In this document: piece after piece, positions 1 to 64,000 of the stretch
Position numbering within the stretch: position 1 is the stretch's first letter
Layout of the letters: each line of letters starts with the position of its first letter
Source of the DNA: Marmoricola sp. OAE513
GTDB lineage: Bacteria > Actinomycetota > Actinomycetes > Propionibacteriales > Nocardioidaceae
Length of the DNA: 64,000 nt
Assembly: GCF_040546585.1 (NCBI RefSeq)
Contig: NZ_JBEPOC010000001.1
Location: forward strand, 2,728,001 to 2,792,000
Direction of reading: 5' to 3'
Translations under genes and position numbers: made by a program
The notes under the pieces: model-generated
What the model saw: the letters and a program-made list of their open reading frames with translations, nothing else
What the model was told of the DNA's origin: nothing
Databases searched by the model: none

Positions 1-657
1 CCTCCGGGGCGCACGACGACGGCGAGCTCGGCGAGGTCTTCCTCAAGCTCGGCAAGCAGGGCTCGACCCTGGCCGGCGTGATGGACGCCTTCTCGATCGC
101 GGTCTCGATCGGCATGCAGTACGGCGTCCCGCTGGAGACCTATGTCTCCAAGTTCACCAACCTGCGCTTCGAGCCGTCCGGCATGACCGACGACCCGGAC
201 GTCCGGATGGCCCAGTCGCTCATGGACTACGTCTTCCGCCGCCTGGGCGCTGGACTACATGTCCTTCGACGAGCGCTCGGCCCTCGGCATCTACTCCGCC
301 GAGGAGCGCCAGCGTCACCTCGAGACCGGCTCCTACGAGCCGGTCGAGGAGACCGGTGGCGCGGACGAACTGATCTCATCGGTCGTCGAGCCTGTCGAGA
401 CGTCGGAAGTTCCCACGCTTGCTGCCCGTGCGAAGTCCGAGCCGGTGGACGCCCAGGCCGTCGAGACCGTCGACCTGCCGGAGATCAAGCTGGAGAAGCC
501 GGCCCCGGCCGAGGCCCACACGACCGCCGAGCTGCTGGAGAAGATCTCCGGTACGGCGATCGACTCGCCCCTGTGCATGACGTGCGGGACGAAGATGCGG
601 CCGGCTGGTAGCTGCTACGTGTGCGAGGGTTGCGGCTCGACCAGCGGTTGCAGTTGA
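1..657 (+). CDS. nrdJ: Vitamin B12-dependent ribonucleoside-diphosphate reductase, C-terminal part, with apparent 1-nt frameshift
   Basis: This is the 3' part of class II ribonucleotide reductase, which makes deoxynucleotides using adenosylcobalamin. The gene begins upstream of the window. From base 3 the frame reads the conserved stretch containing GSTLAGVMDAFSIAVSIG, MQYGVPLE and YVSKFTNLRFEPSGMTDDPD. After MDYVFRRL the frame is lost. The expected ALDYMSFDERSALGIY continues one base further on (from base 247) and runs to the stop at 657. The C-terminus has the usual Cys-rich tail (CMTCGTKM and CYVCEGCGSTSGCS) that regenerates the active-site thiols. One extra G in the GGG run at 245-247 explains the break. 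The downstream half is well conserved, so a sequencing error or a very recent mutation is more likely than an old pseudogene. Family assignment is firm; functional status is open. Confidence 0.9.
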
Positions 658-776
658 TGTGAAGTTGCGCGAAAGTGTCGCGCTCACGTTGCGTGAAATG
701 TCATCGAGTTGTGTGGGTGACAAACACCATCATTATGAAAGCGCCTAGTTGAAAGTGATGATGACCGTGAGCAAGT

Positions 777-815
777 ACCCGGCCCGGGCCCCCCATGTGG
801 GAGCCCGGGCCGGGT
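777..815 (+). terminator. Strong GC-rich hairpin after nrdJ
   Basis: ACCCGGCCCGGGC (777-789) is the exact reverse complement of GCCCGGGCCGGGT (803-815). The 13-base loop can pair further (CCCC with GGG). There is no U-tract, as is common in actinobacterial terminators. It lies 120 bp after the nrdJ stop. The rest of 658-909 shows no convincing gene. Confidence 0.75.
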
Positions 816-909
816 GCGTTGCGAGGACAATCCGTTGGCAGTTCGTCGGTGGCGCTTGGTCTCATGGAGTGCGGCCGACAGGCAGCGTGGTTGAGGGAGG
901 AGGTGCGTG

Positions 910-966
910 ATGCCCGAGCAGGAAGACCCGTTCGAGGTGATGGAGAAGCTGAAGCGCGCCCGGTGA
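910..966 (+). CDS. Possible 18-residue leader or small protein
   Basis: ATG at 910 follows a good ribosome-binding site (GGGAGGAGG, about 897-905) and encodes MPEQEDPFEVMEKLKRAR. Its TGA overlaps the GTG start of the next reading frame at 963 (GTGA). This suggests a translationally coupled small protein or leader. The evidence is only the Shine-Dalgarno sequence and the overlap, and no family is recognised. Confidence 0.35.
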   Translation: MPEQEDPFEVMEKLKRAR

Positions 967-1598
967 GCCCGCTCGACCAGATGATGCTGTTCATCACCCC
1001 CGAGGACCTTGTCGGGTACCGGATGCCCGTGGAGGACGTGGCCAGGCTCATCTCTGAGGTTCCGCTCGAGCACGCGGTGAACTGGGCGTGCAGCATCGTC
1101 GGGGCGATCTACAACCCCGGGAGGGACCGTCGCGAGGTCGAGCTCGAGTACTTCGAGCGGTACTACTCCGAGGACCTGAAGGTCCAGGCCCGGAACCTGC
1201 TGCGTGAGCCCACCCGGGTCCTGCCCATCCCGCAGGCGCTGATGGTGTTCGTGAGGCTGGCGTTCGCCGTGTGCAAGCCGTGCAACGACCCAGCCATGGA
1301 GGCGGAACTCCGCCCGATGGTCCTCGCCATCATTCGGCGTTTCGGACTAAGTGCGATGGTGGCGTCGTCTAGGTCTTTGTCGGGCTTGGTGGACGTCAGC
1401 GCGGTGGATTCCGGCGGCGCTCCTCGTTCTTGGGCCGCTATTTTGAACGCTTTGAGCCCTGCGACTTTTTCGCCGCCCGTTTCGTGGCCGCTGTCTTTTT
1501 GCCGATTGGCGGTTTTTTGGGCGTCGACGCCGATGCGCCGACTAGGTGGCTTATTCGAAGGTTGTAGTTGTTGCCGTTGCCGTCCTTGCGCTTATTGA
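963..1598 (+). pseudogene. Hypothetical protein, apparently truncated at the island edge
   Basis: The reading frame starts at GTG 963, overlapping the stop of the small upstream frame. It reads as normal high-GC coding sequence for about 125 residues: MSPLDQMMLFITPEDLVGY, then HAVNWACSIVGAIYNPGRD, then FERYYSEDLKVQARNLL. At about base 1340 base composition drops, and the frame continues as Ser/Ala-rich sequence antisense to the GHKL ATPase gene until a stop at 1598. I read the first part as the remnant of a chromosomal gene cut by island insertion and the tail as chance read-through. An earlier ATG at 795 lies inside the terminator hairpin and is not a credible start. The family is unknown. 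Confidence 0.45.
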
Positions 1599-3102
1599 GT
1601 TCGGCGATTGCGGTGGCTGGCTTGTGGTCGGACGTCTTGCAGTACAGGATCCCTTCCTTCGGCTTGAGTCCATCCTTAACGAAGCCATCCCACTGACAGA
1701 CCAGTTGATACACGTCGTCCACGGTCCCACGAACTGCCTTCACCTCGAAGATTTGGGCAACAGTCGTCCTAGATGCAGTCTCGTAGACGACGATATCGGC
1801 AGTTGTCGCGCCGGCCCACGTGCCGACTTGCTGAGCTACGAGTGCAGGGTCTGCGACTTGAACCCTTAGATGTTCGGCAAGTTGGTCTTCAATCGATTTC
1901 TCGGTCTGCTTAGGAGACGTCTTTTCGGGGGTGTACGGGCCGTCCTTGTCACCGAGTACATCGACGAGTGCTTGCCAGGCGGGATCGTTCGGATCCATAC
2001 CCGCCTTGTTGTTGGTTGTGTGAAAGTTGTCGTCCAGGTTGATCTCAGCAAGCCACCGGTTGTAGTCGACCGTGTGGTCGATGTCCGGCCAAATTTCTTT
2101 CCAGGCTTGTGTTCGGATCACGCGTCTGCGAACGACGATGTCCGCTCCGGATCGACTGCTGGAACCTTGGTAGTAGATCTTCAGCGGATACGGATACGAG
2201 GGATCGCCGTGCCCGACCGTCTTGCGGTCAGGTTCCGGACCTTCGTCCCGGATTTGATAGTCGTTCTCGCCATAGGTATAGCCGACGTCAATTTTTCTTC
2301 CGCCCACATTCAGAGGGATGCGCGCAGTGACGTGGTTTCCGTACGGCGGCTTTATCGCCATCAGTGGTATGGGTTCGGACCAGCTGCCACCCAGGGCTCG
2401 CCACGAAAGATAGATCGTGTCTCCAGAATCAATGAACTCGCGGTACAGCACGCCGAGATGTTCTGCGAGTCGAGTTACGTAGGCGGGAAATTGCGATGCT
2501 GCTCCGCGACGCGTCCAGACTGTGCGGAAGTACGCAATGTCGGACTCAACCTGCACTTTCGTGCCCGTCGCGACTCCGGAGAGTATTTGAAGGCCAGGAG
2601 CCCAGTCGTTCTTCCGCGTTCCGGAATCGTCGGCGTCCATTGCGCTCGCAAACGGACCCGAGACGGTAAGGAACTGATCTGCGGTCAGTCCGTCGTCCTC
2701 CGATCGCGAGACCAAACTAACTCGAGTTGAGTCGCCGCCGGTCAGTACCGCGAGGGCATTCTTAAGTCCGAACCCGTGCTCGTTCATCGAACCGGCGGCG
2801 CTACTAGTTCGTCCTCGTTGTCCAAGTCCAAAAACGTGGTTCTGGAGGTCGGCGATCGTCATTCCGATGCCTGCGTCGGCGACTGAAATTTGGACCCTGG
2901 CGTCGGAGACCTGATCGACAACAATCTCGACTATGGCTGGATTTGGCTTCGACTTCGTTGCGCCGAGTTTGGTCATGGTCCGCGCTGAAAGCGCGTTGTC
3001 GACAAGTTCGCAGAGCGCTTGGTGAAAGTCCAAATCCTGTCGGGCTAGTCCACGGAAGTACTCGTCGAGATTGACCTTCGGTTCGATTTTGTGCTTCGCC
3101 AC
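1438..3102 (-). CDS. GHKL-type ATPase with C-terminal PD-(D/E)xK-like segment
   Basis: A 554-residue protein starting at GTG 3102, preceded by GGAGG. The N-terminus carries the Bergerat ATP-binding motifs: ELVDNAL (about residues 32-38), DAGIGMT (about 76) and GFGLKNAL (about 109). This places it with Hsp90/MutL/histidine kinase-like ATPases. Near residues 440-475 an Asp (TADIVVYE) followed by FEVKAV and a Gln-containing helix (YQLVCQWDGF) resembles a PD-(D/E)xK nuclease core. The extreme C-terminus is Lys-rich, like a nucleic-acid-binding tail. It lies at the left edge of the Dpd island, divergent from the HhH/sigma-like gene at 3303. ATPase family is clear; nuclease function is inference, as is any role in the Dpd system. 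Confidence 0.75.
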   Translation of the reverse strand: MAKHKIEPKVNLDEYFRGLARQDLDFHQALCELVDNALSARTMTKLGATKSKPNPAIVEIVVDQVSDARVQISVADAGIGMTIADLQNHVFGLGQRGRTSSAAGSMNEHGFGLKNALAVLTGGDSTRVSLVSRSEDDGLTADQFLTVSGPFASAMDADDSGTRKNDWAPGLQILSGVATGTKVQVESDIAYFRTVWTRRGAASQFPAYVTRLAEHLGVLYREFIDSGDTIYLSWRALGGSWSEPIPLMAIKPPYGNHVTARIPLNVGGRKIDVGYTYGENDYQIRDEGPEPDRKTVGHGDPSYPYPLKIYYQGSSSRSGADIVVRRRVIRTQAWKEIWPDIDHTVDYNRWLAEINLDDNFHTTNNKAGMDPNDPAWQALVDVLGDKDGPYTPEKTSPKQTEKSIEDQLAEHLRVQVADPALVAQQVGTWAGATTADIVVYETASRTTVAQIFEVKAVRGTVDDVYQLVCQWDGFVKDGLKPKEGILYCKTSDHKPATAIAELNKRKDGNGNNYNLRISHLVGASASTPKKPPIGKKTAATKRAAKKSQGSKRSK

Positions 3103-3302
3103 GTCTCAGCCTCCACCTCTGATACAGCCTGCGGCGACTCTAGGAGAGTCCATAGAACTTCGGGGTGGTTTCGGGACTAGAAAAGTTCGGGTGGACTAAG
3201 TGGAGCGGCCGAGCGGCCGATCTCGTTGGGACGCTCCTTCTTGCAGCGATCAATCGGTCGAACCCCACCCCTCGCGTGACCATCGTTGGTTAAGTAGCGC
3301 CC

Positions 3303-5474
3303 GTGAACCCTGAAGCGCGGCTGTCCGAGATGTTCCCGCGTCTTGCGTGTCTCGGTCACATCGAACTCAATGCGCCGGGGTTTGGGCCGTTGATGCGGTC
3401 CCGTGAGGAATCGCATCTATGGTCGTGGGTGCCGGGGATGTCGCGAGCGAACACGCTTGGAGAACTGCTGGACATACGGCTCCTGGCAGTGAGGTCATGG
3501 GCCGGGATCGGGCCCAAGCGACTCACCGAACTCATGGAGCTTCTGGAGTGGATGGACCACATCGTCGGCGACAGTTCGCTTGTCCCCGAAGCCGGTGAGG
3601 GAGCACTACGCGCGGAGGCGCTGACCTTTGCCGGCAGCGGGCGTTTCGGCTCGGACCAATGGTCAGGAGCCATCGCCACAGAGCGTGTCTCGACGGAAAC
3701 GGTCACGGACTCGAGCGGTTTCGGAGACCCATCCCAAACCCTGCGGGAGATGTTTCCTGGCCTCGAGAGTCTCAGTTGGGCAAGCTTCACGTATTGGCGG
3801 ATCACGCGCACGGCCGTAACCGACGCAGAGAAGCGAGCACTCGACCTAATTGCCACGCGCTCGAACTCGCGATCGATGGCCAAGGTCTTGACGTCAAGGG
3901 TCGACGACGTCTTGCAGTGGCCGGGAGTTGGCGACGATGAACTTCTACAGATCTTGAGCTTCCTTCAGAAGTTGCAAGGCGTAGTGGGAGCTACCCATAG
4001 GCAGGCTGCGAAAACACCACGACAAGCGACAGCGCGCACAGCGAACCATCGGTCGCTCGCGGGCGTCGTAGAACCGCCAGGTCCGCAGCCGCGGACCAAA
4101 GCTGCAGCTATCGACGATCCCATGACCGGGTTGCTGGGCGACGTCTTCCCGCAACTGTGGTTTCTTGCCGACGTGGATCTGCGGTCCCCCTGGTTGGACG
4201 AGTTCACAACGGACAAAGGGCGCAAGGAAGCGCTGCGCTACATCCGGAGGGGGCCGCGAGTCCCAACCATCGGCGATCTTTTGCGCTTGAACACGGACAC
4301 GATCGTGAGTTGGCCGGGTGTTGGCAAGATTCGACGAGGGCAGATCCTCGACTTCCTGGCGCATCTCGGCGGAGAGGCGTACGAGAGCCGACTGGTCGCC
4401 GTCCACGTGGTGTCAGCCTGGGTTGCGTCGACTCGAGGTCGGGCGACCTGGGCGAACCTGTTGGCGGCGACGGATGATCCGAAACCGCCAGAGGTCGAGC
4501 GCGCCTGGGGGATGCTTGCCGAGACTCCGATCACCGAGGTCCGAACCCGGACAGCGCCGAGTGTGATCGTCGACTATGTGACTGGTCTCGAGGAGCTCGA
4601 CCGAACGGTCTTGATGGAGCACTGCCTGGCGCAGGCGCCCAGATCGACACAGGACATTGCAGACCGGTTCGCAACGACCGTTGCAACTGTGCGACGTCGG
4701 ATCCAGTTCCTCGAGGCCGAAGTGCGGGCTCACGTTGCAGGGACGGACTCCTGGCTCCCGGTTGCCTGGGCAGTGGAGGCTCGGCAATCGGGGATCGTTC
4801 AGGCTGAGGATGCTTCACCGACCGGGGTCGGGCGTTCGGATGCGGAGGTTGCTCGCCTGTTCGTGGGTTGGCTTACGCGGACGGATCACAGTCGGGTCAT
4901 ACATGCAGAGATCGCTGCGGAGGTTGTGCCAAGCATCCCGGCCCTCGAAATTGCTGACGAAGTTCTTCCGAGCGGACCGGAGGAAGCAGTCGATAGTGAG
5001 ATCGACGTCCCAGCCGAGGCTGTCCAGGACGGCAGCGATGAAACAGTGTTCCCGAAGAACGATGGCCCGGAGCCCGGCGAGGTGTCGACCTTGTTTGGCG
5101 ACGCGTTCACTGCTGCTGGACAGTTCATCTCGCGACTCTCGCCGGTCATGGGCGCGATCTTGGAACGCAGAATCGTATACCCCGAGCGAAGTTCCTGGTC
5201 GGACATCGGAATCGACTACGCCCAGTCCGCGACGAAAATTCGGCAACTCGAGATCAGCCTCGTGGGTGATGTCCGCTACGCGTTCGAGTTTGCCAAGAAC
5301 TGGGCGCCGATACGCGCCTATTGCCTTGCTGTCGAGGCGGGGCGCGAGCCCTACCCTCCCCAAGGCCCAACGGACAGTCCTGACTCGACGGCAGTGACGA
5401 CGCAGTTCCTCCGGCAGCTCTGCGATCGTGTCGCGGACGGTGAACTCAACCCCGGAACCGAGGGACCGTTCTAG
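3303..5474 (+). CDS. Large DNA-binding protein with three helix-hairpin-helix repeats and sigma region 4-like helices
   Basis: A 723-residue protein starting at GTG 3303. Three copies of a similar unit occur near residues 50-85, 190-225 and 315-355. Their cores are RSWAGIGPKRLTELMELL, LQWPGVGDDELLQILSFL and VSWPGVGKIRRGQILDFL, the GxG hairpin pattern of helix-hairpin-helix or RNA polymerase alpha-CTD domains. Near residue 430-460, LDRTVLMEHCL then STQDIADRF then TVRRRIQFLE resembles sigma-70 region 4. A weaker second copy (SSWSDIGIDYAQSATKIRQ) lies near residue 640. Family unknown. The gene precedes dpdE by 124 bp, so it may be a regulator or a DNA-recognition component of the island. Confidence 0.7.
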   Translation: MNPEARLSEMFPRLACLGHIELNAPGFGPLMRSREESHLWSWVPGMSRANTLGELLDIRLLAVRSWAGIGPKRLTELMELLEWMDHIVGDSSLVPEAGEGALRAEALTFAGSGRFGSDQWSGAIATERVSTETVTDSSGFGDPSQTLREMFPGLESLSWASFTYWRITRTAVTDAEKRALDLIATRSNSRSMAKVLTSRVDDVLQWPGVGDDELLQILSFLQKLQGVVGATHRQAAKTPRQATARTANHRSLAGVVEPPGPQPRTKAAAIDDPMTGLLGDVFPQLWFLADVDLRSPWLDEFTTDKGRKEALRYIRRGPRVPTIGDLLRLNTDTIVSWPGVGKIRRGQILDFLAHLGGEAYESRLVAVHVVSAWVASTRGRATWANLLAATDDPKPPEVERAWGMLAETPITEVRTRTAPSVIVDYVTGLEELDRTVLMEHCLAQAPRSTQDIADRFATTVATVRRRIQFLEAEVRAHVAGTDSWLPVAWAVEARQSGIVQAEDASPTGVGRSDAEVARLFVGWLTRTDHSRVIHAEIAAEVVPSIPALEIADEVLPSGPEEAVDSEIDVPAEAVQDGSDETVFPKNDGPEPGEVSTLFGDAFTAAGQFISRLSPVMGAILERRIVYPERSSWSDIGIDYAQSATKIRQLEISLVGDVRYAFEFAKNWAPIRAYCLAVEAGREPYPPQGPTDSPDSTAVTTQFLRQLCDRVADGELNPGTEGPF

Positions 5475-5597
5475 TCCACTTCGTATCTGTGGTCAGTTTC
5501 GCGCCTCGTCGTTCTTGAAATTAGCCCATGTGTCGAGCCCCATCACTAAGGTCAAGAACACCCTCCGACCGACCCAGATAGGCCCGGGAATCCCCAC

Positions 5598-8500
5598 ATG
5601 ATCAAGCCGGAACTTCAGCCCGCATCGCACTTCGTGGGCCGATGGTTACGTTCCCGTGCCAACCCTGACCTTGGCTTCGGATACTGCAAGGAGAAGCGCG
5701 GAGATTCCTACGTGCTGTCCTATGTGGACATCCCCGAGGTTGCTGAGCACGAGGTCCTGGTCGAACCGTCCGACCTGATTGACCGGAGCATCCCCAATGG
5801 CACCAGGGTCTGGGTTCGGGGAGCTCCCTACGGCTGGCACGCAGGCGAGATCAAGATGCCTGCGTCGACTGGGCGCTACCACGTTGCGTTGGTAGGGGTC
5901 CCGCGTCAGATCCTGCTGTACCAGGACCAGTTCTATTTGCGCTGGTCCAAGCCGCTAGCCGACCCGTCAGCCGCGCTGCAGCACGGTCTGAGTGAAGCTC
6001 CCGTGTTCCACGAGGCGCGATCGGACCTCCTCGCGGCACTCGTGCGTCAGCGGCAGGTCTCCCGTGGACTATCCGGGGTGGTCTCGGCTCCAGTGAGCCT
6101 CTACCACCACCAGATTGACACCGTTGCCCGTGTTCTCGCCGACCCGGTCATTCGATACCTCCTTGCCGACGAGGTCGGGCTCGGTAAGACGATCGAGGCC
6201 GGTCTTGTCATCCGCCAGGTGATGATCGACGATCCTGACGCCGAGGTACTGGTCCTTGTGCCGGACAGTCTGGTTGGCCAATGGCGCAGCGAGCTCCACG
6301 GGCGCCTTGCGCTTGGGCCCGCGCTCGAGGATCAGCGCCTGGTCGTCATGTCACACGAGCAGCTTGGGCACCAATGGAATCTCGATCACGTGGCCCTGGT
6401 CGTCATCGATGAGGCCCACAACCTGCTCGACAGGATTCTCGACGGTTCGGCAACCCACCAGGCACTTCTCGACGCGCCTGCTCTCCTGGCTCTCTCCGCA
6501 ACTCCGATGCGGGGTGATTTGGGGGTCTTCCGGCGCCTTCTCGCACTGGTGGACCCAGTCGCATTCGGATCCATCACGGAAGAATCGTTCCTGCAGAGGC
6601 TCAATGAACGCGAGCGCAGTGCGGGAGAACTCCAGTTGCTGAACTCTCGCCGGGCCAGCGCGCGGCAGAAGCGCGGAGTCGTTGACTCGCTCCTCGAGAT
6701 GTTTGCCGGCGACCTCAATATTGTTGAGCTCGCAGCCGCCTGTGCTGACGTTGAGGACAACCTCGCTCCTGCCTGGACTGAACTTGCCGAGTACATCCGT
6801 GAGACCTATCGCCTGAGCAGGCGGATGATCCGCCATCGTCGCGAAGGAGACTTGACCGACGGATACGCAGTCGCCGGGCGCAAGCCGACCTACGTCGAAC
6901 TCCATGACGCTGCTCGCGCTGACGCCGATGAGTTCCTTGACCTGCTCCGGTTCGAGTTGGAAGCCGGCCGTCATGAAGACCTCTACGCTCAGGCGGTGCT
7001 GCACGCACTTGCGGGTCCGAGGGCGCTGTTGACCTTCTTGCGTGACCGAGCGGCCCTTCCGGCCCATTCGCCGAAGGCGCCGCCGGAGGCCGTGCGAGCG
7101 CTCTTTGAGTCGACCGCAGCGCATCTCGAGATTGCCGGCATTGATGCACGTATCGACGCAGCCATAGCGATCGCCCAGGAACGGGTCGGGCGAGGCTGCA
7201 AGGTGGTGGTGTCGTCAAGCTTTGCCGCAATCGCTCATGCGTTTGAGGAGCGGATACTCGAAGAGATCGATGAGTTCTCGGTGTTCCATCACTACTCCGA
7301 CATGCATGCGCACGTCCGTGACAACGCCGTCGCTGACTTCCTAAACGCTGCAAGTGGTGTGGTCCTGGTTGCGGATCGTTCAATGGAGGAGGGCCGTAAT
7401 CTTCAAGAGGCAGAGGTCCTGATCAATCTCGACCTGCCACTGGACGCGAGTCGCCTCGACCAACGCATCGGCCGCCTTGACCGCTACGCAGTGAGGCCTG
7501 AACCCGCTGAGGTTGTGGTTCTGGTCGAGCCGAACAGTCCTTGGGTTACCGCGCAGATCCGCCTGCTTGGCGAGGGCACCGGTGTGTTTGATAGTTCCGT
7601 GTCGACTGTCCAGCGGATGCTCACGGAGGTCCTCGACAAGGTCCGCGGCGAACTCCTTGCTCGTGGTGTTGGTGCTCTCGACCTCGACGTCTCCGCTTTG
7701 CGGGCGGAACTCAACACCGAGCGCGATGACATCGAACTGCTCGAGGAGATGGAGTCGGTCAGCGCAGCAGTTTCCTTCGGTCACGAGGCCTTCGCTGAAC
7801 TGCTCGAGTATGAGGGTGGCGATGATGACCCTCTGCGCCAGGCGGTCAAGCGTCTGACCCAGGGGACCGGCTCACTAGGTATGAAGCCAGTCGAGTCGAA
7901 GGACGGCGTGATTCGGTTTGGAGGGGCAAAGGAGATCGGCCTTCCCGAGGACCAGATTCCGGCTCTGCATTCCCTCTTGCTGGCGCCAAAGACCTATTCG
8001 CGTGAAGTGGCTGCCGAAAGGTACGCCGTTGCTCCTTTCCGAATCGGCGACCCGCTCGTCGACTGGCTGGACGACTACCTTCGCGCCGATGAACGCGGTC
8101 GCGCCTATGCGGTTGTTCGCCCGGTCGCTGGGCTTTCGACCCCTGCTCTGTGGGTGCACTGCGAGTTCCTGGTTGAGTTCGATGACGCGCACCTGGCGTG
8201 GGACGGAGCGGCAAGGCGCAGGTTGTCGCGTCGAGGTGATGGCCTGTTTCCGCCCGTTAAGTACGAAACCTGGACCGATCCGTACGGGGCGGCCCCCGAC
8301 GAGCTGATGCGCGAAAACCTTGACCTTCCTTTCGACAGTAAGCGCGACGAAGTTGTTCTGCGCGGTCCGATCTGGAAGCCCGTTCTCGAGGAGTTCCCAG
8401 CGTGGGTCGAGCTGATCAAGCAGAGTGCCGATCAGGCTCGCGCACTCGTGAGCGACTCGGCCGATCTTGCTGAACGGGTCGGCCGTGGTTTGCGCGCTGC

Positions 8501-8702
8501 TCAAGACGAAACTCGCCGCCGTGATGCGATCCTCCGGGCCCGGTCGCTACGCCTGCCGACCGAGCACGAGCGTGAGGCCGCGCAGATCGAGTTCGAATCC
8601 GAGAGAGCTGCCGGGACGGCGTTGATTGCTGGTATCGAGCGGCAGTCGATCCAGATGACCTCGTGCGGTGTCTGTGTGCTGTGGCCAGAGGACAACTTCT
8701 GA
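5598..8702 (+). CDS. dpdE: DpdE, SNF2-like helicase of the Dpd system
   Basis: A 1034-residue superfamily 2 helicase starting at ATG 5598. Motif I is ADEVGLGKTIEAGL (about residue 188), motif II DEAH (about 270), motif III LSATPM (about 300) and motif VI DQRIGRLDR (about 620). This DEVGLGKT arrangement is typical of SNF2/RapA-like translocases. In the Dpd systems described in Salmonella Montevideo and others, DpdE acts in the restriction half against DNA lacking 7-deazaguanine. It is the first gene of a forward operon running to 22981. The next gene appears coupled to it by a stop/start overlap at 8700-8704. The name rests on domain content and operon order. Confidence 0.85.
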   Translation: MIKPELQPASHFVGRWLRSRANPDLGFGYCKEKRGDSYVLSYVDIPEVAEHEVLVEPSDLIDRSIPNGTRVWVRGAPYGWHAGEIKMPASTGRYHVALVGVPRQILLYQDQFYLRWSKPLADPSAALQHGLSEAPVFHEARSDLLAALVRQRQVSRGLSGVVSAPVSLYHHQIDTVARVLADPVIRYLLADEVGLGKTIEAGLVIRQVMIDDPDAEVLVLVPDSLVGQWRSELHGRLALGPALEDQRLVVMSHEQLGHQWNLDHVALVVIDEAHNLLDRILDGSATHQALLDAPALLALSATPMRGDLGVFRRLLALVDPVAFGSITEESFLQRLNERERSAGELQLLNSRRASARQKRGVVDSLLEMFAGDLNIVELAAACADVEDNLAPAWTELAEYIRETYRLSRRMIRHRREGDLTDGYAVAGRKPTYVELHDAARADADEFLDLLRFELEAGRHEDLYAQAVLHALAGPRALLTFLRDRAALPAHSPKAPPEAVRALFESTAAHLEIAGIDARIDAAIAIAQERVGRGCKVVVSSSFAAIAHAFEERILEEIDEFSVFHHYSDMHAHVRDNAVADFLNAASGVVLVADRSMEEGRNLQEAEVLINLDLPLDASRLDQRIGRLDRYAVRPEPAEVVVLVEPNSPWVTAQIRLLGEGTGVFDSSVSTVQRMLTEVLDKVRGELLARGVGALDLDVSALRAELNTERDDIELLEEMESVSAAVSFGHEAFAELLEYEGGDDDPLRQAVKRLTQGTGSLGMKPVESKDGVIRFGGAKEIGLPEDQIPALHSLLLAPKTYSREVAAERYAVAPFRIGDPLVDWLDDYLRADERGRAYAVVRPVAGLSTPALWVHCEFLVEFDDAHLAWDGAARRRLSRRGDGLFPPVKYETWTDPYGAAPDELMRENLDLPFDSKRDEVVLRGPIWKPVLEEFPAWVELIKQSADQARALVSDSADLAERVGRGLRAAQDETRRRDAILRARSLRLPTEHEREAAQIEFESERAAGTALIAGIERQSIQMTSCGVCVLWPEDNF

Positions 8703-8789
8703 TGTCGGAGGAGGCACGTGTCATCGCAGCGCTAGCGGAGGGCGGGGCCGTACCCAGTCGACTTTGACGACGATCTACACCGAAGATTG

Positions 8790-11228
8790 ATGGGTGCGCT
8801 GAATCACTCTGCCTCCACTGCGCTCGACCTCGCGGTGCTCGTACGCCATCTGCTGCGACGCTGGATGCTGCGCGACGACCGCGCAGTGCCGGTCGACGTT
8901 CAGAGCGAAGTCTCCGAGAAGTTGAGATCTGTGGCTTACGACGTCGGCCTTCTGGAGGCGGCGACGAACCGCTGGACGGCGACTCCCTGGTCGCCCGAAT
9001 GGCTCGACGCGAGCAGCGCCCCCTGTGATGCTGCTGCGCTCGCCGGCACCCAGGCAGGGGAGCGGTTTCACCCAGACCCTCTGTTGGCCGACCCCTTCTT
9101 CGAGGCGCTGACGCCATTCAAGACCTATCGCACCGCTGGACAGCGAGCAGCATGTCGCGCAGCGATCTCCTCACCCGAGGGAGCAACGGTCCTGTGCATG
9201 CTTCCGACGGGTTCTGGCAAGACTGAAATTGCACTGACCCTCTCGGCGCGGAAAAAGTCCGGAGTCACGGTCATCATCGTGCCAACGCTCGCCCTGGCCG
9301 CCGATTTCGAGCGGCGCTTTCGCGAACTCTACGTACAGATGAACCCCCGGATTAAGCCGGAGACGTTGAACTTCGCCTGGACATCCAACACGCCCGATCC
9401 GGTCAAGGTTCAGATGAAGGACCTGATCGAAAAGGGTCAGTTGCCGATCGTCGTCACCTCGCCGGAGTCGATGACGCGGAGCTTGCGCCAGACGATGATG
9501 TGGGCTGCGGAGACTGGTCGCTTCCGCGGCTTCGTCATCGATGAGGCGCACCTGGTCTCGCAGTGGGGCCGATCCTTTCGGCCCGAGTTCCGCACGCTCG
9601 CGGACTTCCGTCGCGACCTGTTGAATCGCGCCGCAGAATACGGTCACGACCGAGCTGTAACGCTGTTGCTCAGTGCGACTCTCGGTGCCCCCGAGATGAC
9701 CGATTTGCTCTCGCTGTTCGCAGAACCGGGGCCCTGTGCACTTGTTGTCGCCAATGCCTTGCGGTCGGAGCCCGACATTTGGATTGCACGGTCTGAAACA
9801 TCCGAGGTGCGTGCCGATCGAGTGCTGGAGGCGCTTGCTCACGTCCCGCGCCCGGCAGTCCTCTATGTCACAGCGCCGAAGAATGCCGATGACTGGGCCG
9901 CCACCTTGCGGGCACGTGGCTATGGCCGCATCGCCGTCGTCACTGGGGAGACCGCACCCGCCGAACGGGCCCGCGTGCTGAACAAGATCAGGGCAACTGA
10001 GCCAAACGGCGAGGCTATTGACCTAGTAGTGGCAACGTCTGCCTTCGGCCTAGGCATCGACTACCCCGGCATCCGATCCGTCGTGCACGCCTGCCTGCCT
10101 GAGACTGTCGACCGGTGGTACCAGGAGATCGGTCGAGGTGGTCGAGATGGCGCGGCGAGCGCCGAGTTCCTCCTTACAGCACCCCCGGACCGAGACGAAG
10201 CGGCCAGTCTCGCGGTCCGGATTCTCGGGGCGGAGAAGTCGGCCAAACGTTGGAAGAACTTGTGGACCCACCGCACTGTCCGCGAGGGCAAGGACTACAT
10301 CAACCTGGAGAGCACCACCGGTGTTGGCAAGGGTGACTACAACCGATTCTGGAACGCGCAACTCATCCAGGGGTTGGTGGAGTTGAAACAACTATCGCGT
10401 CGCCTGGTCGGCGTCGACGAACTGCGGGACCTGCTCGTAGGGGATGACGCGGTCACGTCGGACTGGGTAGCGGTGGAACTGATCTCGGCGGAGCTCAACG
10501 CGCCCGGCTTCTGGGACGGGCCGTGGGAGCAATGGCGCGAGCGGGAGTCAGCGCATTCCCGCAATGCCCTTGCAGCGATGACGAAAGTGGCCAGCGGCGA
10601 CCTGCGCGCCTGCGATGGTATTACTGCCGCCTATGCGCCCGATCCTGCTCTCTCGGAAGCCTGGTCGGATCGCCTGCACTGGATGAAGCCGCTCGGTCCC
10701 TGCGGGCGGTGCCCTGGGTGTCGTGCTGCAAAACTCGCTGTCCAGGTTGACCCGCCACCGCGGCCCCAACAGGTCTGGGCGACATCCGCCGATTTGAGTG
10801 ACGGGCTGCGCTCGTTCGCGGCTGCCTCCCGGGCGAAGAACGGTCTGGTGGTTCTCATCGAACGACCAGGGGAAGACCTGGCCGATGAGTTGGCCACCGC
10901 ACTGGTGCGTGAGGGCGTGCAACATCTGGCTGGTGAGTTCAAGCAGGTACCGAAATCACCGCTGGGAGTTCCGCTGTTTCGCGACCAACTGCCTCTGGCG
11001 CGAGAGAACCTTGCGCCAGTCTCGAGCTTCTCGCGCTTCGCGGTCGGAGATGCGGTTCCGCGTAGCTGGCTATCGCGCTCTGCTGCCCCGAGACGAGATG
11101 CGTCTGGTCACGAACTTATCGATGTCTTACTTGTTCCCGAGAGCACCCGCATTGCCGGGAAGGAACTCGGACGTGACATTCCCGCCTCGCTGGGGGCGAC
11201 CGCCATTGAGCTTCTGAGGAAGGGTTGA
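8790..11228 (+). CDS. dpdF: DpdF, RecQ-like helicase of the Dpd system; 5' end probably frameshifted
   Basis: The uninterrupted frame from ATG 8790 encodes 812 residues of a RecQ-type SF2 helicase. Motif I is MLPTGSGKTEIAL (about residue 137), motif II DEAH with LVSQWGRSFRPE (about 250), then LSATL, ATSAFGLGIDYPG and QEIGRGGRDG (about 445). A CxxCxxC cluster (CGRCPGC) lies near residue 638. The natural start is probably ATG 8702, overlapping the dpdE stop (TGATG). That frame gives 21 residues and then stops, while the main frame is already open and protein-like from about 8736 (PYPVDFDDDLHRRLMGAL). One extra G in the GGGG run at 8744-8747 would join them. Confidence 0.8.
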   Translation: MGALNHSASTALDLAVLVRHLLRRWMLRDDRAVPVDVQSEVSEKLRSVAYDVGLLEAATNRWTATPWSPEWLDASSAPCDAAALAGTQAGERFHPDPLLADPFFEALTPFKTYRTAGQRAACRAAISSPEGATVLCMLPTGSGKTEIALTLSARKKSGVTVIIVPTLALAADFERRFRELYVQMNPRIKPETLNFAWTSNTPDPVKVQMKDLIEKGQLPIVVTSPESMTRSLRQTMMWAAETGRFRGFVIDEAHLVSQWGRSFRPEFRTLADFRRDLLNRAAEYGHDRAVTLLLSATLGAPEMTDLLSLFAEPGPCALVVANALRSEPDIWIARSETSEVRADRVLEALAHVPRPAVLYVTAPKNADDWAATLRARGYGRIAVVTGETAPAERARVLNKIRATEPNGEAIDLVVATSAFGLGIDYPGIRSVVHACLPETVDRWYQEIGRGGRDGAASAEFLLTAPPDRDEAASLAVRILGAEKSAKRWKNLWTHRTVREGKDYINLESTTGVGKGDYNRFWNAQLIQGLVELKQLSRRLVGVDELRDLLVGDDAVTSDWVAVELISAELNAPGFWDGPWEQWRERESAHSRNALAAMTKVASGDLRACDGITAAYAPDPALSEAWSDRLHWMKPLGPCGRCPGCRAAKLAVQVDPPPRPQQVWATSADLSDGLRSFAAASRAKNGLVVLIERPGEDLADELATALVREGVQHLAGEFKQVPKSPLGVPLFRDQLPLARENLAPVSSFSRFAVGDAVPRSWLSRSAAPRRDASGHELIDVLLVPESTRIAGKELGRDIPASLGATAIELLRKG

Positions 11229-11231
11229 ACC

Positions 11232-12134
11232 GTGGACTACTTGAAGGGCAACGCGACAGCGAGTGCCGGGGCGATCTATGTGATCTGTCGCCACTTGGCG
11301 CGCGCGGGCGGTCCGATCACCGGCGTTGAGTTGCGTCGTGCTGTTCGTCCTCTCCCCGAACATCAGGGCGACGATGACCAGGGCAAGGCCAGCGACTCGC
11401 TGGCGACCTCGCTCAAGGTTGCCGTTGGAATCGGCGCGATTGTCGAAGACTCGAATTCGGCTTGGAGCGTGGAGCCGGCTATCGCGGAAGGGATAGCGGC
11501 GGCCGGAAGCGACGCGGCAGCATGGTTCCGAGCCGAACTCCTGCGTCGGATCAACGCTGAGGCCATGGCGTCATTAGCAGCCAAGGAGAAGCCCGCGGAC
11601 CTCGTTCTAGGGATGGCTTGGTTCCTCCAGCAGGATCCGTTGAAACCGTTGGGGGCCGTGTTCGGCAATGGCGCGGAAGCGACCCTTGGGCAGTTGGCAA
11701 TGGCGGACGGCACGGCCGTAAAGGCCGTTGAAAACGCGGAACAGTGGCGATCGTTCCAGCGCTGGATTCTTGCTCTAGGTCTGGCTCGAAGCGTCGACGT
11801 CCCGGGGGCGAAAGTGGTCGTGGCTGATGCTTCCACCGCTATCGCCGACTCGCTGGCATATCTCCCGACGAGCGAGCGAGCCGGAGAATGGCTCGCGGCG
11901 TTGCGCAAACGCCTCCCGATCTTCGGGGCTAGCACGCTGCTGGCGGCATTGCCCGCGCCGCGGACGGGGTGGCACGACATCCCGCCGGCCGTATCGCTCG
12001 GGCTGCTCAAGTTAGAGAAGCGTGATGTGCTCGCCCTGGAGTCGGCCGACGACGGCCGGGGTGTCGTCACGGTGGGTCTCGGCGGCGGTTCGCGCCAAGT
12101 CGGCATCATCAAGGTGACGGGGGTGGCGGCGTGA
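11232..12134 (+). CDS. dpdG: DpdG, Dpd system protein of unknown function
   Basis: A 300-residue protein starting at GTG 11232, 3 bp after dpdF and overlapping dpdH by 4 bp (GTGA). The N-terminal 80 residues look like a winged-helix fold (AGAIYVICRHLARAGGPITG, then a conserved-looking SLKVAVGIGAIV). The rest is helical, with a beta-rich end (GVVTVGLGGGSRQVGIIKV). No catalytic motif is visible. It is assigned as DpdG from its place between the RecQ-like helicase and the large ATPase, and from its length. Confidence 0.7.
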   Translation: MDYLKGNATASAGAIYVICRHLARAGGPITGVELRRAVRPLPEHQGDDDQGKASDSLATSLKVAVGIGAIVEDSNSAWSVEPAIAEGIAAAGSDAAAWFRAELLRRINAEAMASLAAKEKPADLVLGMAWFLQQDPLKPLGAVFGNGAEATLGQLAMADGTAVKAVENAEQWRSFQRWILALGLARSVDVPGAKVVVADASTAIADSLAYLPTSERAGEWLAALRKRLPIFGASTLLAALPAPRTGWHDIPPAVSLGLLKLEKRDVLALESADDGRGVVTVGLGGGSRQVGIIKVTGVAA

Positions 12135-15100
12135 GTAACGAGACGATGGAGAAGTTCCGTTGCTGGAGCGGCGAGAAGGTCGCCGGCACGGTCTTCTCTG
12201 ACATTGGTGCGCTGGCGAGTGACGCCGACGCGATTTTCTTGGCAGCTCACACCCCGGTCGAACTAGACCGTAAGAAGGGGACCGAGACCGACGTCAACGC
12301 CGCGGGCGAGGCGCAAGTCCTCAAGACTCTCTTGGCGGACGTCGGCGATGGTCGACGCAACACCCTGATTGCGGTCACCGGCGAGTCAGGCAGTGGCAAG
12401 AGCCATGTGGTGCGTTGGGTCAACGCGCACGTCAGTCGGGAGGACGACCGCTACCGCGTGCTCTACGTGCCCAGGGCCGTTCAGACCTTGCGGGCGTTGC
12501 TGCACAAAATCGTGTCTGACCTGCCGGGCGTCGAGGGCACCGATCTCCTGGATCGGGTGGACGCCGCAATCGGCAAGGCGAGCCCGGGTGAACTCAAGGA
12601 CCGCTTGGTCAACGAGATGCGGATTGCGCTGAACTGGACGATTCAACCGCTGCCCGCTGAGGAAGGCGAGACTCCCGAGCAGGCCCAGGCGCGGGAGGAC
12701 CGTAACAACATTCTTGGCATCCCGGACGAGCAGGGTCGTCGCCGCGACGGCCTTGCCGATCTCCTGGAGGAGCCTCAGGTTAGCAAGGCACTCCTGCGTG
12801 AAGGAGGTCGGCTGGACCGACTGGTGGCGTCGTACTACGACGAGACCTCGCGCCGCGACGACAGTGAGGAGGCTTTCACGGAAGAAGACCTGCCGGTGCG
12901 TGTCGCAGGGATCCGGCGGACGCTGAGCGGTCGTCCAGACCTTGCCGAGTTGTGGAGCATGATCACCACCGACCCGACCGACGCACTGTCCTTGCTGGAG
13001 GACGCCCTCCGGCAGGCTGTGCCGGCCACCCTCGGCCTCCGATCCGCTTCGGGTGGGGACACCTTGGACGGGCTCTTCCGGCGATCTCGGCAGATTCTGA
13101 AGACGGAGGGCCGCGAACTCATACTGATCTTCGAGGACCTGACTCAGTTTGGCCTCGTCGACGGTGAACTGTACGACCAGTTCGCCACGGCACCGAGTGA
13201 CGAGGTCGCGCCATTGCGCGTGGTGTTCGCAGTCACCGATGGCGCCTTCGCCAGAATGGACAAGACCGTCTCGACCCGGGTGACAGACGTTTTCGAGGTC
13301 GGGGGCTCGGCTCTTTCGGATCCGCAGAAGTTCGTGGGTCGCTACCTGAACTTGGTCCGGGTTGGTGCGCCCCGCACCCGCGAGCTTTGGACCGAGAGTG
13401 GTCAGAATGCGGATACCCCGTGGATGGAGAACGCCTGCGCCACGCGGAATGAGGGTCAGGCCTGCCAGTTCCTGGACACCTGCCACGCGTCGTTCGGAAA
13501 GGTCGAGATCGAGGGATTCGGAGACGTCGGCCTGTACCCGTACAGCGTTCCGGCACTGCGCCGTGCGATCACTCATCTCGGGGACGAAGGCACTCCGCGC
13601 TTGGTACTCGACGAGTGCATCTCGACGAACCTCACCGAGGCAGACCCTCGGATCGCCGATGGCACCTATCCGCATGATCGAGTGAGAGATCGTTTCGATC
13701 GGCACGCGATCATGGCTCCCGATGCCCTAGTAGATGGCGTACCGGCGTCCGAAAGAGATCGCGCCTATTTGGCCCGCCTCATTTGGGGTGACGAGGTCGT
13801 GCCTCTCCCCGCTGGGATCGAGGAGGCGTTCTCGCTGACCAGTGGTACCGCCAAGGTCGCGACTACGAAGGCCGGCAGTTCAGTCCCTACGGCGACTCCC
13901 AAGACGGCCCCGGTTGCGCTCGGCGTGTCTTTGCAACCGAGCCCGTTGGAGCCGCTGTGGCAGTGGCAGAACGGTGCGGGCACGCTGATCGAGGATGAGG
14001 CGAATTACTACCGCGCAACGCTTCTTGCGCTTACGCAGTCACGTTTGCAGTTGGACCAGGATCTGGTGCACGTCCACAACGGCCATGGAAAGGCGATGCT
14101 CGCCAAGATCCTCAACCAGACGTCGTTCTACTTCGAGGGCGCCCGCGGCGCCGGTGCTGGCAAGGACTCGGTGCGTTTCGACCTGAAGCCGACTTCGGAG
14201 ACGGTGCGGATCCTCGTAGCGGCGCGCTGGTTCCGAGATCACGGGCATTTCGATCCTGCATTGGGAATCTGGGAGTGGCCGGCGGGGTTCAAGCCCGAAG
14301 ACCTGATGGTTCAACTCGAATCGACTCTTGACGAGTGGGCTGCTGCAGCTCGGGACAGGTTCCTTCAGGCTTCAGGCGGCCAGTCCCTCGCCGCCGATTC
14401 GGTGGGTATCCGCGCGGTGGCACTTGCTGCGCTCGGGCATGACCTCGTGGGGCTCCGTTCCACGGCAGACGTCTTGGCCGCTCGTACGCCGGTCACGGCG
14501 CCGACCGCTGGACCGTGGGGGAAGGTCCAAGTAGCTGCCGAGCAAGCACTCGGACTCGATGCCCAGGTCTACGTAGCAGAGTTCGCCGCAGTTCGGCAGG
14601 GTTCGGCAGGTGCCGCCCAGTTGGTCGACACACCGGATCTCGACCTTGCACTTGAGTCCTGGCTCAGCGATCCGGTCGAAGCGCTGAGACGAGTCAAGGA
14701 CACGAAGCCTGAGCCTGCCTTGGAACTGCGGGCCACTGCCCTACTGGCTGCACTGGAGGAGGCTGCAGATGCCGAGCGGCAGAACCTCGAGGGCGCTGTC
14801 GCCTTCTTGAACGACGGTCTAGGTGGGCTGGCGCCTTCGGTGGTTGCGGATCAGGCGCTTCAGATTGGCGATACCGCCAAGAAGAGCGGGCACTTCCGAC
14901 CCTCAGACGGTTGGGGTCAATTCAGCAGCGCGGTCAAAGTCCTCGAACCCCATGCGGGCACATTGCCGGTCCTGACAATCGCGGCCGGCCCGGCAGGGGT
15001 ACTCCAGGCGCAACACAACGGGCGGCGGCTTGTTCAGTTGGCCGGTGCACTCCGCGTCATCCAGCGGTGCCTGAAAGAAACCAAGGAGGAGTGCTTGCGA

Positions 15101-15202
15101 ACGGGAAGCGCCGCCGGCGACGTAGAGGGCTTGCGCACCGTCGTGAAGACCCAGATTGCCGACCTCGACGCTATCGTCAACAATCTCACCGGGAAGGGCT
15201 GA
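12131..15202 (+). CDS. dpdH: DpdH, large P-loop ATPase of the Dpd system
   Basis: A 1023-residue protein starting at GTG 12131, overlapping the dpdG stop. The Walker A motif is VTGESGSGKSHVVRW (about residue 83). A Walker B-like strand LILIFEDL lies near residue 328, as in STAND/AAA ATPases. The C-terminal half is helical with no enzymatic motif. It is followed after 3 bp by dpdI. DpdH is required for restriction in characterised Dpd systems; the exact role is unknown. It may couple ATP hydrolysis to the helicases (DpdE, DpdF, DpdJ) and the PLD nuclease (DpdK). Confidence 0.8.
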   Translation: MSNETMEKFRCWSGEKVAGTVFSDIGALASDADAIFLAAHTPVELDRKKGTETDVNAAGEAQVLKTLLADVGDGRRNTLIAVTGESGSGKSHVVRWVNAHVSREDDRYRVLYVPRAVQTLRALLHKIVSDLPGVEGTDLLDRVDAAIGKASPGELKDRLVNEMRIALNWTIQPLPAEEGETPEQAQAREDRNNILGIPDEQGRRRDGLADLLEEPQVSKALLREGGRLDRLVASYYDETSRRDDSEEAFTEEDLPVRVAGIRRTLSGRPDLAELWSMITTDPTDALSLLEDALRQAVPATLGLRSASGGDTLDGLFRRSRQILKTEGRELILIFEDLTQFGLVDGELYDQFATAPSDEVAPLRVVFAVTDGAFARMDKTVSTRVTDVFEVGGSALSDPQKFVGRYLNLVRVGAPRTRELWTESGQNADTPWMENACATRNEGQACQFLDTCHASFGKVEIEGFGDVGLYPYSVPALRRAITHLGDEGTPRLVLDECISTNLTEADPRIADGTYPHDRVRDRFDRHAIMAPDALVDGVPASERDRAYLARLIWGDEVVPLPAGIEEAFSLTSGTAKVATTKAGSSVPTATPKTAPVALGVSLQPSPLEPLWQWQNGAGTLIEDEANYYRATLLALTQSRLQLDQDLVHVHNGHGKAMLAKILNQTSFYFEGARGAGAGKDSVRFDLKPTSETVRILVAARWFRDHGHFDPALGIWEWPAGFKPEDLMVQLESTLDEWAAAARDRFLQASGGQSLAADSVGIRAVALAALGHDLVGLRSTADVLAARTPVTAPTAGPWGKVQVAAEQALGLDAQVYVAEFAAVRQGSAGAAQLVDTPDLDLALESWLSDPVEALRRVKDTKPEPALELRATALLAALEEAADAERQNLEGAVAFLNDGLGGLAPSVVADQALQIGDTAKKSGHFRPSDGWGQFSSAVKVLEPHAGTLPVLTIAAGPAGVLQAQHNGRRLVQLAGALRVIQRCLKETKEECLRTGSAAGDVEGLRTVVKTQIADLDAIVNNLTGKG

Positions 15203-15205
15203 CCG

Positions 15206-15889
15206 ATGACCACGATGCCGGCATGGTTGACCGAAGCGGCTGATGCTGTCTCTGCCGCGACCGACACCGCCAAGGTGCAGACGCAGGTTGACACGCTGAC
15301 CGAGGCCCAACGCAACCTGGGCGCCCCGCTTGCCAAGTTGACGGCCTTGAGCAGCGCCACCACTGCCGGAGGCGGAACCTGGTTCGAGGGCTACATCGCA
15401 TCTCCCGAGGTCTTTGAGGCGCTCAAGGCCGCCGCGAAGGAGCCGACTCAGGGCAACTTGGGGACGCTCAGCCGAGTACTGAACTCGTACGTGACTGCAG
15501 CCGAAAACAAGGCGATGGCGGATTGGGCGGCCTATGGAAGTGGCCGTATGGGCGCGGTCCCCGACCTGCTCCAACTGGCGGGGACCTTGGCAGCCGTCGC
15601 AAGTGTTGCGCCGCTGGCCGCGGCGCTGAAGGACGTGTTGCACCAGTTGGTACCCGCTACCAACAAGTTCCCGACCCCGGCGGCGTTCGACCTTCTAGAC
15701 GAGGCAGAAGCCCGTCTGAACGACCTGGAGGCCGCTCTCAAGCCAGACAGCGTTCGTCAGTTCTTCTCTGCGGTTGCTCGCGACGGAGCGTCGCTAGCGA
15801 TGCTCACCGAAGATGTTCGGTCATGGCTCGCTTCGAACGGGGCGGAGCAGAGCTTCCGGATCGTGGCGGGGAGCCCGACCGAGGGATGA
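15206..15889 (+). CDS. dpdI: DpdI-like small helical protein of the Dpd operon
   Basis: A 227-residue protein, Ala/Leu-rich and almost entirely helical, with no Cys/His clusters or catalytic signatures. Stretches such as LLDEAEARLNDLEAAL suggest short coiled coils. It starts 3 bp after dpdH and overlaps dpdJ by 4 bp (ATGA). Identity as DpdI is inferred from position between the ATPase and the large helicase. It is probably a structural subunit or adaptor. Confidence 0.6.
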   Translation: MTTMPAWLTEAADAVSAATDTAKVQTQVDTLTEAQRNLGAPLAKLTALSSATTAGGGTWFEGYIASPEVFEALKAAAKEPTQGNLGTLSRVLNSYVTAAENKAMADWAAYGSGRMGAVPDLLQLAGTLAAVASVAPLAAALKDVLHQLVPATNKFPTPAAFDLLDEAEARLNDLEAALKPDSVRQFFSAVARDGASLAMLTEDVRSWLASNGAEQSFRIVAGSPTEG

Positions 15890-18800
15890 GTGATATTCAG
15901 GCGGCACTGACCGTGCTCGAACTGCGCGAGGCCGAGTTGCTTTCCTGGGGAGCAGTTGGCGCGCAGTGGACCCGGGAAGAGGCTGAGGCGGTCCTGGCCG
16001 ATCACGGGGACGGCCCGGCGCTCTTCGCCGATCTGGAACGACTCGGTCTGCTCGTCCCGACTCCCACGAATGGGTATAGGACCCGGAGCGCGGAGACGAT
16101 GCGCCTGCTGGCGACCCTCCGTCAAGCGTTCCGCGACGACCGAATCCTCAACGGCCGGCCGTTGGTGCTCGATTACCGTTTCCTGCAGCGCCCCCGCCGC
16201 CGTCCACGTCGCGATATTGATCGTGCCCAGGTCGTTTCCGGTCTCGGCGACGCCCTCGGTTCGGCTGGCAAGGCCACAGTCACAGCGCTGGCACCGCCAA
16301 CATTGTCGGCGTTTCAAGAGCGATCGACCGCATCGATCTTGACGGCCCTGAATTCGCCGAACCCGCGAGCCGGTGTCGTCGTCACCGCTGGCACAGGCAG
16401 CGGAAAGACGCTTGCGTTCTACCTTCCACTGCTCGCCTGGTTGTCCGACCATGTTCAACCCCAGTCCGGAAAGACGTCGGCACTCGCGCTCTACCCTCGT
16501 AACGAACTACTCAAGGACCAATTGCAGACGTTGGTCGGTTTGTCGCTGGACCTGATGGCACGGGTTCCCGGTTCGACTCCGCTGAGCATTGCCAGTTGGT
16601 TCGGCCCCACACCGCAGGCATCGTTCTATGTCTCGGAGCAGTGGCGTCTTCAGGGGGCGGGCTACCTCTGTCCCCATCTGCGGTGCCCGAATTGTTCGGG
16701 TGAACTGATCTGGCCCAAGGCCGCGCTCAGTGCGAAGGAGGAGCGTCTGGAGTGCTTGGAGCCTTCCTGCGCCACCGTCATTCCTGGTTCGGTGCTACGC
16801 CTGACGCGAGACTCGGCCCAGAAGAACCCCGCCGACATCATGCTCAGCACCACCGAATCGCTGAACCGGCAGTTGTCCGTCCCCAAGAATCTGCGCGCTT
16901 TCGGCATCTCGACGCAAAGTCTCAGGGCCGTGCTCCTCGACGAGATCCACACCTACGAGGGCACAACGGGTGCTCAAAACGCGGTGTTGCTGCGCCGCCT
17001 CCGCAAGGCCCTCGGCAAACAGGTGGTGTGGGCCGGCCTGTCCGCGACGTTGACCGATGCCGGTGACTTCTTTGGACGCCTCGTCGACCTGAACCCGGGC
17101 GATGTCACCGTGATCGAGCCCGCATTCAGCGAACTCGAGGAGTCTGGAGCGGAGTATCTGGTTGCCCTGCGCCATGACCCGCACAGCAGTACAGGTCCAC
17201 TGTCCGCCTCGATCCAGGCAGCGATGTCGCTATCGCGCAGCCTCGACGTCCTGCACGGAAACCCTTTCAACCCGCCGATCGATTCTGAAGGGCTGGTCGG
17301 AACCCGGCTGTTCGCCTTCACCGACAAGCTCGACAGCACGAACCGGTTGTTCTGGGACCTGCTCGATGCTGAGGGTTGGTCCTGGCCTGGCCGCCCGAAT
17401 CCGAGTCACAACCCCCACACGCTTGCGCACCTGCGCTCTCCGAGCCAGGACCAGTTGGCTGTAGGACAACGGCAAGCCGCTGACGAGCGTGACCAGGACG
17501 GACAACTGTGGTGGCTCGCAGAGCTCTTGGGACACGACGTCGACGGCGACGTTCAAAAGAAGCTAGACCGCACAAGTTCCCAGGACAGCGGCGTGGCGAC
17601 TGACGCAGACATCGTGATCGCGACCGCCAGTTTGGAGGTCGGATTCGACGACGACCGTGTCGGCGCCGTGCTCCAACACAAGGCTCCGCACGACGTGGCG
17701 CAGTTCTTGCAGCGCAAGGGCCGCGCGGGCCGAAATGCAGCCACCCGTCCCTGGACCGTAGTTGTGCTGAGCAATTTTGGCCGGGATCGAGATGCGTGGG
17801 ACGCCTACGACGCATTGTTCAGCCCGATCGTTCCGGCTCGGTCTCTGCCGATCGAGAACCTTTACGTTCTCCGTATCCAGGCGGTCTACAGCCTCCTCGA
17901 TTGGCTCGCGGCGGAACTCGATCTCAAGTACCAGAGTTCGTGGGCTCTCGGCAGTGGCCCGGCGGATCTCCTGCACCCTAAGAACGCAAACAAGGTGCCA
18001 GGGACCCGTGCGCAGCAGACTGCGATGGCCGATCTCCTCGGGCGGTTGTTGCGAGAAGGAACTGAGCGTGACCTCCTGCGTCGGCACCTGCGCAGGAGTT
18101 TGGCCCTCGGCGACGGGCCGCACGCCGAGCGGATAGTTGACCAGATCTTCTGGGAGGCGCCTCGCCCGCTACTGACAGGGGTAATCCCGACGCTGCGCCG
18201 AAGACTGATCGACCAGTGGGAGGGGGAGCGTCCGACTCCCGATGATTCCGGGCTCAAGCATCGGACTCCGTTGCGGGATTTCGTCCCGGGCAACCTCTTC
18301 GACGAGTTGATGGTCCCGGACGTTTCCTTCTCCGTGCCGTGGGCGGGCAATGAGGTCCAAAGTGAGCATTTGCCTGCGCTGCGGGCCATCCGCGAGTTCC
18401 TGCCTGGCAATGTGTCGCGGCACTTCGGGGTCTGGGCCACCCACAAGCGGCATTGGGTCCCGCTTCCCGAAGACCGAGACGATGACGGCGTCCGATGGGT
18501 AGACGTCGCAACCTACGGTGGTACCCAGGTCGACGAGACCGAGGTCGCCGGCCAGGCGGTCACCGTGTTCGCCCCTCTGGCGGTCACGTTGTCGTCGGTC
18601 GACTCGAACGTGTCCGACTCTTCGTCAATGCGAGCGAACTGGCAGTTCGCGGTGACGCCACTGGGCGCCGGAGTGTCGCTGACTCTGCCGCCATCGGTGA
18701 CCACCTTGATTCCGCAACTCTCGTCGCATTTGCATGTCCAGGGCGGTGGCGTCCGGCTGATGCGTTACACGGCCGATGCGACCGGGGTGCTTCGGATCAA

Positions 18801-20262
18801 CGGCACGCCGCAGGTCGAGCGGATCCGTTTCGGCAAGCGCGATGCGGACAGCTTCGTGCCCGCCGCACTTGGAGTGGAGATCCACTGTGATGCCTTGATT
18901 GGCCAGGTTGCCGTTCCGACGTTCAACGATCCGCCCAGCCCTGACGAGCGTTCGGCCTGGATGGAGCATCAGGTCTTGACCAGTGACGCCTTCCCCGCAG
19001 ATATGACCTCGTTCGACCGTAGCGCCGTCGCAGAGGTTCTTCGAGCGGTCGCTGTCACGTGGGCGGGCGCCCGACAAGACTCACCGGACCGTGTGGCATT
19101 CGCGCGAGAACTGATTGCCACCTCAGAGCTGCTCGGCGTCACTCGTGAAGACGTCGACAGTTCGGCCGCGGACTGGTTGATGGACGGCGTCGTCCAGGCC
19201 CTACTTCTTGACGTTCTAGTCGAAGCGCGTTCTGACGTCAGGTCGGAACACTGGCTCGCCTGGCTTCGGCGACGACACACCTTGAGCGCCGCCAACTTGT
19301 TGCTCTCCTCGCTGACCAGTTGGGGCTCGGGGGTCGACGCGGACGAGTTGACCGTTGACCTTCACCCTGAGGATGAGAGTCGGTTCGTGATCTCCGAGCA
19401 GTCGCCGGGTGGCACCGGACAGATTGAGGCTCTCTCGCGGGCAATGGCCGAGAACCCAGACAACTTGGGGATGGCTCTTCGAGACGCTATCCGGCCATCC
19501 GACATGGAGTTGATGGACATTGAGCTCCGATCCCTGCTTTCGACGCCCGACAATGAGGTTGCTGTCGCGATTCAGGAGCTTGCGGGGGCCTGGCGGGAAG
19601 GTCACCAGGCAGTGCGCGCAGCGACTACGAGGCTGGAATCTGCACTGCAAGGTGTCGGCGTCGAGTTGGGACATGCGGCACGGACCGCGCTCTCGACCCG
19701 GCTTGCTGGGCCTGGCGCGCACCCAGGGCTGATCGACGAGGTCTCGCTATGGATGGACCTGCGTGACCGCTCGCTCGCTGACAGCGGTTTCGCGGTCGAT
19801 CCCCGCACATTGGCTGTGTTGCTCGCAGGTCGTAGTGAAGTCGACCCGTACCTGCATTTGCAGCAACCCACCGCGGTTGAGCGAGCCCGTGTGGTCAGCA
19901 ATGTGCTCTGGCCATGGGGTGAGAGCATTCGCTCCGTGGCCTCGTACAACCCGTACGCGCCTGTGCTTGCGACGGCCGTCGATGTCGTCCGCGACCATTG
20001 GTCGCCTCCAGTTGCGGTGCTGGACATTGCGTCTTGGAACGACGAAGAAAGGCGCACCGTGCACGCAGAATTGGTGCGAGCACGCGAGGCGATCGTCCGA
20101 GTTCACAGCGCTGAGCGATCGCAGTTGCGCCGGGCGATCCTTGACCTGAACACCGTCCCTGTCGAAGTTGGACCCTTGATGTTCCATCCTCTGGTCACAG
20201 CTGTCGCTGAGACCGGCCAGTACATCGAGGCGCGTGTGCTACTGCGGGAGGCCTGGTTGTGA
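15886..20262 (+). CDS. dpdJ: DpdJ, very large DEAD/DEAH-type helicase with zinc-finger insertion
   Basis: A 1458-residue protein starting at ATG 15886, overlapping dpdI (ATGA). Upstream in-frame starts run through dpdI and are rejected. Motif I is TAGTGSGKTLAFYLPLLAW (about residue 166), motif II DEIH (about 352), motif III LSATL (about 385) and motif VI FLQRKGRAGR (about 605). Between motifs I and II, CPHLRCPNC and CLEPSC form a probable zinc finger near residues 262-295. The C-terminal 800 residues are unique to the family. The domain layout resembles helicases of the DISARM/Lhr-like type. It overlaps the nuclease gene dpdK by 4 bp, consistent with a helicase-nuclease pair. Confidence 0.85.
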   Translation: MSDIQAALTVLELREAELLSWGAVGAQWTREEAEAVLADHGDGPALFADLERLGLLVPTPTNGYRTRSAETMRLLATLRQAFRDDRILNGRPLVLDYRFLQRPRRRPRRDIDRAQVVSGLGDALGSAGKATVTALAPPTLSAFQERSTASILTALNSPNPRAGVVVTAGTGSGKTLAFYLPLLAWLSDHVQPQSGKTSALALYPRNELLKDQLQTLVGLSLDLMARVPGSTPLSIASWFGPTPQASFYVSEQWRLQGAGYLCPHLRCPNCSGELIWPKAALSAKEERLECLEPSCATVIPGSVLRLTRDSAQKNPADIMLSTTESLNRQLSVPKNLRAFGISTQSLRAVLLDEIHTYEGTTGAQNAVLLRRLRKALGKQVVWAGLSATLTDAGDFFGRLVDLNPGDVTVIEPAFSELEESGAEYLVALRHDPHSSTGPLSASIQAAMSLSRSLDVLHGNPFNPPIDSEGLVGTRLFAFTDKLDSTNRLFWDLLDAEGWSWPGRPNPSHNPHTLAHLRSPSQDQLAVGQRQAADERDQDGQLWWLAELLGHDVDGDVQKKLDRTSSQDSGVATDADIVIATASLEVGFDDDRVGAVLQHKAPHDVAQFLQRKGRAGRNAATRPWTVVVLSNFGRDRDAWDAYDALFSPIVPARSLPIENLYVLRIQAVYSLLDWLAAELDLKYQSSWALGSGPADLLHPKNANKVPGTRAQQTAMADLLGRLLREGTERDLLRRHLRRSLALGDGPHAERIVDQIFWEAPRPLLTGVIPTLRRRLIDQWEGERPTPDDSGLKHRTPLRDFVPGNLFDELMVPDVSFSVPWAGNEVQSEHLPALRAIREFLPGNVSRHFGVWATHKRHWVPLPEDRDDDGVRWVDVATYGGTQVDETEVAGQAVTVFAPLAVTLSSVDSNVSDSSSMRANWQFAVTPLGAGVSLTLPPSVTTLIPQLSSHLHVQGGGVRLMRYTADATGVLRINGTPQVERIRFGKRDADSFVPAALGVEIHCDALIGQVAVPTFNDPPSPDERSAWMEHQVLTSDAFPADMTSFDRSAVAEVLRAVAVTWAGARQDSPDRVAFARELIATSELLGVTREDVDSSAADWLMDGVVQALLLDVLVEARSDVRSEHWLAWLRRRHTLSAANLLLSSLTSWGSGVDADELTVDLHPEDESRFVISEQSPGGTGQIEALSRAMAENPDNLGMALRDAIRPSDMELMDIELRSLLSTPDNEVAVAIQELAGAWREGHQAVRAATTRLESALQGVGVELGHAARTALSTRLAGPGAHPGLIDEVSLWMDLRDRSLADSGFAVDPRTLAVLLAGRSEVDPYLHLQQPTAVERARVVSNVLWPWGESIRSVASYNPYAPVLATAVDVVRDHWSPPVAVLDIASWNDEERRTVHAELVRAREAIVRVHSAERSQLRRAILDLNTVPVEVGPLMFHPLVTAVAETGQYIEARVLLREAWL

Positions 20263-20789
20263 ACCGGGTGATTCGGAAGTCACAGAACGCGAGCGCGAGT
20301 GAGGCGGCGGACCTGCTCGCCGGACTGTTTGCCGCCGAGATCGCTGCTCCAGGGAAATGCTTGTGGTTGGTTTCGCCGTGGATCTCCGACGTGGAGCTCA
20401 TCGACAATTCGGCCGGCACTTTCAGTGCTCTCTCGCGTTTCGGCAAGCGACGGGTCCGACTCACCGAAGTGCTCGTATCTCTCGCCAGTCGCGGCTGCCA
20501 TGTCGTGGTCGGCACAACGACAGATCCGCACAACACCCGCTTCGTAGAGCGACTCACGCAACTGGGGGACGACCTGCGGGTCTCCGATCGGATCACGATC
20601 ACGATCGATCCTTCGGAGCACCTGCATACCAAGGCGATCACCGGCGATGATTTCGCACTGTCGGGAAGCATGAACATCACCTACAACGGCATCGAGGTCC
20701 GTGAAGAGATGGTCCAGTTGCGCTTGGATCAGAAGTTCGTTGCCCAGGCAAAGATGGACGCCTTCGACCGGTTCGGGGGAGTGCTGTGA
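20259..20789 (+). CDS. dpdK: DpdK, phospholipase D-family nuclease of the Dpd system
   Basis: A 176-residue protein starting at GTG 20259, overlapping dpdJ (GTGA). It has a single HKD motif near residues 125-142 (HLHTKAITGDDFALSGSMN, fitting HxK..D..SGSxN), so it should dimerise to form one active site like other short PLD nucleases. It is the likely DNA-cleaving subunit of the restriction half. The protein ends in the same 4-bp overlap pattern with the following gene. Confidence 0.85.
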   Translation: MNRVIRKSQNASASEAADLLAGLFAAEIAAPGKCLWLVSPWISDVELIDNSAGTFSALSRFGKRRVRLTEVLVSLASRGCHVVVGTTTDPHNTRFVERLTQLGDDLRVSDRITITIDPSEHLHTKAITGDDFALSGSMNITYNGIEVREEMVQLRLDQKFVAQAKMDAFDRFGGVL

Positions 20790-22981
20790 GTCTGGCTACT
20801 GCGGCGCAATCCCTGGTAGGCGACTACTCGGTATACGGCGACATGAGTGACCGGATCGAAGCGCTCGTCGCCAAGCAGGTCGACATCTATGTTCCGCGCC
20901 GGAGCAACTGGCTGGTGATGCCCTGGCAGCCGGCGGTTGGATCGATGGGATTCTATCTCTTCTCGGAGGACCGGGAAGGACAGCGCCGTGGCCGTGAGGT
21001 GCTCAACGGGTTCCTCGGTCCCGGTGTCGCCCGCCTGGTCTCGATGCCCGACGAGATGCTTGAGGGGCAACTGCCGCCAGCCTGGGTCGACCTAGGCCTG
21101 ACCAAAGCTACCTATATCCGGCGCTCCCAGCAGGTCGATCGCCTCGACATGTTGGCTCGCCTCGAAAACCTTGTCGCCACCGTGGCAGGGCGCCCAGCCA
21201 CCATCGAGGAGATCCATCCCACTCACGTTGATCTCCTTCGCGACGTACGCCTGGCAATGCTCAGCCAGGACGGAGTCGGCGCGCAGCGGCTCTTTGACCA
21301 ACTGGTACTGACCGGGCAGCTCAGCGCCGAGAACATCCGCTTCCTCACGATCGAACTGCTGGCCTGCTTCGGACGATGGCAGGAGATGGCGGACCTGCCG
21401 TACATCGCGGTTCTCATGCAAGCTCGTCGTCCTCGCGTAGTGACCGAGTCGATGCTCCAGATGGTTTGGGCAACCCAGGTCGCTGTCCACCTGGGACTCG
21501 CCTCTGTCGCAAGCGTCTTCGCGTCGCAGGACATCGTTGGCCGGTACACAGCCATCCTGCGGTCGATTGAGGTGCCGTCGACGCCTCAGGGTCGGATTCT
21601 CGCTTACCTCACCGCCCTTGCCGACGATGACGCGGAACGCCAGGAGGCGATTCTCCGCGCGGTCCTCGACCCCGACGAAGCCGGGGCGCTCGCAGCCTTG
21701 AGCGCGCCCGCAGGCTCCATTGTGCCGGAGTTCGAGCCCGATCCGGAGCCGGAGCCGGACCCGGAGCCCGAGCCCGAGCCGGAAGTCGCCCCGATTCGGC
21801 TCGCTTTCGACGAGGCCCGCTACAAGCGAGTCGTTGAGATCTTCCTCGCCGAGCCTCTTCCTGGTGACGCCGATTTCGCTGTTCAAGCAGTACTCGACCT
21901 GGGTGGACACGAGCGTGCAGGAGACGTACTCCAGGTCGTTCGCGACTGGGTTAGCAGCGGGGATGTAGAACCCGGAAGACGATTGGCGCTCGATATCAGC
22001 GCGCTGGATGATCTTGTCGCCGATGTCACTTCCGGTTGGGTCGCCTGGGCCCAGCGGATCGGCGCCGATGAAGTCTGGGGCGACGCTGCTACGACGTTGC
22101 GCAACCAGTACGCCGGGTGGCAGCCGCTCAGCGAACTGACCGCCGACCACGTGTCGTTGGTCGCTGACGGCGTACTGGGCGCGATCGGCACGGCGAACGA
22201 GCAACAGTTGCGAGCTGGTCTCGACATCCTTTGTCGAGTCGCGGCCGATGTCGTCGGGCATCCGTCGTGCGCTTTGTTCACTGAGACTGTGCTGGAGTTC
22301 CTGGCCGATCAGGAAAACATGAGTTCCCAGGTCCGGGAGGCCTACGGAACCTTGTTCGAGGCGATCTTGGGAGCCGGTCCAACCGTCGAGTCCTACACCG
22401 AGGTACTGACCAGGACGTCGGTCCTGTGGGACCGGATCAAGGCCCGGCAGCACGTCGATTGGGCTCTGGAAACTCTCGACACGTGTGCAGGCGCCAGCGC
22501 TCCAGACCCGCAGGTACGTAACGCCTTCGGTGCGCCAGTGATTCACTATCTGCGCTCTTTGGATCGCTTGAGCCGACTGCAACGGGTGGTGACCGAGTCT
22601 CTCGCCGAAGACTTCGGCCTCCCCGCCATTCCGCTCCCAGTGGTGCCGGCGGGCGACGAGAACGTGTCGTCGTGGTCGCGATTGGACGGGACTGTCGTCG
22701 GGCTCTATACGCTGCTTCCTCAAGCTCTGCAGCGATTCAGCACGCGCTTGAAAGCGCTGTGCAACCCGGGCGAGGTCGTCGGCAACGACGACAAGACCGC
22801 AACAGCCGCTCTGACGAACCTGGCCGAGCGAGCCGAACATCTGATCGTCGATACCTGGCACGCCGCCCACCAGGCGACAGGTGCGATTGATCAAGTTCGG
22901 CCGAAGTCACAGCAGATTTTGCCGCGACAGAAAGGCGTGACCGGATTCTTGCGCGCCCTGGAAAGCTCTCTCGAGGGCTAG
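20786..22981 (+). CDS. dpdD: Candidate DpdD, large Dpd-operon protein of unknown function
   Basis: A 731-residue protein starting at GTG 20786, overlapping dpdK (GTGA); it is the last gene of the forward operon. The N-terminal 150 residues include YVPRRSNWLVMPWQPAVG and GFYLFSEDREGQRRGREVL. A strongly acidic Pro-Glu/Pro-Asp linker (EPDPEPEPDPEPEPEPE, about residues 314-330) separates this half from a helical C-terminal half. No catalytic motif is evident. The DpdD assignment is by elimination: all other expected large Dpd proteins are accounted for. It ends 1 bp before the convergent dpdB gene stops. Confidence 0.55.
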   Translation: MSLATAAQSLVGDYSVYGDMSDRIEALVAKQVDIYVPRRSNWLVMPWQPAVGSMGFYLFSEDREGQRRGREVLNGFLGPGVARLVSMPDEMLEGQLPPAWVDLGLTKATYIRRSQQVDRLDMLARLENLVATVAGRPATIEEIHPTHVDLLRDVRLAMLSQDGVGAQRLFDQLVLTGQLSAENIRFLTIELLACFGRWQEMADLPYIAVLMQARRPRVVTESMLQMVWATQVAVHLGLASVASVFASQDIVGRYTAILRSIEVPSTPQGRILAYLTALADDDAERQEAILRAVLDPDEAGALAALSAPAGSIVPEFEPDPEPEPDPEPEPEPEVAPIRLAFDEARYKRVVEIFLAEPLPGDADFAVQAVLDLGGHERAGDVLQVVRDWVSSGDVEPGRRLALDISALDDLVADVTSGWVAWAQRIGADEVWGDAATTLRNQYAGWQPLSELTADHVSLVADGVLGAIGTANEQQLRAGLDILCRVAADVVGHPSCALFTETVLEFLADQENMSSQVREAYGTLFEAILGAGPTVESYTEVLTRTSVLWDRIKARQHVDWALETLDTCAGASAPDPQVRNAFGAPVIHYLRSLDRLSRLQRVVTESLAEDFGLPAIPLPVVPAGDENVSSWSRLDGTVVGLYTLLPQALQRFSTRLKALCNPGEVVGNDDKTATAALTNLAERAEHLIVDTWHAAHQATGAIDQVRPKSQQILPRQKGVTGFLRALESSLEG

Positions 22982-22982
22982 G

Positions 22983-24086
22983 TCAGCGAACGGCCCGCAT
23001 CAGATGCCCGGTGAGCACCCGAACATCGTTCGGTGTGTTCTGAATCCCGTTCCAACGTCTCTGCTGGTCGCCGCCGAAGTCCCAGGCGCCACCGGTCCAA
23101 GCACACGCGTCCTTCAGTTTTGACAACCGTGCCGGGATGTCGATCTCGGGGAGATCCGACGCTGGTATGCCCTCGGTGAGGTAGTCCATGACGTAACCGA
23201 GCGACTGGATGCCGGCGCCATGCGTCAGTCGCGACTTGGTCGGTGGCAGGGCCCAAGCATCGGGGAAGGTCAATTCAACGACGGTCCAGAAGAAGTTAAG
23301 GTGGAGCAAGATCTGGTCGACGTCGCCGGTGCCGTCCATCGGGTCGCGGTACTGGTAGAGCGCTCCGTCGTACAGGCTGTTCTCGATCATCTTCAGGACG
23401 CTGTTGTCCTTGATGTATCCGTCGGGTCGGGTCGGCGTCGCGATCCGACCAGCGAATGGCAACCCCGGTGCGGTTTCGCCGCCGTTGAGCAAGGCCAGCA
23501 CTTGGGCAGGGAGTTGCTTACGTGCGTACGCGGTCGGCAGGTGGCCGGCCGTCTCCGGCAGCAGTTCGTGGATCAGGCCCTTGGGCAACGGCTTAGTGTT
23601 GTTAACCAGGATGAACTGGGATCGCTGCTCGGCCTCGCCGTGGGCAATGAACCCGACAGCTGCGACCGGAAACTCCGCGAGGTCTGCATCGCGAATGGCG
23701 GCACTTCGCTGCTGGCCGTCGACCAACCAAGCCGGCTTCTGATCGTCGGACAGCGACTCATCGACCGGGATCACCAGTTCGCCAAGGGTGGAGTAGTCAG
23801 GCCCAAGGTTGACACCGGCAGGTTCAAAACTCACCCGCTCGTCAAACGCAAGAACCACCGCATTGGGGAGCATGGCTCCATCCGACTCGAGATACCGGCG
23901 GATCGCTTTGATGTGGCTCAGCACCTCGGGGCGCTGATATCCCTGCAACGTGGCGTCGTCGCGGTGCACACGCGAGACGGTTGCGAAGTCGTGGATGTGC
24001 TTGCCGTCGACGCCGAAGCAATAGATGAACTGCGACCCCTGACGGATCTGGATCGCCGGCAGCCTGATGTCGTATCGGTCAGCCAT
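22983..24086 (-). CDS. dpdB: DpdB-like DGQHR-type protein, copy 1
   Basis: A 367-residue protein starting at ATG 24086, overlapping the DpdA stop by 8 bp. It carries the ParB/DGQHR-like signature WLVDGQQRSAAI (about residue 140), preceded by QGYQRPEVLSHIKAIRRYL and LPNAVVLAF. DpdB works with DpdA to insert preQ0 into DNA, and ATP hydrolysis by DpdB has been reported for the family. It resembles the second copy at 25323-26453 in the same order of motifs (GYQRPE, LPN or FPN, VDGQQRS, LLPE, C-terminal QNTP). It is the last gene of the reverse operon. Confidence 0.8.
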   Translation of the reverse strand: MADRYDIRLPAIQIRQGSQFIYCFGVDGKHIHDFATVSRVHRDDATLQGYQRPEVLSHIKAIRRYLESDGAMLPNAVVLAFDERVSFEPAGVNLGPDYSTLGELVIPVDESLSDDQKPAWLVDGQQRSAAIRDADLAEFPVAAVGFIAHGEAEQRSQFILVNNTKPLPKGLIHELLPETAGHLPTAYARKQLPAQVLALLNGGETAPGLPFAGRIATPTRPDGYIKDNSVLKMIENSLYDGALYQYRDPMDGTGDVDQILLHLNFFWTVVELTFPDAWALPPTKSRLTHGAGIQSLGYVMDYLTEGIPASDLPEIDIPARLSKLKDACAWTGGAWDFGGDQQRRWNGIQNTPNDVRVLTGHLMRAVR

Positions 24087-25326
24087 CGGTACTCCTCGAC
24101 ATCACTTTGGGCTTTCTCGGTTGCAAGGTCTCCATCTTCCGCGACAGGACCGACAGGTTGTGGAACCCGCGCCGCTTGTTCCGCTCGGTGCCTCGGAAGA
24201 TCGCGATCTCGATCCCGAGTTCTCGGCAGAGACTGCAGGGGCAGGTGGTCCAGGGCGCGGCGTCGAGAGTACGGGCGTAGGCCTCGAGGTAACTCTTCTT
24301 TGTCTGGCAGATCTGTTCGTAGGCGCCAAGGGCGGCCAGTGCGTTCGTGGTCGCCTTGGCGCTGCCGTCGAACGCGCGCACCGCCGCCAGGCACTCGCGC
24401 TCGTGCTTCACTGCCTCGGCCTGGGACACGCGCCCGGCCAGAATCGCGCGCTTCAGCGTGGGATTCCCGTCGACCTGAGGGATACGGAGGGCGACGTACT
24501 CACCGTCCATTGAGTGGAAGTTTTTGCGGTCATCCATGAATGACTGCCGGAAAGCCGACGTGCTGTCGAAGCTGGTTACCCCCAGGTCAGCGAATGTCTC
24601 CATCGACTCGAACCGAGTGATTCCGAGCAGATGCAGGTCCGTGGTCGGTTCGAGAATCTCTTGGATCGCGTCCAGCGACTCGAGGATCTCCTTCGTTTTG
24701 AGCGGGACCATGCCGCCGAGAGCGATCCGCTGATAGCCCATCTTCTGGAGTTGAGCGACGCTGTCGGCGTACGACGCCGGACCCCAACCTTGGGCTGCGC
24801 CGACTGGGACTACCGGCGACTTCTCGTCGTTGACCATTTCGATGAATTCCGCGGCAAGGCGCAGCGTGATCAGTCGGCGCTCAGCCCACGCAGGATCAAC
24901 AGACTCAAAAGAGGCCGCAGAGTCGTATCCAAAGATGATGTGGTCGACGCTGACCCCAGCGTCGAAGCCACACCCTTCATAGAAGTCGAGAGTCTCCCGC
25001 ACGCTGACAGGGGGCACGAGTTCGTCGGCGTAGTTGAAGGCACCGTTATCACCGAGTGACTCGACACCGTCCGGCAGTCGGAAGAATCGGTCGACGCCGA
25101 GGCGGTACAGCCTGGCTCGTTGGGACGCGGTGTATTTGCCAGACCCCATGATAGAGCCGTCGACGATCGACTTGCTGACCAAGATGCCGTGGTAGGGCGG
25201 AGTCTCGAGCACTTCGTGCGCGTAACGATCGTCGCGCTGGCGAACTCGTAGTGGCGAGTACTCGTCGCGAGCGAAATCGTAGGTTGGGCTGACCAGGTCT
25301 TGGCTATCCGGGAAGTAGAACTTCAT
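24079..25326 (-). CDS. dpdA: DpdA, DNA guanine transglycosylase (TGT-like) inserting preQ0
   Basis: A 415-residue protein. The start at ATG 25326 is chosen because it overlaps the upstream stop (ATGA) and gives a sensible N-terminus (MKFYFPDSQDLVSP). It is a tRNA-guanine transglycosylase relative that swaps guanine for 7-cyano-7-deazaguanine in DNA. TGT hallmarks are visible: GDNGAFNYADE (about residue 92), SVDHIIFGYD (about 126), GYQRIALGGMV (about 197), LGVTSFDS with the probable nucleophile Asp (about 254), and the zinc site CPCSLC with a distal His (about residues 362-389). Two DpdB-like genes flank it in the same operon. Confidence 0.9.
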   Translation of the reverse strand: MKFYFPDSQDLVSPTYDFARDEYSPLRVRQRDDRYAHEVLETPPYHGILVSKSIVDGSIMGSGKYTASQRARLYRLGVDRFFRLPDGVESLGDNGAFNYADELVPPVSVRETLDFYEGCGFDAGVSVDHIIFGYDSAASFESVDPAWAERRLITLRLAAEFIEMVNDEKSPVVPVGAAQGWGPASYADSVAQLQKMGYQRIALGGMVPLKTKEILESLDAIQEILEPTTDLHLLGITRFESMETFADLGVTSFDSTSAFRQSFMDDRKNFHSMDGEYVALRIPQVDGNPTLKRAILAGRVSQAEAVKHERECLAAVRAFDGSAKATTNALAALGAYEQICQTKKSYLEAYARTLDAAPWTTCPCSLCRELGIEIAIFRGTERNKRRGFHNLSVLSRKMETLQPRKPKVMSRSTDG

Positions 25327-26453
25327 CGGCGCCCGGTCCGTTCCGCCAAGTACGCGCGAACCAAGAAGTTCGAAAGCGCACTGATGTGCCGCGGTGTGTT
25401 CTGCAGGTCGTTCCAGACCATGCCAAGGTCCTCCCATGTGCCGGCGGTCCACCGGCACTGGTCGGCGATCAGTGCCAACTCTGCCCGTGCCTGCTCGGCG
25501 GCATCCGACGCGGCAGGATCAACATGAGCCATGACTCGATCCATCAATCGCCCCATTGCTCGGATGCCGACTCCACCCATCAGTCGGGAGTCAGTCGGCG
25601 GTTTGCCCCAAGCACGCGGGAAGGTCTCCCGAACGGCCCCCCAATACGCCATGAGCAGTCGACGGATGCCTTCCGTATCAGTGGTTCCGGTAGCGATGTT
25701 GCGGTAGGGGAAGAGCACTCCAGATGGTGACTCGATCGACTCACGCAAAGCCTCAACCAGGCCTGTGTCCGTGACCACCGCTACCTTCTTGTCGGCCGCG
25801 GTAGACGCGCGCCGGATGATTCCGAAGAACGGCGAGTCCGGATCTTGGTTCAGCATGTCGACCAATGCCGAAGGCAGTTGCCTTGTCGCCATTCGAGCGG
25901 ACGGCACTCGAGCGATCTCCGGAAGAAGTTCGGTGACTAGGCCGACAGGCAGCGGTTGCACGGTGTTCACACGGAGGAACTGTTCGCGCTGCACGTCCAG
26001 GTCGCCGGCAACGAAACCCGCCACGGGCACAGGCATTCGACTGTTCTTGGTGCGTGAGAGCGCGACGCTACGTTGCTGACCATCGACGATCCACGCTGGC
26101 CGAGGACCGTCGCCGTCCGGTGAAACCGGTATCTCCAAGGTGCCCGATACCGCTAGGCCGTCGCTCGTGTTTGGGCCACGACTCGACTTCCACCTCACCT
26201 CGGGTGGCAGAGCAAGGATCAGTCCGTTCGGAAAGAGAACGTCACCCGAATCGAGGTAGTCTTGGATCTGTTTGACATGTTTCTTCTTTTCAGGACGCTG
26301 GTACCCGATGAGCTTGCCCGCCTCGTCGCGGCCGATACGCGAGACGTCGGCCACGAGATCGATCTCGTCCGCGGCGAGTGTGAACAGGTACAGCGGGACG
26401 TCGTCGTTCTGCAGCACTTTCAGCGCTCTGCGTTCCAACCATTTCTCAGTCAT
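25323..26453 (-). CDS. dpdB: DpdB-like DGQHR-type protein, copy 2
   Basis: A 376-residue protein with the signature WIVDGQQRSVALS (about residue 123), GYQRPEKKKHVKQIQDYL near residue 50, LLPEIARVP near 183 and a C-terminal NDLQNTPRHISALS. It has the same architecture as the protein at 22983-24086 but is clearly diverged, so it is an old paralogue rather than a recent duplication. It overlaps dpdA downstream and the YaaA-like gene upstream by 4 bp each. The pair may form a heteromeric ATPase partner of DpdA. Confidence 0.8.
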   Translation of the reverse strand: MTEKWLERRALKVLQNDDVPLYLFTLAADEIDLVADVSRIGRDEAGKLIGYQRPEKKKHVKQIQDYLDSGDVLFPNGLILALPPEVRWKSSRGPNTSDGLAVSGTLEIPVSPDGDGPRPAWIVDGQQRSVALSRTKNSRMPVPVAGFVAGDLDVQREQFLRVNTVQPLPVGLVTELLPEIARVPSARMATRQLPSALVDMLNQDPDSPFFGIIRRASTAADKKVAVVTDTGLVEALRESIESPSGVLFPYRNIATGTTDTEGIRRLLMAYWGAVRETFPRAWGKPPTDSRLMGGVGIRAMGRLMDRVMAHVDPAASDAAEQARAELALIADQCRWTAGTWEDLGMVWNDLQNTPRHISALSNFLVRAYLAERTGRR

Positions 26454-27319
26454 CGAGTGACTCCTGCATTGTTGAAGAGTGCCCCGAACCGTCGTTGCTC
26501 GCAGGCGTGCCCGGCGTCGCGCAACTGACGCAGGGCACGGGTCTTGGTAAGCCGATTATCAGCCCGTCGCAGCGCCCGTATGAAGTCCAGGATCGCGGTG
26601 TCGCTCAACGGAACTCGGTCGTAGACATCCGCTTGCTCGGCGCCGGCGCTCCACTCCTCCCATCGTTCGCGTGTCTGCGTCGACGTCAGCCCGGATTTGG
26701 CGGCGAGGCCCAGCCATTGGATAGCCATCCTCACGTTCAGACTGGTCGCGGTGCCCCCGAGGGTTCGTCGCAGTGCCCTGTTCGAGGGAACCCTGATATC
26801 AGTTGGGATCTCGTCAGTTCCCCCGAAGACCAAGGGCGCCACCGTTGTGCGCTCGAGAAGGTCGCGAGCGATCACGTCCGCGTAGCTCTTCGAGAGCACC
26901 CAAAGCATCGGCCCGTCCAGTCGGGGAAAGTCGCCGGCGTTGACCAACTGCCACCAATCTTGAGACTGATCAATATTTAGTCCGACGACGTCTGGACTTC
27001 CCGAAGAGAACGTGGCGCTGTACGACGGAGCTGTGTCTTGCGCAGTGCGTAGGCCGAGGCCGGCCGAGGCTACGAGGAGCTGGGGTGCGTAACCGTTCGC
27101 GCGAGCAGTCTCTTCGAGGCGGAGGACCTGAGTCCAACTCTCGCCTTGATACAGGGACCGGAGTGCGCGCCGGGCGCCTGCTCGCCTGATCTGGTCGCTC
27201 CAGGCCTGCGCACGTTGCTCCATCGACCCAGGGGCAAGGTTTCGGACTTGGAGTGCGTGGTCGACCGGCAACGACTTGCGATCGGTGCACGTGACGACGA
27301 TCGTCAGTTTCTGAGTCAC
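26450..27319 (-). CDS. YaaA-like protein, candidate DpdC
   Basis: A 289-residue protein starting at ATG 27319. The N-terminal VVTCTDRKSLP followed by a Gln/Arg-rich helix and ASAGLGLRTAQD recalls the YaaA/DUF6884 nucleotide-related fold. It is first in the reverse operon, coupled by ATGA to the dpdB-like gene that precedes dpdA. In studied systems DpdC converts the inserted preQ0 base to the amide form (dADG). By position and elimination this gene is the best candidate, but I cannot confirm the family from sequence alone. Without it the DNA base would be expected to remain dPreQ0. Confidence 0.5.
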   Translation of the reverse strand: MTQKLTIVVTCTDRKSLPVDHALQVRNLAPGSMEQRAQAWSDQIRRAGARRALRSLYQGESWTQVLRLEETARANGYAPQLLVASAGLGLRTAQDTAPSYSATFSSGSPDVVGLNIDQSQDWWQLVNAGDFPRLDGPMLWVLSKSYADVIARDLLERTTVAPLVFGGTDEIPTDIRVPSNRALRRTLGGTATSLNVRMAIQWLGLAAKSGLTSTQTRERWEEWSAGAEQADVYDRVPLSDTAILDFIRALRRADNRLTKTRALRQLRDAGHACEQRRFGALFNNAGVTR

Positions 27320-27431
27320 TCATCTGCCTCTGGATTTGATAACTGTCGGTGTGTCGAAGTTACTCTATGCAGTAGTTAGTCGTAGCGTCGTGAACACACA
27401 GAGTGTTGGTTGAGGAAGTTTGGTGGTTGGC
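27320..27431. promoter_or_regulatory. Divergent control region between modification and preQ0-synthesis operons
   Basis: This 112-bp region is AT-rich compared with its neighbours and must hold the promoters for both the reverse operon (27319) and queC (27432). On the forward strand TGTCGGTG (27344-27351) and TACTCT (27361-27366) resemble the damage-type promoter found elsewhere in the window, but the spacer is one base longer. No preQ1-type riboswitch was recognised. Confidence 0.4.
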
Positions 27432-28118
27432 ATGAAGGCAGTAGTTCTTCTCAGCGGGGGACTCGACTCGACGACGGTGCTGGCGCACGCGAAGAGCTTG
27501 GGGTTCGAGCCCTACGCGCTGAGCTTCCGCTACGGACAGCGCCATGTCGTTGAACTTGAGGCTGCGCAGAGGGTCGCCGACGCGCAGGGGGTTGCCGGCC
27601 ATATCGTGGCCGACATCGACTTGCGGGCGTTTGGGGGTTCGGCATTGACGGCTGACATCGACGTTCCCAAGCACGAGAGCGCTGCGGACGTTGAGGAGAA
27701 CATCCCTGTTACCTATGTCCCCGCGCGTAACACGGTGTTCCTTTCCTTTGCACTCGCGTATGCAGAGGTTGTTGGAGCGACGGACATCTTCATCGGAGTC
27801 AACGCTCTCGATTACTCCGGCTATCCGGACTGCCGTCCGGAGTACATCGAGGCATACGAAAACATGGCGAACCTGGCGACTCGAGCCGGGGTCGAAGGCG
27901 CCCGCCTGAAGATCCACACGCCGCTCATCGACAAGTCGAAGGCCCAGATCGTCGAAATGGGCCTTGCGCTCGGCGTCGACTACGGCCTCACTTCGTCGTG
28001 CTACGACCCGGATGATGCCGGTCGGTCGTGCGGGCACTGCGATTCGTGCCTGCTTCGCCTCAAGGGCTTTGCAGAGGCGGGGGCCACTGACCCGATCGAG
28101 TACCAAGAGTCGGCATGA
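27432..28118 (+). CDS. queC: 7-cyano-7-deazaguanine (preQ0) synthase QueC
   Basis: A 228-residue enzyme converting 7-carboxy-7-deazaguanine plus ammonia and ATP to preQ0. ATG 27432 is chosen because it places the PP-loop at the usual position ([17 protein letters not shown], residues 4-20). The C-terminal zinc site is [36 protein letters not shown] and ITPL-like [13 protein letters not shown] are also typical. It is the first gene of queC-queE-queD-folE2 and overlaps queE by 4 bp. It supplies the base that DpdA puts into DNA. Confidence 0.95.
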
Positions 28119-28750
28119 CCTACAAGGTCAAGGAGATCTTCTACACGCTGCAAGGAGAAGGCGCCCATGCTGGGCGGCCTGCCGTGTTCTGTCGATTCAG
28201 TCTCTGCAACCTGTGGACGGGGCGCGAAAAGGATCGCGCCCGGGCGATCTGCCAGTTCTGCGACACCGATTTCGTGGGAACCGATGGCGAGGGCGGGGGT
28301 CGGTTCGAGACGGCAGACGACTTGGCGGCAGCGGTCGAGGCGGCTTGGCCCACGGGGTGGACGGAAGACCGGATGGTCGTGTGCACCGGCGGCGAGCCAT
28401 TGCTCCAACTGGACGACGCTGCGGTGACTGCTCTCCAGTCGCGTGGGTTCTACGTCGCCGTCGAGACCAACGGGACCCAGGTTCCTCCTGCCGGCATCGA
28501 CTGGCTCTGCGTGAGCCCGAAGATCGGCGCTGATCTCGTCGTCACCGGGGGGCACGAACTGAAGTTTGTGTACCCGCAAAGGGGCGCCGACCCGACGCAG
28601 TTCGAGGGCCTCGACTTCGAGCACTATCGCGTGCAGCCGATGGACGGACCCGACATCAACGAGAACGTTGCGGCGGCAGTGAAGTTCTGCCTCGACCACC
28701 CCAATTGGAACCTCAGCATGCAAACTCACAAGTACCTAGGAATTCCGTGA
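28115..28750 (+). CDS. queE: 7-carboxy-7-deazaguanine synthase QueE (radical SAM)
   Basis: A 211-residue radical SAM enzyme converting 6-carboxytetrahydropterin to 7-carboxy-7-deazaguanine. Start ATG 28115 overlaps the queC stop. The N-terminus [18 protein letters not shown] is diagnostic. The iron-sulfur ligands follow the extended pattern C-x14-C-x2-C (FSLCNLW to CQFCDTDF), known in one QueE subgroup, in place of CxxxCxx[13 protein letters not shown] is the SAM-binding GGEP motif. The stop overlaps the queD start (GTGA). Confidence 0.95.
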
Positions 28751-29115
28751 CCCATACCGCCGAGATCTACCGCGAGTTCACCTTCGAGTCGGCACACCGT
28801 CTTCCGAACGTGCCCGAGGGCCACAAGTGCGCCCGCCTGCACGGCCACTCCTATCGTGTAGAGGTGCACGTCCGTGGCCCGGTCGGCGACGACACTGGTT
28901 GGGTCGTGGACTTCGGTGACCTGAAGGCCGCATTCAAGCCGCTCGAGGACGAGTTGGACCATCACTACCTCAATGACATCGAGGGCCTGGAGAACCCGAC
29001 CAGCGAAGTGCTGGCCAAATGGATCTGGGATCGGTTGGCGCTGTCCCTGCCACGGCTCAACGCTGTCCAGGTCCGTGAGACCTGCACCTCGGGGTGCATC
29101 TACCGAGGGGACTGA
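28747..29115 (+). CDS. queD: 6-carboxytetrahydropterin synthase QueD
   Basis: A 122-residue T-fold enzyme that turns 7,8-dihydroneopterin triphosphate into 6-carboxytetrahydropterin. The start is GTG 28747, overlapping the queE stop. FESAHRLP and [14 protein letters not shown] supply the zinc histidines and the catalytic Cys. [23 protein letters not shown] and the C-terminal [11 protein letters not shown] are family hallmarks. An ATG at 28705 lies inside queE out of family register and is not used. Confidence 0.93.
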
Positions 29116-29117
29116 CG

Positions 29118-29918
29118 ATGACGCTTCCCGACATCCAGAACCAGGTTGATCAGCGCGGCGTTGCGCTCGACGAGGTCGGCATTGACGGCGTTCGTTGCCC
29201 GACGATCTTCGACGACGGGTCCTTGGTGCAGGCCGGGATTGGCGACTTCGCAATCACCGTGTCACTGCCGTCGGAGCGACGTGGGACGCACATGAGTCGG
29301 ATGGTTGAGATCGTTGAGGATCTACTTCGCACAGTCGATCCGCGGCAACTGCCGACAGTGCTGAAGCAGGCGTCGAGCAAACTCGAAGTCGACGCGATGC
29401 GATTGGGGGTCGCCTTGCCCGTGGCGGTACGCGTCGAGTCGCCCGCATCTGGCCAGTCCGCCTGGCAGACCAGCGACGTTCAGATCACGGGAGTCAAGAA
29501 CGGCGACGCTGTCTCTGTCGGTACCAAGGTGACCGCTCAGGTGACCAGCTTGTGTCCTTGCAGCAAGGCGATTAGCGATTACGGCGCTCACAACCAACGC
29601 TCGGATGTCACTGTCGAGACCTTCGGGTTTGCGGACGATCCATATCCAATTCGTGTCGGACAGTTGATCGAGCTTGCGCGTTCCGTGGGATCGTGCCCCG
29701 TCTACCCTCTGGTCAAGCGCCCCGACGAACGATTCATCACCATGGCGGCATTCGACAACCCTGCATTCGTTGAGGACATGGCGCGAGACCTAAGTGTCGA
29801 TCTACGCAGTCGGACCGTTTCCCACCGGGTTTCGATCAGGAATCTGGAGAGCATTCATAGTCACGACGCCGTTGCGTCGGTCTCGTGGACTCCAGATGCG
29901 GTCGCAAGCCGCATGTGA
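29118..29918 (+). CDS. folE2: GTP cyclohydrolase IB FolE2
   Basis: A 266-residue type IB GTP cyclohydrolase making 7,8-dihydroneopterin triphosphate, the first step to preQ0. ATG 29118 lies 2 bp after queD. DIQNQVDQRGVALDEVGIDG at the N-terminus, GTHMSRMVEI, and the metal-binding Cys region SLCPCSKAISDYGAHNQRS are characteristic. Carrying this gene makes the island's preQ0 supply independent of the host folate enzyme FolE. No QueF or tRNA-type Tgt is linked, which fits a DNA-modification role rather than queuosine synthesis. Confidence 0.93.
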   Translation: MTLPDIQNQVDQRGVALDEVGIDGVRCPTIFDDGSLVQAGIGDFAITVSLPSERRGTHMSRMVEIVEDLLRTVDPRQLPTVLKQASSKLEVDAMRLGVALPVAVRVESPASGQSAWQTSDVQITGVKNGDAVSVGTKVTAQVTSLCPCSKAISDYGAHNQRSDVTVETFGFADDPYPIRVGQLIELARSVGSCPVYPLVKRPDERFITMAAFDNPAFVEDMARDLSVDLRSRTVSHRVSIRNLESIHSHDAVASVSWTPDAVASRM

Positions 29919-29952
29919 GCGGCCGCGGGCGCTTGTGAGTCAGTAACCCCGA

Positions 29953-30687
29953 TCAGGTCGGGTCCTTCAGCACCCATCCTTCTGACGAGAGTTCCATGAC
30001 ATCGAATGCGTGAGCTCGCAAAGCCGCTATCCATCGAGTGCAGGTTTTTGCCACGGCGAGCGCGCTCCCCGTGTCGGGAAGAAGGTTTGCCTGGTCGCCA
30101 GATACGCCGGCTTGGGTGAGCCGTGGAAGGGCCGTATTGAACAGAACAGCCGACACGCCCTCAAGCGTTTCGATGTTGCTGACGCCCTCGGCCGCGAGGA
30201 TGGGGCGCAACTGCACCATGAACGAAAGACCCTCAAGTAAGGAGAATCGTTCTGTCCACCTTCTGAAGCCTGTTCGTTGGGCAATGCCGACTGCAACTTC
30301 CAAGCGTTCGGCATCGGAGGGTTCGACTGCATCTGCAAACTCGCTCACCAGAATCTCGACGCCCAAGAAGAACTGCTCTGCCTGTGCGTGCAAGATCGCC
30401 GTTTGAATGCGCATCTCGACCTCACGATCGTCGAGTCTCGCGTCGGAATGCCTATCGACTGACGACCAAAATGCCGCTGAATACCAAAGGAGTGCGTCGT
30501 TCTCCTCGGTTGCGCTGAGTTCACTTACCGCGTGCCCAAGCAGTCGTTCCAACTGTTCCTCGTCCAGTTGGCGCAAAGCCTCATCCAAAGCAGGTTGGCC
30601 CCCTTTCGCGGCCAGGGAGCAGAGCGCAACGAGGGCGTCGTCCATCTCGTCGGTGGTCATTGCATCAGTCTGGTTCGAGGTCGTCAT
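29953..30687 (-). CDS. Hypothetical protein at the right island edge
   Basis: A 244-residue acidic, helical protein of unknown family, convergent with folE2. Its composition is closer to the Dpd island than to the GC-rich genes that follow, so the island boundary probably lies between it and 30734. ATG 30660 is an alternative start. No signal peptide, membrane segment or catalytic motif is visible. Confidence 0.6.
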   Translation of the reverse strand: MTTSNQTDAMTTDEMDDALVALCSLAAKGGQPALDEALRQLDEEQLERLLGHAVSELSATEENDALLWYSAAFWSSVDRHSDARLDDREVEMRIQTAILHAQAEQFFLGVEILVSEFADAVEPSDAERLEVAVGIAQRTGFRRWTERFSLLEGLSFMVQLRPILAAEGVSNIETLEGVSAVLFNTALPRLTQAGVSGDQANLLPDTGSALAVAKTCTRWIAALRAHAFDVMELSSEGWVLKDPT

Positions 30688-30733
30688 GCGACGTGCAACT
30701 TCGGTGGAAGATCCATTGCTTGGAACGAGCGGC

Positions 30734-31078
30734 CTAGTGCTGTTCGGAAACTACTCGGCCCACCAGGTCCATCAAATGCGCCACCTCGCTCGGCACCGCA
30801 TCCAGCAAGTACGCGTGCTGGTGGCTGGCCTGCGACAACCCCGACCACGCGTACTCCGCCGCCTCGGCCACCTCGGGCCGGTCGGCGTACAGGGACTGCA
30901 CGCAGCTGAGGCGCGAGCGCATGCTGCTGTCGGTGCCCGGGTCACAGTCCTGGGCGCGAAGCAGGTCGTCGACTGCCTCCTCCAGAGCGGCCCGGGCGAT
31001 CCAGGAGGCGATCCGGGACGAGCCGGTGCCGGCTTGAAGGTCCCGTGCCTGCGCGAGGAGCGCCGCAGCGGTGCTCAC
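30734..31078 (-). CDS. Small helical protein coupled to a zinc-hook ATPase
   Basis: A 114-residue, wholly helical protein starting at GTG 31078, overlapping the upstream ATPase stop by 4 bp (GTGA). Its length and helical content recall HEPN or SAV2148-like four-helix bundles (ALEEAVDDLLRAQ, ASHQHAYLLDAVPSEV). No RX4-6H motif of active HEPN RNases stands out. Tight coupling suggests a partner or effector of the ATPase. Confidence 0.65.
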   Translation of the reverse strand: MSTAAALLAQARDLQAGTGSSRIASWIARAALEEAVDDLLRAQDCDPGTDSSMRSRLSCVQSLYADRPEVAEAAEYAWSGLSQASHQHAYLLDAVPSEVAHLMDLVGRVVSEQH

Positions 31079-33525
31079 TTGGTGCCCTTGCGGAGGTCCT
31101 CGACCATGCGCTCGACGCAGCGGGTGAGGTCCTTCAGGTCGGAACGCTCGCTGATGCCGCCGTGGAAGCCGGACGTGACGACGCCGAGGCCGTCCTTCCG
31201 ATAGCTCTTCGTGAGCCAGGCGTCGAGGTTCTTGACCTCACCGTGGACGGCCAGGCTGACCCGCTTGGCGGTCTGCTGGGCCGCCGACCAGGCGCTCTCG
31301 ACGTCCGCGAGCCTGGCGCCACCGTTCAGCGCCTGCCCGAAGTAGCGGTCGCGCGCGGCCGACTCGACAGCCATCCGCAGCAGCCCCGGAAGGGCGCGGA
31401 GCACGGTCTCGGAAGGCAGCTCGGTGTCGCCGATCAGCGCGAACGCGTCGGCCAGGTAGCGCTGCGCAGGGTCCTCGGCCTTGATGATCTCGACCGCAGA
31501 GGAAGCCCCGCGGCGTACCTCGTACAGGTGCGCCCCGACGCGGGAGCGTCGGATCGCGGCGGGGAGCCGGTCATCGTGGGAGAGCACGATGACCTGTCGG
31601 GTCTTGGCCAGCTCGGCGAGCAGCTCGGCGAGGCCGTCCACCTTCGCGGGGTCCATCGCCTGGACGGGGTCGTCGATGACGAGGAACCGGAACGGCGAGT
31701 CGACCATGCTGGCCCGGGGCAGGAACAGCGCGAGGGCGAGGGCGTGCAGCTCGCCCTGGCTCATCACCGGCAGCGCGCTGGCCTCCTCCCCGTCGACGGT
31801 CGCGCTGATCGCGACGCGCCGCTGGTTCTTGCTGCCGGTCAGCTCGAGACCGACGAGCTCGACGTTGCTCTCCTGGCGCAGCTTGGTCCAGGCGGCACGC
31901 GCCTCGTCGACGATCGGGACCAGGCGCTCGTTCTTCGCGCGGGCGTCGACCTGCTTGAGCCAGGTCTCGGCCGCGGCCAGCTGGTCGACAAGGGGCTTGG
32001 TCGACTGCGACTCGGTCCAGGTGTCGCACCAGCCGGCGATGCGCGCCGCGACCGGCGCCCAGGCGTCGTCCAGCTCGTTGATCGCTGCGGTCGCTGCCGC
32101 GCGCACGTTCGCGATCGGGATCGTGAGAGAGGCGCTCTCGCGGACGACGTGGTCGGCGAGATCCAGGTCCCCCTCGGGGCGGGTCGCCCAGGCGTCCCAG
32201 GCAGCGCGCGCGGCCGCCACGACGTCCTCGAGCTCGGGCAACGGTGCCTTGTCGAGCGCCGCAGGGCGCTTCGCCACCAGCTGGAGCACGGCCTGCCGGG
32301 AACGGTCCAGCTCTTCGCGGGCGTGGGTGAGGCCGGCGAGCTCCTCCTCGGCCTTCTTCACCAGCGCCGCGCTGGTCTCGGCCCAGCCGGCGTCCAGGGT
32401 GGCGCCCGCGCACACCGGGCAGGGCATGTCCCCGTGCTTCTTGTGCACCGTGAGCGCGGTCTTGCGCAGCTTGATCCGGTCGAGCTCGCGCTGCGAAGCC
32501 TCCTCGCCGGCGGTCGCCATGCTCTGCACCGCGCTGCGGAGCGCGCCGCTGATCGTCTCGGCGTGCTCGGTGTCCGGGGCGGTGAGAGCGGCGAGTGCGC
32601 GCAGGGCCGCGATCGGTCCGGTGTTGACCTGGGCGGCACCCGTGACGACAGCGCGGATCGCGTCCACGTCCGGAGCGGTCTTCTTGAGCAGGGCCGCGAC
32701 CTCGACGGCGCGCGCGTCGTCCAAACCCGCAGCCTGCACCTGGAGCGTCTTGCGCTCCGCGGTGGCAGCGGCCTGCGGTGCTTTGAGCGCCTTGAGCCTG
32801 TCACCGATGCGCTTGAGCGCGTCGGTCAGCTGCTCCACGCCGAGGACGGTGGCCAGTGCGTCGTACAGGGGCGCCTGGCCCTCGACGAGCAGGCCACCGA
32901 GCTCGTCGTAGGAGAGCAGGGGGCGGAACGTCTCGAGCGGACCGGACCAGCCGAGCTCCTCCAGCCCCTGGCGCTGCTGGCCGTGGACCTGGGACCACAC
33001 CGTGCGGTCGTCCACGTCCTTGGCGTCGGCCGCCCACTCCGAGCGGATGGTCGTGAGCTTCTCGACCCCTTCCTCGGTGACTGTCACGGTGATGCCCGCG
33101 TCCTTGGCCTGGTGCAGGTTGCGCCAGTGCTGCTTCCAGGGAGCCGTGCGGTTCTTCCACCGGTACGTCGACCCGGTCAGGACGAGCTCGAGCGCCTCGG
33201 CGAGGCTGGACTTTCCCGAACCGTTGCGGCCGGCGATGACGGTCAGCCCGGGCTCCGGGATCAGGTCGAGAGTGACCTTGTCGCCGATACCGCGGAAGCC
33301 CTCGACCTCGATGGACTTCAGGAAGGTGCCGCCGACCTCGCGAGCGGATCCGGCGGTCCCGCTATCGCTGCTGGGACGGATCTCGCGCGTGGGCTTGCCG
33401 TCGGCGAGGAAACCGTCGAACTCGGCGTCGCCCTCGAGAGCCGCGAGGACGAGGTAGCCGAAGTCGTTGTCGATACCGGCTTCGATGATCTGGTCGGTCA
33501 CCCAGGAGACGAGGTCTTGTGTCAT
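31075..33525 (-). CDS. Rad50/SbcC-like AAA ATPase with zinc-hook motif
   Basis: An 816-residue SMC-like ATPase. The start at ATG 33525 is preferred because TAGGTT lies 7 bp upstream, as in other leaderless genes here. The Walker A is VIAGRNGSGKSSLAEALEL near residue 130. A CPVC motif in the middle (DMPCPVCAG) matches the Rad50 zinc hook and is flanked by helical, coiled-coil-like segments. The C-terminal signature is VMSQGELHALALALFLPRA with Walker B FLVIDDPVQAMDP and a switch His (VLSHDDR). Such ATPases paired with a small second gene occur in several anti-phage systems. The system type is not identifiable from sequence. Confidence 0.85.
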   Translation of the reverse strand: MTQDLVSWVTDQIIEAGIDNDFGYLVLAALEGDAEFDGFLADGKPTREIRPSSDSGTAGSAREVGGTFLKSIEVEGFRGIGDKVTLDLIPEPGLTVIAGRNGSGKSSLAEALELVLTGSTYRWKNRTAPWKQHWRNLHQAKDAGITVTVTEEGVEKLTTIRSEWAADAKDVDDRTVWSQVHGQQRQGLEELGWSGPLETFRPLLSYDELGGLLVEGQAPLYDALATVLGVEQLTDALKRIGDRLKALKAPQAAATAERKTLQVQAAGLDDARAVEVAALLKKTAPDVDAIRAVVTGAAQVNTGPIAALRALAALTAPDTEHAETISGALRSAVQSMATAGEEASQRELDRIKLRKTALTVHKKHGDMPCPVCAGATLDAGWAETSAALVKKAEEELAGLTHAREELDRSRQAVLQLVAKRPAALDKAPLPELEDVVAAARAAWDAWATRPEGDLDLADHVVRESASLTIPIANVRAAATAAINELDDAWAPVAARIAGWCDTWTESQSTKPLVDQLAAAETWLKQVDARAKNERLVPIVDEARAAWTKLRQESNVELVGLELTGSKNQRRVAISATVDGEEASALPVMSQGELHALALALFLPRASMVDSPFRFLVIDDPVQAMDPAKVDGLAELLAELAKTRQVIVLSHDDRLPAAIRRSRVGAHLYEVRRGASSAVEIIKAEDPAQRYLADAFALIGDTELPSETVLRALPGLLRMAVESAARDRYFGQALNGGARLADVESAWSAAQQTAKRVSLAVHGEVKNLDAWLTKSYRKDGLGVVTSGFHGGISERSDLKDLTRCVERMVEDLRKGTK

Positions 33526-33647
33526 GGGCGGGAACCTAGCGGGACCCTCCGGCACGTACCGACATGAGTCGGGAGAGGTCTAGCGCATTGCTAACCGGTG
33601 TTCGAATGAGACTGGATCTGCCAAGGGCGTTCCCTAGGCTCGCTGGC

Positions 33648-33899
33648 ATGACCGTAGACGAGCTCAAGGAACTTCTGACCAACCTCCCTGGCGACGCGCA
33701 GGTCATCCTGGCCGATGGGAGCGGCTATGCCTGTCGGGTAGAGGGGGAGATGAGCCCTGCTCGGGTGCTTTCGACCGGAGCCCGAACCTTCGACTACTGG
33801 AATGACAACGAGGAGGATGCGGCCTCGTACGCAGATCAGAATCACGGTGGCCCGGCGTTCGGCGACTTGGCCCGCGCAATCGTTCTGTACTACGGCTGA
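33648..33899 (+). CDS. Small hypothetical protein
   Basis: An 83-residue protein starting MTVDELKELLTNLPGDAQV. ATG 33648 is chosen because TAGGCT (33635-33640) lies 7 bp upstream, suggesting a leaderless transcript. An earlier in-frame start at 33564 would include this promoter in the coding region. The family is unknown; size and composition resemble small immunity-type or regulatory proteins. Confidence 0.6.
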   Translation: MTVDELKELLTNLPGDAQVILADGSGYACRVEGEMSPARVLSTGARTFDYWNDNEEDAASYADQNHGGPAFGDLARAIVLYYG

Positions 33900-33948
33900 T
33901 GGTCCGGGTCGCCTCTCCTGTACCCGCGCGGGGTAGACCTGGTTGACG

Positions 33949-33970
33949 TGTCGGGGCTGAGGCGTACCTT
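33949..33970 (+). promoter_or_regulatory. Damage-type promoter (TGTCGGGG-N8-TACCTT) for the ankyrin gene
   Basis: TGTCGGGG (33949-33956), 8 bases, then TACCTT (33965-33970), 30 bp before the ATG at 34000. This matches the layout of the mycobacterial RecA-NDp/PafBC promoter (tTGTCRgtg-N8-TAnnnT). Confidence 0.6.
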
Positions 33971-33999
33971 CGCCTCGTTGGTCGAGACGAAGGAGCGCG

Positions 34000-34647
34000 A
34001 TGGTGACGGACACTTCCCAGTGGAATGGAGTCCTCGATCCCTCGGCGCTTCACCCCGATCTTGTCGATCGTTGCAACCGTCTGGCCGATGACGCCAGGGA
34101 AGGGCGCTGGGAGATGGTCCTGGGCGCACTTCGGGACGGCTGGCAGCTGAGCCCGAACCACTGGCGCCCCGGTGGGACGTCCTACTACACGCCGCTGCAC
34201 CAGGCCGCCTGGCACGGCGCTCCGGTCGAGGTCGTCGAGGAACTCCTCGCTCTCGGCTCGTGGCGCACCCTGCGGACCGCACGCGGACAGCGGGCCGTCG
34301 ACATCGCTGCCGACGGTGGCCACGAGCGCTTGGTCGATCTGCTGGCCGTGAAGTCCACGGGAGCCGCCGACCACGCTGCGATCGACGAGCACCTGGCTGC
34401 TCTGGTGGAGAGCCGGATCAGGCCGCAGATCGACCTGGAGCTGCGGCACCCGACGACCGAGGTGCTGACCGAGGTCCCCGGGCGGAAGATGTGGTACCCG
34501 GTCCCCGGGATGTACGGCGGATTCAACATCGAGCTGCGGGACAAGTACCTGTACGTCACCAGTTGGTCCCGGGTCGTGGGCGGCTCGGGCAAGGCTCACG
34601 TCGTGACCCGCGAGGGCACGATGCTCGTGGACAGAGGCTTCGTCTGA
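34000..34647 (+). CDS. Ankyrin repeat protein
   Basis: A 215-residue protein starting at ATG 34000 after a good ribosome-binding site (GAAGGAG). Two ankyrin-like units are visible near residues 65-125: YTPLHQAAWHGAPVEVVEEL and then RAVDIAADGGHERLVDLLAV. The C-terminal half (from about 150) is beta-rich (GMYGGFNIELRDKYLYVTSW) and unrecognised. Likely a protein-interaction module; the target is unknown. Confidence 0.8.
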   Translation: MVTDTSQWNGVLDPSALHPDLVDRCNRLADDAREGRWEMVLGALRDGWQLSPNHWRPGGTSYYTPLHQAAWHGAPVEVVEELLALGSWRTLRTARGQRAVDIAADGGHERLVDLLAVKSTGAADHAAIDEHLAALVESRIRPQIDLELRHPTTEVLTEVPGRKMWYPVPGMYGGFNIELRDKYLYVTSWSRVVGGSGKAHVVTREGTMLVDRGFV

Positions 34648-34666
34648 GGCCGAGAAGGAGGTGCGC

Positions 34667-35497
34667 ATGAGCGCTGAACCGAAGATCGACCTGCACACGC
34701 ACTCGACCTGCAGCGACGGGACCGACACGCCCGCCGAGCTCGTCGCCAACGCCGCGATCGCAGGGCTGACCGTCGTCGCCGTCACCGACCATGACACCAC
34801 CGGGGGATGGGCGTCGGCGATGGCCGCTGCCGAGCACCACGGGATCCACGTCGTCCGCGGCGTCGAGCTTTCGACGGGCAACCTCGGTCGTAGCCAGCAC
34901 CTCCTCGGCTACGCGTTCGACCCCACGACGCCCGTGCTCGCGGAGCTCCTGGCCGGCGGAGTCGCGTCTCGTGCACGTCGCCTGACCGCGCAGCTGGAAC
35001 GGCTCGCCGCGATCGGCAAACCGCTCAGCGACGAGGATCTCGCCGAGCACCTGCCCGACGAGGGACCGGTCGGCAAGCCTCATCTCGCCACCGCCCTGCA
35101 CGCTCGCGGGCACGTCGACAGCTTCGACGCCGGGATGGATCTGCTGGGCGGTGCCGCCCACGTGGCGCGGGAGAAGATCGACATCGAGGACGCGATCCGT
35201 GCGGTCAGCCAGGCCGGCGGGGTGACCGTGGTCGCGCATCCGTGGGGACGCCGGGCGAGGATCGACGAGGCGCGGTTCGCCGAGCTCCGGGAGGTCGGGC
35301 TCACCGGGATCGAGGCGGCCCACTATGAACACACGCCGAAGCAGCAGGACGCGTTGAAGGCCATCGCCGCCAACCTCGGTCTCGTGTGGACCGGGTCGAG
35401 CGACTACCACGGCACCCGCAAGCCGAACCGGCTCGGCTGCCACACGACGCCGGTCGAGCAGTACGAGCGGTTGCTCGGTCAGGCAGCCGCTCACTAG
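34667..35497 (+). CDS. PHP-domain phosphoesterase (nucleoside bisphosphate phosphatase-like)
   Basis: A 276-residue PHP protein. ATG 34667 follows GAGAAGGAGG; the GTG two codons upstream is within the ribosome-binding site. The metal ligands are HTHSTCSDGT (residues 10-19), VTDHDTTGG, GVELS, VVAHPWG and SSDYHGT. The length and motifs match the 3',5'-nucleoside bisphosphate phosphatase (TrpH/YciV) family, which degrades pAp and short RNA ends. It starts 19 bp after the ankyrin gene. Confidence 0.88.
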   Translation: MSAEPKIDLHTHSTCSDGTDTPAELVANAAIAGLTVVAVTDHDTTGGWASAMAAAEHHGIHVVRGVELSTGNLGRSQHLLGYAFDPTTPVLAELLAGGVASRARRLTAQLERLAAIGKPLSDEDLAEHLPDEGPVGKPHLATALHARGHVDSFDAGMDLLGGAAHVAREKIDIEDAIRAVSQAGGVTVVAHPWGRRARIDEARFAELREVGLTGIEAAHYEHTPKQQDALKAIAANLGLVWTGSSDYHGTRKPNRLGCHTTPVEQYERLLGQAAAH

Positions 35498-35506
35498 GTT
35501 CGACGC

Positions 35507-36991
35507 ATGTCAGACCAGCGTGGCCACTTGTTCGTCGTTCACGGCCGGATCGAGTCGGTAGTCCACGACTTCGCTCTGATCCCAACCTCCGACTCCTTCA
35601 ACGTCCGCGGCTATTGGAAGCCGATCACCGGGGAGCGTCCCGAGAGGCTCAAGCCGGCGGGTTGGCCGGGGGGAGGCGTCGGGAAGGCATCGGGGCGCAA
35701 GAACCTGTGGTTCATCAGCGTCGGCGGTGCCCGGTCGGTCGGGGTCTCCGTTCTCATCGACCGAGCAACGGCCGCCGTTGCCGAGATCATGGCGACCAAC
35801 CCGGTCCCGAGCCGGAACCGCACGAAGCCTCTGATCGCGGTCCCTGTGCTCGGGATCCGTGGTGGCGGTCTGGGCGGCGAGCGTGGCGAGGTCATCGGAC
35901 AGCTCATCGAAGCCATGGAGAAGGTCGCCCGCGACTACGACGTCGACATTGCGATCGTCACGCCCGACCTCGCCGTCTATTCCGCTGCACAGCACCTCCG
36001 GGTCAGCCGGGGCAACGAGGCGTGGTCGTTGTCGGACAAGGAGTTCGTCCAAGCCCAGCGGCTGGCAGGTCTGGCGAAGTCCGGTGACCTGGCGCTGTTC
36101 CTCGGGGCCGGCGTGAGCATCCCAGCGGGACTCCCGACCTGGGACCAGCTGATCGAGACGCTGGCGCGGAAGGCAGCGGTACGTCTGGACGACGCGTTCC
36201 TGAGGCTGCCGGTGCTCGACCAGGCGCAGTTCATCCAACGCAAGCTTCCCGAGCTGGGTGACCACGTCGCCGAGATCGTCACGAAGCAGAAGCGCCCCAG
36301 CCTGGCGCACGTCCTGCTGGCGGCTCTGGACTGTCGAGAGGCGGTGACCACCAACTACGACCGCCTCTACGAGAAGGCGATCAGCATCCAGCGCGGGAAA
36401 GGCAACGTCGCCAGCATCTTGCCGTGGCAGTCGCCGTCGGCGTCACGGCCCTGGGTCCTGAAGATGCACGGGGACTACAAGCAGCCCAACAGGATCGTGC
36501 TCAGTCGTGAGCAGTTCGTCGCGTTCGACGCGAAGACACGACCGGCCGGTGCCCTGCTCCAGACGTTGCTGCTCACCCGCCACGTGCTCTTCGTCGGTGC
36601 ATCGTTGAACGACGACAACGTTGTTCGGCTCGCGTACGAGGTCAACAGCTACCGCACCGAGCACGAGCAGCGCGGGAAGGTCGGCACGTTGCTCGACGTC
36701 ACCAGCGACGATGTGCGTCGGAGGCTCTGGTCGGGGCAGCTGCACTGGCTCTCGATGACCGGCAACGACCTGCCGGAGTCGGCACGGTCTCTCGAGGTGT
36801 TCCTGGACGCGGTGGCGGCTCACGCCTCGCGGGACTCGTCCTGGCTCCTCGACGCGCGCTTCCAGGGCCTGCTCCACGACGACACCGGCCTGGCCGCCGA
36901 TGCCGGGGATTTGTACGAGCGGGCGGCCGCCGCCGGTGGGAAGTGGAAGGCGCTGGCCGACAGGCTGGCTGAACTGGGTGCGGCGGAGTAA
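35507..36991 (+). CDS. Macro-like / SIR2 domain fusion, probable NAD-dependent effector
   Basis: A 494-residue protein. ATG 35507 lies 6 bp after TAGGTT (35495-35500), suggesting a leaderless mRNA. The C-terminal part is a SIR2-like NADase domain: LALFLGAGVSIPAGLPTW (about 195-212), TTNYDRLY with the conserved Asn (283) and KMHGDY with the catalytic His (321). The N-terminal 165 residues (VVHGRIESVVHDFALIPTSD and IAVPVLGIRGGGLGGERGEV) look like a Macro-type ADP-ribose-binding fold; this is inference. SIR2 NADases deplete NAD in Thoeris and related abortive systems. It ends next to the convergent nrtR-like gene. Confidence 0.8.
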   Translation: MSDQRGHLFVVHGRIESVVHDFALIPTSDSFNVRGYWKPITGERPERLKPAGWPGGGVGKASGRKNLWFISVGGARSVGVSVLIDRATAAVAEIMATNPVPSRNRTKPLIAVPVLGIRGGGLGGERGEVIGQLIEAMEKVARDYDVDIAIVTPDLAVYSAAQHLRVSRGNEAWSLSDKEFVQAQRLAGLAKSGDLALFLGAGVSIPAGLPTWDQLIETLARKAAVRLDDAFLRLPVLDQAQFIQRKLPELGDHVAEIVTKQKRPSLAHVLLAALDCREAVTTNYDRLYEKAISIQRGKGNVASILPWQSPSASRPWVLKMHGDYKQPNRIVLSREQFVAFDAKTRPAGALLQTLLLTRHVLFVGASLNDDNVVRLAYEVNSYRTEHEQRGKVGTLLDVTSDDVRRRLWSGQLHWLSMTGNDLPESARSLEVFLDAVAAHASRDSSWLLDARFQGLLHDDTGLAADAGDLYERAAAAGGKWKALADRLAELGAAE

Positions 36992-37687
36992 CTAGCGTCG
37001 CTTCTTCGGGCGCTGCAGCTGCGCCGGTCGCCCGATCCCGACGTTCATCACCGGGGTGCCGTCCTTCTGAAGAACCGGCTCGACCAGCCCGTCCATCCGG
37101 CGCGCGAACGCGTCCTTCTGCAGAGGCGCTCCGAGGACTGCCTCGTGCAGCTTGCGGAGCTGGCCCATCGTCCACGGGGGAGTGAGGAGCCCTTCGGGGT
37201 CCGGGCTCACGTCGAGGTACTTCTTGCGAATCTCGTACTGGTCGCGCACGGCCTCGACCGCAGCGCTGACGATCTCGGCGTGGTCGTAGGCGAGCTCGAC
37301 AGACACCGACCCGTCAGACCTGACGGGGACGAGTTCGCCACGGGCTGACGCGACCAGGTCCTGGTGGAGCACCACCACCTTCGCCACCGAGATCACCCAG
37401 CTGCGGTCGTCGCGGTCCGGCTCGCTGAACACCTCGAGCAGGCGCGGGGTCTTGCCGGCCGGCAGGGCGATGCCGACCTTCTCCTCAAGCAGCACCTCGA
37501 TGGCGCGGTCGACGCTCTGCCCCTGGTGGACGAACCTGCCCGGGACGACCAGCTTGGACCCCCCGTCCTGCTGCTGCAGGAGGACGCACAACTCAGGTGT
37601 GTCGGGGGTTCCTCGTACCGTCAAGACTGCGAGATCGACGGCAACGCCGGGTCGTGGGTAGTCCTCGAGCTTCTTCGGGGCAGCCAT
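36992..37687 (-). CDS. NrtR-type Nudix-fold transcriptional regulator
   Basis: A 231-residue protein starting at ATG 37687 (MAAPKKLEDYPRPGVAVDL); longer readings run into antisense sequence of the next operon. The N-terminal Nudix domain has a degraded Nudix box (GRFVHQGQSVDRAIEVLLEE, with Gln in place of the first Glu), as in NrtR proteins that sense ADP-ribose-type ligands without hydrolysing them. The C-terminal winged helix carries LTPPWTMGQLRKLHEAVLG, the typical NrtR pattern. It is divergent from the ARPP-1/ADP-ribosylglycohydrolase operon and probably controls it. Confidence 0.85.
   Translation of the reverse strand: MAAPKKLEDYPRPGVAVDLAVLTVRGTPDTPELCVLLQQQDGGSKLVVPGRFVHQGQSVDRAIEVLLEEKVGIALPAGKTPRLLEVFSEPDRDDRSWVISVAKVVVLHQDLVASARGELVPVRSDGSVSVELAYDHAEIVSAAVEAVRDQYEIRKKYLDVSPDPEGLLTPPWTMGQLRKLHEAVLGAPLQKDAFARRMDGLVEPVLQKDGTPVMNVGIGRPAQLQRPKKRR
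37600..37621 (+). promoter_or_regulatory. Damage-type promoter motif inside the nrtR-like gene
   Basis: TGTCGGGG (37600-37607), 8 bases, TACCGT (37616-37621) on the forward strand, within the 5' part of the nrtR-like coding sequence. It points toward the ARPP-1 operon (first gene at 37758), giving a leader of about 130 bases. It may be a second promoter or a chance match to coding sequence. Confidence 0.4.
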
Positions 37688-37757
37688 GGCATCCACATTA
37701 GCGCGAAAAGAAGCGATAGTATATGCTTGGAAACGAGCGAAAGATTGGGGACACGAG
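37688..37757. promoter_or_regulatory. NrtR / ARPP-1 operon divergent control region
   Basis: A 70-bp intergenic region with an AT-rich core unusual for its surroundings. TAGTAT (37717-37722) is a good -10 candidate. AAGC and GCTT arms at 37711-37728 bracket it, which would suit a NrtR operator that blocks the promoter. The operator assignment is inference. Confidence 0.4.
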
Positions 37758-38264
37758 ATGACCGCACAGAGCAACGAGTTCAACCCGCTGGCCTTCGGCC
37801 GGACCGCGACGTCGACCCGCCGGCACCTGGTCACCTGCCCGCACCTGGTGAACCGCACGTGGCACGTGTGCGACCAGGTCGAGCTGGCGGCGTACGAGAT
37901 CTGCGACTGGTCCCAGGACCAGATCGACGGTGTCGGTCGGTCGCACCCAGCGACGATGGAGGACGCGATTCGAGAGCTCGGCCTGCCGAGCGGCAACGAG
38001 CCGATCGTCCGCGACCTGCTGAAGTTCGTGACGTTCGACGAGATCTGGCTGCCGTACAGCCGCTCGTACGTGGCCCTGGGCCTGGGCGGCCGCGCCGTCG
38101 CCGCGTTCGGCAAGTCCTACGTCTGGGTGGGCGGCCGCAAGACGGAGCTGCCCAACTACAGCGAGACCTCGCACGCCGGCGGCAAGGCCGTCACCTACGG
38201 CGAGACCTGCCCGGTCCACTTCATCGCGATGCCGAAGACCGGCGTCTGCGACGGCTGCAGCTGA
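37758..38264 (+). CDS. Conserved-looking Cys-rich protein heading the ARPP-1 operon
   Basis: A 168-residue protein starting at ATG 37758. It begins with Cys/His-containing segments (HLVTCPHLVNRTWHVCDQ) and ends in CPVHFIAMPKTGVCDGCS, so a zinc site is likely. The centre includes FGKSYVWVGGRKTELPNYS. The family is not recognised. It is the first gene of a forward operon that continues with ARPP-1 after 47 bp, so a role in the same NAD/ADP-ribose pathway is likely. Confidence 0.7.
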   Translation: MTAQSNEFNPLAFGRTATSTRRHLVTCPHLVNRTWHVCDQVELAAYEICDWSQDQIDGVGRSHPATMEDAIRELGLPSGNEPIVRDLLKFVTFDEIWLPYSRSYVALGLGGRAVAAFGKSYVWVGGRKTELPNYSETSHAGGKAVTYGETCPVHFIAMPKTGVCDGCS

Positions 38265-38311
38265 ACGCAAGACCCGCACGACAACCGACAACGGAATGGA
38301 GAGGTGAGTAC

Positions 38312-39175
38312 ATGCAGAATCTGCACGTAGGACGCGGCACCGATCGTGGTGCCCTGAGTGTGTTCCCGATCTGGGGCGAGTACGCCGGATCGAGGGGATA
38401 CAGCGCCGAGGTCGCGAACGCGACGTTCGGAGAGAGCGGCGACGGCCCGGCGGTGGACACGCTGCTGGTGACCAACCCGCAGGACAAGCCGCTGCTGATG
38501 CTCGAGGGCCAGATCCTCGAGGGCGGCTGGCAGAACCGGATGCTGGCCCGGTCGCTGATGGTCGCGGCCCGCGCCGAGACCCCCGTCGACGTGGTCTGCG
38601 TCGAAGCGGGCCGGTGGGGCAACGAGGCCGACGGCCGCGCCCACCGTTCCTTCAACCGCCGCGGCAGCGCCCGGGTCCGCTCGGCACTGCGCCACGACGG
38701 GGACCGGCAGGGCCACGTCTGGCAGCGGATCACCGAGTACGACGGCCGGGTCGGCGCCAATGCCACCAGCTCGTTCACCGAGCACACGATGCGCGCCGAG
38801 CGCAGCGTCGAGGACCTGGTCCGCGGTTTGCGGGCCTTCCCGGGACAGGTCGGTGTCGTCATCGGTCTCGCCGGTCAGCCGGTGGCGGCCGAGGTGTTCG
38901 ACAGCCCGCGGACCCTCGCCCTGCAGTTCGAGTCGATCGTCCGGGCCGCAGCGCTCGACGCCCTCTGGCTGCCGAGCGAGCCGACGCCGTCGCGTCGCGC
39001 CCGCCGGTTCATCGACCACGCCTGCCGGGTCGAGACCCGTGTCCAGGGCCCCGCCGGCGTCGGTGTCACGCTGACCGGCCGCACGCCGTACGCCGACGTG
39101 GCGGCCCTCGGCTGGCGCCGGCGCGAGGTGCACGCCGTCATCACCAACCCGCGTCACGCGCTGGTGGCGGCATGA
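38312..39175 (+). CDS. ARPP-1 domain protein
   Basis: A 287-residue protein starting at ATG 38312 after GGAGAGG. The core LLMLEGQILEGGWQNRMLA followed by VVCVEAGRWG is the pattern I recall for ARPP-1 (ADP-ribosylglycohydrolase and Rhodanese-Phosphatase-superfamily-associated Protein), which co-occurs with ADP-ribosylglycohydrolases, DSP-type phosphatases and NrtR. That is exactly its context here. The biochemical role is not established; it is thought to act in NAD- or ADP-ribose-based conflict systems. It overlaps the next gene by 4 bp (ATGA). Confidence 0.8.
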   Translation: MQNLHVGRGTDRGALSVFPIWGEYAGSRGYSAEVANATFGESGDGPAVDTLLVTNPQDKPLLMLEGQILEGGWQNRMLARSLMVAARAETPVDVVCVEAGRWGNEADGRAHRSFNRRGSARVRSALRHDGDRQGHVWQRITEYDGRVGANATSSFTEHTMRAERSVEDLVRGLRAFPGQVGVVIGLAGQPVAAEVFDSPRTLALQFESIVRAAALDALWLPSEPTPSRRARRFIDHACRVETRVQGPAGVGVTLTGRTPYADVAALGWRRREVHAVITNPRHALVAA

Positions 39176-39903
39176 GTACGCCGGAGCTGGACGCGGTCCA
39201 GGCGATCGACGCGGTCCTAATCGACGTCGATAAGGACCGCATCCTGCGGCACGGCAGCACCGCCGAGCTGGTCGCGCTGGTCGCCAGTGACGCCGTGACT
39301 TGGGCGGAACTCGTCGATGCCGGCCTGCCCCGAGGAGATCTGCAGGTCGAGCTGGCGATGCTCTACCGCGCCGACTGCCCGCAGGCGTTCCTGCGCGAGA
39401 GCGACTTCCGGTCGAACGTCCTCGACGACCCGCGGCTGCCGGTGACCACCGCGCGGGCGATCCTGGCTGACAAGCCGATGGCGATGGAGATCCGGCGCCT
39501 GGGTGCGGCCCGGGCCGACCTGACCCGGATGGAGCTCTCGCGGGCGGCGTACGACGGCTTCAAGCGGGCGCGGTGGCGAGGGCTCGGTGCGGAGATGTAC
39601 CTCGCGCTCGCACAGTTCGGCGCCGGTCACCTGCGGATCGTGGTCGAGGACCACGAGCGCGAGGTCGTCGGCATGCTCCGGAACCCGATCTGCCCGGAGC
39701 CGATCGTGCTCGAGCACGTGATGTCCCGGCGTGCCCGGGTGCGCTACTTCGCGCTGAAGGCGATCCAGGAGCGCGACCTGGCGATCGACTCGACGTGGAT
39801 CCGTGGTGCCCGCGACCTGCCGATGAGCGAGCGCCGCAACACGACCACCCCGTACACGGCGCGGGTGAAGAAGCTCGCCGACGAGATCCTGGAGGCCCGA
39901 TGA
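39172..39903 (+). CDS. HEAT-like helical repeat protein
   Basis: A 243-residue protein starting at ATG 39172, overlapping ARPP-1 and the next gene by 4 bp each. It consists of paired helices with regularly placed Arg and Asp (STAELVALVASDAVTWAELV, RVRYFALKAIQERDLAI), resembling HEAT or variant leucine-rich repeats. It is likely a scaffold in the ARPP-1/ARG module. No enzyme motif is present. Confidence 0.65.
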   Translation: MSTPELDAVQAIDAVLIDVDKDRILRHGSTAELVALVASDAVTWAELVDAGLPRGDLQVELAMLYRADCPQAFLRESDFRSNVLDDPRLPVTTARAILADKPMAMEIRRLGAARADLTRMELSRAAYDGFKRARWRGLGAEMYLALAQFGAGHLRIVVEDHEREVVGMLRNPICPEPIVLEHVMSRRARVRYFALKAIQERDLAIDSTWIRGARDLPMSERRNTTTPYTARVKKLADEILEAR

Positions 39904-41363
39904 CGATGACCTTGACCCCTGCTCAGACCGACCGCGCCTGCGGCGTCCTGATCGGCTGCGCGACCGGTGACGCACTCGGGGCCGGCTACGAGTTCGAGCC
40001 GATCTCCGACGGCCTCGTGCCGGACATGATCGGCGGTGGGCTCGGCAACGGCGCCCCCGGCGAGTGGACCGACGACACCGCGCAGGCGGTGGCGATCGCC
40101 CTGGTCGCCGCGACCGGCGTCGACCTCCGGTCGGAGGAGGCGCTCGACAAGATCGCCCAGCACTTCGCAGACTGGTACGGCGGCCACCCGCCGGACGTGG
40201 GCAACCAGACCGCGCGCGTGCTCCGCAGTGCCGGTCGGAATCCGTCCGGCGCCTCGATGGCTGCGGCGGCGAAGGCGGTGCACGACAGTGTGGGCCGCAG
40301 CGCCGGCAACGGGTCGCTGATGCGGACCGGTCCGGTCGCGCTCGCCTACCTCGACGACCCTGAGGGACTGGTCGAGGCGGCCATGGCTGTCAGCGCCCTG
40401 ACCCACTACGAGGAGATCGCCCAGCAGGCCTGCGCCGTGTGGTGCCTGATGATCCGGCACGCCGTGCTGCACGGGGAATTCCCGCAGTTCGCCGACATCG
40501 CTGACTGGGTCCCCGACCCGGAGCGCTGGGAGCGGCTGCTCGGCGAGGCGGAGCTCGGTCGTCCCGGTTCGTTCGTCACCAACGCCTGGGCTGTCGGTGC
40601 CCTGCAGGCGGCGTGGTCGTCGATCTGCAACACCGCGGTCCCGACCGAGGACCCGCGCCGGCACCTGGTCGACTCCCTCGGCACTGCCATCCGGATCGGC
40701 TGTGACACCGACACGGTGGCGGCGATCGCGGGGTCGTTGCTCGGTGCGCGGTGGGGCATGACCGCGATCCCTGCCCGGTGGCAGCGGATGCTGCGCGGGT
40801 GGCCGGACCTCGGGGTCCAGCAGCTGGAGCGCCTCGCCTACCTGACGGTGCACCAGGGGCGGCCCGGTCACTACGGGTGGCCCGAGGTGGCGCGCATTGA
40901 CTACACGTCGTACCAGTTCGGGCAGGACGCCCTGGTGCGGCACCCGAGCGACGACGACGTCTGGCTCGGGGGAGCGACGGCTCTCGACGTGATCCCCGAG
41001 GACGTGGATGCTGTCGTCAGCCTGTGCCTGGTCGGCAGCGCCCAGGTCCCCGACGGCCTGGAGCACCACACCTTCCGGCTCATGGACGAGTCGGCCCCGG
41101 AGAAGAACCCCAACCTTGACTTCGTGCTGCTGGACGCGGCTCGCCTGGTGGCGACGCTGCGCGACGAGGGCAAGACGGTGCTGCTGCACTGCGTGGCGGG
41201 GCACTCGCGGACCCCCACTGTCGGCGTCGCCTACGCGATGCTCCGCGGTGTCGCGCACGACGAGGCGTACGACGCGGTCTGTGCGGCGCTGCCGGCAGCT
41301 CGTCCGAACCGGGGCTTCCGTGCGGCGCTGCAGCGGTTGGCAGCGCAAGGGATCACCGCTTGA
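39900..41363 (+). CDS. ADP-ribosylglycohydrolase fused to a dual-specificity phosphatase-like domain
   Basis: A 487-residue fusion starting at ATG 39900 (ATGA overlap). The N-terminal domain is an intact ADP-ribosylglycohydrolase: GCATGDALGAGYEF, the metal-binding WTDDTAQ (about residue 56), GNGSLMRTGPVAL and GCDTDTVAAIAGSLLGA (about 267). Residues 335-487 form a DSP/rhodanese-superfamily phosphatase with the P-loop LHCVAGHSRTP (catalytic Cys 431). The pair could remove ADP-ribose and then its phosphate, as in tRNA 2'-phosphate or nucleotide repair, or act in NAD-based conflict. It is coupled to a second ARG-like gene by a 4-bp overlap. Confidence 0.9.
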   Translation: MTMTLTPAQTDRACGVLIGCATGDALGAGYEFEPISDGLVPDMIGGGLGNGAPGEWTDDTAQAVAIALVAATGVDLRSEEALDKIAQHFADWYGGHPPDVGNQTARVLRSAGRNPSGASMAAAAKAVHDSVGRSAGNGSLMRTGPVALAYLDDPEGLVEAAMAVSALTHYEEIAQQACAVWCLMIRHAVLHGEFPQFADIADWVPDPERWERLLGEAELGRPGSFVTNAWAVGALQAAWSSICNTAVPTEDPRRHLVDSLGTAIRIGCDTDTVAAIAGSLLGARWGMTAIPARWQRMLRGWPDLGVQQLERLAYLTVHQGRPGHYGWPEVARIDYTSYQFGQDALVRHPSDDDVWLGGATALDVIPEDVDAVVSLCLVGSAQVPDGLEHHTFRLMDESAPEKNPNLDFVLLDAARLVATLRDEGKTVLLHCVAGHSRTPTVGVAYAMLRGVAHDEAYDAVCAALPAARPNRGFRAALQRLAAQGITA

Positions 41364-42460
41364 ATCGGGGGATGGAGGAACAGAATCCGCCGGCCTGGAA
41401 CAGCAAGGTGCGCGGCCTGATGCTCGGACTCGCACTCGGCGACGCGATCGGTTCGGCCAAGGGCGCGGTCCCCGAGGAGGGGCCGCTCCTCGCCGGCTGT
41501 GCAACCCAGCTCTCCGCTTGGACAGCTGAGGGCATCATGCGAGCCGCGACGCGGTACGGCGGTCACGTCGCCGGCAATCCAAACGATGTCATTCGGCACG
41601 CATACCAGCGCTGGGCACTGCTTCGGGGGGCTGCGCCGGAGAGGGATGTCAGCTGGCTGCCGCTGTACAACGGCGACCGCGAGAACCGCGGATGGCTGAT
41701 CGATGCTCCGGGGATGGCCGAGGTCCGAGGATCCTCGCCGACCACCCTCGACGCCGTGATCAATGGCCGGGCGAAGGCCAGCACGGGATATCACGGCACC
41801 GTCCGGACGTTGCCGTTCGCGGCCCTGATCGGCCCCGACGAGCACCGCCAAGTCTCTCCGCTCGGGATCGCCAAGGCGGCGCACTATGCGTCGCAGGTCT
41901 CGGCGATCACGCACGACCACCCGGAAACGGAGAAGTCGGTCGCGCTGGCAATGCACCTGGTCGGGCGCGCCTTGAGGGAGCCGGTCGCGGTGCACACTGC
42001 GCTCACCGATGCGGTCTCCAAGGACTATTGGTTCGAACGCGGAGGCCCCGAAAGAGCCGCGGTCCTGACGGCTCTCCGCGAACCGCGAGACCCCGAGACG
42101 CTGGTGCGGATGGCGTCGGACCGGTCCGGTCGATCTGCTGTCTTCGGCGGACTGTACGTCGCCGGGTCCTTCCCTGACCGAGACCAGATCACGGATGCCC
42201 TGACCTTTGCGCGACAAGCGCCGCACGCCGCTCCGGTGGCGGCAGTCGCCGGCGCCATCCTGGGAGCGGTCCACGGCTTCGAGGCGTTGCCGACACGACT
42301 GGTGCACCGGCTCGAACTCGGTTGGGTGATGGACCAGCTCGGAGGCGACCTGGCTCGTCAGACGACCGAGAACCAGGTCGGCGCCGGCTGGAAGAGCGAG
42401 GCCCCGGACCCGGAGCCACCGCTCGATCCCTGGTGGGAAGTTCGGTATCCGGGTGTCTGA
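41360..42460 (+). CDS. Degenerate ADP-ribosylglycohydrolase-family protein
   Basis: A 366-residue protein from TTG 41360 (overlapping the previous stop, with AAGGGA 7-8 bp upstream); ATG 41372 is an alternative. The fold signatures remain (GLMLGLALGDAIGSAKGAV and AAVAGAILGAVHGFEALP). The two metal-binding motifs are lost, however: TDDT reads WTAEG, and the C-terminal DTDT preceding AAIAGA reads HAAPV. It is therefore likely catalytically dead and may bind ADP-ribose as a sensor or regulate its active neighbour. Confidence 0.8.
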   Translation: MNRGMEEQNPPAWNSKVRGLMLGLALGDAIGSAKGAVPEEGPLLAGCATQLSAWTAEGIMRAATRYGGHVAGNPNDVIRHAYQRWALLRGAAPERDVSWLPLYNGDRENRGWLIDAPGMAEVRGSSPTTLDAVINGRAKASTGYHGTVRTLPFAALIGPDEHRQVSPLGIAKAAHYASQVSAITHDHPETEKSVALAMHLVGRALREPVAVHTALTDAVSKDYWFERGGPERAAVLTALREPRDPETLVRMASDRSGRSAVFGGLYVAGSFPDRDQITDALTFARQAPHAAPVAAVAGAILGAVHGFEALPTRLVHRLELGWVMDQLGGDLARQTTENQVGAGWKSEAPDPEPPLDPWWEVRYPGV

Positions 42461-42475
42461 GTCGAAGGAGATCGG

Positions 42476-42991
42476 ATGAATCTCAACGAGGTCCGGGCGT
42501 TCGCGCGCGAGAAGCACGGGGCGCAGAAGGACAAGCAGGGGCGCGACTACTACGACGGGCACCTACGTCCGATCGCCGAGGCGCTGAGACCGTTCGGCGA
42601 AGACGCGGAGGCAGCCGGCTGGTTGCACGACGTTCTCGAGGACACCCCTGCGGAGGCGGTAGACCTGGTCGCCGCCGGCGTACCTGCGCACGTCGTCGCG
42701 GCGGTGGAGTCGGTGACCAAGCGCGAGGACGAAAAGGATTACCTCGACCTGATCGCGCGTTCGGCCGCCGACCCGCTCGGGCGGCTGGTGAAGCTGGCCG
42801 ACAACTCATGGAACATTCTGAGCAATCCTGCGCTCGCGGCGACCGAGCCGGAACGTGCTGCGGCGATGCTGAACCAGAAGTACCTGCCCGCGCGCGAACT
42901 CCTGCTCGCGGCCTGCGACTGGTCGCTCGACTCGGCTGAGGTCGCAGGTATGTACGAGGTGCTCCGAGGTCACCTGGATCAGCGCACGTAG
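42476..42991 (+). CDS. HD-domain hydrolase, SpoT/MESH1-like
   Basis: A 171-residue protein starting at ATG 42476 after GAAGGAG. An N-terminal His (EKHGAQKDKQGRDYYDGHL), the HD pair AGWLHDVLEDT (His51-Asp52) and LVKLADNSWNI match the compact ppGpp/NADPH-type HD hydrolases related to SpoT and MESH1. MESH1-like enzymes can dephosphorylate NADPH, which would fit the NAD/ADP-ribose context, but the substrate is not shown by sequence. It overlaps the convergent gene by 13 bp. Confidence 0.8.
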   Translation: MNLNEVRAFAREKHGAQKDKQGRDYYDGHLRPIAEALRPFGEDAEAAGWLHDVLEDTPAEAVDLVAAGVPAHVVAAVESVTKREDEKDYLDLIARSAADPLGRLVKLADNSWNILSNPALAATEPERAAAMLNQKYLPARELLLAACDWSLDSAEVAGMYEVLRGHLDQRT

Positions 42992-43560
42992 GCCTTACAG
43001 ATCTCGTCCGCAGCCTTCGCCTCGGCGGTGTCGTCGCCGAACGTTGCGACCCAGGTGGTTCTGGAGTCCCAGTCCGCGTCCGGTGTCACCGCCCAGTAGG
43101 AGATCTGACTGTTGTAGTCCCAACGTCCGGTCCCAGCCCCGTACCGGAAGGCAACGGCACCTTCCCGTGCGAGCCGGCCCAGTGTTCCGGCGAGGTACGA
43201 CGATGCCGTGTACGGCTTGGACTCGCGGGCGGTGTGACCCCAGCGACGCACCATCTCGTCGAAACCGTCGGGATCTGTCTCGGCGTACCTCTTCTCGACG
43301 AGCCCGTACTCGTACCACCCGCCGCCGAAACCAGCGACGAGCTCCGGCAGGACCGAGCCGAGCGACAACTCGTCTGCGAGACCGCCCAAGCCGTCGGCGG
43401 CCGCCGGTGAGAGGTCGGCGAGCCACTCGTACGTGGCATGCCCGTCCGGGTGAACGGGCTCGGTGCACTCGAACAGGTACAGACCGTCGGGAGTGCGCAC
43501 GCCGGCGATGTCGTCGTACGTCGGCGGACCGTGGAAGTGGCATGACATCCGTTCGACCAT
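42979..43560 (-). CDS. Hypothetical protein
   Basis: A 193-residue protein of unknown family starting at ATG 43560 (or 43548). It is rich in aromatic residues and Asp, with CHFHGPPTYDDIAGVRTPDG at the N-terminus, resembling small beta-rich DUFs found in actinobacterial toxin-immunity loci. No signal peptide is seen. It is convergent with the HD gene and divergent from the nuclease gene at 43628. Confidence 0.6.
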   Translation of the reverse strand: MVERMSCHFHGPPTYDDIAGVRTPDGLYLFECTEPVHPDGHATYEWLADLSPAAADGLGGLADELSLGSVLPELVAGFGGGWYEYGLVEKRYAETDPDGFDEMVRRWGHTARESKPYTASSYLAGTLGRLAREGAVAFRYGAGTGRWDYNSQISYWAVTPDADWDSRTTWVATFGDDTAEAKAADEICKAYVR

Positions 43561-43599
43561 GGCGTCATCGTGGCAGGTCGCTCAGGTGCGCGGAAGACG

Positions 43600-43621
43600 T
43601 GTCGGGGGTTCGGCCTACCGT
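43600..43621 (+). promoter_or_regulatory. Damage-type promoter giving a leaderless nuclease mRNA
   Basis: TGTCGGGG (43600-43607), 8 bases, TACCGT (43616-43621), then 6 bases to the ATG at 43628. The transcription start should fall on or next to the ATG. It has the same layout as the other RecA-NDp/PafBC-like motifs in this window. Confidence 0.65.
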
Positions 43622-43627
43622 CCTTCC

Positions 43628-44587
43628 ATGAGCACGAGCTTTACGACGACGCAGCGGGAGAACGCCTCCCGGTGGAAGCAGTCCACCCCCACCCTCAGTG
43701 ACGACGCCCGGCTGGACGCGCCGTACGTCGGCAAGTCCGGTCGTGCTGCGGGCAAGCCTTACCCGTTCTGCCTGCCGGCCGAGTACGCCGAGGCAAACCT
43801 CCTGCCGGAGGTCCGTGACCTGGCGCTGGCGACGTTCGCCGCGCTGGGCATCCCGTGGCACGCGGGCGTGAACGACGGCCCCAGCAACCACCTGCTGTCC
43901 TCGCAGGTCCAGTGCGCCAACGCGCTGACGGCCATGATCAACGAACCCGACCGGATCGTGGCCGCTTTCGGTGGCGTCGTCGACATCGCCGAGGTGCTCG
44001 AGATCGAGCCCGGTCGGTTCCTCACCTTCGAGTACATCGGTGCCGAGGACCTGCTTGGCGAGGCTCGTGGGGCAGTGCGGGTGCGTGGCGCGCACTGCAC
44101 GAGCGTCGACGCTGCCTTCAAGTACGTCACCAGTACAGGGACGGTCGAGCTCGCTCTGGTCGAGTGGAAGTACACCGAGTCCTATCCCTCAGCGCGGCGA
44201 CCGGAACCGCAGCGTGATGCCGTTCGTGTCGGCCGCTACGAGCACCTCTACCTTGCCGAGGACGGGCCGGTGCGCGCGCTGGTCCCGATCGAGTTCTTCT
44301 TCGACGAGCCGTTCTACCAGCTCTTCCGCCAGCAGTTGCTGGCGCACGAGCTCGAGCGGACCGGGGCCGAAGGGGCGGACAAGGTCCGCGTCCTGCACGT
44401 GCTGGACCCACGGAACCTGGCCTACCAACAATCGATCGTGCGGCCGGAGATGAAGGAGTTCGGCGACACCGTCGACGAGATCTGGACCTTCCTCCGCCGC
44501 GAGGCGGACAGGTTTGTCCACATCGATGCGAGGGTCTTCCTGGACCCGAACGTCACCTCCGCCGACTATGTCTCCCGCTACGCCTGA
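43628..44587 (+). CDS. PD-(D/E)xK restriction endonuclease-like protein
   Basis: A 319-residue protein starting at ATG 43628, supported by the promoter immediately upstream. VELALVEWKYTESYP gives the E-x-K of a PD-(D/E)xK nuclease (Glu179, Lys181), with candidate acidic residues earlier (EPDRIVAAFGGVVDIAEVL). The C-terminal region LFRQQLLAHELE and RVLHVLDPRNL resembles the PGN_0703 group of predicted restriction enzymes. No methyltransferase is linked. It is followed 15 bp later by a DUF4262 gene. Confidence 0.75.
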   Translation: MSTSFTTTQRENASRWKQSTPTLSDDARLDAPYVGKSGRAAGKPYPFCLPAEYAEANLLPEVRDLALATFAALGIPWHAGVNDGPSNHLLSSQVQCANALTAMINEPDRIVAAFGGVVDIAEVLEIEPGRFLTFEYIGAEDLLGEARGAVRVRGAHCTSVDAAFKYVTSTGTVELALVEWKYTESYPSARRPEPQRDAVRVGRYEHLYLAEDGPVRALVPIEFFFDEPFYQLFRQQLLAHELERTGAEGADKVRVLHVLDPRNLAYQQSIVRPEMKEFGDTVDEIWTFLRREADRFVHIDARVFLDPNVTSADYVSRYA

Positions 44588-44602
44588 AACCTGAGGAGTC
44601 CC

Positions 44603-45919
44603 GTGACGAACCCGCACACCGATGACCGGCACCCGTTCTGGAAGGTCGCTGCGATCTTCGGTGACGAGGAGTCCGCCGAGGACTTCGCGTACACGATCGG
44701 GCTCCACGAGCGCGGCGTTCCCGAGCTCTGGGTGGCTTCGCGGCCCGCACTCGGCGACGACCCGGGCGCCGACTGGCACTTCAGCCTCCGCGACATGGGC
44801 CTGCTGCTCAACAAGCTCAGTTGGGAGTGGCTCGCCGGCGAGAAGGTGGTCGGCGACACGTTCGAGGAGACCTACGACGCCGGCCTGGTGACGGTGAGGT
44901 TCCAGATCGACCCGCCTGGTGACCGTGATGCGCTCGAGGCCTTCCAGATCGCTCCCGAGGCGACGGTGGTCCCCGTCCGGTGGTCCCTGCACCGGGCTCC
45001 GGCGGGGGAGAACCTGCCCATGGAGCCGGCTTCACAGACGGCCGCAGCCGCTCGATGGGACGAGCTCACGGCTGGGCTCGGCGATCTGCCTCCGGCGCCT
45101 GAGGGGTGGGAGTTGGCCTCGGTGCCCGATTGGTCTCCGCAAGGGAAGTACGGACCGCGCACGCCGCTGGTGACGACGCTCGCTGCTTACGTCTGGGGTG
45201 CCGCGCCCGACGAGCTCCTCGCCGTGGTGAACGCTGCCCTCGACATCCAGAGCGCCAAGACACTCACCCGTCGCTGGGCCACGTTCGCGGCCATCGCCCG
45301 TGGCGCCGGTCGGGAGGGGGCACTGCAGCTTCTGACCGACGACATCGGCGATCTGGTCGATGCCTTCGTGCCGGGCATGGCGTCCGAGGTTCTCCGGGAC
45401 GTCGGTGACCCCGAGGACCCGGAGGAGGTCGACTTCCTGGTCGAGATCGTGCGCCGGATCCTGATGACCACCCTCGGAGCAGAGGCGATCGCCGACCTGC
45501 TTCCTGAGGAGGAGCGGCTGGAGTGCCTCGGATTCGTCCTCGCGATCCGCGCCGGGAGCAGCAACGTGCCCGGTCGCGACTGGCTTGCCTCCGATGCGGT
45601 CCGTGCGGCGGTCGACGACTTCATCAGTGACATCGGAGTCGTCGGGGTGACCGTGATCCACGACTGCCACGAGGCCGCCGAGGAGGACGAGTACTGGCGG
45701 GTGATCGGTCTCCTCCGTGCCGAGAACCTGACGACCGCGTCCGGCTGGTGGCCCGGAGACGAGCCGGGGAACGACGGCGCGCTGCAGCAGTTCGGGAGCC
45801 TGGTCGCGGCCATGCTCACGCACCGGATGAAGTTCTCGGCCGAGGAGCTCGACGCCTTCGTCACCCCGTACGACGGCAGGATCCCTCAGCTCCGTGAGTT
45901 GCTGAACACGCCTGTCTAG
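44603..45919 (+). CDS. DUF4262-domain protein
   Basis: A 438-residue protein starting at GTG 44603 after GAGGAG. The N-terminal FAYTIGLHERGVPELWVASR is the DUF4262 signature. The C-terminal 270 residues are helical, with DUF4192-like features (LLAVVNAALDIQSAKTLTRR and DWLASDAVRAAVDDFISDIG). Function unknown. It lies between a predicted nuclease and a NERD helicase on the same strand. Confidence 0.75.
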   Translation: MTNPHTDDRHPFWKVAAIFGDEESAEDFAYTIGLHERGVPELWVASRPALGDDPGADWHFSLRDMGLLLNKLSWEWLAGEKVVGDTFEETYDAGLVTVRFQIDPPGDRDALEAFQIAPEATVVPVRWSLHRAPAGENLPMEPASQTAAAARWDELTAGLGDLPPAPEGWELASVPDWSPQGKYGPRTPLVTTLAAYVWGAAPDELLAVVNAALDIQSAKTLTRRWATFAAIARGAGREGALQLLTDDIGDLVDAFVPGMASEVLRDVGDPEDPEEVDFLVEIVRRILMTTLGAEAIADLLPEEERLECLGFVLAIRAGSSNVPGRDWLASDAVRAAVDDFISDIGVVGVTVIHDCHEAAEEDEYWRVIGLLRAENLTTASGWWPGDEPGNDGALQQFGSLVAAMLTHRMKFSAEELDAFVTPYDGRIPQLRELLNTPV

Positions 45920-45945
45920 GACGATCTGCCCGCTACCGTGCGGGC

Positions 45946-47595
45946 ATGGTTGCGCGCACCTACCCTGGCGACCCCAAGTTCGCCTCCACAGCCGAGCTGG
46001 ACGTGTGGACGCGCCTTCGTGACGTCCTGCCCGGCGACGCGATTCTCGTCTCGAACCTCCGCCTGATCGACCAGGACAAGGACCACGAGGCCGACCTCGT
46101 CGTGCTGCTCCCGGACGTCGGCGCGATCGTGCTCGAGGTCAAGGGCGGATCGGTCTGGTGCGACGGCGGCCAGTGGTGGTCCTCGGGACGCAGCGGCGAC
46201 CACAAGATCAGCCCGGTCGAGCAGGCCATGACCACCCGGTACGCCGTGCGTGCCTTCGTGGAGGACGACCCGCGGTGGGACCGCGAGCGCATCGTCTGGG
46301 CGCACGGGGTCGTGACGCCGTACTCGGAGTTCCCGGCCGACTTCGCCACTACGGATTGCCCCCGGTGGCTGCTGCAGGACAAGAACGACCTGGACGATCT
46401 GGTCACGCGACTGGAGGAGCTCGGGCGCAACTCCCAGCACGGCAAGCGGCTGCCGACCCACGACGACATCGAGCTGATCGTCGAGATCCTGCACGGGCGC
46501 AGCTTCACCCGTCGTGACCCCAACGCCGAGGCGCTGGACCGTCAGGCGACCTCTGACCGGCTCACGGCGGAGCAAGCGACCCTGCTCAAGGTGACCCGGC
46601 TGTTGCGTCGCGTGGAGATCCGCGGCGGCGCCGGCAGCGGCAAGACCGTGCTGGCCCTGGCGCAGGCCCGCGAGCTCACCCGCGGCCGTGCGGGCGAGGT
46701 CCCGCAACGGGTCGCCCTGCTCTGCTACTCCATCGGTCTGGGGGAGTTCCTCAAGCGTGAGACCGACACCTGGCCCAAGAACCAGCGGCCGGCGTTCGTC
46801 GGCACCTGGGAGGAGCTCGGCGCGCTCTGGGGAGCGCCCAAGGGTGACCGCCAGGACAGCTCGTTCTGGGAGGAGGAGCTGCCGGACCTGATGGCCGGCC
46901 TCGCCGACAGGCTCCAGGACCTCGCGAAATTCGACGCGTTCATCGTCGACGAGGCCCAAGACTTCGCCGAGACCTGGTGGATACCGCTTCTCAAGGCACT
47001 GCGTGATCCCGAGGAGGGCGGGCTCTACGTCTACTCCGACGAGAACCAGCGGATCTTCGCCCGGTTCGGGCAGCCGCCCGTCCCCCTGGTGCCGCTGGTG
47101 CTCGACCACAACCTGCGCAACACCAAACAGATCCACACCGCCTTCGACCCGCTGGCTCCGAGCCGGATGACCTCGCGCGGCGGCGAAGGCACCTTCGATG
47201 TCAGCTTCCTTCCCGGCGGGGACGACCCGATCGACGTCGCCGACAGTGCGGTCGAGGTGCTGCTGGAAGCAGGCTGGCACCCGGGGAACATCGCCCTGCT
47301 CACCACCGGGTCACGTCACCCGGAGCAGGTCGCCCAGACCGAGGCCGACGGACAGGCGGCGTACTGGCGTTCCTACTGGGAGGACGACGTGTTCTACGGG
47401 CACGTCCTCGGTTCGAAGGGACTCGAACGCCCGGCCGTCGTGCTGTGCGTGAACGACAGCGCCGTGAAGGACCGGGCCCGCGAGAAGCTCTACGTAGGCA
47501 TGTCCCGTGCGACCGACCAGCTCATCGTGGTGGGGGACCCTGACCTGGTCCGGGAGATCGGCGGCGGCACCGTCGCCGCGCGTCTGGGGATCTGA
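45946..47595 (+). CDS. NERD-domain UvrD/Rep-like helicase
   Basis: A 549-residue protein starting at ATG 45946, with TACCGT 6 bp upstream (leaderless candidate). The N-terminal NERD nuclease domain is visible (DHEADLVVLLPDVGAIVLEVKG, split here as EADLVVLL and VLEVKGG, about residues 47-66). The SF1 helicase part has GGAGSGKTVLALAQARELT (about 228), FIVDEAQDF (about 332) and a C-terminal LYVGMSRATDQLIVVGDP. Similar NERD-helicase proteins occur in phage-defence islands such as Nhi-like nuclease-helicases, but the exact system is not clear. Confidence 0.85.
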   Translation: MVARTYPGDPKFASTAELDVWTRLRDVLPGDAILVSNLRLIDQDKDHEADLVVLLPDVGAIVLEVKGGSVWCDGGQWWSSGRSGDHKISPVEQAMTTRYAVRAFVEDDPRWDRERIVWAHGVVTPYSEFPADFATTDCPRWLLQDKNDLDDLVTRLEELGRNSQHGKRLPTHDDIELIVEILHGRSFTRRDPNAEALDRQATSDRLTAEQATLLKVTRLLRRVEIRGGAGSGKTVLALAQARELTRGRAGEVPQRVALLCYSIGLGEFLKRETDTWPKNQRPAFVGTWEELGALWGAPKGDRQDSSFWEEELPDLMAGLADRLQDLAKFDAFIVDEAQDFAETWWIPLLKALRDPEEGGLYVYSDENQRIFARFGQPPVPLVPLVLDHNLRNTKQIHTAFDPLAPSRMTSRGGEGTFDVSFLPGGDDPIDVADSAVEVLLEAGWHPGNIALLTTGSRHPEQVAQTEADGQAAYWRSYWEDDVFYGHVLGSKGLERPAVVLCVNDSAVKDRAREKLYVGMSRATDQLIVVGDPDLVREIGGGTVAARLGI

Positions 47596-47596
47596 G

Positions 47597-48316
47597 TCAG
47601 GCAGCCTTCCAGGGCTCGATCGGGGGACCAAGCCACGGGACCACGTTGCCGGACTTCTCGCGCAGGGCGTCGAGAATCCAGTCCCACAGCCGGTTGCGCT
47701 CGGCGAGCTCAGGATCGCGCGGTGAGAGGTCCTCGATGACGACGTGCACCGCCTCGGGTGCAGGCTTGGCGCGCTCGGTGCGGCCGAGACACCACAGGGC
47801 TGCGCGGAGGACGTCGACACCGACCGCACCCGCGTCGTCGACGCGATACGCCGCCAGGACGGGCGCCAGGGCAACCGCCTCGAGCATCTCGAAGTCATCG
47901 CTGACCTGCCGGCGTGCGTCGTAGGAGTCGGCGAAGTCGAGGAGGTCCTCGAACTCACCGTCGTACACGCTCGGGACGGCGAGGACCACGCCGCCGAGAC
48001 TGACCTCGGACAGGTGGTGGGCGACCGTCGCCTCGGCGTGCTCCGCGAAGGTCGCGACGACCTCCTCAGGAGTCGTCGGGTACTCGACACCGATCGCGGC
48101 GATGCCCTCCCAGCGTCCGGGAGCGTCCGCCCGCAGGCTGATGCCTAGCATCAGGACGTCGCCGTCCTCGAAGACCGAGACCTGTGCCGGGAACCAGGCC
48201 GGCCAGGGCGTGTCCGTGAACAAGTCCCAGGCGATCTCGTCCTCACCGTCCTCCCAACCGCCCATCGAGCAGAGCTCGTTGAGATCCGCCGCGGTCTCGC
48301 GGCTGTCGCCGCTCAC
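47597..48316 (-). CDS. Hypothetical protein coupled to a TY-Chap gene
   Basis: A 239-residue acidic protein. The start is set at GTG 48316, where it overlaps the stop of the upstream gene (GTGA); longer readings are Arg-rich antisense sequence. Trp-rich N-terminus (AWDLFTDTPWPAWFPAQV) and a helical C-terminus with GVDVLRAALWCLGR. Family not recognised. It is convergent with the NERD helicase with a 1-bp gap. Confidence 0.6.
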   Translation of the reverse strand: MSGDSRETAADLNELCSMGGWEDGEDEIAWDLFTDTPWPAWFPAQVSVFEDGDVLMLGISLRADAPGRWEGIAAIGVEYPTTPEEVVATFAEHAEATVAHHLSEVSLGGVVLAVPSVYDGEFEDLLDFADSYDARRQVSDDFEMLEAVALAPVLAAYRVDDAGAVGVDVLRAALWCLGRTERAKPAPEAVHVVIEDLSPRDPELAERNRLWDWILDALREKSGNVVPWLGPPIEPWKAA

Positions 48317-49257
48317 GCGGCGTCGTCCTCGACCGGGTCCAGGAACCGACGCCCGCCGACGCGATGAGCCAAGTCGGCGTCGATCTTCGGCGCGAGGTCG
48401 CACATACCGCTGACGGTGCCGCGCAGCAGGTCGGGGACGAAGGGGAGGGCGACGGTCTCGCACGACATGATGATCCGGTCGTCGCGCAGGACGAACTTGG
48501 CGATCGGGTTGTCGCGGTTGAGGACGGCCACTTCGAACGCGGCGGCGTCAGGGTTGGTGACCCCGACGGCGATCTCGGCGAAGACCCGGATCACCGGCGC
48601 GTCGTCGAGTACCCGGACGAAGACGACCGCAGTACCCGAGCGGAACGGAATGTCGCCGTCGTCGTCGTGCTTCGGCGGGTGGTTGCCACACTCCGAGCCG
48701 AGGGCGAGGTCGACCATCTCGACCAGGTGCTCGTGGTCGCGCGGCATCACCGCCAACGGCAGCAGTTCGGTGGTCTCGGGTTCGGTGGGCTCGTCATCCT
48801 CGTCCTCGGACGGCGGCAACGAGGCCTCGAGGTCCTCGGCGTACCGGTCGACCAGGAAGGCGGGGTGGACGACGCCGAGGACGTCGCGCAGCGCCTGCAC
48901 CAGCTGGTGGGCGACCTCGTCGACGTACGCAAGGTCCGCCAGTTCGCGCCAGTAGTTGAGGTGTCCCGCGTCGGGCTTGTTCCAGCCAGCCGCCTTCAGG
49001 GCACGGCGGGCCGCCTTGTCGAGGCGGAACTTGTGGTCGAGCACCTTGTTGCTCGACACCTGGACCAGCGGGGCCTCGTCGGGCTCCCAGGTCACAAGCA
49101 CGTACGGGCCACAGCAGGCCGCGTGGCGCTCCGGGACGTCGAGCTCCCAGAGAACGTAGACGTCCTCCTCGCGCTCGGCGATGGTCTCGGCCAGGTCGGC
49201 GCGGAAGCGCTTCCAAGCCTGGTCGGTGCTCGTCGCAAGGTCTGCGTCACGGTGCAT
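48313..49257 (-). CDS. TY-Chap (YbjN/type III chaperone-like) domain protein
   Basis: A 314-residue protein. ATG 49257 is preferred to GTG 49266 because AGGAAGGTGG is correctly spaced before it. The first 130 residues (YVLVTWEPDEAPLVQVSSNK, AARRALKAAGWNKPD and LRDVLGVVHPAFL) fit the TY-Chap N-terminal pattern I know from polymorphic conflict systems. An acidic linker (SEDEDDEPTEPETTE) leads to a second beta-rich domain near residues 185-300. Likely a binding or chaperone protein; no enzyme motif. Confidence 0.7.
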   Translation of the reverse strand: MHRDADLATSTDQAWKRFRADLAETIAEREEDVYVLWELDVPERHAACCGPYVLVTWEPDEAPLVQVSSNKVLDHKFRLDKAARRALKAAGWNKPDAGHLNYWRELADLAYVDEVAHQLVQALRDVLGVVHPAFLVDRYAEDLEASLPPSEDEDDEPTEPETTELLPLAVMPRDHEHLVEMVDLALGSECGNHPPKHDDDGDIPFRSGTAVVFVRVLDDAPVIRVFAEIAVGVTNPDAAAFEVAVLNRDNPIAKFVLRDDRIIMSCETVALPFVPDLLRGTVSGMCDLAPKIDADLAHRVGGRRFLDPVEDDAA

Positions 49258-49302
49258 GTGAACCACCTTCCTGCCGGGTTTTGGGGGCTCCCGACAGCAC
49301 CG

Positions 49303-49324
49303 AATTTAGAGGGAACCCCCGACA
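49303..49324 (-). promoter_or_regulatory. Damage-type promoter for the TY-Chap operon
   Basis: Read on the reverse strand: TGTCGGGG (49324-49317), 8 bases, TAAATT (49308-49303). The start codon at 49257 lies about 45 bases further on with its own ribosome-binding site. It faces away from the WYL regulator pair starting at about 49440. Confidence 0.6.
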
Positions 49325-49439
49325 GATACGGGCCTTGAAAACGGAGTTCCGGGGGCCTGTCCAGCGCCCGGATCGAGAAGTTCTAGACCGCCCCGGCGTT
49401 TCCTGCCCCTCGCGGGCCCGGAATCGGGAGACTGGCCCG

Positions 49440-50348
49440 GTGACTCCACCTCTCGGCGGTAAGCAGCGCCTTCCCATGGAACGTCTGGTGCGGCTGGTCG
49501 CGGCCCTTCACCAGGCCGGCCGCAACGGGATGGCCACCACCAGCCTGATCGAGATCGCCGGTTTCGAGGGCAACGAGGCGGTCGACCAGCTCGGTCGCGA
49601 CTTCCGCTACCTCCGTGAGCTCGGATGGCAGATCGACAACGTCGCCGGCGAAGGCCTCGAGGGAGTCTTCCGAATGGTGACGGTCGACAACCGGCTGGCG
49701 CTCCGGCTGACCACCGAGCAGCAAGCCGCGTTGCTTCGCGCGGTCCTCCTGGCCAGTCGTGACGACTTGGTCGAGCGGCTGGGACTGCCGAAGTCGGAGC
49801 GGCCCGCCGAGGTCGTCACCGCCGTACCGGTTGCTGACGACGCTGCGCTGACGACGGTGACCGAGGCGATCCGTGCCGGCCGCCTGCTGCGGTTCCGCTA
49901 CAACGGGACCGACCGGGTCGTACATCCCGAGTCCGTGCGCACCCAGAACGGCAAGTGGTACCTGCGTGGGCACGAGGACGGGCTCGAGGTGATCAAGTCG
50001 TTCGTGGTCTCGCGGATGAGCGACGTCGAGGCCGACCCGACCACACCGTCAGTCCGCCTCGAGACCAGTGAGCACCAAGGGCTGCACCCGATGAGCTGGC
50101 AGGTCGACCCGCCGATCGACGTCGTGCTGCGCACGACCGGGGACTACGCCCCCGACGTACGGCGGTGGCTCGGCACACCGAACGACGAGAAGGTCCACGG
50201 TGACGACGTCGACCTCACCTACACGGTGACCAACCGCGGCGCCCTGCGCTCGCGGATCTACGAGCTCGGCCCGCGCGTGACCGTCGTCGGACCGGACGAG
50301 ATCCGCGAAGAGATCATCAGCGAGCTTGCCGAGATGGCAGGGGAGTGA
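49440..50348 (+). CDS. WYL-domain transcriptional regulator (PafB-like)
   Basis: About 302 residues from GTG 49440 (VTPPLGGKQRLPMERLVRLV); ATG 49476 is an alternative. An N-terminal winged helix (MERLVRLVAALHQAG) precedes a WYL domain (LLRFRYNGTDRVVHPESV, then NGKWYLRGHEDGLEVIKSF). It is paired with a second WYL gene at 50351, like the PafB-PafC pair that controls the LexA-independent DNA-damage response of actinobacteria. No proteasome (paf/pup) genes are nearby, so this may be a defence-island pair rather than the housekeeping one. Confidence 0.82.
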   Translation: MTPPLGGKQRLPMERLVRLVAALHQAGRNGMATTSLIEIAGFEGNEAVDQLGRDFRYLRELGWQIDNVAGEGLEGVFRMVTVDNRLALRLTTEQQAALLRAVLLASRDDLVERLGLPKSERPAEVVTAVPVADDAALTTVTEAIRAGRLLRFRYNGTDRVVHPESVRTQNGKWYLRGHEDGLEVIKSFVVSRMSDVEADPTTPSVRLETSEHQGLHPMSWQVDPPIDVVLRTTGDYAPDVRRWLGTPNDEKVHGDDVDLTYTVTNRGALRSRIYELGPRVTVVGPDEIREEIISELAEMAGE

Positions 50349-50350
50349 CC

Positions 50351-51340
50351 ATGCCCGCAGTTCCCCAGTACGCACAGCGCTTCGGCCGTCTGCCGGAGGT
50401 GTTCACGATCCTGGCCGCGCACCCGAACGGGCTGCCGCTGTCCGCCCTCGCCGAAAGGGTCGGTGCGCGTCCTCAGGACCTGCGAGCGGACCTGCTCGCG
50501 TTCTTCACCGCCGACCTCAACGGCTTCCTCGGACTCAACCGTCCGACCATCCTCGACTTCGTCGGTCCTGACGGCGCCGAGGTCGACCCGAACGAGGCCG
50601 AGATCGTCCGGCTGATCGAGGACAAGCCGCGCGGCGAGATCGGAGTCGAGTACGTCGATGCGCGCGAGCTCGGCCTGATCTACACCGCAGCCCAGGCGCT
50701 CAGCGAGGCCGAGCCGGGCAACACCGACCTGCTCGGAGCGATCCAGGTGCTCACCGAGACGATGTTCGGGGAGAGCAACGCGCCGCGGCCCGAGTCGCCG
50801 GCCCGCTGGAACCAGGCTCTGGTCCCGCTCCAGGACGCCGCCCGCGACCGCCGCAAGGTCCGGATCGAGTACTCCCGGTCCTGGAACGAGGGGATCATCG
50901 ACCGGGTCGTCGAGCCGTACCGCCTGGTGCAGACCCGTCGCGGCTGGGAGGTCGACGCCGGTCCGCTCGACGCCGACGGCAAGATGCGCACGTACCTGCT
51001 CTCGAACCTGCGCGCCCACGAGGTGCTGGACGAGACCTTCGAGCCGCCGGCCGACCTGGAGGCCCGCCTCGACGCCCAGCGGGTCACCGTCACCGTGCGC
51101 GTGCAAATCCCGCACTCCGCGCGTTGGGCCGCCGACGTGTACGCCGAGCAGGTGCGACTGGTCGCGGACGACGAGGAGACCGTCACCCTCGACCTCGACC
51201 TGCTGCCCCCGGTCGACCGGCGCGTGGGGCTGTTGCTGCTCGCGGCCGGGCCGTACTCGCGGGTGCTGGAGCCGTCGCGAATGCTGGCCGAGGGGCCGAA
51301 GCTGGCCGCGGAACTGCTGGCGCATCACCGTAGGTCCTGA
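50351..51340 (+). CDS. WYL-domain transcriptional regulator (PafC-like)
   Basis: About 329 residues from ATG 50351, preceded by AGGGGAG; GTG 50345, overlapping the previous stop, is an alternative. N-terminal winged helix (RLPEVFTILAAHPNGLPLSA), then WYL motifs (RRKVRIEYSRSWNEGIIDRV, RRGWEVDAGPLDADGKMRTY). Here WYL is replaced by W-E-V, as in many PafC-like proteins. It probably forms a complex with the preceding protein. Confidence 0.82.
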   Translation: MPAVPQYAQRFGRLPEVFTILAAHPNGLPLSALAERVGARPQDLRADLLAFFTADLNGFLGLNRPTILDFVGPDGAEVDPNEAEIVRLIEDKPRGEIGVEYVDARELGLIYTAAQALSEAEPGNTDLLGAIQVLTETMFGESNAPRPESPARWNQALVPLQDAARDRRKVRIEYSRSWNEGIIDRVVEPYRLVQTRRGWEVDAGPLDADGKMRTYLLSNLRAHEVLDETFEPPADLEARLDAQRVTVTVRVQIPHSARWAADVYAEQVRLVADDEETVTLDLDLLPPVDRRVGLLLLAAGPYSRVLEPSRMLAEGPKLAAELLAHHRRS

Positions 51341-51399
51341 ACTTCGAGGCTGTGTGATGGTCTGCCGAAGAACGAGTACCGATTTCGAAGGGGTGCCTC

Positions 51400-51978
51400 G
51401 TGGCTGACTCGAAGGGCTTTCTCATAAGCGCTTACGGAGCGTTCTGGGATCGAGCGGAGGTCGATTGGAAGCCGGGCCAGGGTGGCAAGCGTCAACTCCT
51501 CGGCCACGTCGGGGGGAACGCGCTGACGCGTCGCGTATGTGACTTCCGTACTTCGGCCGGTTTCTACGTTCTCTGGAACGATTACCGTGCGGTCTACGTC
51601 GGGATGGCTCGCGGGAACGAGGGCATCTTCAACCGGCTTCTCGACCACACGGACAAGAAGGACGCTGACTGGAGTCGCTTCTCATGGTTCTCCACCGACA
51701 CCGTCGTGGATGACAAGAAGCACGACGGATGGGCCGTGACCACTCCTCGACAACGAATCTCCAGTTTGTCCGATGAGTCATTAGTCAAAGAAGCGGAAGC
51801 CCTTCTGATCCTGACCCTGGGCACGTACACCACGGGCTACCAGAACAAGATGAAGTTCGCACGTGCGTCTGAGTGGACCCAAGTGACTCTGGCCGACTAC
51901 GCGCCGTGGGGCCTATGCCGAAAGGTCGATGCGGCACCGTTCTCGAAACGAAAATTCGATCTTTGGGACGAGAGTTAG
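51400..51978 (+). CDS. GIY-YIG nuclease-like protein
   Basis: A 192-residue protein starting at GTG 51400 after GAAGGGG. The GIY-YIG core is GFYVLWNDYRAVYVG (residues 54-68), followed by a conserved-type Arg (NRLLDH, about 79) and a Glu in EAEALLILTLG (about 131). This gives the set of residues expected for catalysis. It follows the WYL pair by 60 bp on the same strand. Possible roles are restriction of foreign DNA or repair. Confidence 0.75.
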   Translation: MADSKGFLISAYGAFWDRAEVDWKPGQGGKRQLLGHVGGNALTRRVCDFRTSAGFYVLWNDYRAVYVGMARGNEGIFNRLLDHTDKKDADWSRFSWFSTDTVVDDKKHDGWAVTTPRQRISSLSDESLVKEAEALLILTLGTYTTGYQNKMKFARASEWTQVTLADYAPWGLCRKVDAAPFSKRKFDLWDES

Positions 51979-51980
51979 AC

Positions 51981-53150
51981 CTACAGGTAGAGCCCCGCGC
52001 TCGGCTCCGGCTCGGAAACCTCGCGCCCGCGGGTAAGCCCGAAGAGCTCTGCCAGGGTGGCCGGCGAGGTCGGAGGCGTGATGCCCGGCGGGCACCAGGC
52101 GGCGGCCTCGGCCGCTGACAAAGCCGGGAACTCGACGGTCGCGCGGCACCGTCCGGGCCGCTGCACGGCGGTGTGGATGCGCCCGAGGTCGTCGTTGGTG
52201 GTCAGCAGGACCATCGTCTTGGCGCCCTCGCCGAGGATGCCGTCGGTCAGGTTGAGCAGGCGACCCAGAGCCGGACCGGAGCGCTCCCGCGCGTCCGAGC
52301 GAAGGTACTCGTCGGCGTCCTCGCAGATGATGACCTTCCACCGGCTCGGGGCCAGCTCGTCGAGCCCGCGCAGCGGCTCGCGGAAGTCGGGGCGCGCCGG
52401 CTCCTCGACGACCTCCAGGAGGTAGTCAGGGCTGGTGAAGAACCGCTCCGGGTCGGTGACCAGGTGGGCATCGCACCACGGCAGCCACTCGGTGATGAGG
52501 GTGCGCACGGCCGAGGTCTTGCCGGTGCCGGGCTGCCCGTGCCACAGGACGAGGCGACCACCGTCGTCGTCCGGGTCCTGCAGGGCCATCAGCTCGTCGA
52601 GCTGGCGCGCGGCCACGGCGGCGTAGTTGCGGCGTACGTCGGTCCAACGCGACGACCTCACCTTGTGGTCGCGGCTGGAGGGTCCGTAGCTCGCGGTCGT
52701 CCACAGCTGGCATCGGGTGACGTCGCTCTCGCTCATCTGGGCGCTGACCCGGGTCCGGACCACGTCCCACAACGCTGAGGCGGTGGCGTGGTCGCGGGCC
52801 AGCACCTTGACGGTGGTGAAGCCGCCCTGCTGGGTGACGAGCACGTCGGCGACACCATCCTCCTCTAGGCGGGCGAACCGCCGGTGCGGCCCGGAGTACT
52901 GGTGGGTGACGGTCAGGTTGTCGGGGGCGATGGACAACGGCGCCAGCGAGTAGGGGACCGTCACGCTCACGGCGACGGGGAGTGCGCGGGTCAGGAACTG
53001 GTGGACCTGCGCGGAGTCCATGGCGGAGTCGAGCTGCGGCTCGGCGCGGACAACGATGCCGTCGGCCTCAGGTTGCGGCACAGCGCCGCTCGCGGGTACT
53101 GCGGTGTTCTCGAGAGCGGTGACGGTGACCTCCTGCTGTAGCGAATTCAT
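51981..53150 (-). CDS. DUF5925-type AAA ATPase
   Basis: A 389-residue protein. ATG 53150 is chosen because TACCGT ends 7 bp before it. The Walker A is WHGQPGTGKTSAVRTL, Walker B WKVIICEDADEYL, and an Arg-finger region is HTAVQRPGRCRATVEF. The N-terminal 190 residues form the beta-rich DUF5925-like part common in actinobacteria. Function unknown; CDC48-like remodelling is plausible. It is convergent with the GIY-YIG gene. Confidence 0.8.
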   Translation of the reverse strand: MNSLQQEVTVTALENTAVPASGAVPQPEADGIVVRAEPQLDSAMDSAQVHQFLTRALPVAVSVTVPYSLAPLSIAPDNLTVTHQYSGPHRRFARLEEDGVADVLVTQQGGFTTVKVLARDHATASALWDVVRTRVSAQMSESDVTRCQLWTTASYGPSSRDHKVRSSRWTDVRRNYAAVAARQLDELMALQDPDDDGGRLVLWHGQPGTGKTSAVRTLITEWLPWCDAHLVTDPERFFTSPDYLLEVVEEPARPDFREPLRGLDELAPSRWKVIICEDADEYLRSDARERSGPALGRLLNLTDGILGEGAKTMVLLTTNDDLGRIHTAVQRPGRCRATVEFPALSAAEAAAWCPPGITPPTSPATLAELFGLTRGREVSEPEPSAGLYL

Positions 53151-53157
53151 CGGAACG

Positions 53158-53179
53158 ACGGTACGGAAGACCCCCGACA
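53158..53179 (-). promoter_or_regulatory. Damage-type promoter giving a leaderless DUF5925 ATPase mRNA
   Basis: Read on the reverse strand: TGTCGGGG (53179-53172), 8 bases, TACCGT (53163-53158), then 7 bases to the ATG at 53150. Nearly identical to the motif at 43600-43621. Confidence 0.65.
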
Positions 53180-53244
53180 CGACCAACGGGTTTTCCCGAG
53201 GTTGTGGAGACGGGGTGCCTCCGAGGAAGCACCCCGTCGCCCGC

Positions 53245-53901
53245 TCACTTGCCGGTCGCCGCCTCGCGCTCCTCGTCGGTGAAGTCCATCAGCAGGTTCG
53301 CCGCGGCCGGAGCCATCCCGACGCGGATCGCGTCCCGCTTCGACTTCACGCTGCGGCTGACGGCGCCCATCGCGGCACCGGCCGAGCCGCGGTCGTAGGT
53401 CATCGACTTGCGAGCGTCGAAGCCCATCTTCATGCCCTCCTCGATCGCGTCCTGGTCGGCGCCGAGGTAGAGGAACTGCCAGTCGTACTGAGTGGTCTGC
53501 TGCTCGATGAGCTGCTTGATGCGCGGGTGGGTCCACTCGACCGAAGCGTTCTCGTACCCGTCGGTCATCACGCCGACGATGACCGTAGCCGGGCGCTGCG
53601 CCTCCGGCATCGCTGCCAGACGCTCGCCAGCGCTGATGATCAGCTTGCCGAGGGCGTCGAGCAGCGCGGTCGACCCGCGCGGGTGCAGCGCGAGAGGCGG
53701 CACCGCTGCGATGTCGAGGTCGGCGTACACCTCCTCGTAGGAGTCGTCGAACTGGGCCAGCGTGACCTTGCAGGACCCCTCGGACTGCCGCTGCTCGGTG
53801 ATGAAGGCGTCGAAGCCGCCCTGAGTGTCGGTGCGGATCGACTGCATCGAGCCGGAGCGGTCGAGGAGGAAGTAGAGGTGGGTGAGATTGCTGTCGGTCA
53901 T
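53245..53901 (-). CDS. VWA-domain protein
   Basis: A 218-residue von Willebrand factor A protein starting at ATG 53901 after AAGGAG. The metal-ion-dependent adhesion site is LLDRSGSM (about residues 12-19), with the conserved Thr in RGSTALLDAL and Asp in VGVMTDGYENAS. It has no signal peptide or membrane segment, so it is cytoplasmic. VWA proteins often pair with AAA ATPases as co-chaperones, and the DUF5925 ATPase lies just downstream. Confidence 0.85.
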   Translation of the reverse strand: MTDSNLTHLYFLLDRSGSMQSIRTDTQGGFDAFITEQRQSEGSCKVTLAQFDDSYEEVYADLDIAAVPPLALHPRGSTALLDALGKLIISAGERLAAMPEAQRPATVIVGVMTDGYENASVEWTHPRIKQLIEQQTTQYDWQFLYLGADQDAIEEGMKMGFDARKSMTYDRGSAGAAMGAVSRSVKSKRDAIRVGMAPAAANLLMDFTDEEREAATGK

Positions 53902-53943
53902 GTCCGGCTCCTTCGCCTTCGAGGCTGATCCGGACGTTCCGGA

Positions 53944-54345
53944 TCAGCTGGGTTTGCTCCGACGCGGCTTGAACCGCATAGGTTGCTGCTCGGTCTGCTG
54001 CGGGCTCGGCTCGGGCTTACGTCCGAGCTCCTTGTCGTACAACGCGCGCTCCACGCCGCGGGCCGTCACTCGCCCTTCTGGTGTCGCGTACGCCCCGAGT
54101 AGCTGGGTCCGTGCCAGCCGTGGTCCCACTGCGTTCTCCGACAGGCCGGCGAGGGTGCCGGCGGCGCGAAGGCTGGACTGCTCCTCCAGGAGCAGGGCGG
54201 CCATCGTCTCGTCGATCGCGTCGGTCAGTCTTTCAACTGCTTCTCGGAGCTGGGGCAGGGCATCGGTGGGGTTCTCGGTGTCGATGTTGTCGAGAGCTCT
54301 TCGTGCCTGTGCCAGCGCTCGGGAAGCGGGGGATTCGGTTGTCAC
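53944..54345 (-). CDS. Small helix-turn-helix-like hypothetical protein
   Basis: A 133-residue protein. GTG 54345 is chosen because TACCGT (54358-54353) ends 7 bp upstream. Helical N-terminal half (ALDNIDTENPTDALPQLREA), then TLAGLSENAVGPRLARTQLL, which could be a helix-turn-helix, and a basic tail (MRFKPRRSKPS). The function is unknown. It is divergent from the HNH lipoprotein gene. Confidence 0.55.
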   Translation of the reverse strand: MTTESPASRALAQARRALDNIDTENPTDALPQLREAVERLTDAIDETMAALLLEEQSSLRAAGTLAGLSENAVGPRLARTQLLGAYATPEGRVTARGVERALYDKELGRKPEPSPQQTEQQPMRFKPRRSKPS

Positions 54346-54462
54346 AGAAAGTACGGTACCGCATAAACTGCGGCCACGCACAATTGGTCCCCGAGAGGGT
54401 CGTTCGGTGGTGCGTGGGAGAAGAGTGCCGCGAACCCCCGACACGACTGGTTCGACAGCATT

Positions 54463-54484
54463 GGTCGGGGGTGCTGACTAACCT
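54463..54484 (+). promoter_or_regulatory. Damage-type promoter variant for the HNH lipoprotein gene
   Basis: GGTCGGGG (54463-54470), 8 bases, TAACCT (54479-54484), then 6 bases to GTG 54491. One mismatch to the TGTCGGGG core; spacing is exact. A further weaker reverse-strand copy (TGTCGGGG at 54443-54436, CACTCT at 54427-54422) lies just upstream. Confidence 0.5.
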
Positions 54485-54490
54485 CGCCGG

Positions 54491-55267
54491 GTGCCCTCCC
54501 TCCCCGGCCGGTCCCGGCTCCCGCTCTGCGCGCTCGCGTTCGTGGTGGTCGCCGGCTGCGCGGTGGACGAGCCGACAGCGGCACCCGGCGCGCCGGTGGT
54601 GACGTCAGCTCCGACGCCCACCCCGACACCCACCTCGGCGCCGACTCTGAAGGTGACGCCGACCCGCGCGCCCACCCCGAGCAAGTCCCCCACCTCGAAG
54701 CCGGACACCCGCAAGAAGCTCGCCGCCCTGGTGGTGAAGCCCCGTCCGTCCGGAACCCTCGGCTACGACCGCGACGCCTTCGGGTCCTCGTGGTCCGACA
54801 TCGACGGCAACGGCTGCAACCAGCGGGACGACGTCCTCTTGCGCGATGCTCGTCCCGGGTCGGTGCGCACGCAGCAGCAGGGGCGCTGCGACCACGACGT
54901 CCTCTCTGGCACCTGGGTCGACCCGTACGCCGGTCGCACGATCGTGCTCACCGACATGAAGAACCTCAGCCAGGCCCAAGCCGTCCAGATCGACCACGTA
55001 GTCCCGCTGGCCGAGGCGTGGGTCTCCGGCGCGCGGACCTGGACCGACGAGCGTCGTCGTGCCTATGCCAACACGCTCACCGGACTGCTTGCCGTCGACG
55101 GCCCTACCAATGCCAGCAAGTCCGACGACGACCCTGCGGCTTGGCGCCCACGCAAGGGCTACCAGTGCCGGTACGCCGTGCGCTCGATCAACGTGAAGTA
55201 CGCCTGGAACCTGGACGTCGATCCGAGCGAGGTGCGGGCGTTGAATGAGATGCTCGGTTACTGCTGA
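54491..55267 (+). CDS. Secreted HNH (DUF1524-like) nuclease lipoprotein
   Basis: A 258-residue protein starting at GTG 54491. A signal peptide ends in the lipobox VVAGC (Cys23), followed by a Pro/Thr/Ser-rich linker (about residues 30-75). The nuclease core is QIDHVVPLAEAWVSGA and, further on, LLAVDGPTNASKSDDDPAAW, the HNH/DUF1524 pattern also seen in GmrSD C-termini. Three Cys pairs fit an extracellular protein. Likely roles are DNA scavenging or degradation of incoming DNA at the cell surface. Confidence 0.88.
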   Translation: MPSLPGRSRLPLCALAFVVVAGCAVDEPTAAPGAPVVTSAPTPTPTPTSAPTLKVTPTRAPTPSKSPTSKPDTRKKLAALVVKPRPSGTLGYDRDAFGSSWSDIDGNGCNQRDDVLLRDARPGSVRTQQQGRCDHDVLSGTWVDPYAGRTIVLTDMKNLSQAQAVQIDHVVPLAEAWVSGARTWTDERRRAYANTLTGLLAVDGPTNASKSDDDPAAWRPRKGYQCRYAVRSINVKYAWNLDVDPSEVRALNEMLGYC

Positions 55268-55270
55268 GCC

Positions 55271-56680
55271 TCACCGCCACACCCGCACGTAGTCGACGAC
55301 CGTCGCCGACTCGCGCGGACCGGTCGCTGGGTCGAACTCGTTCCCCGTCGTCCCGAACGCCTGGGTCAGCGCCAGGAAGAACGGACTGTCGAACGGCGCG
55401 TACGGACTCCCTGCAGGGGCGTTGCTCGCCTTGTAGTTGTTGGTGATGCAGACCTTCCCGTTGACGTAGATCTTCATCAGCCCCGGCGACCACTCCAACA
55501 CGTACGTGTTGAACTGACCGACGTTGATCGTGCAGTTCCACGCCGTGTAGATGTTCGTGTTGGTCTGGAAGTTCACCGTGTACCAGTCGAAGACGTAGTG
55601 CATCACGGGGATGTTGAGGTTCACGTAGTTGCTGTAGTACTCCCCGAAGTCGATCTCGCCGGACATCGGGTGCGGGTACCCGTACTTCAGGACGTCGTCG
55701 GGCCACAGCCAGAACGTCTCCTGGAGACCGTTGCCGGCGAAGCTCGGGATCTTCGCGCGCACCTCGTAGCGACCGTAGGTCTGGGAGAACGTGCCCTTGT
55801 GGGACACCATCCCCGAGACCATTCGCGACGACTTCTTACCGCAGCTGACCGCTTCGTCGAGGAGGACGGCGCCGAGGACCAGCTGTCCGCCGCGCACGTC
55901 GACCGTGCGGGGGTCGTCGAGGTAGCAGGCCGGGTTGGTGGTCGTGCCGCTGAAGAACGCGCTGGTGGCTGACTTCTGGACGAGCCAGTAGCGCCGGTCC
56001 AGCGAGCTGCCGTCGAACTCGTCGTCGTACGTGCAGATCCAGGTGCTGCCGTCCTCTCTCGCCGGGTTGGTCCCACCGCAGTCGGGGCCGGGTGGAGGCG
56101 GTGGTTCGGTGGGCGTGGGGGCGGGCGTCTCGGAAGGCTCTTCGACCGGGGTCGCGGCGACGCGGATTGCGAAGACGTCGCTGGTCGCCTTCTCGTGCTT
56201 CGTCGTCCCGGACAGCTGGACCCGGTACGCGTACGACGCCGGCTCCTCCTGGGTGACCGAAAGCGTGGCTTCCCCGTCAGCAACGGTGGCCGACCCGACA
56301 GACGTCCAGACGTCCTCATCAGAAGTCTCCAGGGAGACGATCTCCTCTTCGGCGGCCACGCCGGTGATCGTGACGGTGATGGTCGCGGCCTCGCTCGGAC
56401 CGACCACGTCCGGCGCAGACGCGACAATCGTCGGAGTCGGCAGACGCGGGTCCGGCGTCTTGGCGAACGGGTCGGTCTCGCCGGTGCCCGGGTCGCCCGC
56501 GGGTGCCTCGTCGGACGGGTTCGCGGGGTCGTTGACCGACGTGCTCGGTCCGGCGGAACTGGCCGCAGTGTCGGGCAGAGCGAGTGCGAGCAGGACAAAA
56601 GAAATCGTCGCGAGGCCCGCGGCAGCAGCGAGCCCTCTCGTTCGCGAGCTCTCCAGTACCGCTGCCTGCGGCTTCTTCAT
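55271..56680 (-). CDS. Secreted glycoside hydrolase family 16 protein
   Basis: A 469-residue protein starting at ATG 56680 (MKKPQAAVLESSRTRG) with a signal-type hydrophobic segment (AAAGLATISFVLLALALP). A Ser/Pro-rich region and an Ig-like domain (about 75-150: DVVGPSEAATITVTITGVAA) precede the GH16 domain. The GH16 catalytic motif is SGEIDFGEYY (ExDxxE), with TYDDEFDGSSLDRRYW at the domain start. It probably cleaves beta-1,3- or beta-1,3/1,4-glucan. Convergent with the HNH gene, 3 bp apart. Confidence 0.88.
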   Translation of the reverse strand: MKKPQAAVLESSRTRGLAAAAGLATISFVLLALALPDTAASSAGPSTSVNDPANPSDEAPAGDPGTGETDPFAKTPDPRLPTPTIVASAPDVVGPSEAATITVTITGVAAEEEIVSLETSDEDVWTSVGSATVADGEATLSVTQEEPASYAYRVQLSGTTKHEKATSDVFAIRVAATPVEEPSETPAPTPTEPPPPPGPDCGGTNPAREDGSTWICTYDDEFDGSSLDRRYWLVQKSATSAFFSGTTTNPACYLDDPRTVDVRGGQLVLGAVLLDEAVSCGKKSSRMVSGMVSHKGTFSQTYGRYEVRAKIPSFAGNGLQETFWLWPDDVLKYGYPHPMSGEIDFGEYYSNYVNLNIPVMHYVFDWYTVNFQTNTNIYTAWNCTINVGQFNTYVLEWSPGLMKIYVNGKVCITNNYKASNAPAGSPYAPFDSPFFLALTQAFGTTGNEFDPATGPRESATVVDYVRVWR

Positions 56681-56870
56681 TTCCGTGCAGTGCCCGCGCC
56701 GGCGTGTCACATGCGCACGTGGATTCAGGTAGTTCAGGGGTTCGGGACCTCGAGACGATGCAGTATGCGTCGCTTTGAGCCGGAACAGTGACGGGCGGGT
56801 TCCGAGCATCGCGATGCGTCCCTCTGCAGGTTCGCCTGCGTTTGCTCGGAAACCTTCGTATCGTGTGCCC

Positions 56871-59800
56871 GTGGCCCCCTCCCTCCACGCCCTTAGGCGT
56901 CCCCTCATCACCCTTGTCTCCGGCGGTGCCTTGGTGGTCGGGCTGCTCGCTCTGGTCGCGCCGTCCGCGCACGCAATCGACACCGGGACAGTGACTGGAA
57001 CGATTCGCACGTCCGGCAACACACTCGTTGACAACGCAACGGTCGTTCTCGAGTCGGCGGGCGGGTTTTCGGAGACCGCGTTCAGCAACGACTCCGGGAT
57101 CTATACGTTCACCGGGGTGCCGATCGGCAATTACCGGGTCTACGCAGAAGGCGACGTCGATTCGGTCGACCTGCTGACGTACCACCCGACAACACTCGAC
57201 GTCGCTGCGGCGGGGTCGGTAGCGGTGACTGTAGGCGGGACGACGACAGCAAACATCAAGCGGATCAAGTCCTCGACGATCTCGGGAACCGTAACCCGGG
57301 GAACAGGGATCGGGTACGTGGCGCAGGTCAACCTGTTCCAGGACGACGGCTGTGCCATTCCTTGCTACCGGCTCGTCGACACCACGATGTCGGAGATCAC
57401 GGGAGGGGGTGTCTTCACGTTCGCCGGTCTGCACCCGGGCACCTACCGCGTCGGGACGATCCCCGAGCACGAGTACCAGTCCGAGTACTACGACAACGCA
57501 CGGTCGATCGCCAACGCGACGGACGTCGTGGTCGCGCAGGCAGCGTCGAGGACCGGCGTGCAATTCCTGCTGGACGTGGGGTCCGAGCTCACCGGGAAAG
57601 TGACGGACACGCAAGGGACCCCGCTCGTTGGCGCCTCGATCGAGGCGACCAATGCTGCGGGTCTCTCCCGCAGCGGGTCCACCGGCGCGGGAGGTAACTA
57701 CACGCTCCGCGGCCTGTCCAACGGTGGGTACACCGTCACCGCCACCCTCGCCGGTTACAGCCCGGCGTCGACCAACGTCACGATGGCTGTCCCCAACAGC
57801 AAGACCGGCGTGAACATTCAGCTCAACAAGCTCACCGTGGTGAGAGGAACCGTCACGACGCCTTCCGGTGCCACCGCCCCGATCGGGGACGTGACGGCGT
57901 ACAAGAAGGACGGGAACACCTGGATCCCCACCACCAGCTCCGCGGCGACGTCGTCCGGCGCCTACACGCTGCCGTTGGAGAAGGGCACCTACCGGCTGCT
58001 GGCTCGCGCTTTCAACGCGTCGTCCCAGCAGATCGGGCAGGATACGTTCTTCGGCGGCACGACCGACGTGAACGCCGCGACAGACGTGGTGGTCGACACT
58101 TACGAGGGCGAGGTCGCCGGTCAGAACATCCAGATCCTGGCGACCGCACCTCCGCCCGTCACCAACACCGGGGTGCCCGTCATCTCTGGGACGCCGCGGA
58201 TCGGGGCGCCCCTCACTACGACCGCGGGGACGTGGAACCCGGCTGACGTCACGGTCGTGTACCAGTGGAAGGTCGCGGGAGCCAACGTCGGCCCCGACAG
58301 TCCCACCTACACCCCGGTCGAGGGCGACCTCGGAAAGACCGTGACCGTGACTGTCACGGCGAGCAAGAACGGCGCGTCGGCAGCAGCAACGTCTCAGGCG
58401 ACGTCGGCGGTGGTCACGAATGTCGTGGCGAACGTCGTCGCGCCTTCCCTCCCGGCCGGTGCACCGGTTGTCGGGTCCCCGATCGCGGTGAACCCAGGCA
58501 CCTGGAACCCCGCTGATGTTTCGTTCAACTACCAGTGGCAGGCCGACGGGGCGAATGTCGGCACGGACAGTGCCACCTACACGCCCACGGCCAACGATCT
58601 GGAGAAGTCTCTTCGCGTCCAGGTGACGGCGAGTAGGACCGGCTACGTCGCGACCACTCTCGTGACCGCCGTTTCGCCTGCCGTTGTCGCTCCTGTTGTC
58701 GGGGCCGTCACCAACACCGGACTGCCCACGGTCACGGGGACCCCGCGGGTCGGGGCGACCCTGACGGCGACTCCGGGAACCTGGGACCCGGCCGATGTCG
58801 CGGTCGCCTATCAATGGAAGGTCGCCGGCTCGAACGTCGGTACCGGCAGCTCCACCTACGTCCCGGTGGCGGGCGACGTCGGCAAGACCGTCACCGTGAC
58901 GACGACCGCATCCAAGGCCGGGGTCTCGGCATCGGCGACGTCGGAGGCGACCTCGGCAGTGGTCACGAACGTCGTGATGAACACGGTCGCTCCGTCACAC
59001 CCGAGCGGCGCACCGGTCGTCGGTACGCCGATCACGGTGTCCCCGGGCATTTGGAACCCGGGTGACGTGACGCTCGACTACCAGTGGCAGGCGGGCGGCT
59101 CGGACGTAGGTGCGAACAGCCCGAGCTACACCCCGACCTCGGGCGACATCGGCAAGACGATCCAGCTGCAGGTCACAGGTTCCAAGACCGGGTACGTCGC
59201 CACGACGGTCGCCACCAGCGCGACTCTGCCGGTGGTTGCTGCTGGCGGCACTGTCATGAACACCGGTCTCCCGGCGATCAGCGGGACGCCGCAGGTGGGA
59301 GTTGCGCTTACCGCGTCGGGTGGTACCTGGAACCCGACCGATGTGACCCGCACCTTTCAGTGGAAGGTTGCCGGCTCGAACGTCGGAACCAACAGCGACA
59401 CCTACGTCCCGGTCGTCGGCGACGTCGGCAAGACGATCACAGTGACGGTGGAGGCCAGCAAGAACGGCAGCTCCGCGAGCGCGACCTCCCTGGCGACCGG
59501 GCCCGTGACGGCGGCACCTGCCGTCGTGATTCAAAACACCGCCCTGCCGTCGATCTCCGGCCAGCCCAAGGTCGGGAAGGTCCTCGCCGCAGCCCGCGGC
59601 ACCTGGAGCCCGAACGACCTCACCTACACCTACCAGTGGCTGCGCAACGGCACGGCGATCACCGGGGCCACACGGACGACGTACGCCGTGAACTCGGCCG
59701 ATCTGGGTCGCAGGTTGTCGGTGCGGGTGATCGCCTCGCGTCCTGGATCGACCTCGGTCCCGAAGGTCAGTGCCGCGACTGGTCCCGTCGCGCGGGGCAC

Positions 59801-60071
59801 GCTCGTCCTCAGCGGCACTGCCCGGGTAACCGGCAAGCTCAAGGTCGGCAAGGTGCTGCGAGCAACTCCGCGCGCTTGTGCGCCGATGGCCTCCGTCAGC
59901 TACCAGTGGCTGAGGGCCGGAAAGGCGATCGGCGGCGCACGCTCGGCGACGTACAAGCTAAAGAAGGCGGACAAGGGCAAGAAGGTCAGCGTCCGGATCA
60001 CCTACGCCCGCGTTGGGTACGTCATCGTGACGCAGACCGTGTTGACCTCGAAGAAGGTTCGCGGCGGCTAG
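56871..60071 (+). CDS. Secreted multi-domain surface protein with carboxypeptidase-regulatory-like and seven Ig-like repeats
   Basis: A 1066-residue protein. GTG 56871 is chosen because TATCGT (56859-56864) lies 6 bp upstream and the start gives a clean signal peptide (LITLVSGGALVVGLLALVAP, cleavage after SAHA). The first 430 residues hold four or five carboxypeptidase-regulatory-like beta-sandwich units (TVTGTIRTSGNTLVDNATV, GKVTDTQGTPLVGASIEATN). Seven Ig-like repeats follow to the end. No LPxTG or transmembrane anchor is seen; the C-terminus is Lys/Arg-rich (KLKKADKGKKVSVRITYARV). Likely an adhesin or cell-wall-associated protein. Confidence 0.85.
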   Translation: MAPSLHALRRPLITLVSGGALVVGLLALVAPSAHAIDTGTVTGTIRTSGNTLVDNATVVLESAGGFSETAFSNDSGIYTFTGVPIGNYRVYAEGDVDSVDLLTYHPTTLDVAAAGSVAVTVGGTTTANIKRIKSSTISGTVTRGTGIGYVAQVNLFQDDGCAIPCYRLVDTTMSEITGGGVFTFAGLHPGTYRVGTIPEHEYQSEYYDNARSIANATDVVVAQAASRTGVQFLLDVGSELTGKVTDTQGTPLVGASIEATNAAGLSRSGSTGAGGNYTLRGLSNGGYTVTATLAGYSPASTNVTMAVPNSKTGVNIQLNKLTVVRGTVTTPSGATAPIGDVTAYKKDGNTWIPTTSSAATSSGAYTLPLEKGTYRLLARAFNASSQQIGQDTFFGGTTDVNAATDVVVDTYEGEVAGQNIQILATAPPPVTNTGVPVISGTPRIGAPLTTTAGTWNPADVTVVYQWKVAGANVGPDSPTYTPVEGDLGKTVTVTVTASKNGASAAATSQATSAVVTNVVANVVAPSLPAGAPVVGSPIAVNPGTWNPADVSFNYQWQADGANVGTDSATYTPTANDLEKSLRVQVTASRTGYVATTLVTAVSPAVVAPVVGAVTNTGLPTVTGTPRVGATLTATPGTWDPADVAVAYQWKVAGSNVGTGSSTYVPVAGDVGKTVTVTTTASKAGVSASATSEATSAVVTNVVMNTVAPSHPSGAPVVGTPITVSPGIWNPGDVTLDYQWQAGGSDVGANSPSYTPTSGDIGKTIQLQVTGSKTGYVATTVATSATLPVVAAGGTVMNTGLPAISGTPQVGVALTASGGTWNPTDVTRTFQWKVAGSNVGTNSDTYVPVVGDVGKTITVTVEASKNGSSASATSLATGPVTAAPAVVIQNTALPSISGQPKVGKVLAAARGTWSPNDLTYTYQWLRNGTAITGATRTTYAVNSADLGRRLSVRVIASRPGSTSVPKVSAATGPVARGTLVLSGTARVTGKLKVGKVLRATPRACAPMASVSYQWLRAGKAIGGARSATYKLKKADKGKKVSVRITYARVGYVIVTQTVLTSKKVRGG
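58164..60062 (+). repeat. Seven tandem Ig-like domain repeats with a two-domain super-repeat
   Basis: Units begin near 58164, 58431, 58713, 58980, 59259, 59535 and 59804, each about 90 residues. The common core is GTWNPADV, YQWKVAGxNVG, TYxPVxGDxGKTVTVTV. Units 1, 3 and 5 (NTGxPxxxGTPxxG, QWKVAG) are most alike, as are 2 and 4 (APSxPxGAPVVG, YQWQA, SxTGYVATT). This implies duplication of a 546-549-bp pair. Units 6 and 7 are more diverged. Confidence 0.9.
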
Positions 60072-60080
60072 CATCCGGCC

Positions 60081-61250
60081 ATGACCCGGAAGATCCCGCG
60101 CGACAAGACCGACGACTACTCCGCCGCTGCCATCGCCGCCCGACAGGAGTTCATCCGCGAGCACACCGGCTCGGCTGCCGAGCACGTCGCGCACTACTCG
60201 CTCGATCCCGGCACGCTGCCCGGCAACGTCGAGAACTTCTTCGGCGTGGCCCAGGTGCCGATCGGTCTTGCCGGTCCGGTGCTCATCAACGGTGAGCACG
60301 CGCAGGGGGAGTACTTCGTGCCGCTCGCGACGACCGAGGGGACCCTGGTCGCGTCGTACAGCCGAGGCATGAAGCTGTGCCGCGAGGCCGGCGGCATCAC
60401 GACGACCGTCCTCGACGACAAGATGCAGCGCGCGCCGGTCTTCAGCTTTGAGAGCGCACGGGAGGCGAAGGCATTTTCGGCCTGGCTGACCGACCACTTC
60501 GACGAGATCGCGGCCGCAGCGCAGACGACGACCACCTCGGGCAAGCTCATCGAGATCCAGCAGTTCTCGGTCTCCAAGTTGCTCTACACCCGGTTCAATT
60601 ACACGACCGGCGACGCTGCCGGACAGAACATGACGGGCAAGGCGACCTTCGCGGCGTGCGCCTGGATCAAGCAGAACTACCCGCACGAGCTGCACTTCCT
60701 GCTCGAGGGCCAGTTCGCCACCGACAAGAAGACCTCGGTGGTGAACATGCTGCACACGCGCGGCAAGCGCGTCGTCGCTGAGATCACGCTGCCGGCGAAG
60801 CTCGTCGAGGAGCAGATGCACGTCAGCACCGACAAGCTCTGGGCGGCGCGCATCCGCGGTCAGCTCGGCTCGATCATGTCGGTGACAAACAACAACGGAA
60901 ACCACTCCGCGAACGGCATCACGGCGATGTTCATCGCCACCGGCCAGGACGTGGCGAACGTCGCCGAGTCGAGTGCGGCGTACGGGTTCTCCGAGCTGCT
61001 GCCGAACGGTGACTTCTACGCCTCGATCACGCTGCCCTCGCTGATCGTCGCTACGTACGGCGGTGGCACCGGTCTGGCCACGCAGCGTGAGTGCCTCGAG
61101 ATGATGGGGTGCTACGGCAAGGGCGGGGTCTACAAACTCGCGGAGATCATTGCGGCGACGGTGCTGGCGGGAGAGCTGTCGCTAGGTTCTGCAGTCGTGG
61201 CTGAGGAGTGGGTGCAGGCGCACGACGACCTGGGGCGAAACCGGCCCTGA
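60081..61250 (+). CDS. Hydroxymethylglutaryl-CoA reductase (class I-like)
   Basis: A 389-residue enzyme reducing HMG-CoA to mevalonate. ATG 60081 lies 6 bp after TAGCAT (60069-60074). Motifs: ENFFGVAQVPIGLAGPVLIN, VPLATTEGTLVASYSRGMK (catalytic Glu), the Lys in TDKKTS, TGQDVANVAESS (catalytic Asp), GGGTGLATQRECL and a C-terminal His (VQAHDDLG). The TTEG pattern matches class I (archaeal/eukaryotic-like) enzymes. No other mevalonate-pathway gene is in the window. A neighbouring sterol desaturase-family gene might point to isoprenoid or lipid metabolism. Confidence 0.9.
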   Translation: MTRKIPRDKTDDYSAAAIAARQEFIREHTGSAAEHVAHYSLDPGTLPGNVENFFGVAQVPIGLAGPVLINGEHAQGEYFVPLATTEGTLVASYSRGMKLCREAGGITTTVLDDKMQRAPVFSFESAREAKAFSAWLTDHFDEIAAAAQTTTTSGKLIEIQQFSVSKLLYTRFNYTTGDAAGQNMTGKATFAACAWIKQNYPHELHFLLEGQFATDKKTSVVNMLHTRGKRVVAEITLPAKLVEEQMHVSTDKLWAARIRGQLGSIMSVTNNNGNHSANGITAMFIATGQDVANVAESSAAYGFSELLPNGDFYASITLPSLIVATYGGGTGLATQRECLEMMGCYGKGGVYKLAEIIAATVLAGELSLGSAVVAEEWVQAHDDLGRNRP

Positions 61251-61468
61251 CGTGGGGCCCGCGGGGGCCTCTCGGCTTGTCTGGCGAAGGTGTCGTTGCG
61301 GACGACCGCCCCACCCAGTGCCGTATCCGTTCCGTACACGGTGCGCGCTGCCATCACGAACATCTGCGGCGCTGCCTTCCCGAGAACGCGCGCATGGAAG
61401 AGCCATCAAAAACCCACAAATGACACCAAATGCCACCGAGCGGATCGGGTGCATCGTAATGTCACCAG

Positions 61469-61789
61469 ATGAGTCGCATGGAGTACGACGAGGAAGCCAG
61501 CAACGAGTTGCATTTCGACGTCGTCCACGAGGTCGACGATGGACCGACGCCGGTTGCTCGCTGGGTTGAGGCGATGCGGCGGCTCAACTCCATCGACGAT
61601 CCGCTTGCTCGTCGGATCCTGGTTCTTCATAGGGACTGCGGGACCGGAAACGGTGAATGTGACTCTGGTGAGGACGATGGAGTGCCGATGGGCGCGCGCT
61701 TCGATTGGGGTTGCGAAACCACCCGGCTCGTTGCGGACCATTTTCAGGTTGCTTTCCCCGAAACTCGACTTCAAGGTCAAGCCACGTAG
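61469..61789 (+). CDS. Small hypothetical protein
   Basis: A 106-residue acidic protein from ATG 61469 (or 61478), rich in Glu/Asp and Cys in its second half (LVLHRDCGTGNGECDSGEDD, then WGCETTRLV). Family unknown. It overlaps the convergent desaturase gene by 13 bp. Codon use is less GC-biased than that of its neighbours, so confidence is moderate. The preceding 218 bp after the reductase gene contain nothing recognisable. Confidence 0.45.
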   Translation: MSRMEYDEEASNELHFDVVHEVDDGPTPVARWVEAMRRLNSIDDPLARRILVLHRDCGTGNGECDSGEDDGVPMGARFDWGCETTRLVADHFQVAFPETRLQGQAT

Positions 61790-62883
61790 TCCTCGTACTC
61801 CCGCGTCCCGCGGAACGGCATCAGGTGCTGCGCGACGATCCCCTCGGGCACCGTCTCCAGCTTCAGTACGCCGTACTCCTCGGGCCAGCTTCCGTCGCGT
61901 GGCAGCTTGAAGCTGCCCATCAACATGTCGACCAGCGGCAGGTGGATCGCGTAGTTCCGGTCCCAGTAGTCGACGTGCCGGGCGTGGTGCCAGTGGTGGT
62001 AGCGGGGCAGCACCAACACGTACTCGAGCCAGCCGAACCGGATACCGATGTTCGCGTGGGCCACCACTGCCTGCAGGCCGACCAGAATAACGTAGGCGTT
62101 GACCGTCGAGGTCGAGAAGCCGAGCACCAGCAGCGGGAGCAGAACGGTGCTGCGGGTCATCACGGTCTCGATGAAGTGCACCCGCGATCCGGCGAGCCAG
62201 TCGAGGTCGCGGCTGGAGTGGTGCACCGCGTGGAAGCGCCACAGCGTGGTGATCCGGTGGTACGCGCGGTGCAGGGTCGCCTGGGCGACGTCCGCCACGA
62301 ACACCGCGAGCAGGAACTGTGCCCAGCCCGGCATCGACGCCACGACATCTTTCACGCCGGGGACCGCGATCGCACCGGCGACCGCCGAGGTCGACACCGT
62401 GACGACGATGAGGATCAGCTGGATCAGGACGTGGCTGAGGAAGAAGTAGCAGACATCCGTACGCCAGCCGGCGCGGAGCACCGGGGTCTGACGGGGAGCG
62501 AGGTGTTGCTCGAGGGGGATGAAGACCAGTGCGGAGAACAGCAGCGACAGGATGAACCAGTCCACGCCCAGCGAGTACGGCGTCGCCTCGACCGCACCGA
62601 CCTGGACGTCAGCGCCACCGAGCAGTACCGCCGCCGTGGCAGCGACGAGCCCGGTCAGCGCCACCCGCCGGTTCTGGTCGCGCAGGAAGGCTGCCGTGCC
62701 GAGGACGAACGCGCCCACCAGGCCGATCATCAGCAGCGACCGGGCGAACTCGGTCGTGTAGAGCGCACGGATCTCCTGGCTGGTCAGTGCTTGCGGGAAG
62801 TGAAAGCAGAGCACCGCGAGCAGGCTGAGCACACCCAGCAGGCAGGAGGTCGCAGGGAGGAAGAGGCGGTGTCGGATCAACAT
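61777..62883 (-). CDS. Sterol desaturase / fatty acid hydroxylase-family membrane protein
   Basis: A 368-residue membrane protein starting at ATG 62883, 6 bp after TAGCGT (leaderless candidate). Four hydrophobic segments in the first 140 residues precede the di-iron hydroxylase domain. The His motifs are LHRAYHR, FHAVHHSSRDLDW and PRYHHWHHARHVDYWD, followed by a final segment. The family hydroxylates or desaturates lipids at the membrane; the substrate cannot be told. It is divergent from the SDR gene. Confidence 0.88.
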   Translation of the reverse strand: MLIRHRLFLPATSCLLGVLSLLAVLCFHFPQALTSQEIRALYTTEFARSLLMIGLVGAFVLGTAAFLRDQNRRVALTGLVAATAAVLLGGADVQVGAVEATPYSLGVDWFILSLLFSALVFIPLEQHLAPRQTPVLRAGWRTDVCYFFLSHVLIQLILIVVTVSTSAVAGAIAVPGVKDVVASMPGWAQFLLAVFVADVAQATLHRAYHRITTLWRFHAVHHSSRDLDWLAGSRVHFIETVMTRSTVLLPLLVLGFSTSTVNAYVILVGLQAVVAHANIGIRFGWLEYVLVLPRYHHWHHARHVDYWDRNYAIHLPLVDMLMGSFKLPRDGSWPEEYGVLKLETVPEGIVAQHLMPFRGTREYEDYVA

Positions 62884-62963
62884 GCTTCAACGCTAGGAAT
62901 GTTCACCTGTCCGCGCCTGAGTGCACGTACTCAACTCCTGAGGTTCGCCACTACGCTCACGCC
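62884..62963. promoter_or_regulatory. Divergent leaderless promoters with imperfect palindrome
   Basis: TAGCGT (reverse, ending 6 bp before 62883) and TACGCT (62952-62957, ending 6 bp before 62964) form back-to-back -10 elements. Between them TGAGT and ACTCA arms (62918-62933) make an imperfect palindrome that could bind a shared regulator. Confidence 0.45.
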
Positions 62964-63803
62964 ATGAGCGAGCAGACGTTGACGGGTAAGACCGTTGTGG
63001 TAACCGGGGCCAGCGACGGGATCGGCGCAGAGGCCGCTAAGGTCCTGGCCGGGAAGGGTGCAAGAGTCCTGGTGACCGGCCGTTCCGCGGAGAAACTCAA
63101 GCCCGTCGCCGAGGCGGTCGGTACCGAACCGTTGATCGCGGACTTCGCCCGCTTCGACGACGTACGCCGCCTCGCGGCCGAGGTCAGCGAGCGTGTCGAG
63201 AAGATCGACATCCTGCTCAACAACGCCGGCGGCACGTTCGTCCCGTCGAAGAAGACACCGGACGGGCACGAGCCGAACTTCCAGGTGAACCACCTGGTTC
63301 CTTTCCTGCTGACCAACCTGCTGCGCCCCAAGCTCGCTGCGGCTGGCTCCTCGTTGGTGATCAACACCGCCAGCATCGGCAACCTGCTGGGCAAGATCGT
63401 TCTGGACGACCTCGACTACGAGCACCGTCGCGCGAGCGAGTTCCCGGCGTACGGGACGGGCAAGCTGATGAACATCGTCTTCACGCGCGGGATAGCGCAG
63501 AGGTGGACGGGTGACGGGATCGTGTCGGTCGCGGTGCACCCAGGGCCGGTCGGCAGCTCGTTCGGTCGCGACTCCTGGTTCATCGGCCTGCTGTATCGGA
63601 CGCCGCTGAAACGGTTCGGCACGATCAGCGTTCCTGATGGCGCAGCGCCGCTGGTGATGCTGGCCGAGCGGGGGCCGGACGCGGAGCTGAACGGGAAGTA
63701 CTTCAGCCGTTTCAAGGTGGACGGCAAGGAGAACAAGCAGGCGTCAGACCAGGCGATCATCGATGGGTTGTGGGAGCGCTCGGCGGAGATTGTGGGGATC
63801 TAG
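62964..63803 (+). CDS. Short-chain dehydrogenase/reductase
   Basis: A 279-residue SDR starting at ATG 62964. The cofactor motif is VVTGASDGIGAEAAKVL (TGxxxGIG, about residues 12-28), with ARVLVTGRS suggesting NADPH preference, then LLNNAGG and the active-site YGTGKL (YxxxK, Tyr about 155). The C-terminal half is consistent with retinol dehydrogenase/WW-domain oxidoreductase-like SDRs. Substrate unknown. Confidence 0.9.
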   Translation: MSEQTLTGKTVVVTGASDGIGAEAAKVLAGKGARVLVTGRSAEKLKPVAEAVGTEPLIADFARFDDVRRLAAEVSERVEKIDILLNNAGGTFVPSKKTPDGHEPNFQVNHLVPFLLTNLLRPKLAAAGSSLVINTASIGNLLGKIVLDDLDYEHRRASEFPAYGTGKLMNIVFTRGIAQRWTGDGIVSVAVHPGPVGSSFGRDSWFIGLLYRTPLKRFGTISVPDGAAPLVMLAERGPDAELNGKYFSRFKVDGKENKQASDQAIIDGLWERSAEIVGI

Positions 63804-63837
63804 TCCTTGGCTCACCAACCTTTGAAGGCAGTCCATC

Positions 63838-63859
63838 TGTCGGCCGTTGTCGATATCGT
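63838..63859 (+). promoter_or_regulatory. Possible damage-type promoter for the last gene
   Basis: TGTCGGCC (63838-63845), 8 bases, TATCGT (63854-63859), 24 bp before the ATG at 63884. Two mismatches to the TGTCGGGG core; spacing is exact. Confidence 0.35.
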
Positions 63860-63883
63860 GAGGACTCCTGAGCGAGGAGATCA

Positions 63884-64000
63884 ATGAGCGAAGTCGATGG
63901 CACTGTTGTGCCTTTGTGGACTCTGTCTACGACCGAGGGTGCGACCACGGTCCCAGTCTTCCCTGACGAGGGCGCGCTGACGGCCGAGAGAGTGGCCGAG
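63884..64000 (+). CDS. Hypothetical protein, N-terminal part
   Basis: The reading frame opens at ATG 63884 after AGGAGA and runs off the window (MSEVDGTVVPLWTLSTTEGA at the start). Thirty-nine residues are visible, too few to name a family. The ribosome-binding site and upstream promoter-like sequence support it as a real gene. Confidence 0.6.
   Translation, partial: MSEVDGTVVPLWTLSTTEGATTVPVFPDEGALTAERVAE

Follow-up and report, generated by a model that had tools for sequence, protein, structure and literature searches.

A Dpd 7-deazaguanine island in Marmoricola sp. OAE513 with an apparently exchangeable restriction module

Gene content and limits of the island

The stretch of DNA analysed here (the window; 64,000 nucleotides from Marmoricola sp. 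OAE513, a relative of Nocardioides) encodes what its sequence indicates to be a complete and recognisable Dpd system, ordinary for its kind (Table 1). Clear profile matches identify DpdA, two DpdB proteins, DpdC, DpdD to DpdF, DpdH, DpdJ, and DpdK; DpdG and DpdI give weak matches at the expected positions, and queC, queE, queD, and folE2 are grouped together beside the dpd genes. This bears out the original prediction that an actinobacterium carries here a self-contained Dpd island. The restriction proteins DpdD, E, F, J, and K all exceed the curated NCBIfam cut-offs. DpdG, DpdH, and DpdI fall below theirs (66.8 against 80, 356 against 450, and 31 against 150 bits, respectively) yet stand in the correct order, and the DpdE-DpdK order that had been recognised from domains is present in full. 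Since restriction gene content differs among published Dpd islands (PMC11888242), these three cut-offs do not define membership of Dpd.

Table 1 Genes of the low-GC3 stretch, in window coordinates
Gene or product	Position	Strand	Evidence
GHKL ATPase gene, judged passenger	1438..3102	-	HATPase_c_3 41.9 bits
723-aa orphan, judged passenger	3303..5474	+	no family above cut-off
dpdE, SNF2-type helicase that opens the restriction module	5598..8702	+	NCBIfam DpdE 755.9, cut-off 500; PADLOC PDLC02841 891.6 bits
dpdF, RecQ-like DEAD helicase	8787..11228	+	NCBIfam DpdF 591.1, cut-off 550; PADLOC 645.4
dpdG, divergent	11232..12134	+	NCBIfam DpdG 66.8, below cut-off 80; position
dpdH, AAA ATPase	12131..15202	+	PADLOC DpdH 828.5 bits; NCBIfam 356, below cut-off 450
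dpdI, divergent	15206..15889	+	NCBIfam DpdI 31.3, below cut-off 150
dpdJ, YprA-type helicase, start approximate	15883..20262	+	NCBIfam DpdJ 1176.6, cut-off 800
dpdK, phospholipase-D-type protein	20259..20789	+	NCBIfam DpdK 193, cut-off 100; PLDc_2
dpdD	20786..22981	+	NCBIfam DpdD 382, cut-off 300
dpdB2	22983..24086	-	NCBIfam DpdB 499.2 bits, cut-off 300; DGQQR protein; tree
dpdA, DNA guanine transglycosylase	24079..25326	-	NCBIfam DpdA (NF041059) 582.8 bits, cut-off 200; 7ui4; motifs
dpdB1, second DpdB paralog	25323..26453	-	NCBIfam DpdB 396.7 bits, cut-off 300; tree; column counts
dpdC, predicted dPreQ0 to dADG	26450..27319	-	PADLOC DpdC 324.2 bits
queC, preQ0 synthase	27420..28118	+	PF06508 255 bits
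queE, radical SAM	28115..28750	+	PF04055 28.9 bits, cut-off 29.5
queD	28705..29115	+	PF01242 138 bits
folE2, GTP cyclohydrolase	29094..29918	+	PF02649 230.3 bits; NCBIfam FolE2 224.8, cut-off 215
244-aa orphan, beyond which GC3 is no longer island-like	29953..30687	-	no family found

The synthesis cassette (22983-29918) is centred on a DpdA that, as anticipated, is distinct from tRNA transglycosylases (TGT): besides its match to the DpdA model, it remains below the cut-offs of both TGT models, TIGR00449 (TGT superfamily; 19.2 against 47.6) and PF01702 (21.7 against 26.3). Residues 1-399 match 7ui4, a DNA-guanine transglycosylase of solved structure, at E 5e-115; we take 7ui4 to be the Salmonella enzyme, which links this protein to the Dpd system of Salmonella Montevideo. 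The predicted zinc site is conserved with respect to 7ui4, with CxCxxC at residue 362 and the His of GFHN at 387, and the Asp motifs read GDNGAF (92-97) and SFDSTS (252-257). Both predicted DpdB proteins pass the cut-off of this family of DGQHR proteins. In the tree, DpdB2 falls where islands with only one DpdB have theirs, and alignment column counts indicate that DpdB1 retains DGQQR without the lysine conserved in DpdB2. The second DpdB was considered as an unusual feature and rejected, since two dpdB genes flank dpdA in 34 of the 36 islands examined and on an annotated Sinorhizobium plasmid, and extra dpdB copies are reported in PMC11888242. DpdC has no NCBIfam match. The island encodes its own source of preQ0 (FolE, QueD, QueE, and QueC); QueE lies marginally under the Pfam cut-off but shares 88% identity with its counterpart in the Dpd island of Terrabacter Ter38. 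Searches of the closed genome returned DpdA as the sole TGT match and no QueF, as had been proposed (the same searches were positive in 14/14 and 8/14 control genomes, respectively), so that no role in tRNA is apparent for the preQ0.

In the restriction module (5598-22981), DpdH has a Walker A-like motif at residue 84, the single DpdJ matches its model over the full length, and DpdK, with an HxK motif at residue 123, has the sole nuclease-type domain recognised within the module. The divergent DpdG is 43-47% identical to its counterparts in three other genomes (G402, G415, and G647). DpdI is predicted to be all-helical (AlphaFold2, mean pLDDT 81.6) and DpdD to consist of two alpha/beta parts enclosing a long helical part (pLDDT 85.2, pTM 0.48); neither model has a Foldseek match at E <=0.001. 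A second structure comparison for DpdD yielded mainly helical-repeat proteins, with matches mainly spanning residues 145-649 and a best Z of 8.7 (rmsd 16.9 over 212 residues), a value no more than common for such models.

The low-GC3 stretch extends from about 1438, perhaps 795, to 30687, and the island's GC3 of 0.65-0.79 looks foreign against the 0.80-0.94 of most genes elsewhere in the window. An island of 1438-29918 had been proposed; the Dpd genes account for 5598-29918, and the left-hand part (1438-5474) holds the GHKL ATPase and 723-aa genes, which show no Dpd link. As candidates for new Dpd parts these two genes were rejected: in a search of 30 Dpd genomes each was found solely in that of the window, and because neither was found in the 29 others we judge them to be passengers, which removes the special interest that had been attached to them. 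Among 394 genomes of the class the ATPase occurs once (itself) and the 723-aa gene twice (itself and a weak 85-residue match). Distant relatives of the ATPase (24-26% identity) are present on 4 of 72,556 plasmid records; among the three inspected, one is near a Sau3AI-family endonuclease gene, one is itself annotated as a DNA methyltransferase and lies next to another, and one is without such a neighbour. The 723-aa protein, with weak helix-hairpin-helix-like and HTH-like stretches, has no match in the plasmid records and none in the PDB up to E 1. At the other end, the 244-aa orphan has a GC3 of 0.65, followed by genes of 0.88 and 0.93, and profile searches assign it to no family; it shows no link to Dpd.

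No direct or inverted repeats of at least 14 bases connect 601-1500 with 29901-31200, and searches throughout the window detected no tRNA genes or Rfam elements. A single 13-base inverted match between the same two end regions was taken as chance. Eight same-genus stretches behind nrdJ contain neither an exact empty site nor a match to any island gene. A PHP gene lies within reach of nrdJ in two of them (at 4.6 kb in G430 and 10 kb in G434), and 34 kb from it in the window. The site behind nrdJ thus varies, and base composition alone places the island's right edge. The distribution is patchy, with DpdA above cut-off in 11 of 294 genomes of the family and 3 of 394 of the class, the window's genome counted in each.

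Relation to known Dpd systems and their relatives

Actinobacterial Dpd islands are already known, the window follows the canonical gene order, and most islands likewise have two DpdB. A unique gene order was considered and rejected: the annotated Enterobacter plasmid pPOL9A has the same arrangement, E-F-G-H-I-J-K-D convergent on a hypothetical gene (at the DpdC position), A, and B. Nor is the actinobacterial setting special, as the original prediction had held it and the gene order to be; PMC11888242 records 333 unique actinobacterial Dpd windows and experimental validation of Kineococcus DNA. Compared with the Salmonella and Enterobacter systems, the window has two DpdB, preQ0 genes within the island, a genome in which searches found neither QueF nor a tRNA TGT, and DpdG, H, and I below curated cut-offs.

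Nocardioides sp. SYSU D00065 (G402) and Mycobacterium asiaticum (G415) share with the window a C-B1-A-B2 cassette and a convergent restriction module of the same type (type W); the GHKL ATPase and 723-aa genes were not found in them. The restriction module of G402 is 44-74% identical to that of the window, except DpdI at 33%. In QueC, QueE, DpdB1, and DpdA, however, the window is closer to Terrabacter, which carries the other type of restriction module. Of the Terrabacter islands (Ter38, Root181, and aerolatus), Ter38 has QueC, DpdB1, and DpdA 86%, 88%, and 73% identical to those of the window, while its restriction proteins reach only 27-38%.

PMC12458937 and PMC12839542 describe BRIGADE and BREX-related capture systems with Dpd parts. 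What they share with Dpd is either a 7-deazaguanine gene cluster or a protein resembling TGT and, as a rule in BRIGADE, a PLD nuclease. However, these sources report BRIGADE only from halophilic archaea, usually with two YprA helicases, and describe the BREX-related capture system without DpdB and DpdC, whereas the window has all Dpd genes.

Separate histories of the restriction and synthesis genes

Type W was assigned to seven islands from a table of protein identities; a later set adds six further islands and brings the type-W rows to eight. In the DpdJ tree all seven group as a single clade (support 100/100), and they require seven changes in the DpdA tree, where a single type-W clade is rejected by the AU test (p 7e-44). 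The same division separates the remaining genes, with one change for DpdE, F, H, and K, seven for DpdB2, DpdC, QueC, and QueE, and six for the six type-W rows of DpdB1. In the enlarged set, DpdA, DpdB2, and QueC need eight changes, DpdB1 seven for seven rows, and DpdJ, E, and H one. In one type-W genome (G249) DpdA and DpdJ are on separate contigs, and the tree counts there are without demonstrated adjacency. These trees indicate that the restriction genes of the window belong to one clade, the members of which stand beside synthesis cassettes scattered over the synthesis tree.

Flanks were compared in two sister pairs other than the window, Terrabacter Ter38/Root181 and G402/G640, and in both they are common on either side of the island at 84-92% DNA identity (for Terrabacter, in the longer blocks). 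The folE2-dpdB2 cassette of the Terrabacter pair is 93.5% identical over 7.0 kb of DNA, ending at the dpdB2 stop codon. Its synthesis proteins are up to 92-99% identical and its restriction proteins 28-41%; the corresponding values for G402/G640 are 87-98% and 31-39%. Between the shared parts of both pairs lies a restriction module of 18-20 kb with 28-41% protein identity. Because cassette and both flanks are similar while the intervening module has diverged, the module appears to have been replaced whole and in place, next to a synthesis cassette that changed little. On the folE2 side, the approximately 6 kb adjoining the cassette in Ter38 has one 0.6-kb block (78%) common to Root181, and the 2.5-3.4 kb adjoining folE2 in G402/G640 is not common to the pair; on their restriction side, a single block of 1.8 kb is common within the 20 kb compared. 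What these comparisons add to the original prediction is a two-part mosaic, in which the restriction half seems to have been repeatedly replaced and the marking half retained. Exchange of Dpd restriction modules was not found in the literature searched, a weak negative with the main Dpd papers outside that search.

Proposed function and alternative explanations

The island is very probably a Dpd restriction-modification system built of two exchangeable cassettes. In the Salmonella system preQ0 is inserted into DNA and then becomes dADG, and by analogy the marking chemistry here would be the same. FolE2, QueD, QueE, and QueC would convert GTP to preQ0, DpdA, aided by DpdB, would exchange guanine in DNA for it, and DpdC would turn the inserted preQ0 into the amide dADG. 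We infer that the helicases DpdE, DpdF, and DpdJ, the ATPase DpdH, the PLD-type DpdK, and DpdD, DpdG, and DpdI then recognise the missing mark and destroy unmarked DNA. A secondary metabolite or tRNA as destination of the 7-deazaguanine is hardly credible. PMC11888242 does describe queC-queE-queD-folE as serving secondary metabolites and queuosine too, but the DpdA profile, the 7ui4 match, DpdB, DpdC, and a whole restriction module point elsewhere, as does a genome with no tRNA TGT or QueF match.

Gene content, the absence of tRNA queuosine matches, and cassette exchange are all read from sequence, and the exchangeability of the modules is suggested by their history. One restriction clade over scattered synthesis cassettes would also result if an ancestral island had held both restriction types and lost them differentially. 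This is very unlikely: only one of 30 Dpd genomes (G412) has two DpdJ above cut-off, both of the same type, the stretches examined contain no island with both types, and the Ter38/Root181 identities are too high to allow much time for an ancestor carrying both. Movement of the synthesis cassette between islands, with the restriction module staying, is unlikely rather than implausible, as the DNA block shared in the pairs compared is essentially folE2-dpdB2 and the 2.5-6 kb beyond it on the folE2 side is also not common in the two pairs with flanks. In both of these pairs, however, chromosomal flanks on both sides accompany the synthesis cassette at one site, a pattern still compatible with cassette movement elsewhere in the tree.

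The likeliest reason for such replacement is that restriction modules respond to the mark, or to the lack of it, rather than to contacts specific to a DpdA or DpdB partner. Modules reading the mark itself could work, different as they are, with the same mark, and their replacement may help escape phage counter-defence. A broader reading, put forward tentatively, is that restriction modules are general 7-deazaguanine readers traded independently of the marking machinery, one marking cassette outliving several modules; alongside this, the Dpd systems of actinobacteria, and certain others, might mark through a DpdB1-DpdB2 pair, with DpdB1 in a new role such as site choice. The Marmoricola genome, closed and with no tRNA TGT or QueF match, offers a clean host, where 7-deazaguanine would be expected to occur in DNA but be missing from tRNA. 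From module replacement it would follow that a single mark is read by very different restriction modules, and the sister strains, with similar marking cassettes and very different restriction modules at the same chromosomal site, constitute a natural experiment: should DNA marked in one strain be spared by the other, the mark alone would be the signal.

Dpd gene set and genomic setting

The host, a member of the Nocardioides family, has a closed genome of 3.89 Mb, of which the window covers 2728001-2792000. Profile searches found a complete Dpd gene set at 5598-29918 of the window, bearing out the original prediction that the whole set lies together with queC-queE-queD-folE2. Five of the restriction proteins (DpdD, E, F, J, and K) exceed the curated NCBIfam cut-offs; the other three, DpdG, H, and I, score below them, yet match the correct models in the correct order. 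Motifs of helicase, Walker, and PLD type were found across DpdE, F, H, J, and K. The transglycosylase is DpdA-like rather than a tRNA-guanine transglycosylase (TGT), as had been proposed, scoring 582.8 bits against its own model versus 19.2 against the TGT superfamily model. The alignment to the solved DNA-guanine transglycosylase structure 7ui4, which we take to be the Salmonella enzyme, covers residues 1-399, and both proteins have the GD(N/C)GAF and (F/I)DST motifs and CxCxxC plus His, presumably the catalytic and zinc residues. Genome-wide searches also agreed with the predicted lack of QueF and of a tRNA transglycosylase, DpdA being the sole TGT match and QueF having no match in the closed genome. 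The lack of a tRNA TGT is not peculiar to this host, since 24 of 30 Dpd genomes have no strong match (E < 1e-100), with one present in the other six.

Features of the window, with positions and strands where available
Feature	Position	Strand	Basis or remark
nrdJ end	3-657
Left-edge open frame	795-1598
GHKL ATPase	1438-3102
dpdE, dpdF, dpdG, dpdH, dpdI, dpdJ, dpdK, dpdD (map order)	5598-22981	+	Profile matches
dpdB2	22983-24086	-	Profile match
dpdA	24079-25326	-	Profile match
dpdB1	25323-26453	-	Profile match
dpdC		-	Profile match
queC, queE, queD, folE2 (last in map order)		+	Profile matches
SMC-like ATPase	31075-33555
Second cluster	35507-47595
Gene with a homologue near the PHP gene in G430	49281-50348

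The four Que/Fol enzymes would make preQ0, DpdA with DpdB would exchange guanine for it, and DpdC would convert the product to dADG, steps based on studies of the Salmonella system. A DpdD-K machine, in which DpdK is the sole recognised nuclease-type protein, may then attack unmarked DNA. The Salmonella-based chemistry of preQ0 supply, exchange, and dADG conversion is summarised in PMC12839542. According to PMC11888242, eight phyla hold 2,335 unique Dpd windows, Actinomycetota contributing 333; fully intact operons are the most common composition (over 50%), the presence of dpdD-K varies, dpdB has the most additional copies (801), and Dpd has been experimentally validated in Kineococcus radiotolerans. 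The island is thus one more case of an already described system.

The GC3 is 0.65-0.79 across 1438-30687 and mostly 0.80-0.94 elsewhere in the window, apart from a few short frames at 0.64-0.75. DpdA exceeds the cut-off in 11 of 294 family genomes and 3 of 394 class genomes (the window's own counted in each), and a DpdA match is absent from all 20 other same-genus genomes listed. Because of this differing GC3, the rarity of DpdA, and the 20 genomes without a match, the island is considered patchy and probably acquired. It sits behind nrdJ at a site that varies between genomes, the distance from nrdJ to the PHP gene being 4.6 kb in G430, 10 kb in G434, and 34 kb in the window.

Restriction modules and synthesis genes

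When window proteins were compared by tblastn with Dpd islands and their extensions, the restriction genes fell into two similarity levels. Type W islands (G402, Nocardioides sp. SYSU D00065; G415, Mycobacterium asiaticum; G408; G411; G249) have DpdE, F, H, J, and K about 41-74% and DpdD, G, and I 27-45% identical to the window, and G417 is a deeper type W (31-53%). Type M restriction genes are about 23-43% identical, and for DpdD, G, and I a match is often lacking. The same comparison revealed no such split in the synthesis genes. The W labels were assigned from the identity table ahead of any tree. On the DpdJ tree (29 rows) type W forms one clade (100/100), whereas the DpdA tree (30 rows) takes 7 changes for 7 W rows, again 7 across the 5-95% bootstrap-tree range, and W as one clade on DpdA is rejected (p 7e-44). 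Quick trees with a simple model gave 1 change for DpdE, F, H, and K, 7 for DpdB2, DpdC, QueC, and QueE, and 6 for the 6 W rows of DpdB1. A second sample added 6 new islands, one of them type W, from 11 in the family (4 already included and 1 the window); in equally quick trees of both samples together, DpdA, DpdB2, and QueC each needed 8 changes for their 8 W rows, DpdB1 needed 7 for its 7, and a single change was enough for each of DpdJ, E, and H. The type W module is convergent with the synthesis cassette in six of eight islands (window, G402, G415, G411, G417, and G647) and co-directional in G408, while in G249 DpdA and DpdJ lie on separate contigs.

Sister islands point to replacement of the module in place, although the picture is "not perfectly clean". 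The synthesis proteins of Terrabacter strains Ter38 and Root181 are 92-99% identical (QueC 99%, QueE 99%, DpdB1 97%, DpdA 97%, DpdB2 96%, DpdC 92%), versus 28-41% for the five restriction proteins compared (DpdD 28%, DpdH 34%, DpdF 35%, DpdK 38%, DpdJ 41%). At the DNA level the two agree at 93.5% over a 7.0 kb block that runs from folE2 up to the stop codon of dpdB2, past which just a 132-base block (75%) is shared within the stretch compared; the chromosomes are alike again on both sides of the islands (84-92% in longer blocks). The type W island G402 and the type M island G640 likewise have QueC 98%, DpdB1 98%, and DpdA 94% identical, restriction proteins at 31-39%, and common flank blocks on both sides; the G640 restriction proteins are 88-98% identical to those of G398. 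Measured from where dpdB2 ends to where the flank similarity picks up again, the differing block spans about 18-20 kb in all four genomes. Next to folE2, about 6 kb of Ter38 is unlike Root181 save one common 0.6-kb block (78%), and 2.5-3.4 kb is not common to G402 and G640, which beyond the module share 1.8 kb of 20 kb compared. Differential loss from an ancestor with two modules is an alternative to replacement; however, two DpdJ exceed the cut-off in only one of 30 genomes (G412), and both are type M, which argues against such loss. Our literature search, whose cover of the main Dpd papers was incomplete, found no earlier report of restriction-module replacement. Because very similar cassettes adjoin modules sharing about a third of their residues, the modules may recognise the mark or its lack, making tailored contact with DpdA and DpdB unneeded.

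Paralogs of DpdB

In 34 of 36 islands dpdA is flanked by a dpdB gene on both sides (28 of 30 in the first set, window included, and 6 of 6 in the second). In a quick tree, a branch with support 88 sets off the 28 DpdB1 rows, which a Sinorhizobium plasmid's first DpdB joins (support 100), from the DpdB2 rows as well as from the lone DpdB proteins found in Enterobacter, Solirubrobacter, and an acidimicrobial genome; the DpdB2 rows are not one clade (4 changes), and the deep part is unsure since several rows are long and long branches meet at the row Sin_Bfirst. Both window paralogs keep DGQQR. The lysine at K29 of the window DpdB2 (in DGK) occurs in all 30 DpdB2 or single-DpdB rows, in Enterobacter as well, and in 0 of 28 DpdB1 rows; neither Sinorhizobium protein has it, which argues against a simple lysine rule. 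From these sequence comparisons we infer that DpdB1 would be a long-standing paralog with an altered role, and DpdB2 the standard protein.

Additional synthesis-type stretches were seen elsewhere. In Nocardioides sp. SYSU D00065 (stretch L040), a third DpdB-like stretch (3805-4920, 27% to DpdB2) lies beyond folE2, itself matched as a fragment; a planctomycete island (L057) has a second, divergent QueC-like stretch (12415-13053, 33%) behind dpdB2.

Neighbouring genes

The nrdJ gene, taken from its TSCPD domain and general knowledge to encode a B12-dependent ribonucleotide reductase, has its end split over two frames near 240-260, reflecting either a sequencing error or a frameshift; within the genus, most of the matches fall in one open frame some 1000 residues long. 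Over residues 51-159 the left-edge open frame aligns at 33% with a portion of a 708-aa frame of G045; it is possibly a gene truncated at the island's left edge. In the C-terminal part of the GHKL ATPase there is an ExK motif (residue 453), and residues about 430-490 resemble a PD-(D/E)xK nuclease core by eye, a resemblance that no search confirmed. The SMC-like ATPase has weak matches to the mad3 and LmuB models and host-like GC3, and adjoins a 114-aa gene. The second cluster includes a SIR2-domain protein near ThsA models, an NrtR-like regulator, two ADP-ribosylglycohydrolases (one with a phosphatase domain), a REase-ARP nuclease, and a NERD-helicase, and resembles a defence cluster based on NAD or ADP-ribose. 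It is largely missing in G430, where the homologue of the gene at 49281-50348 comes after the PHP gene, less than 2 kb away.
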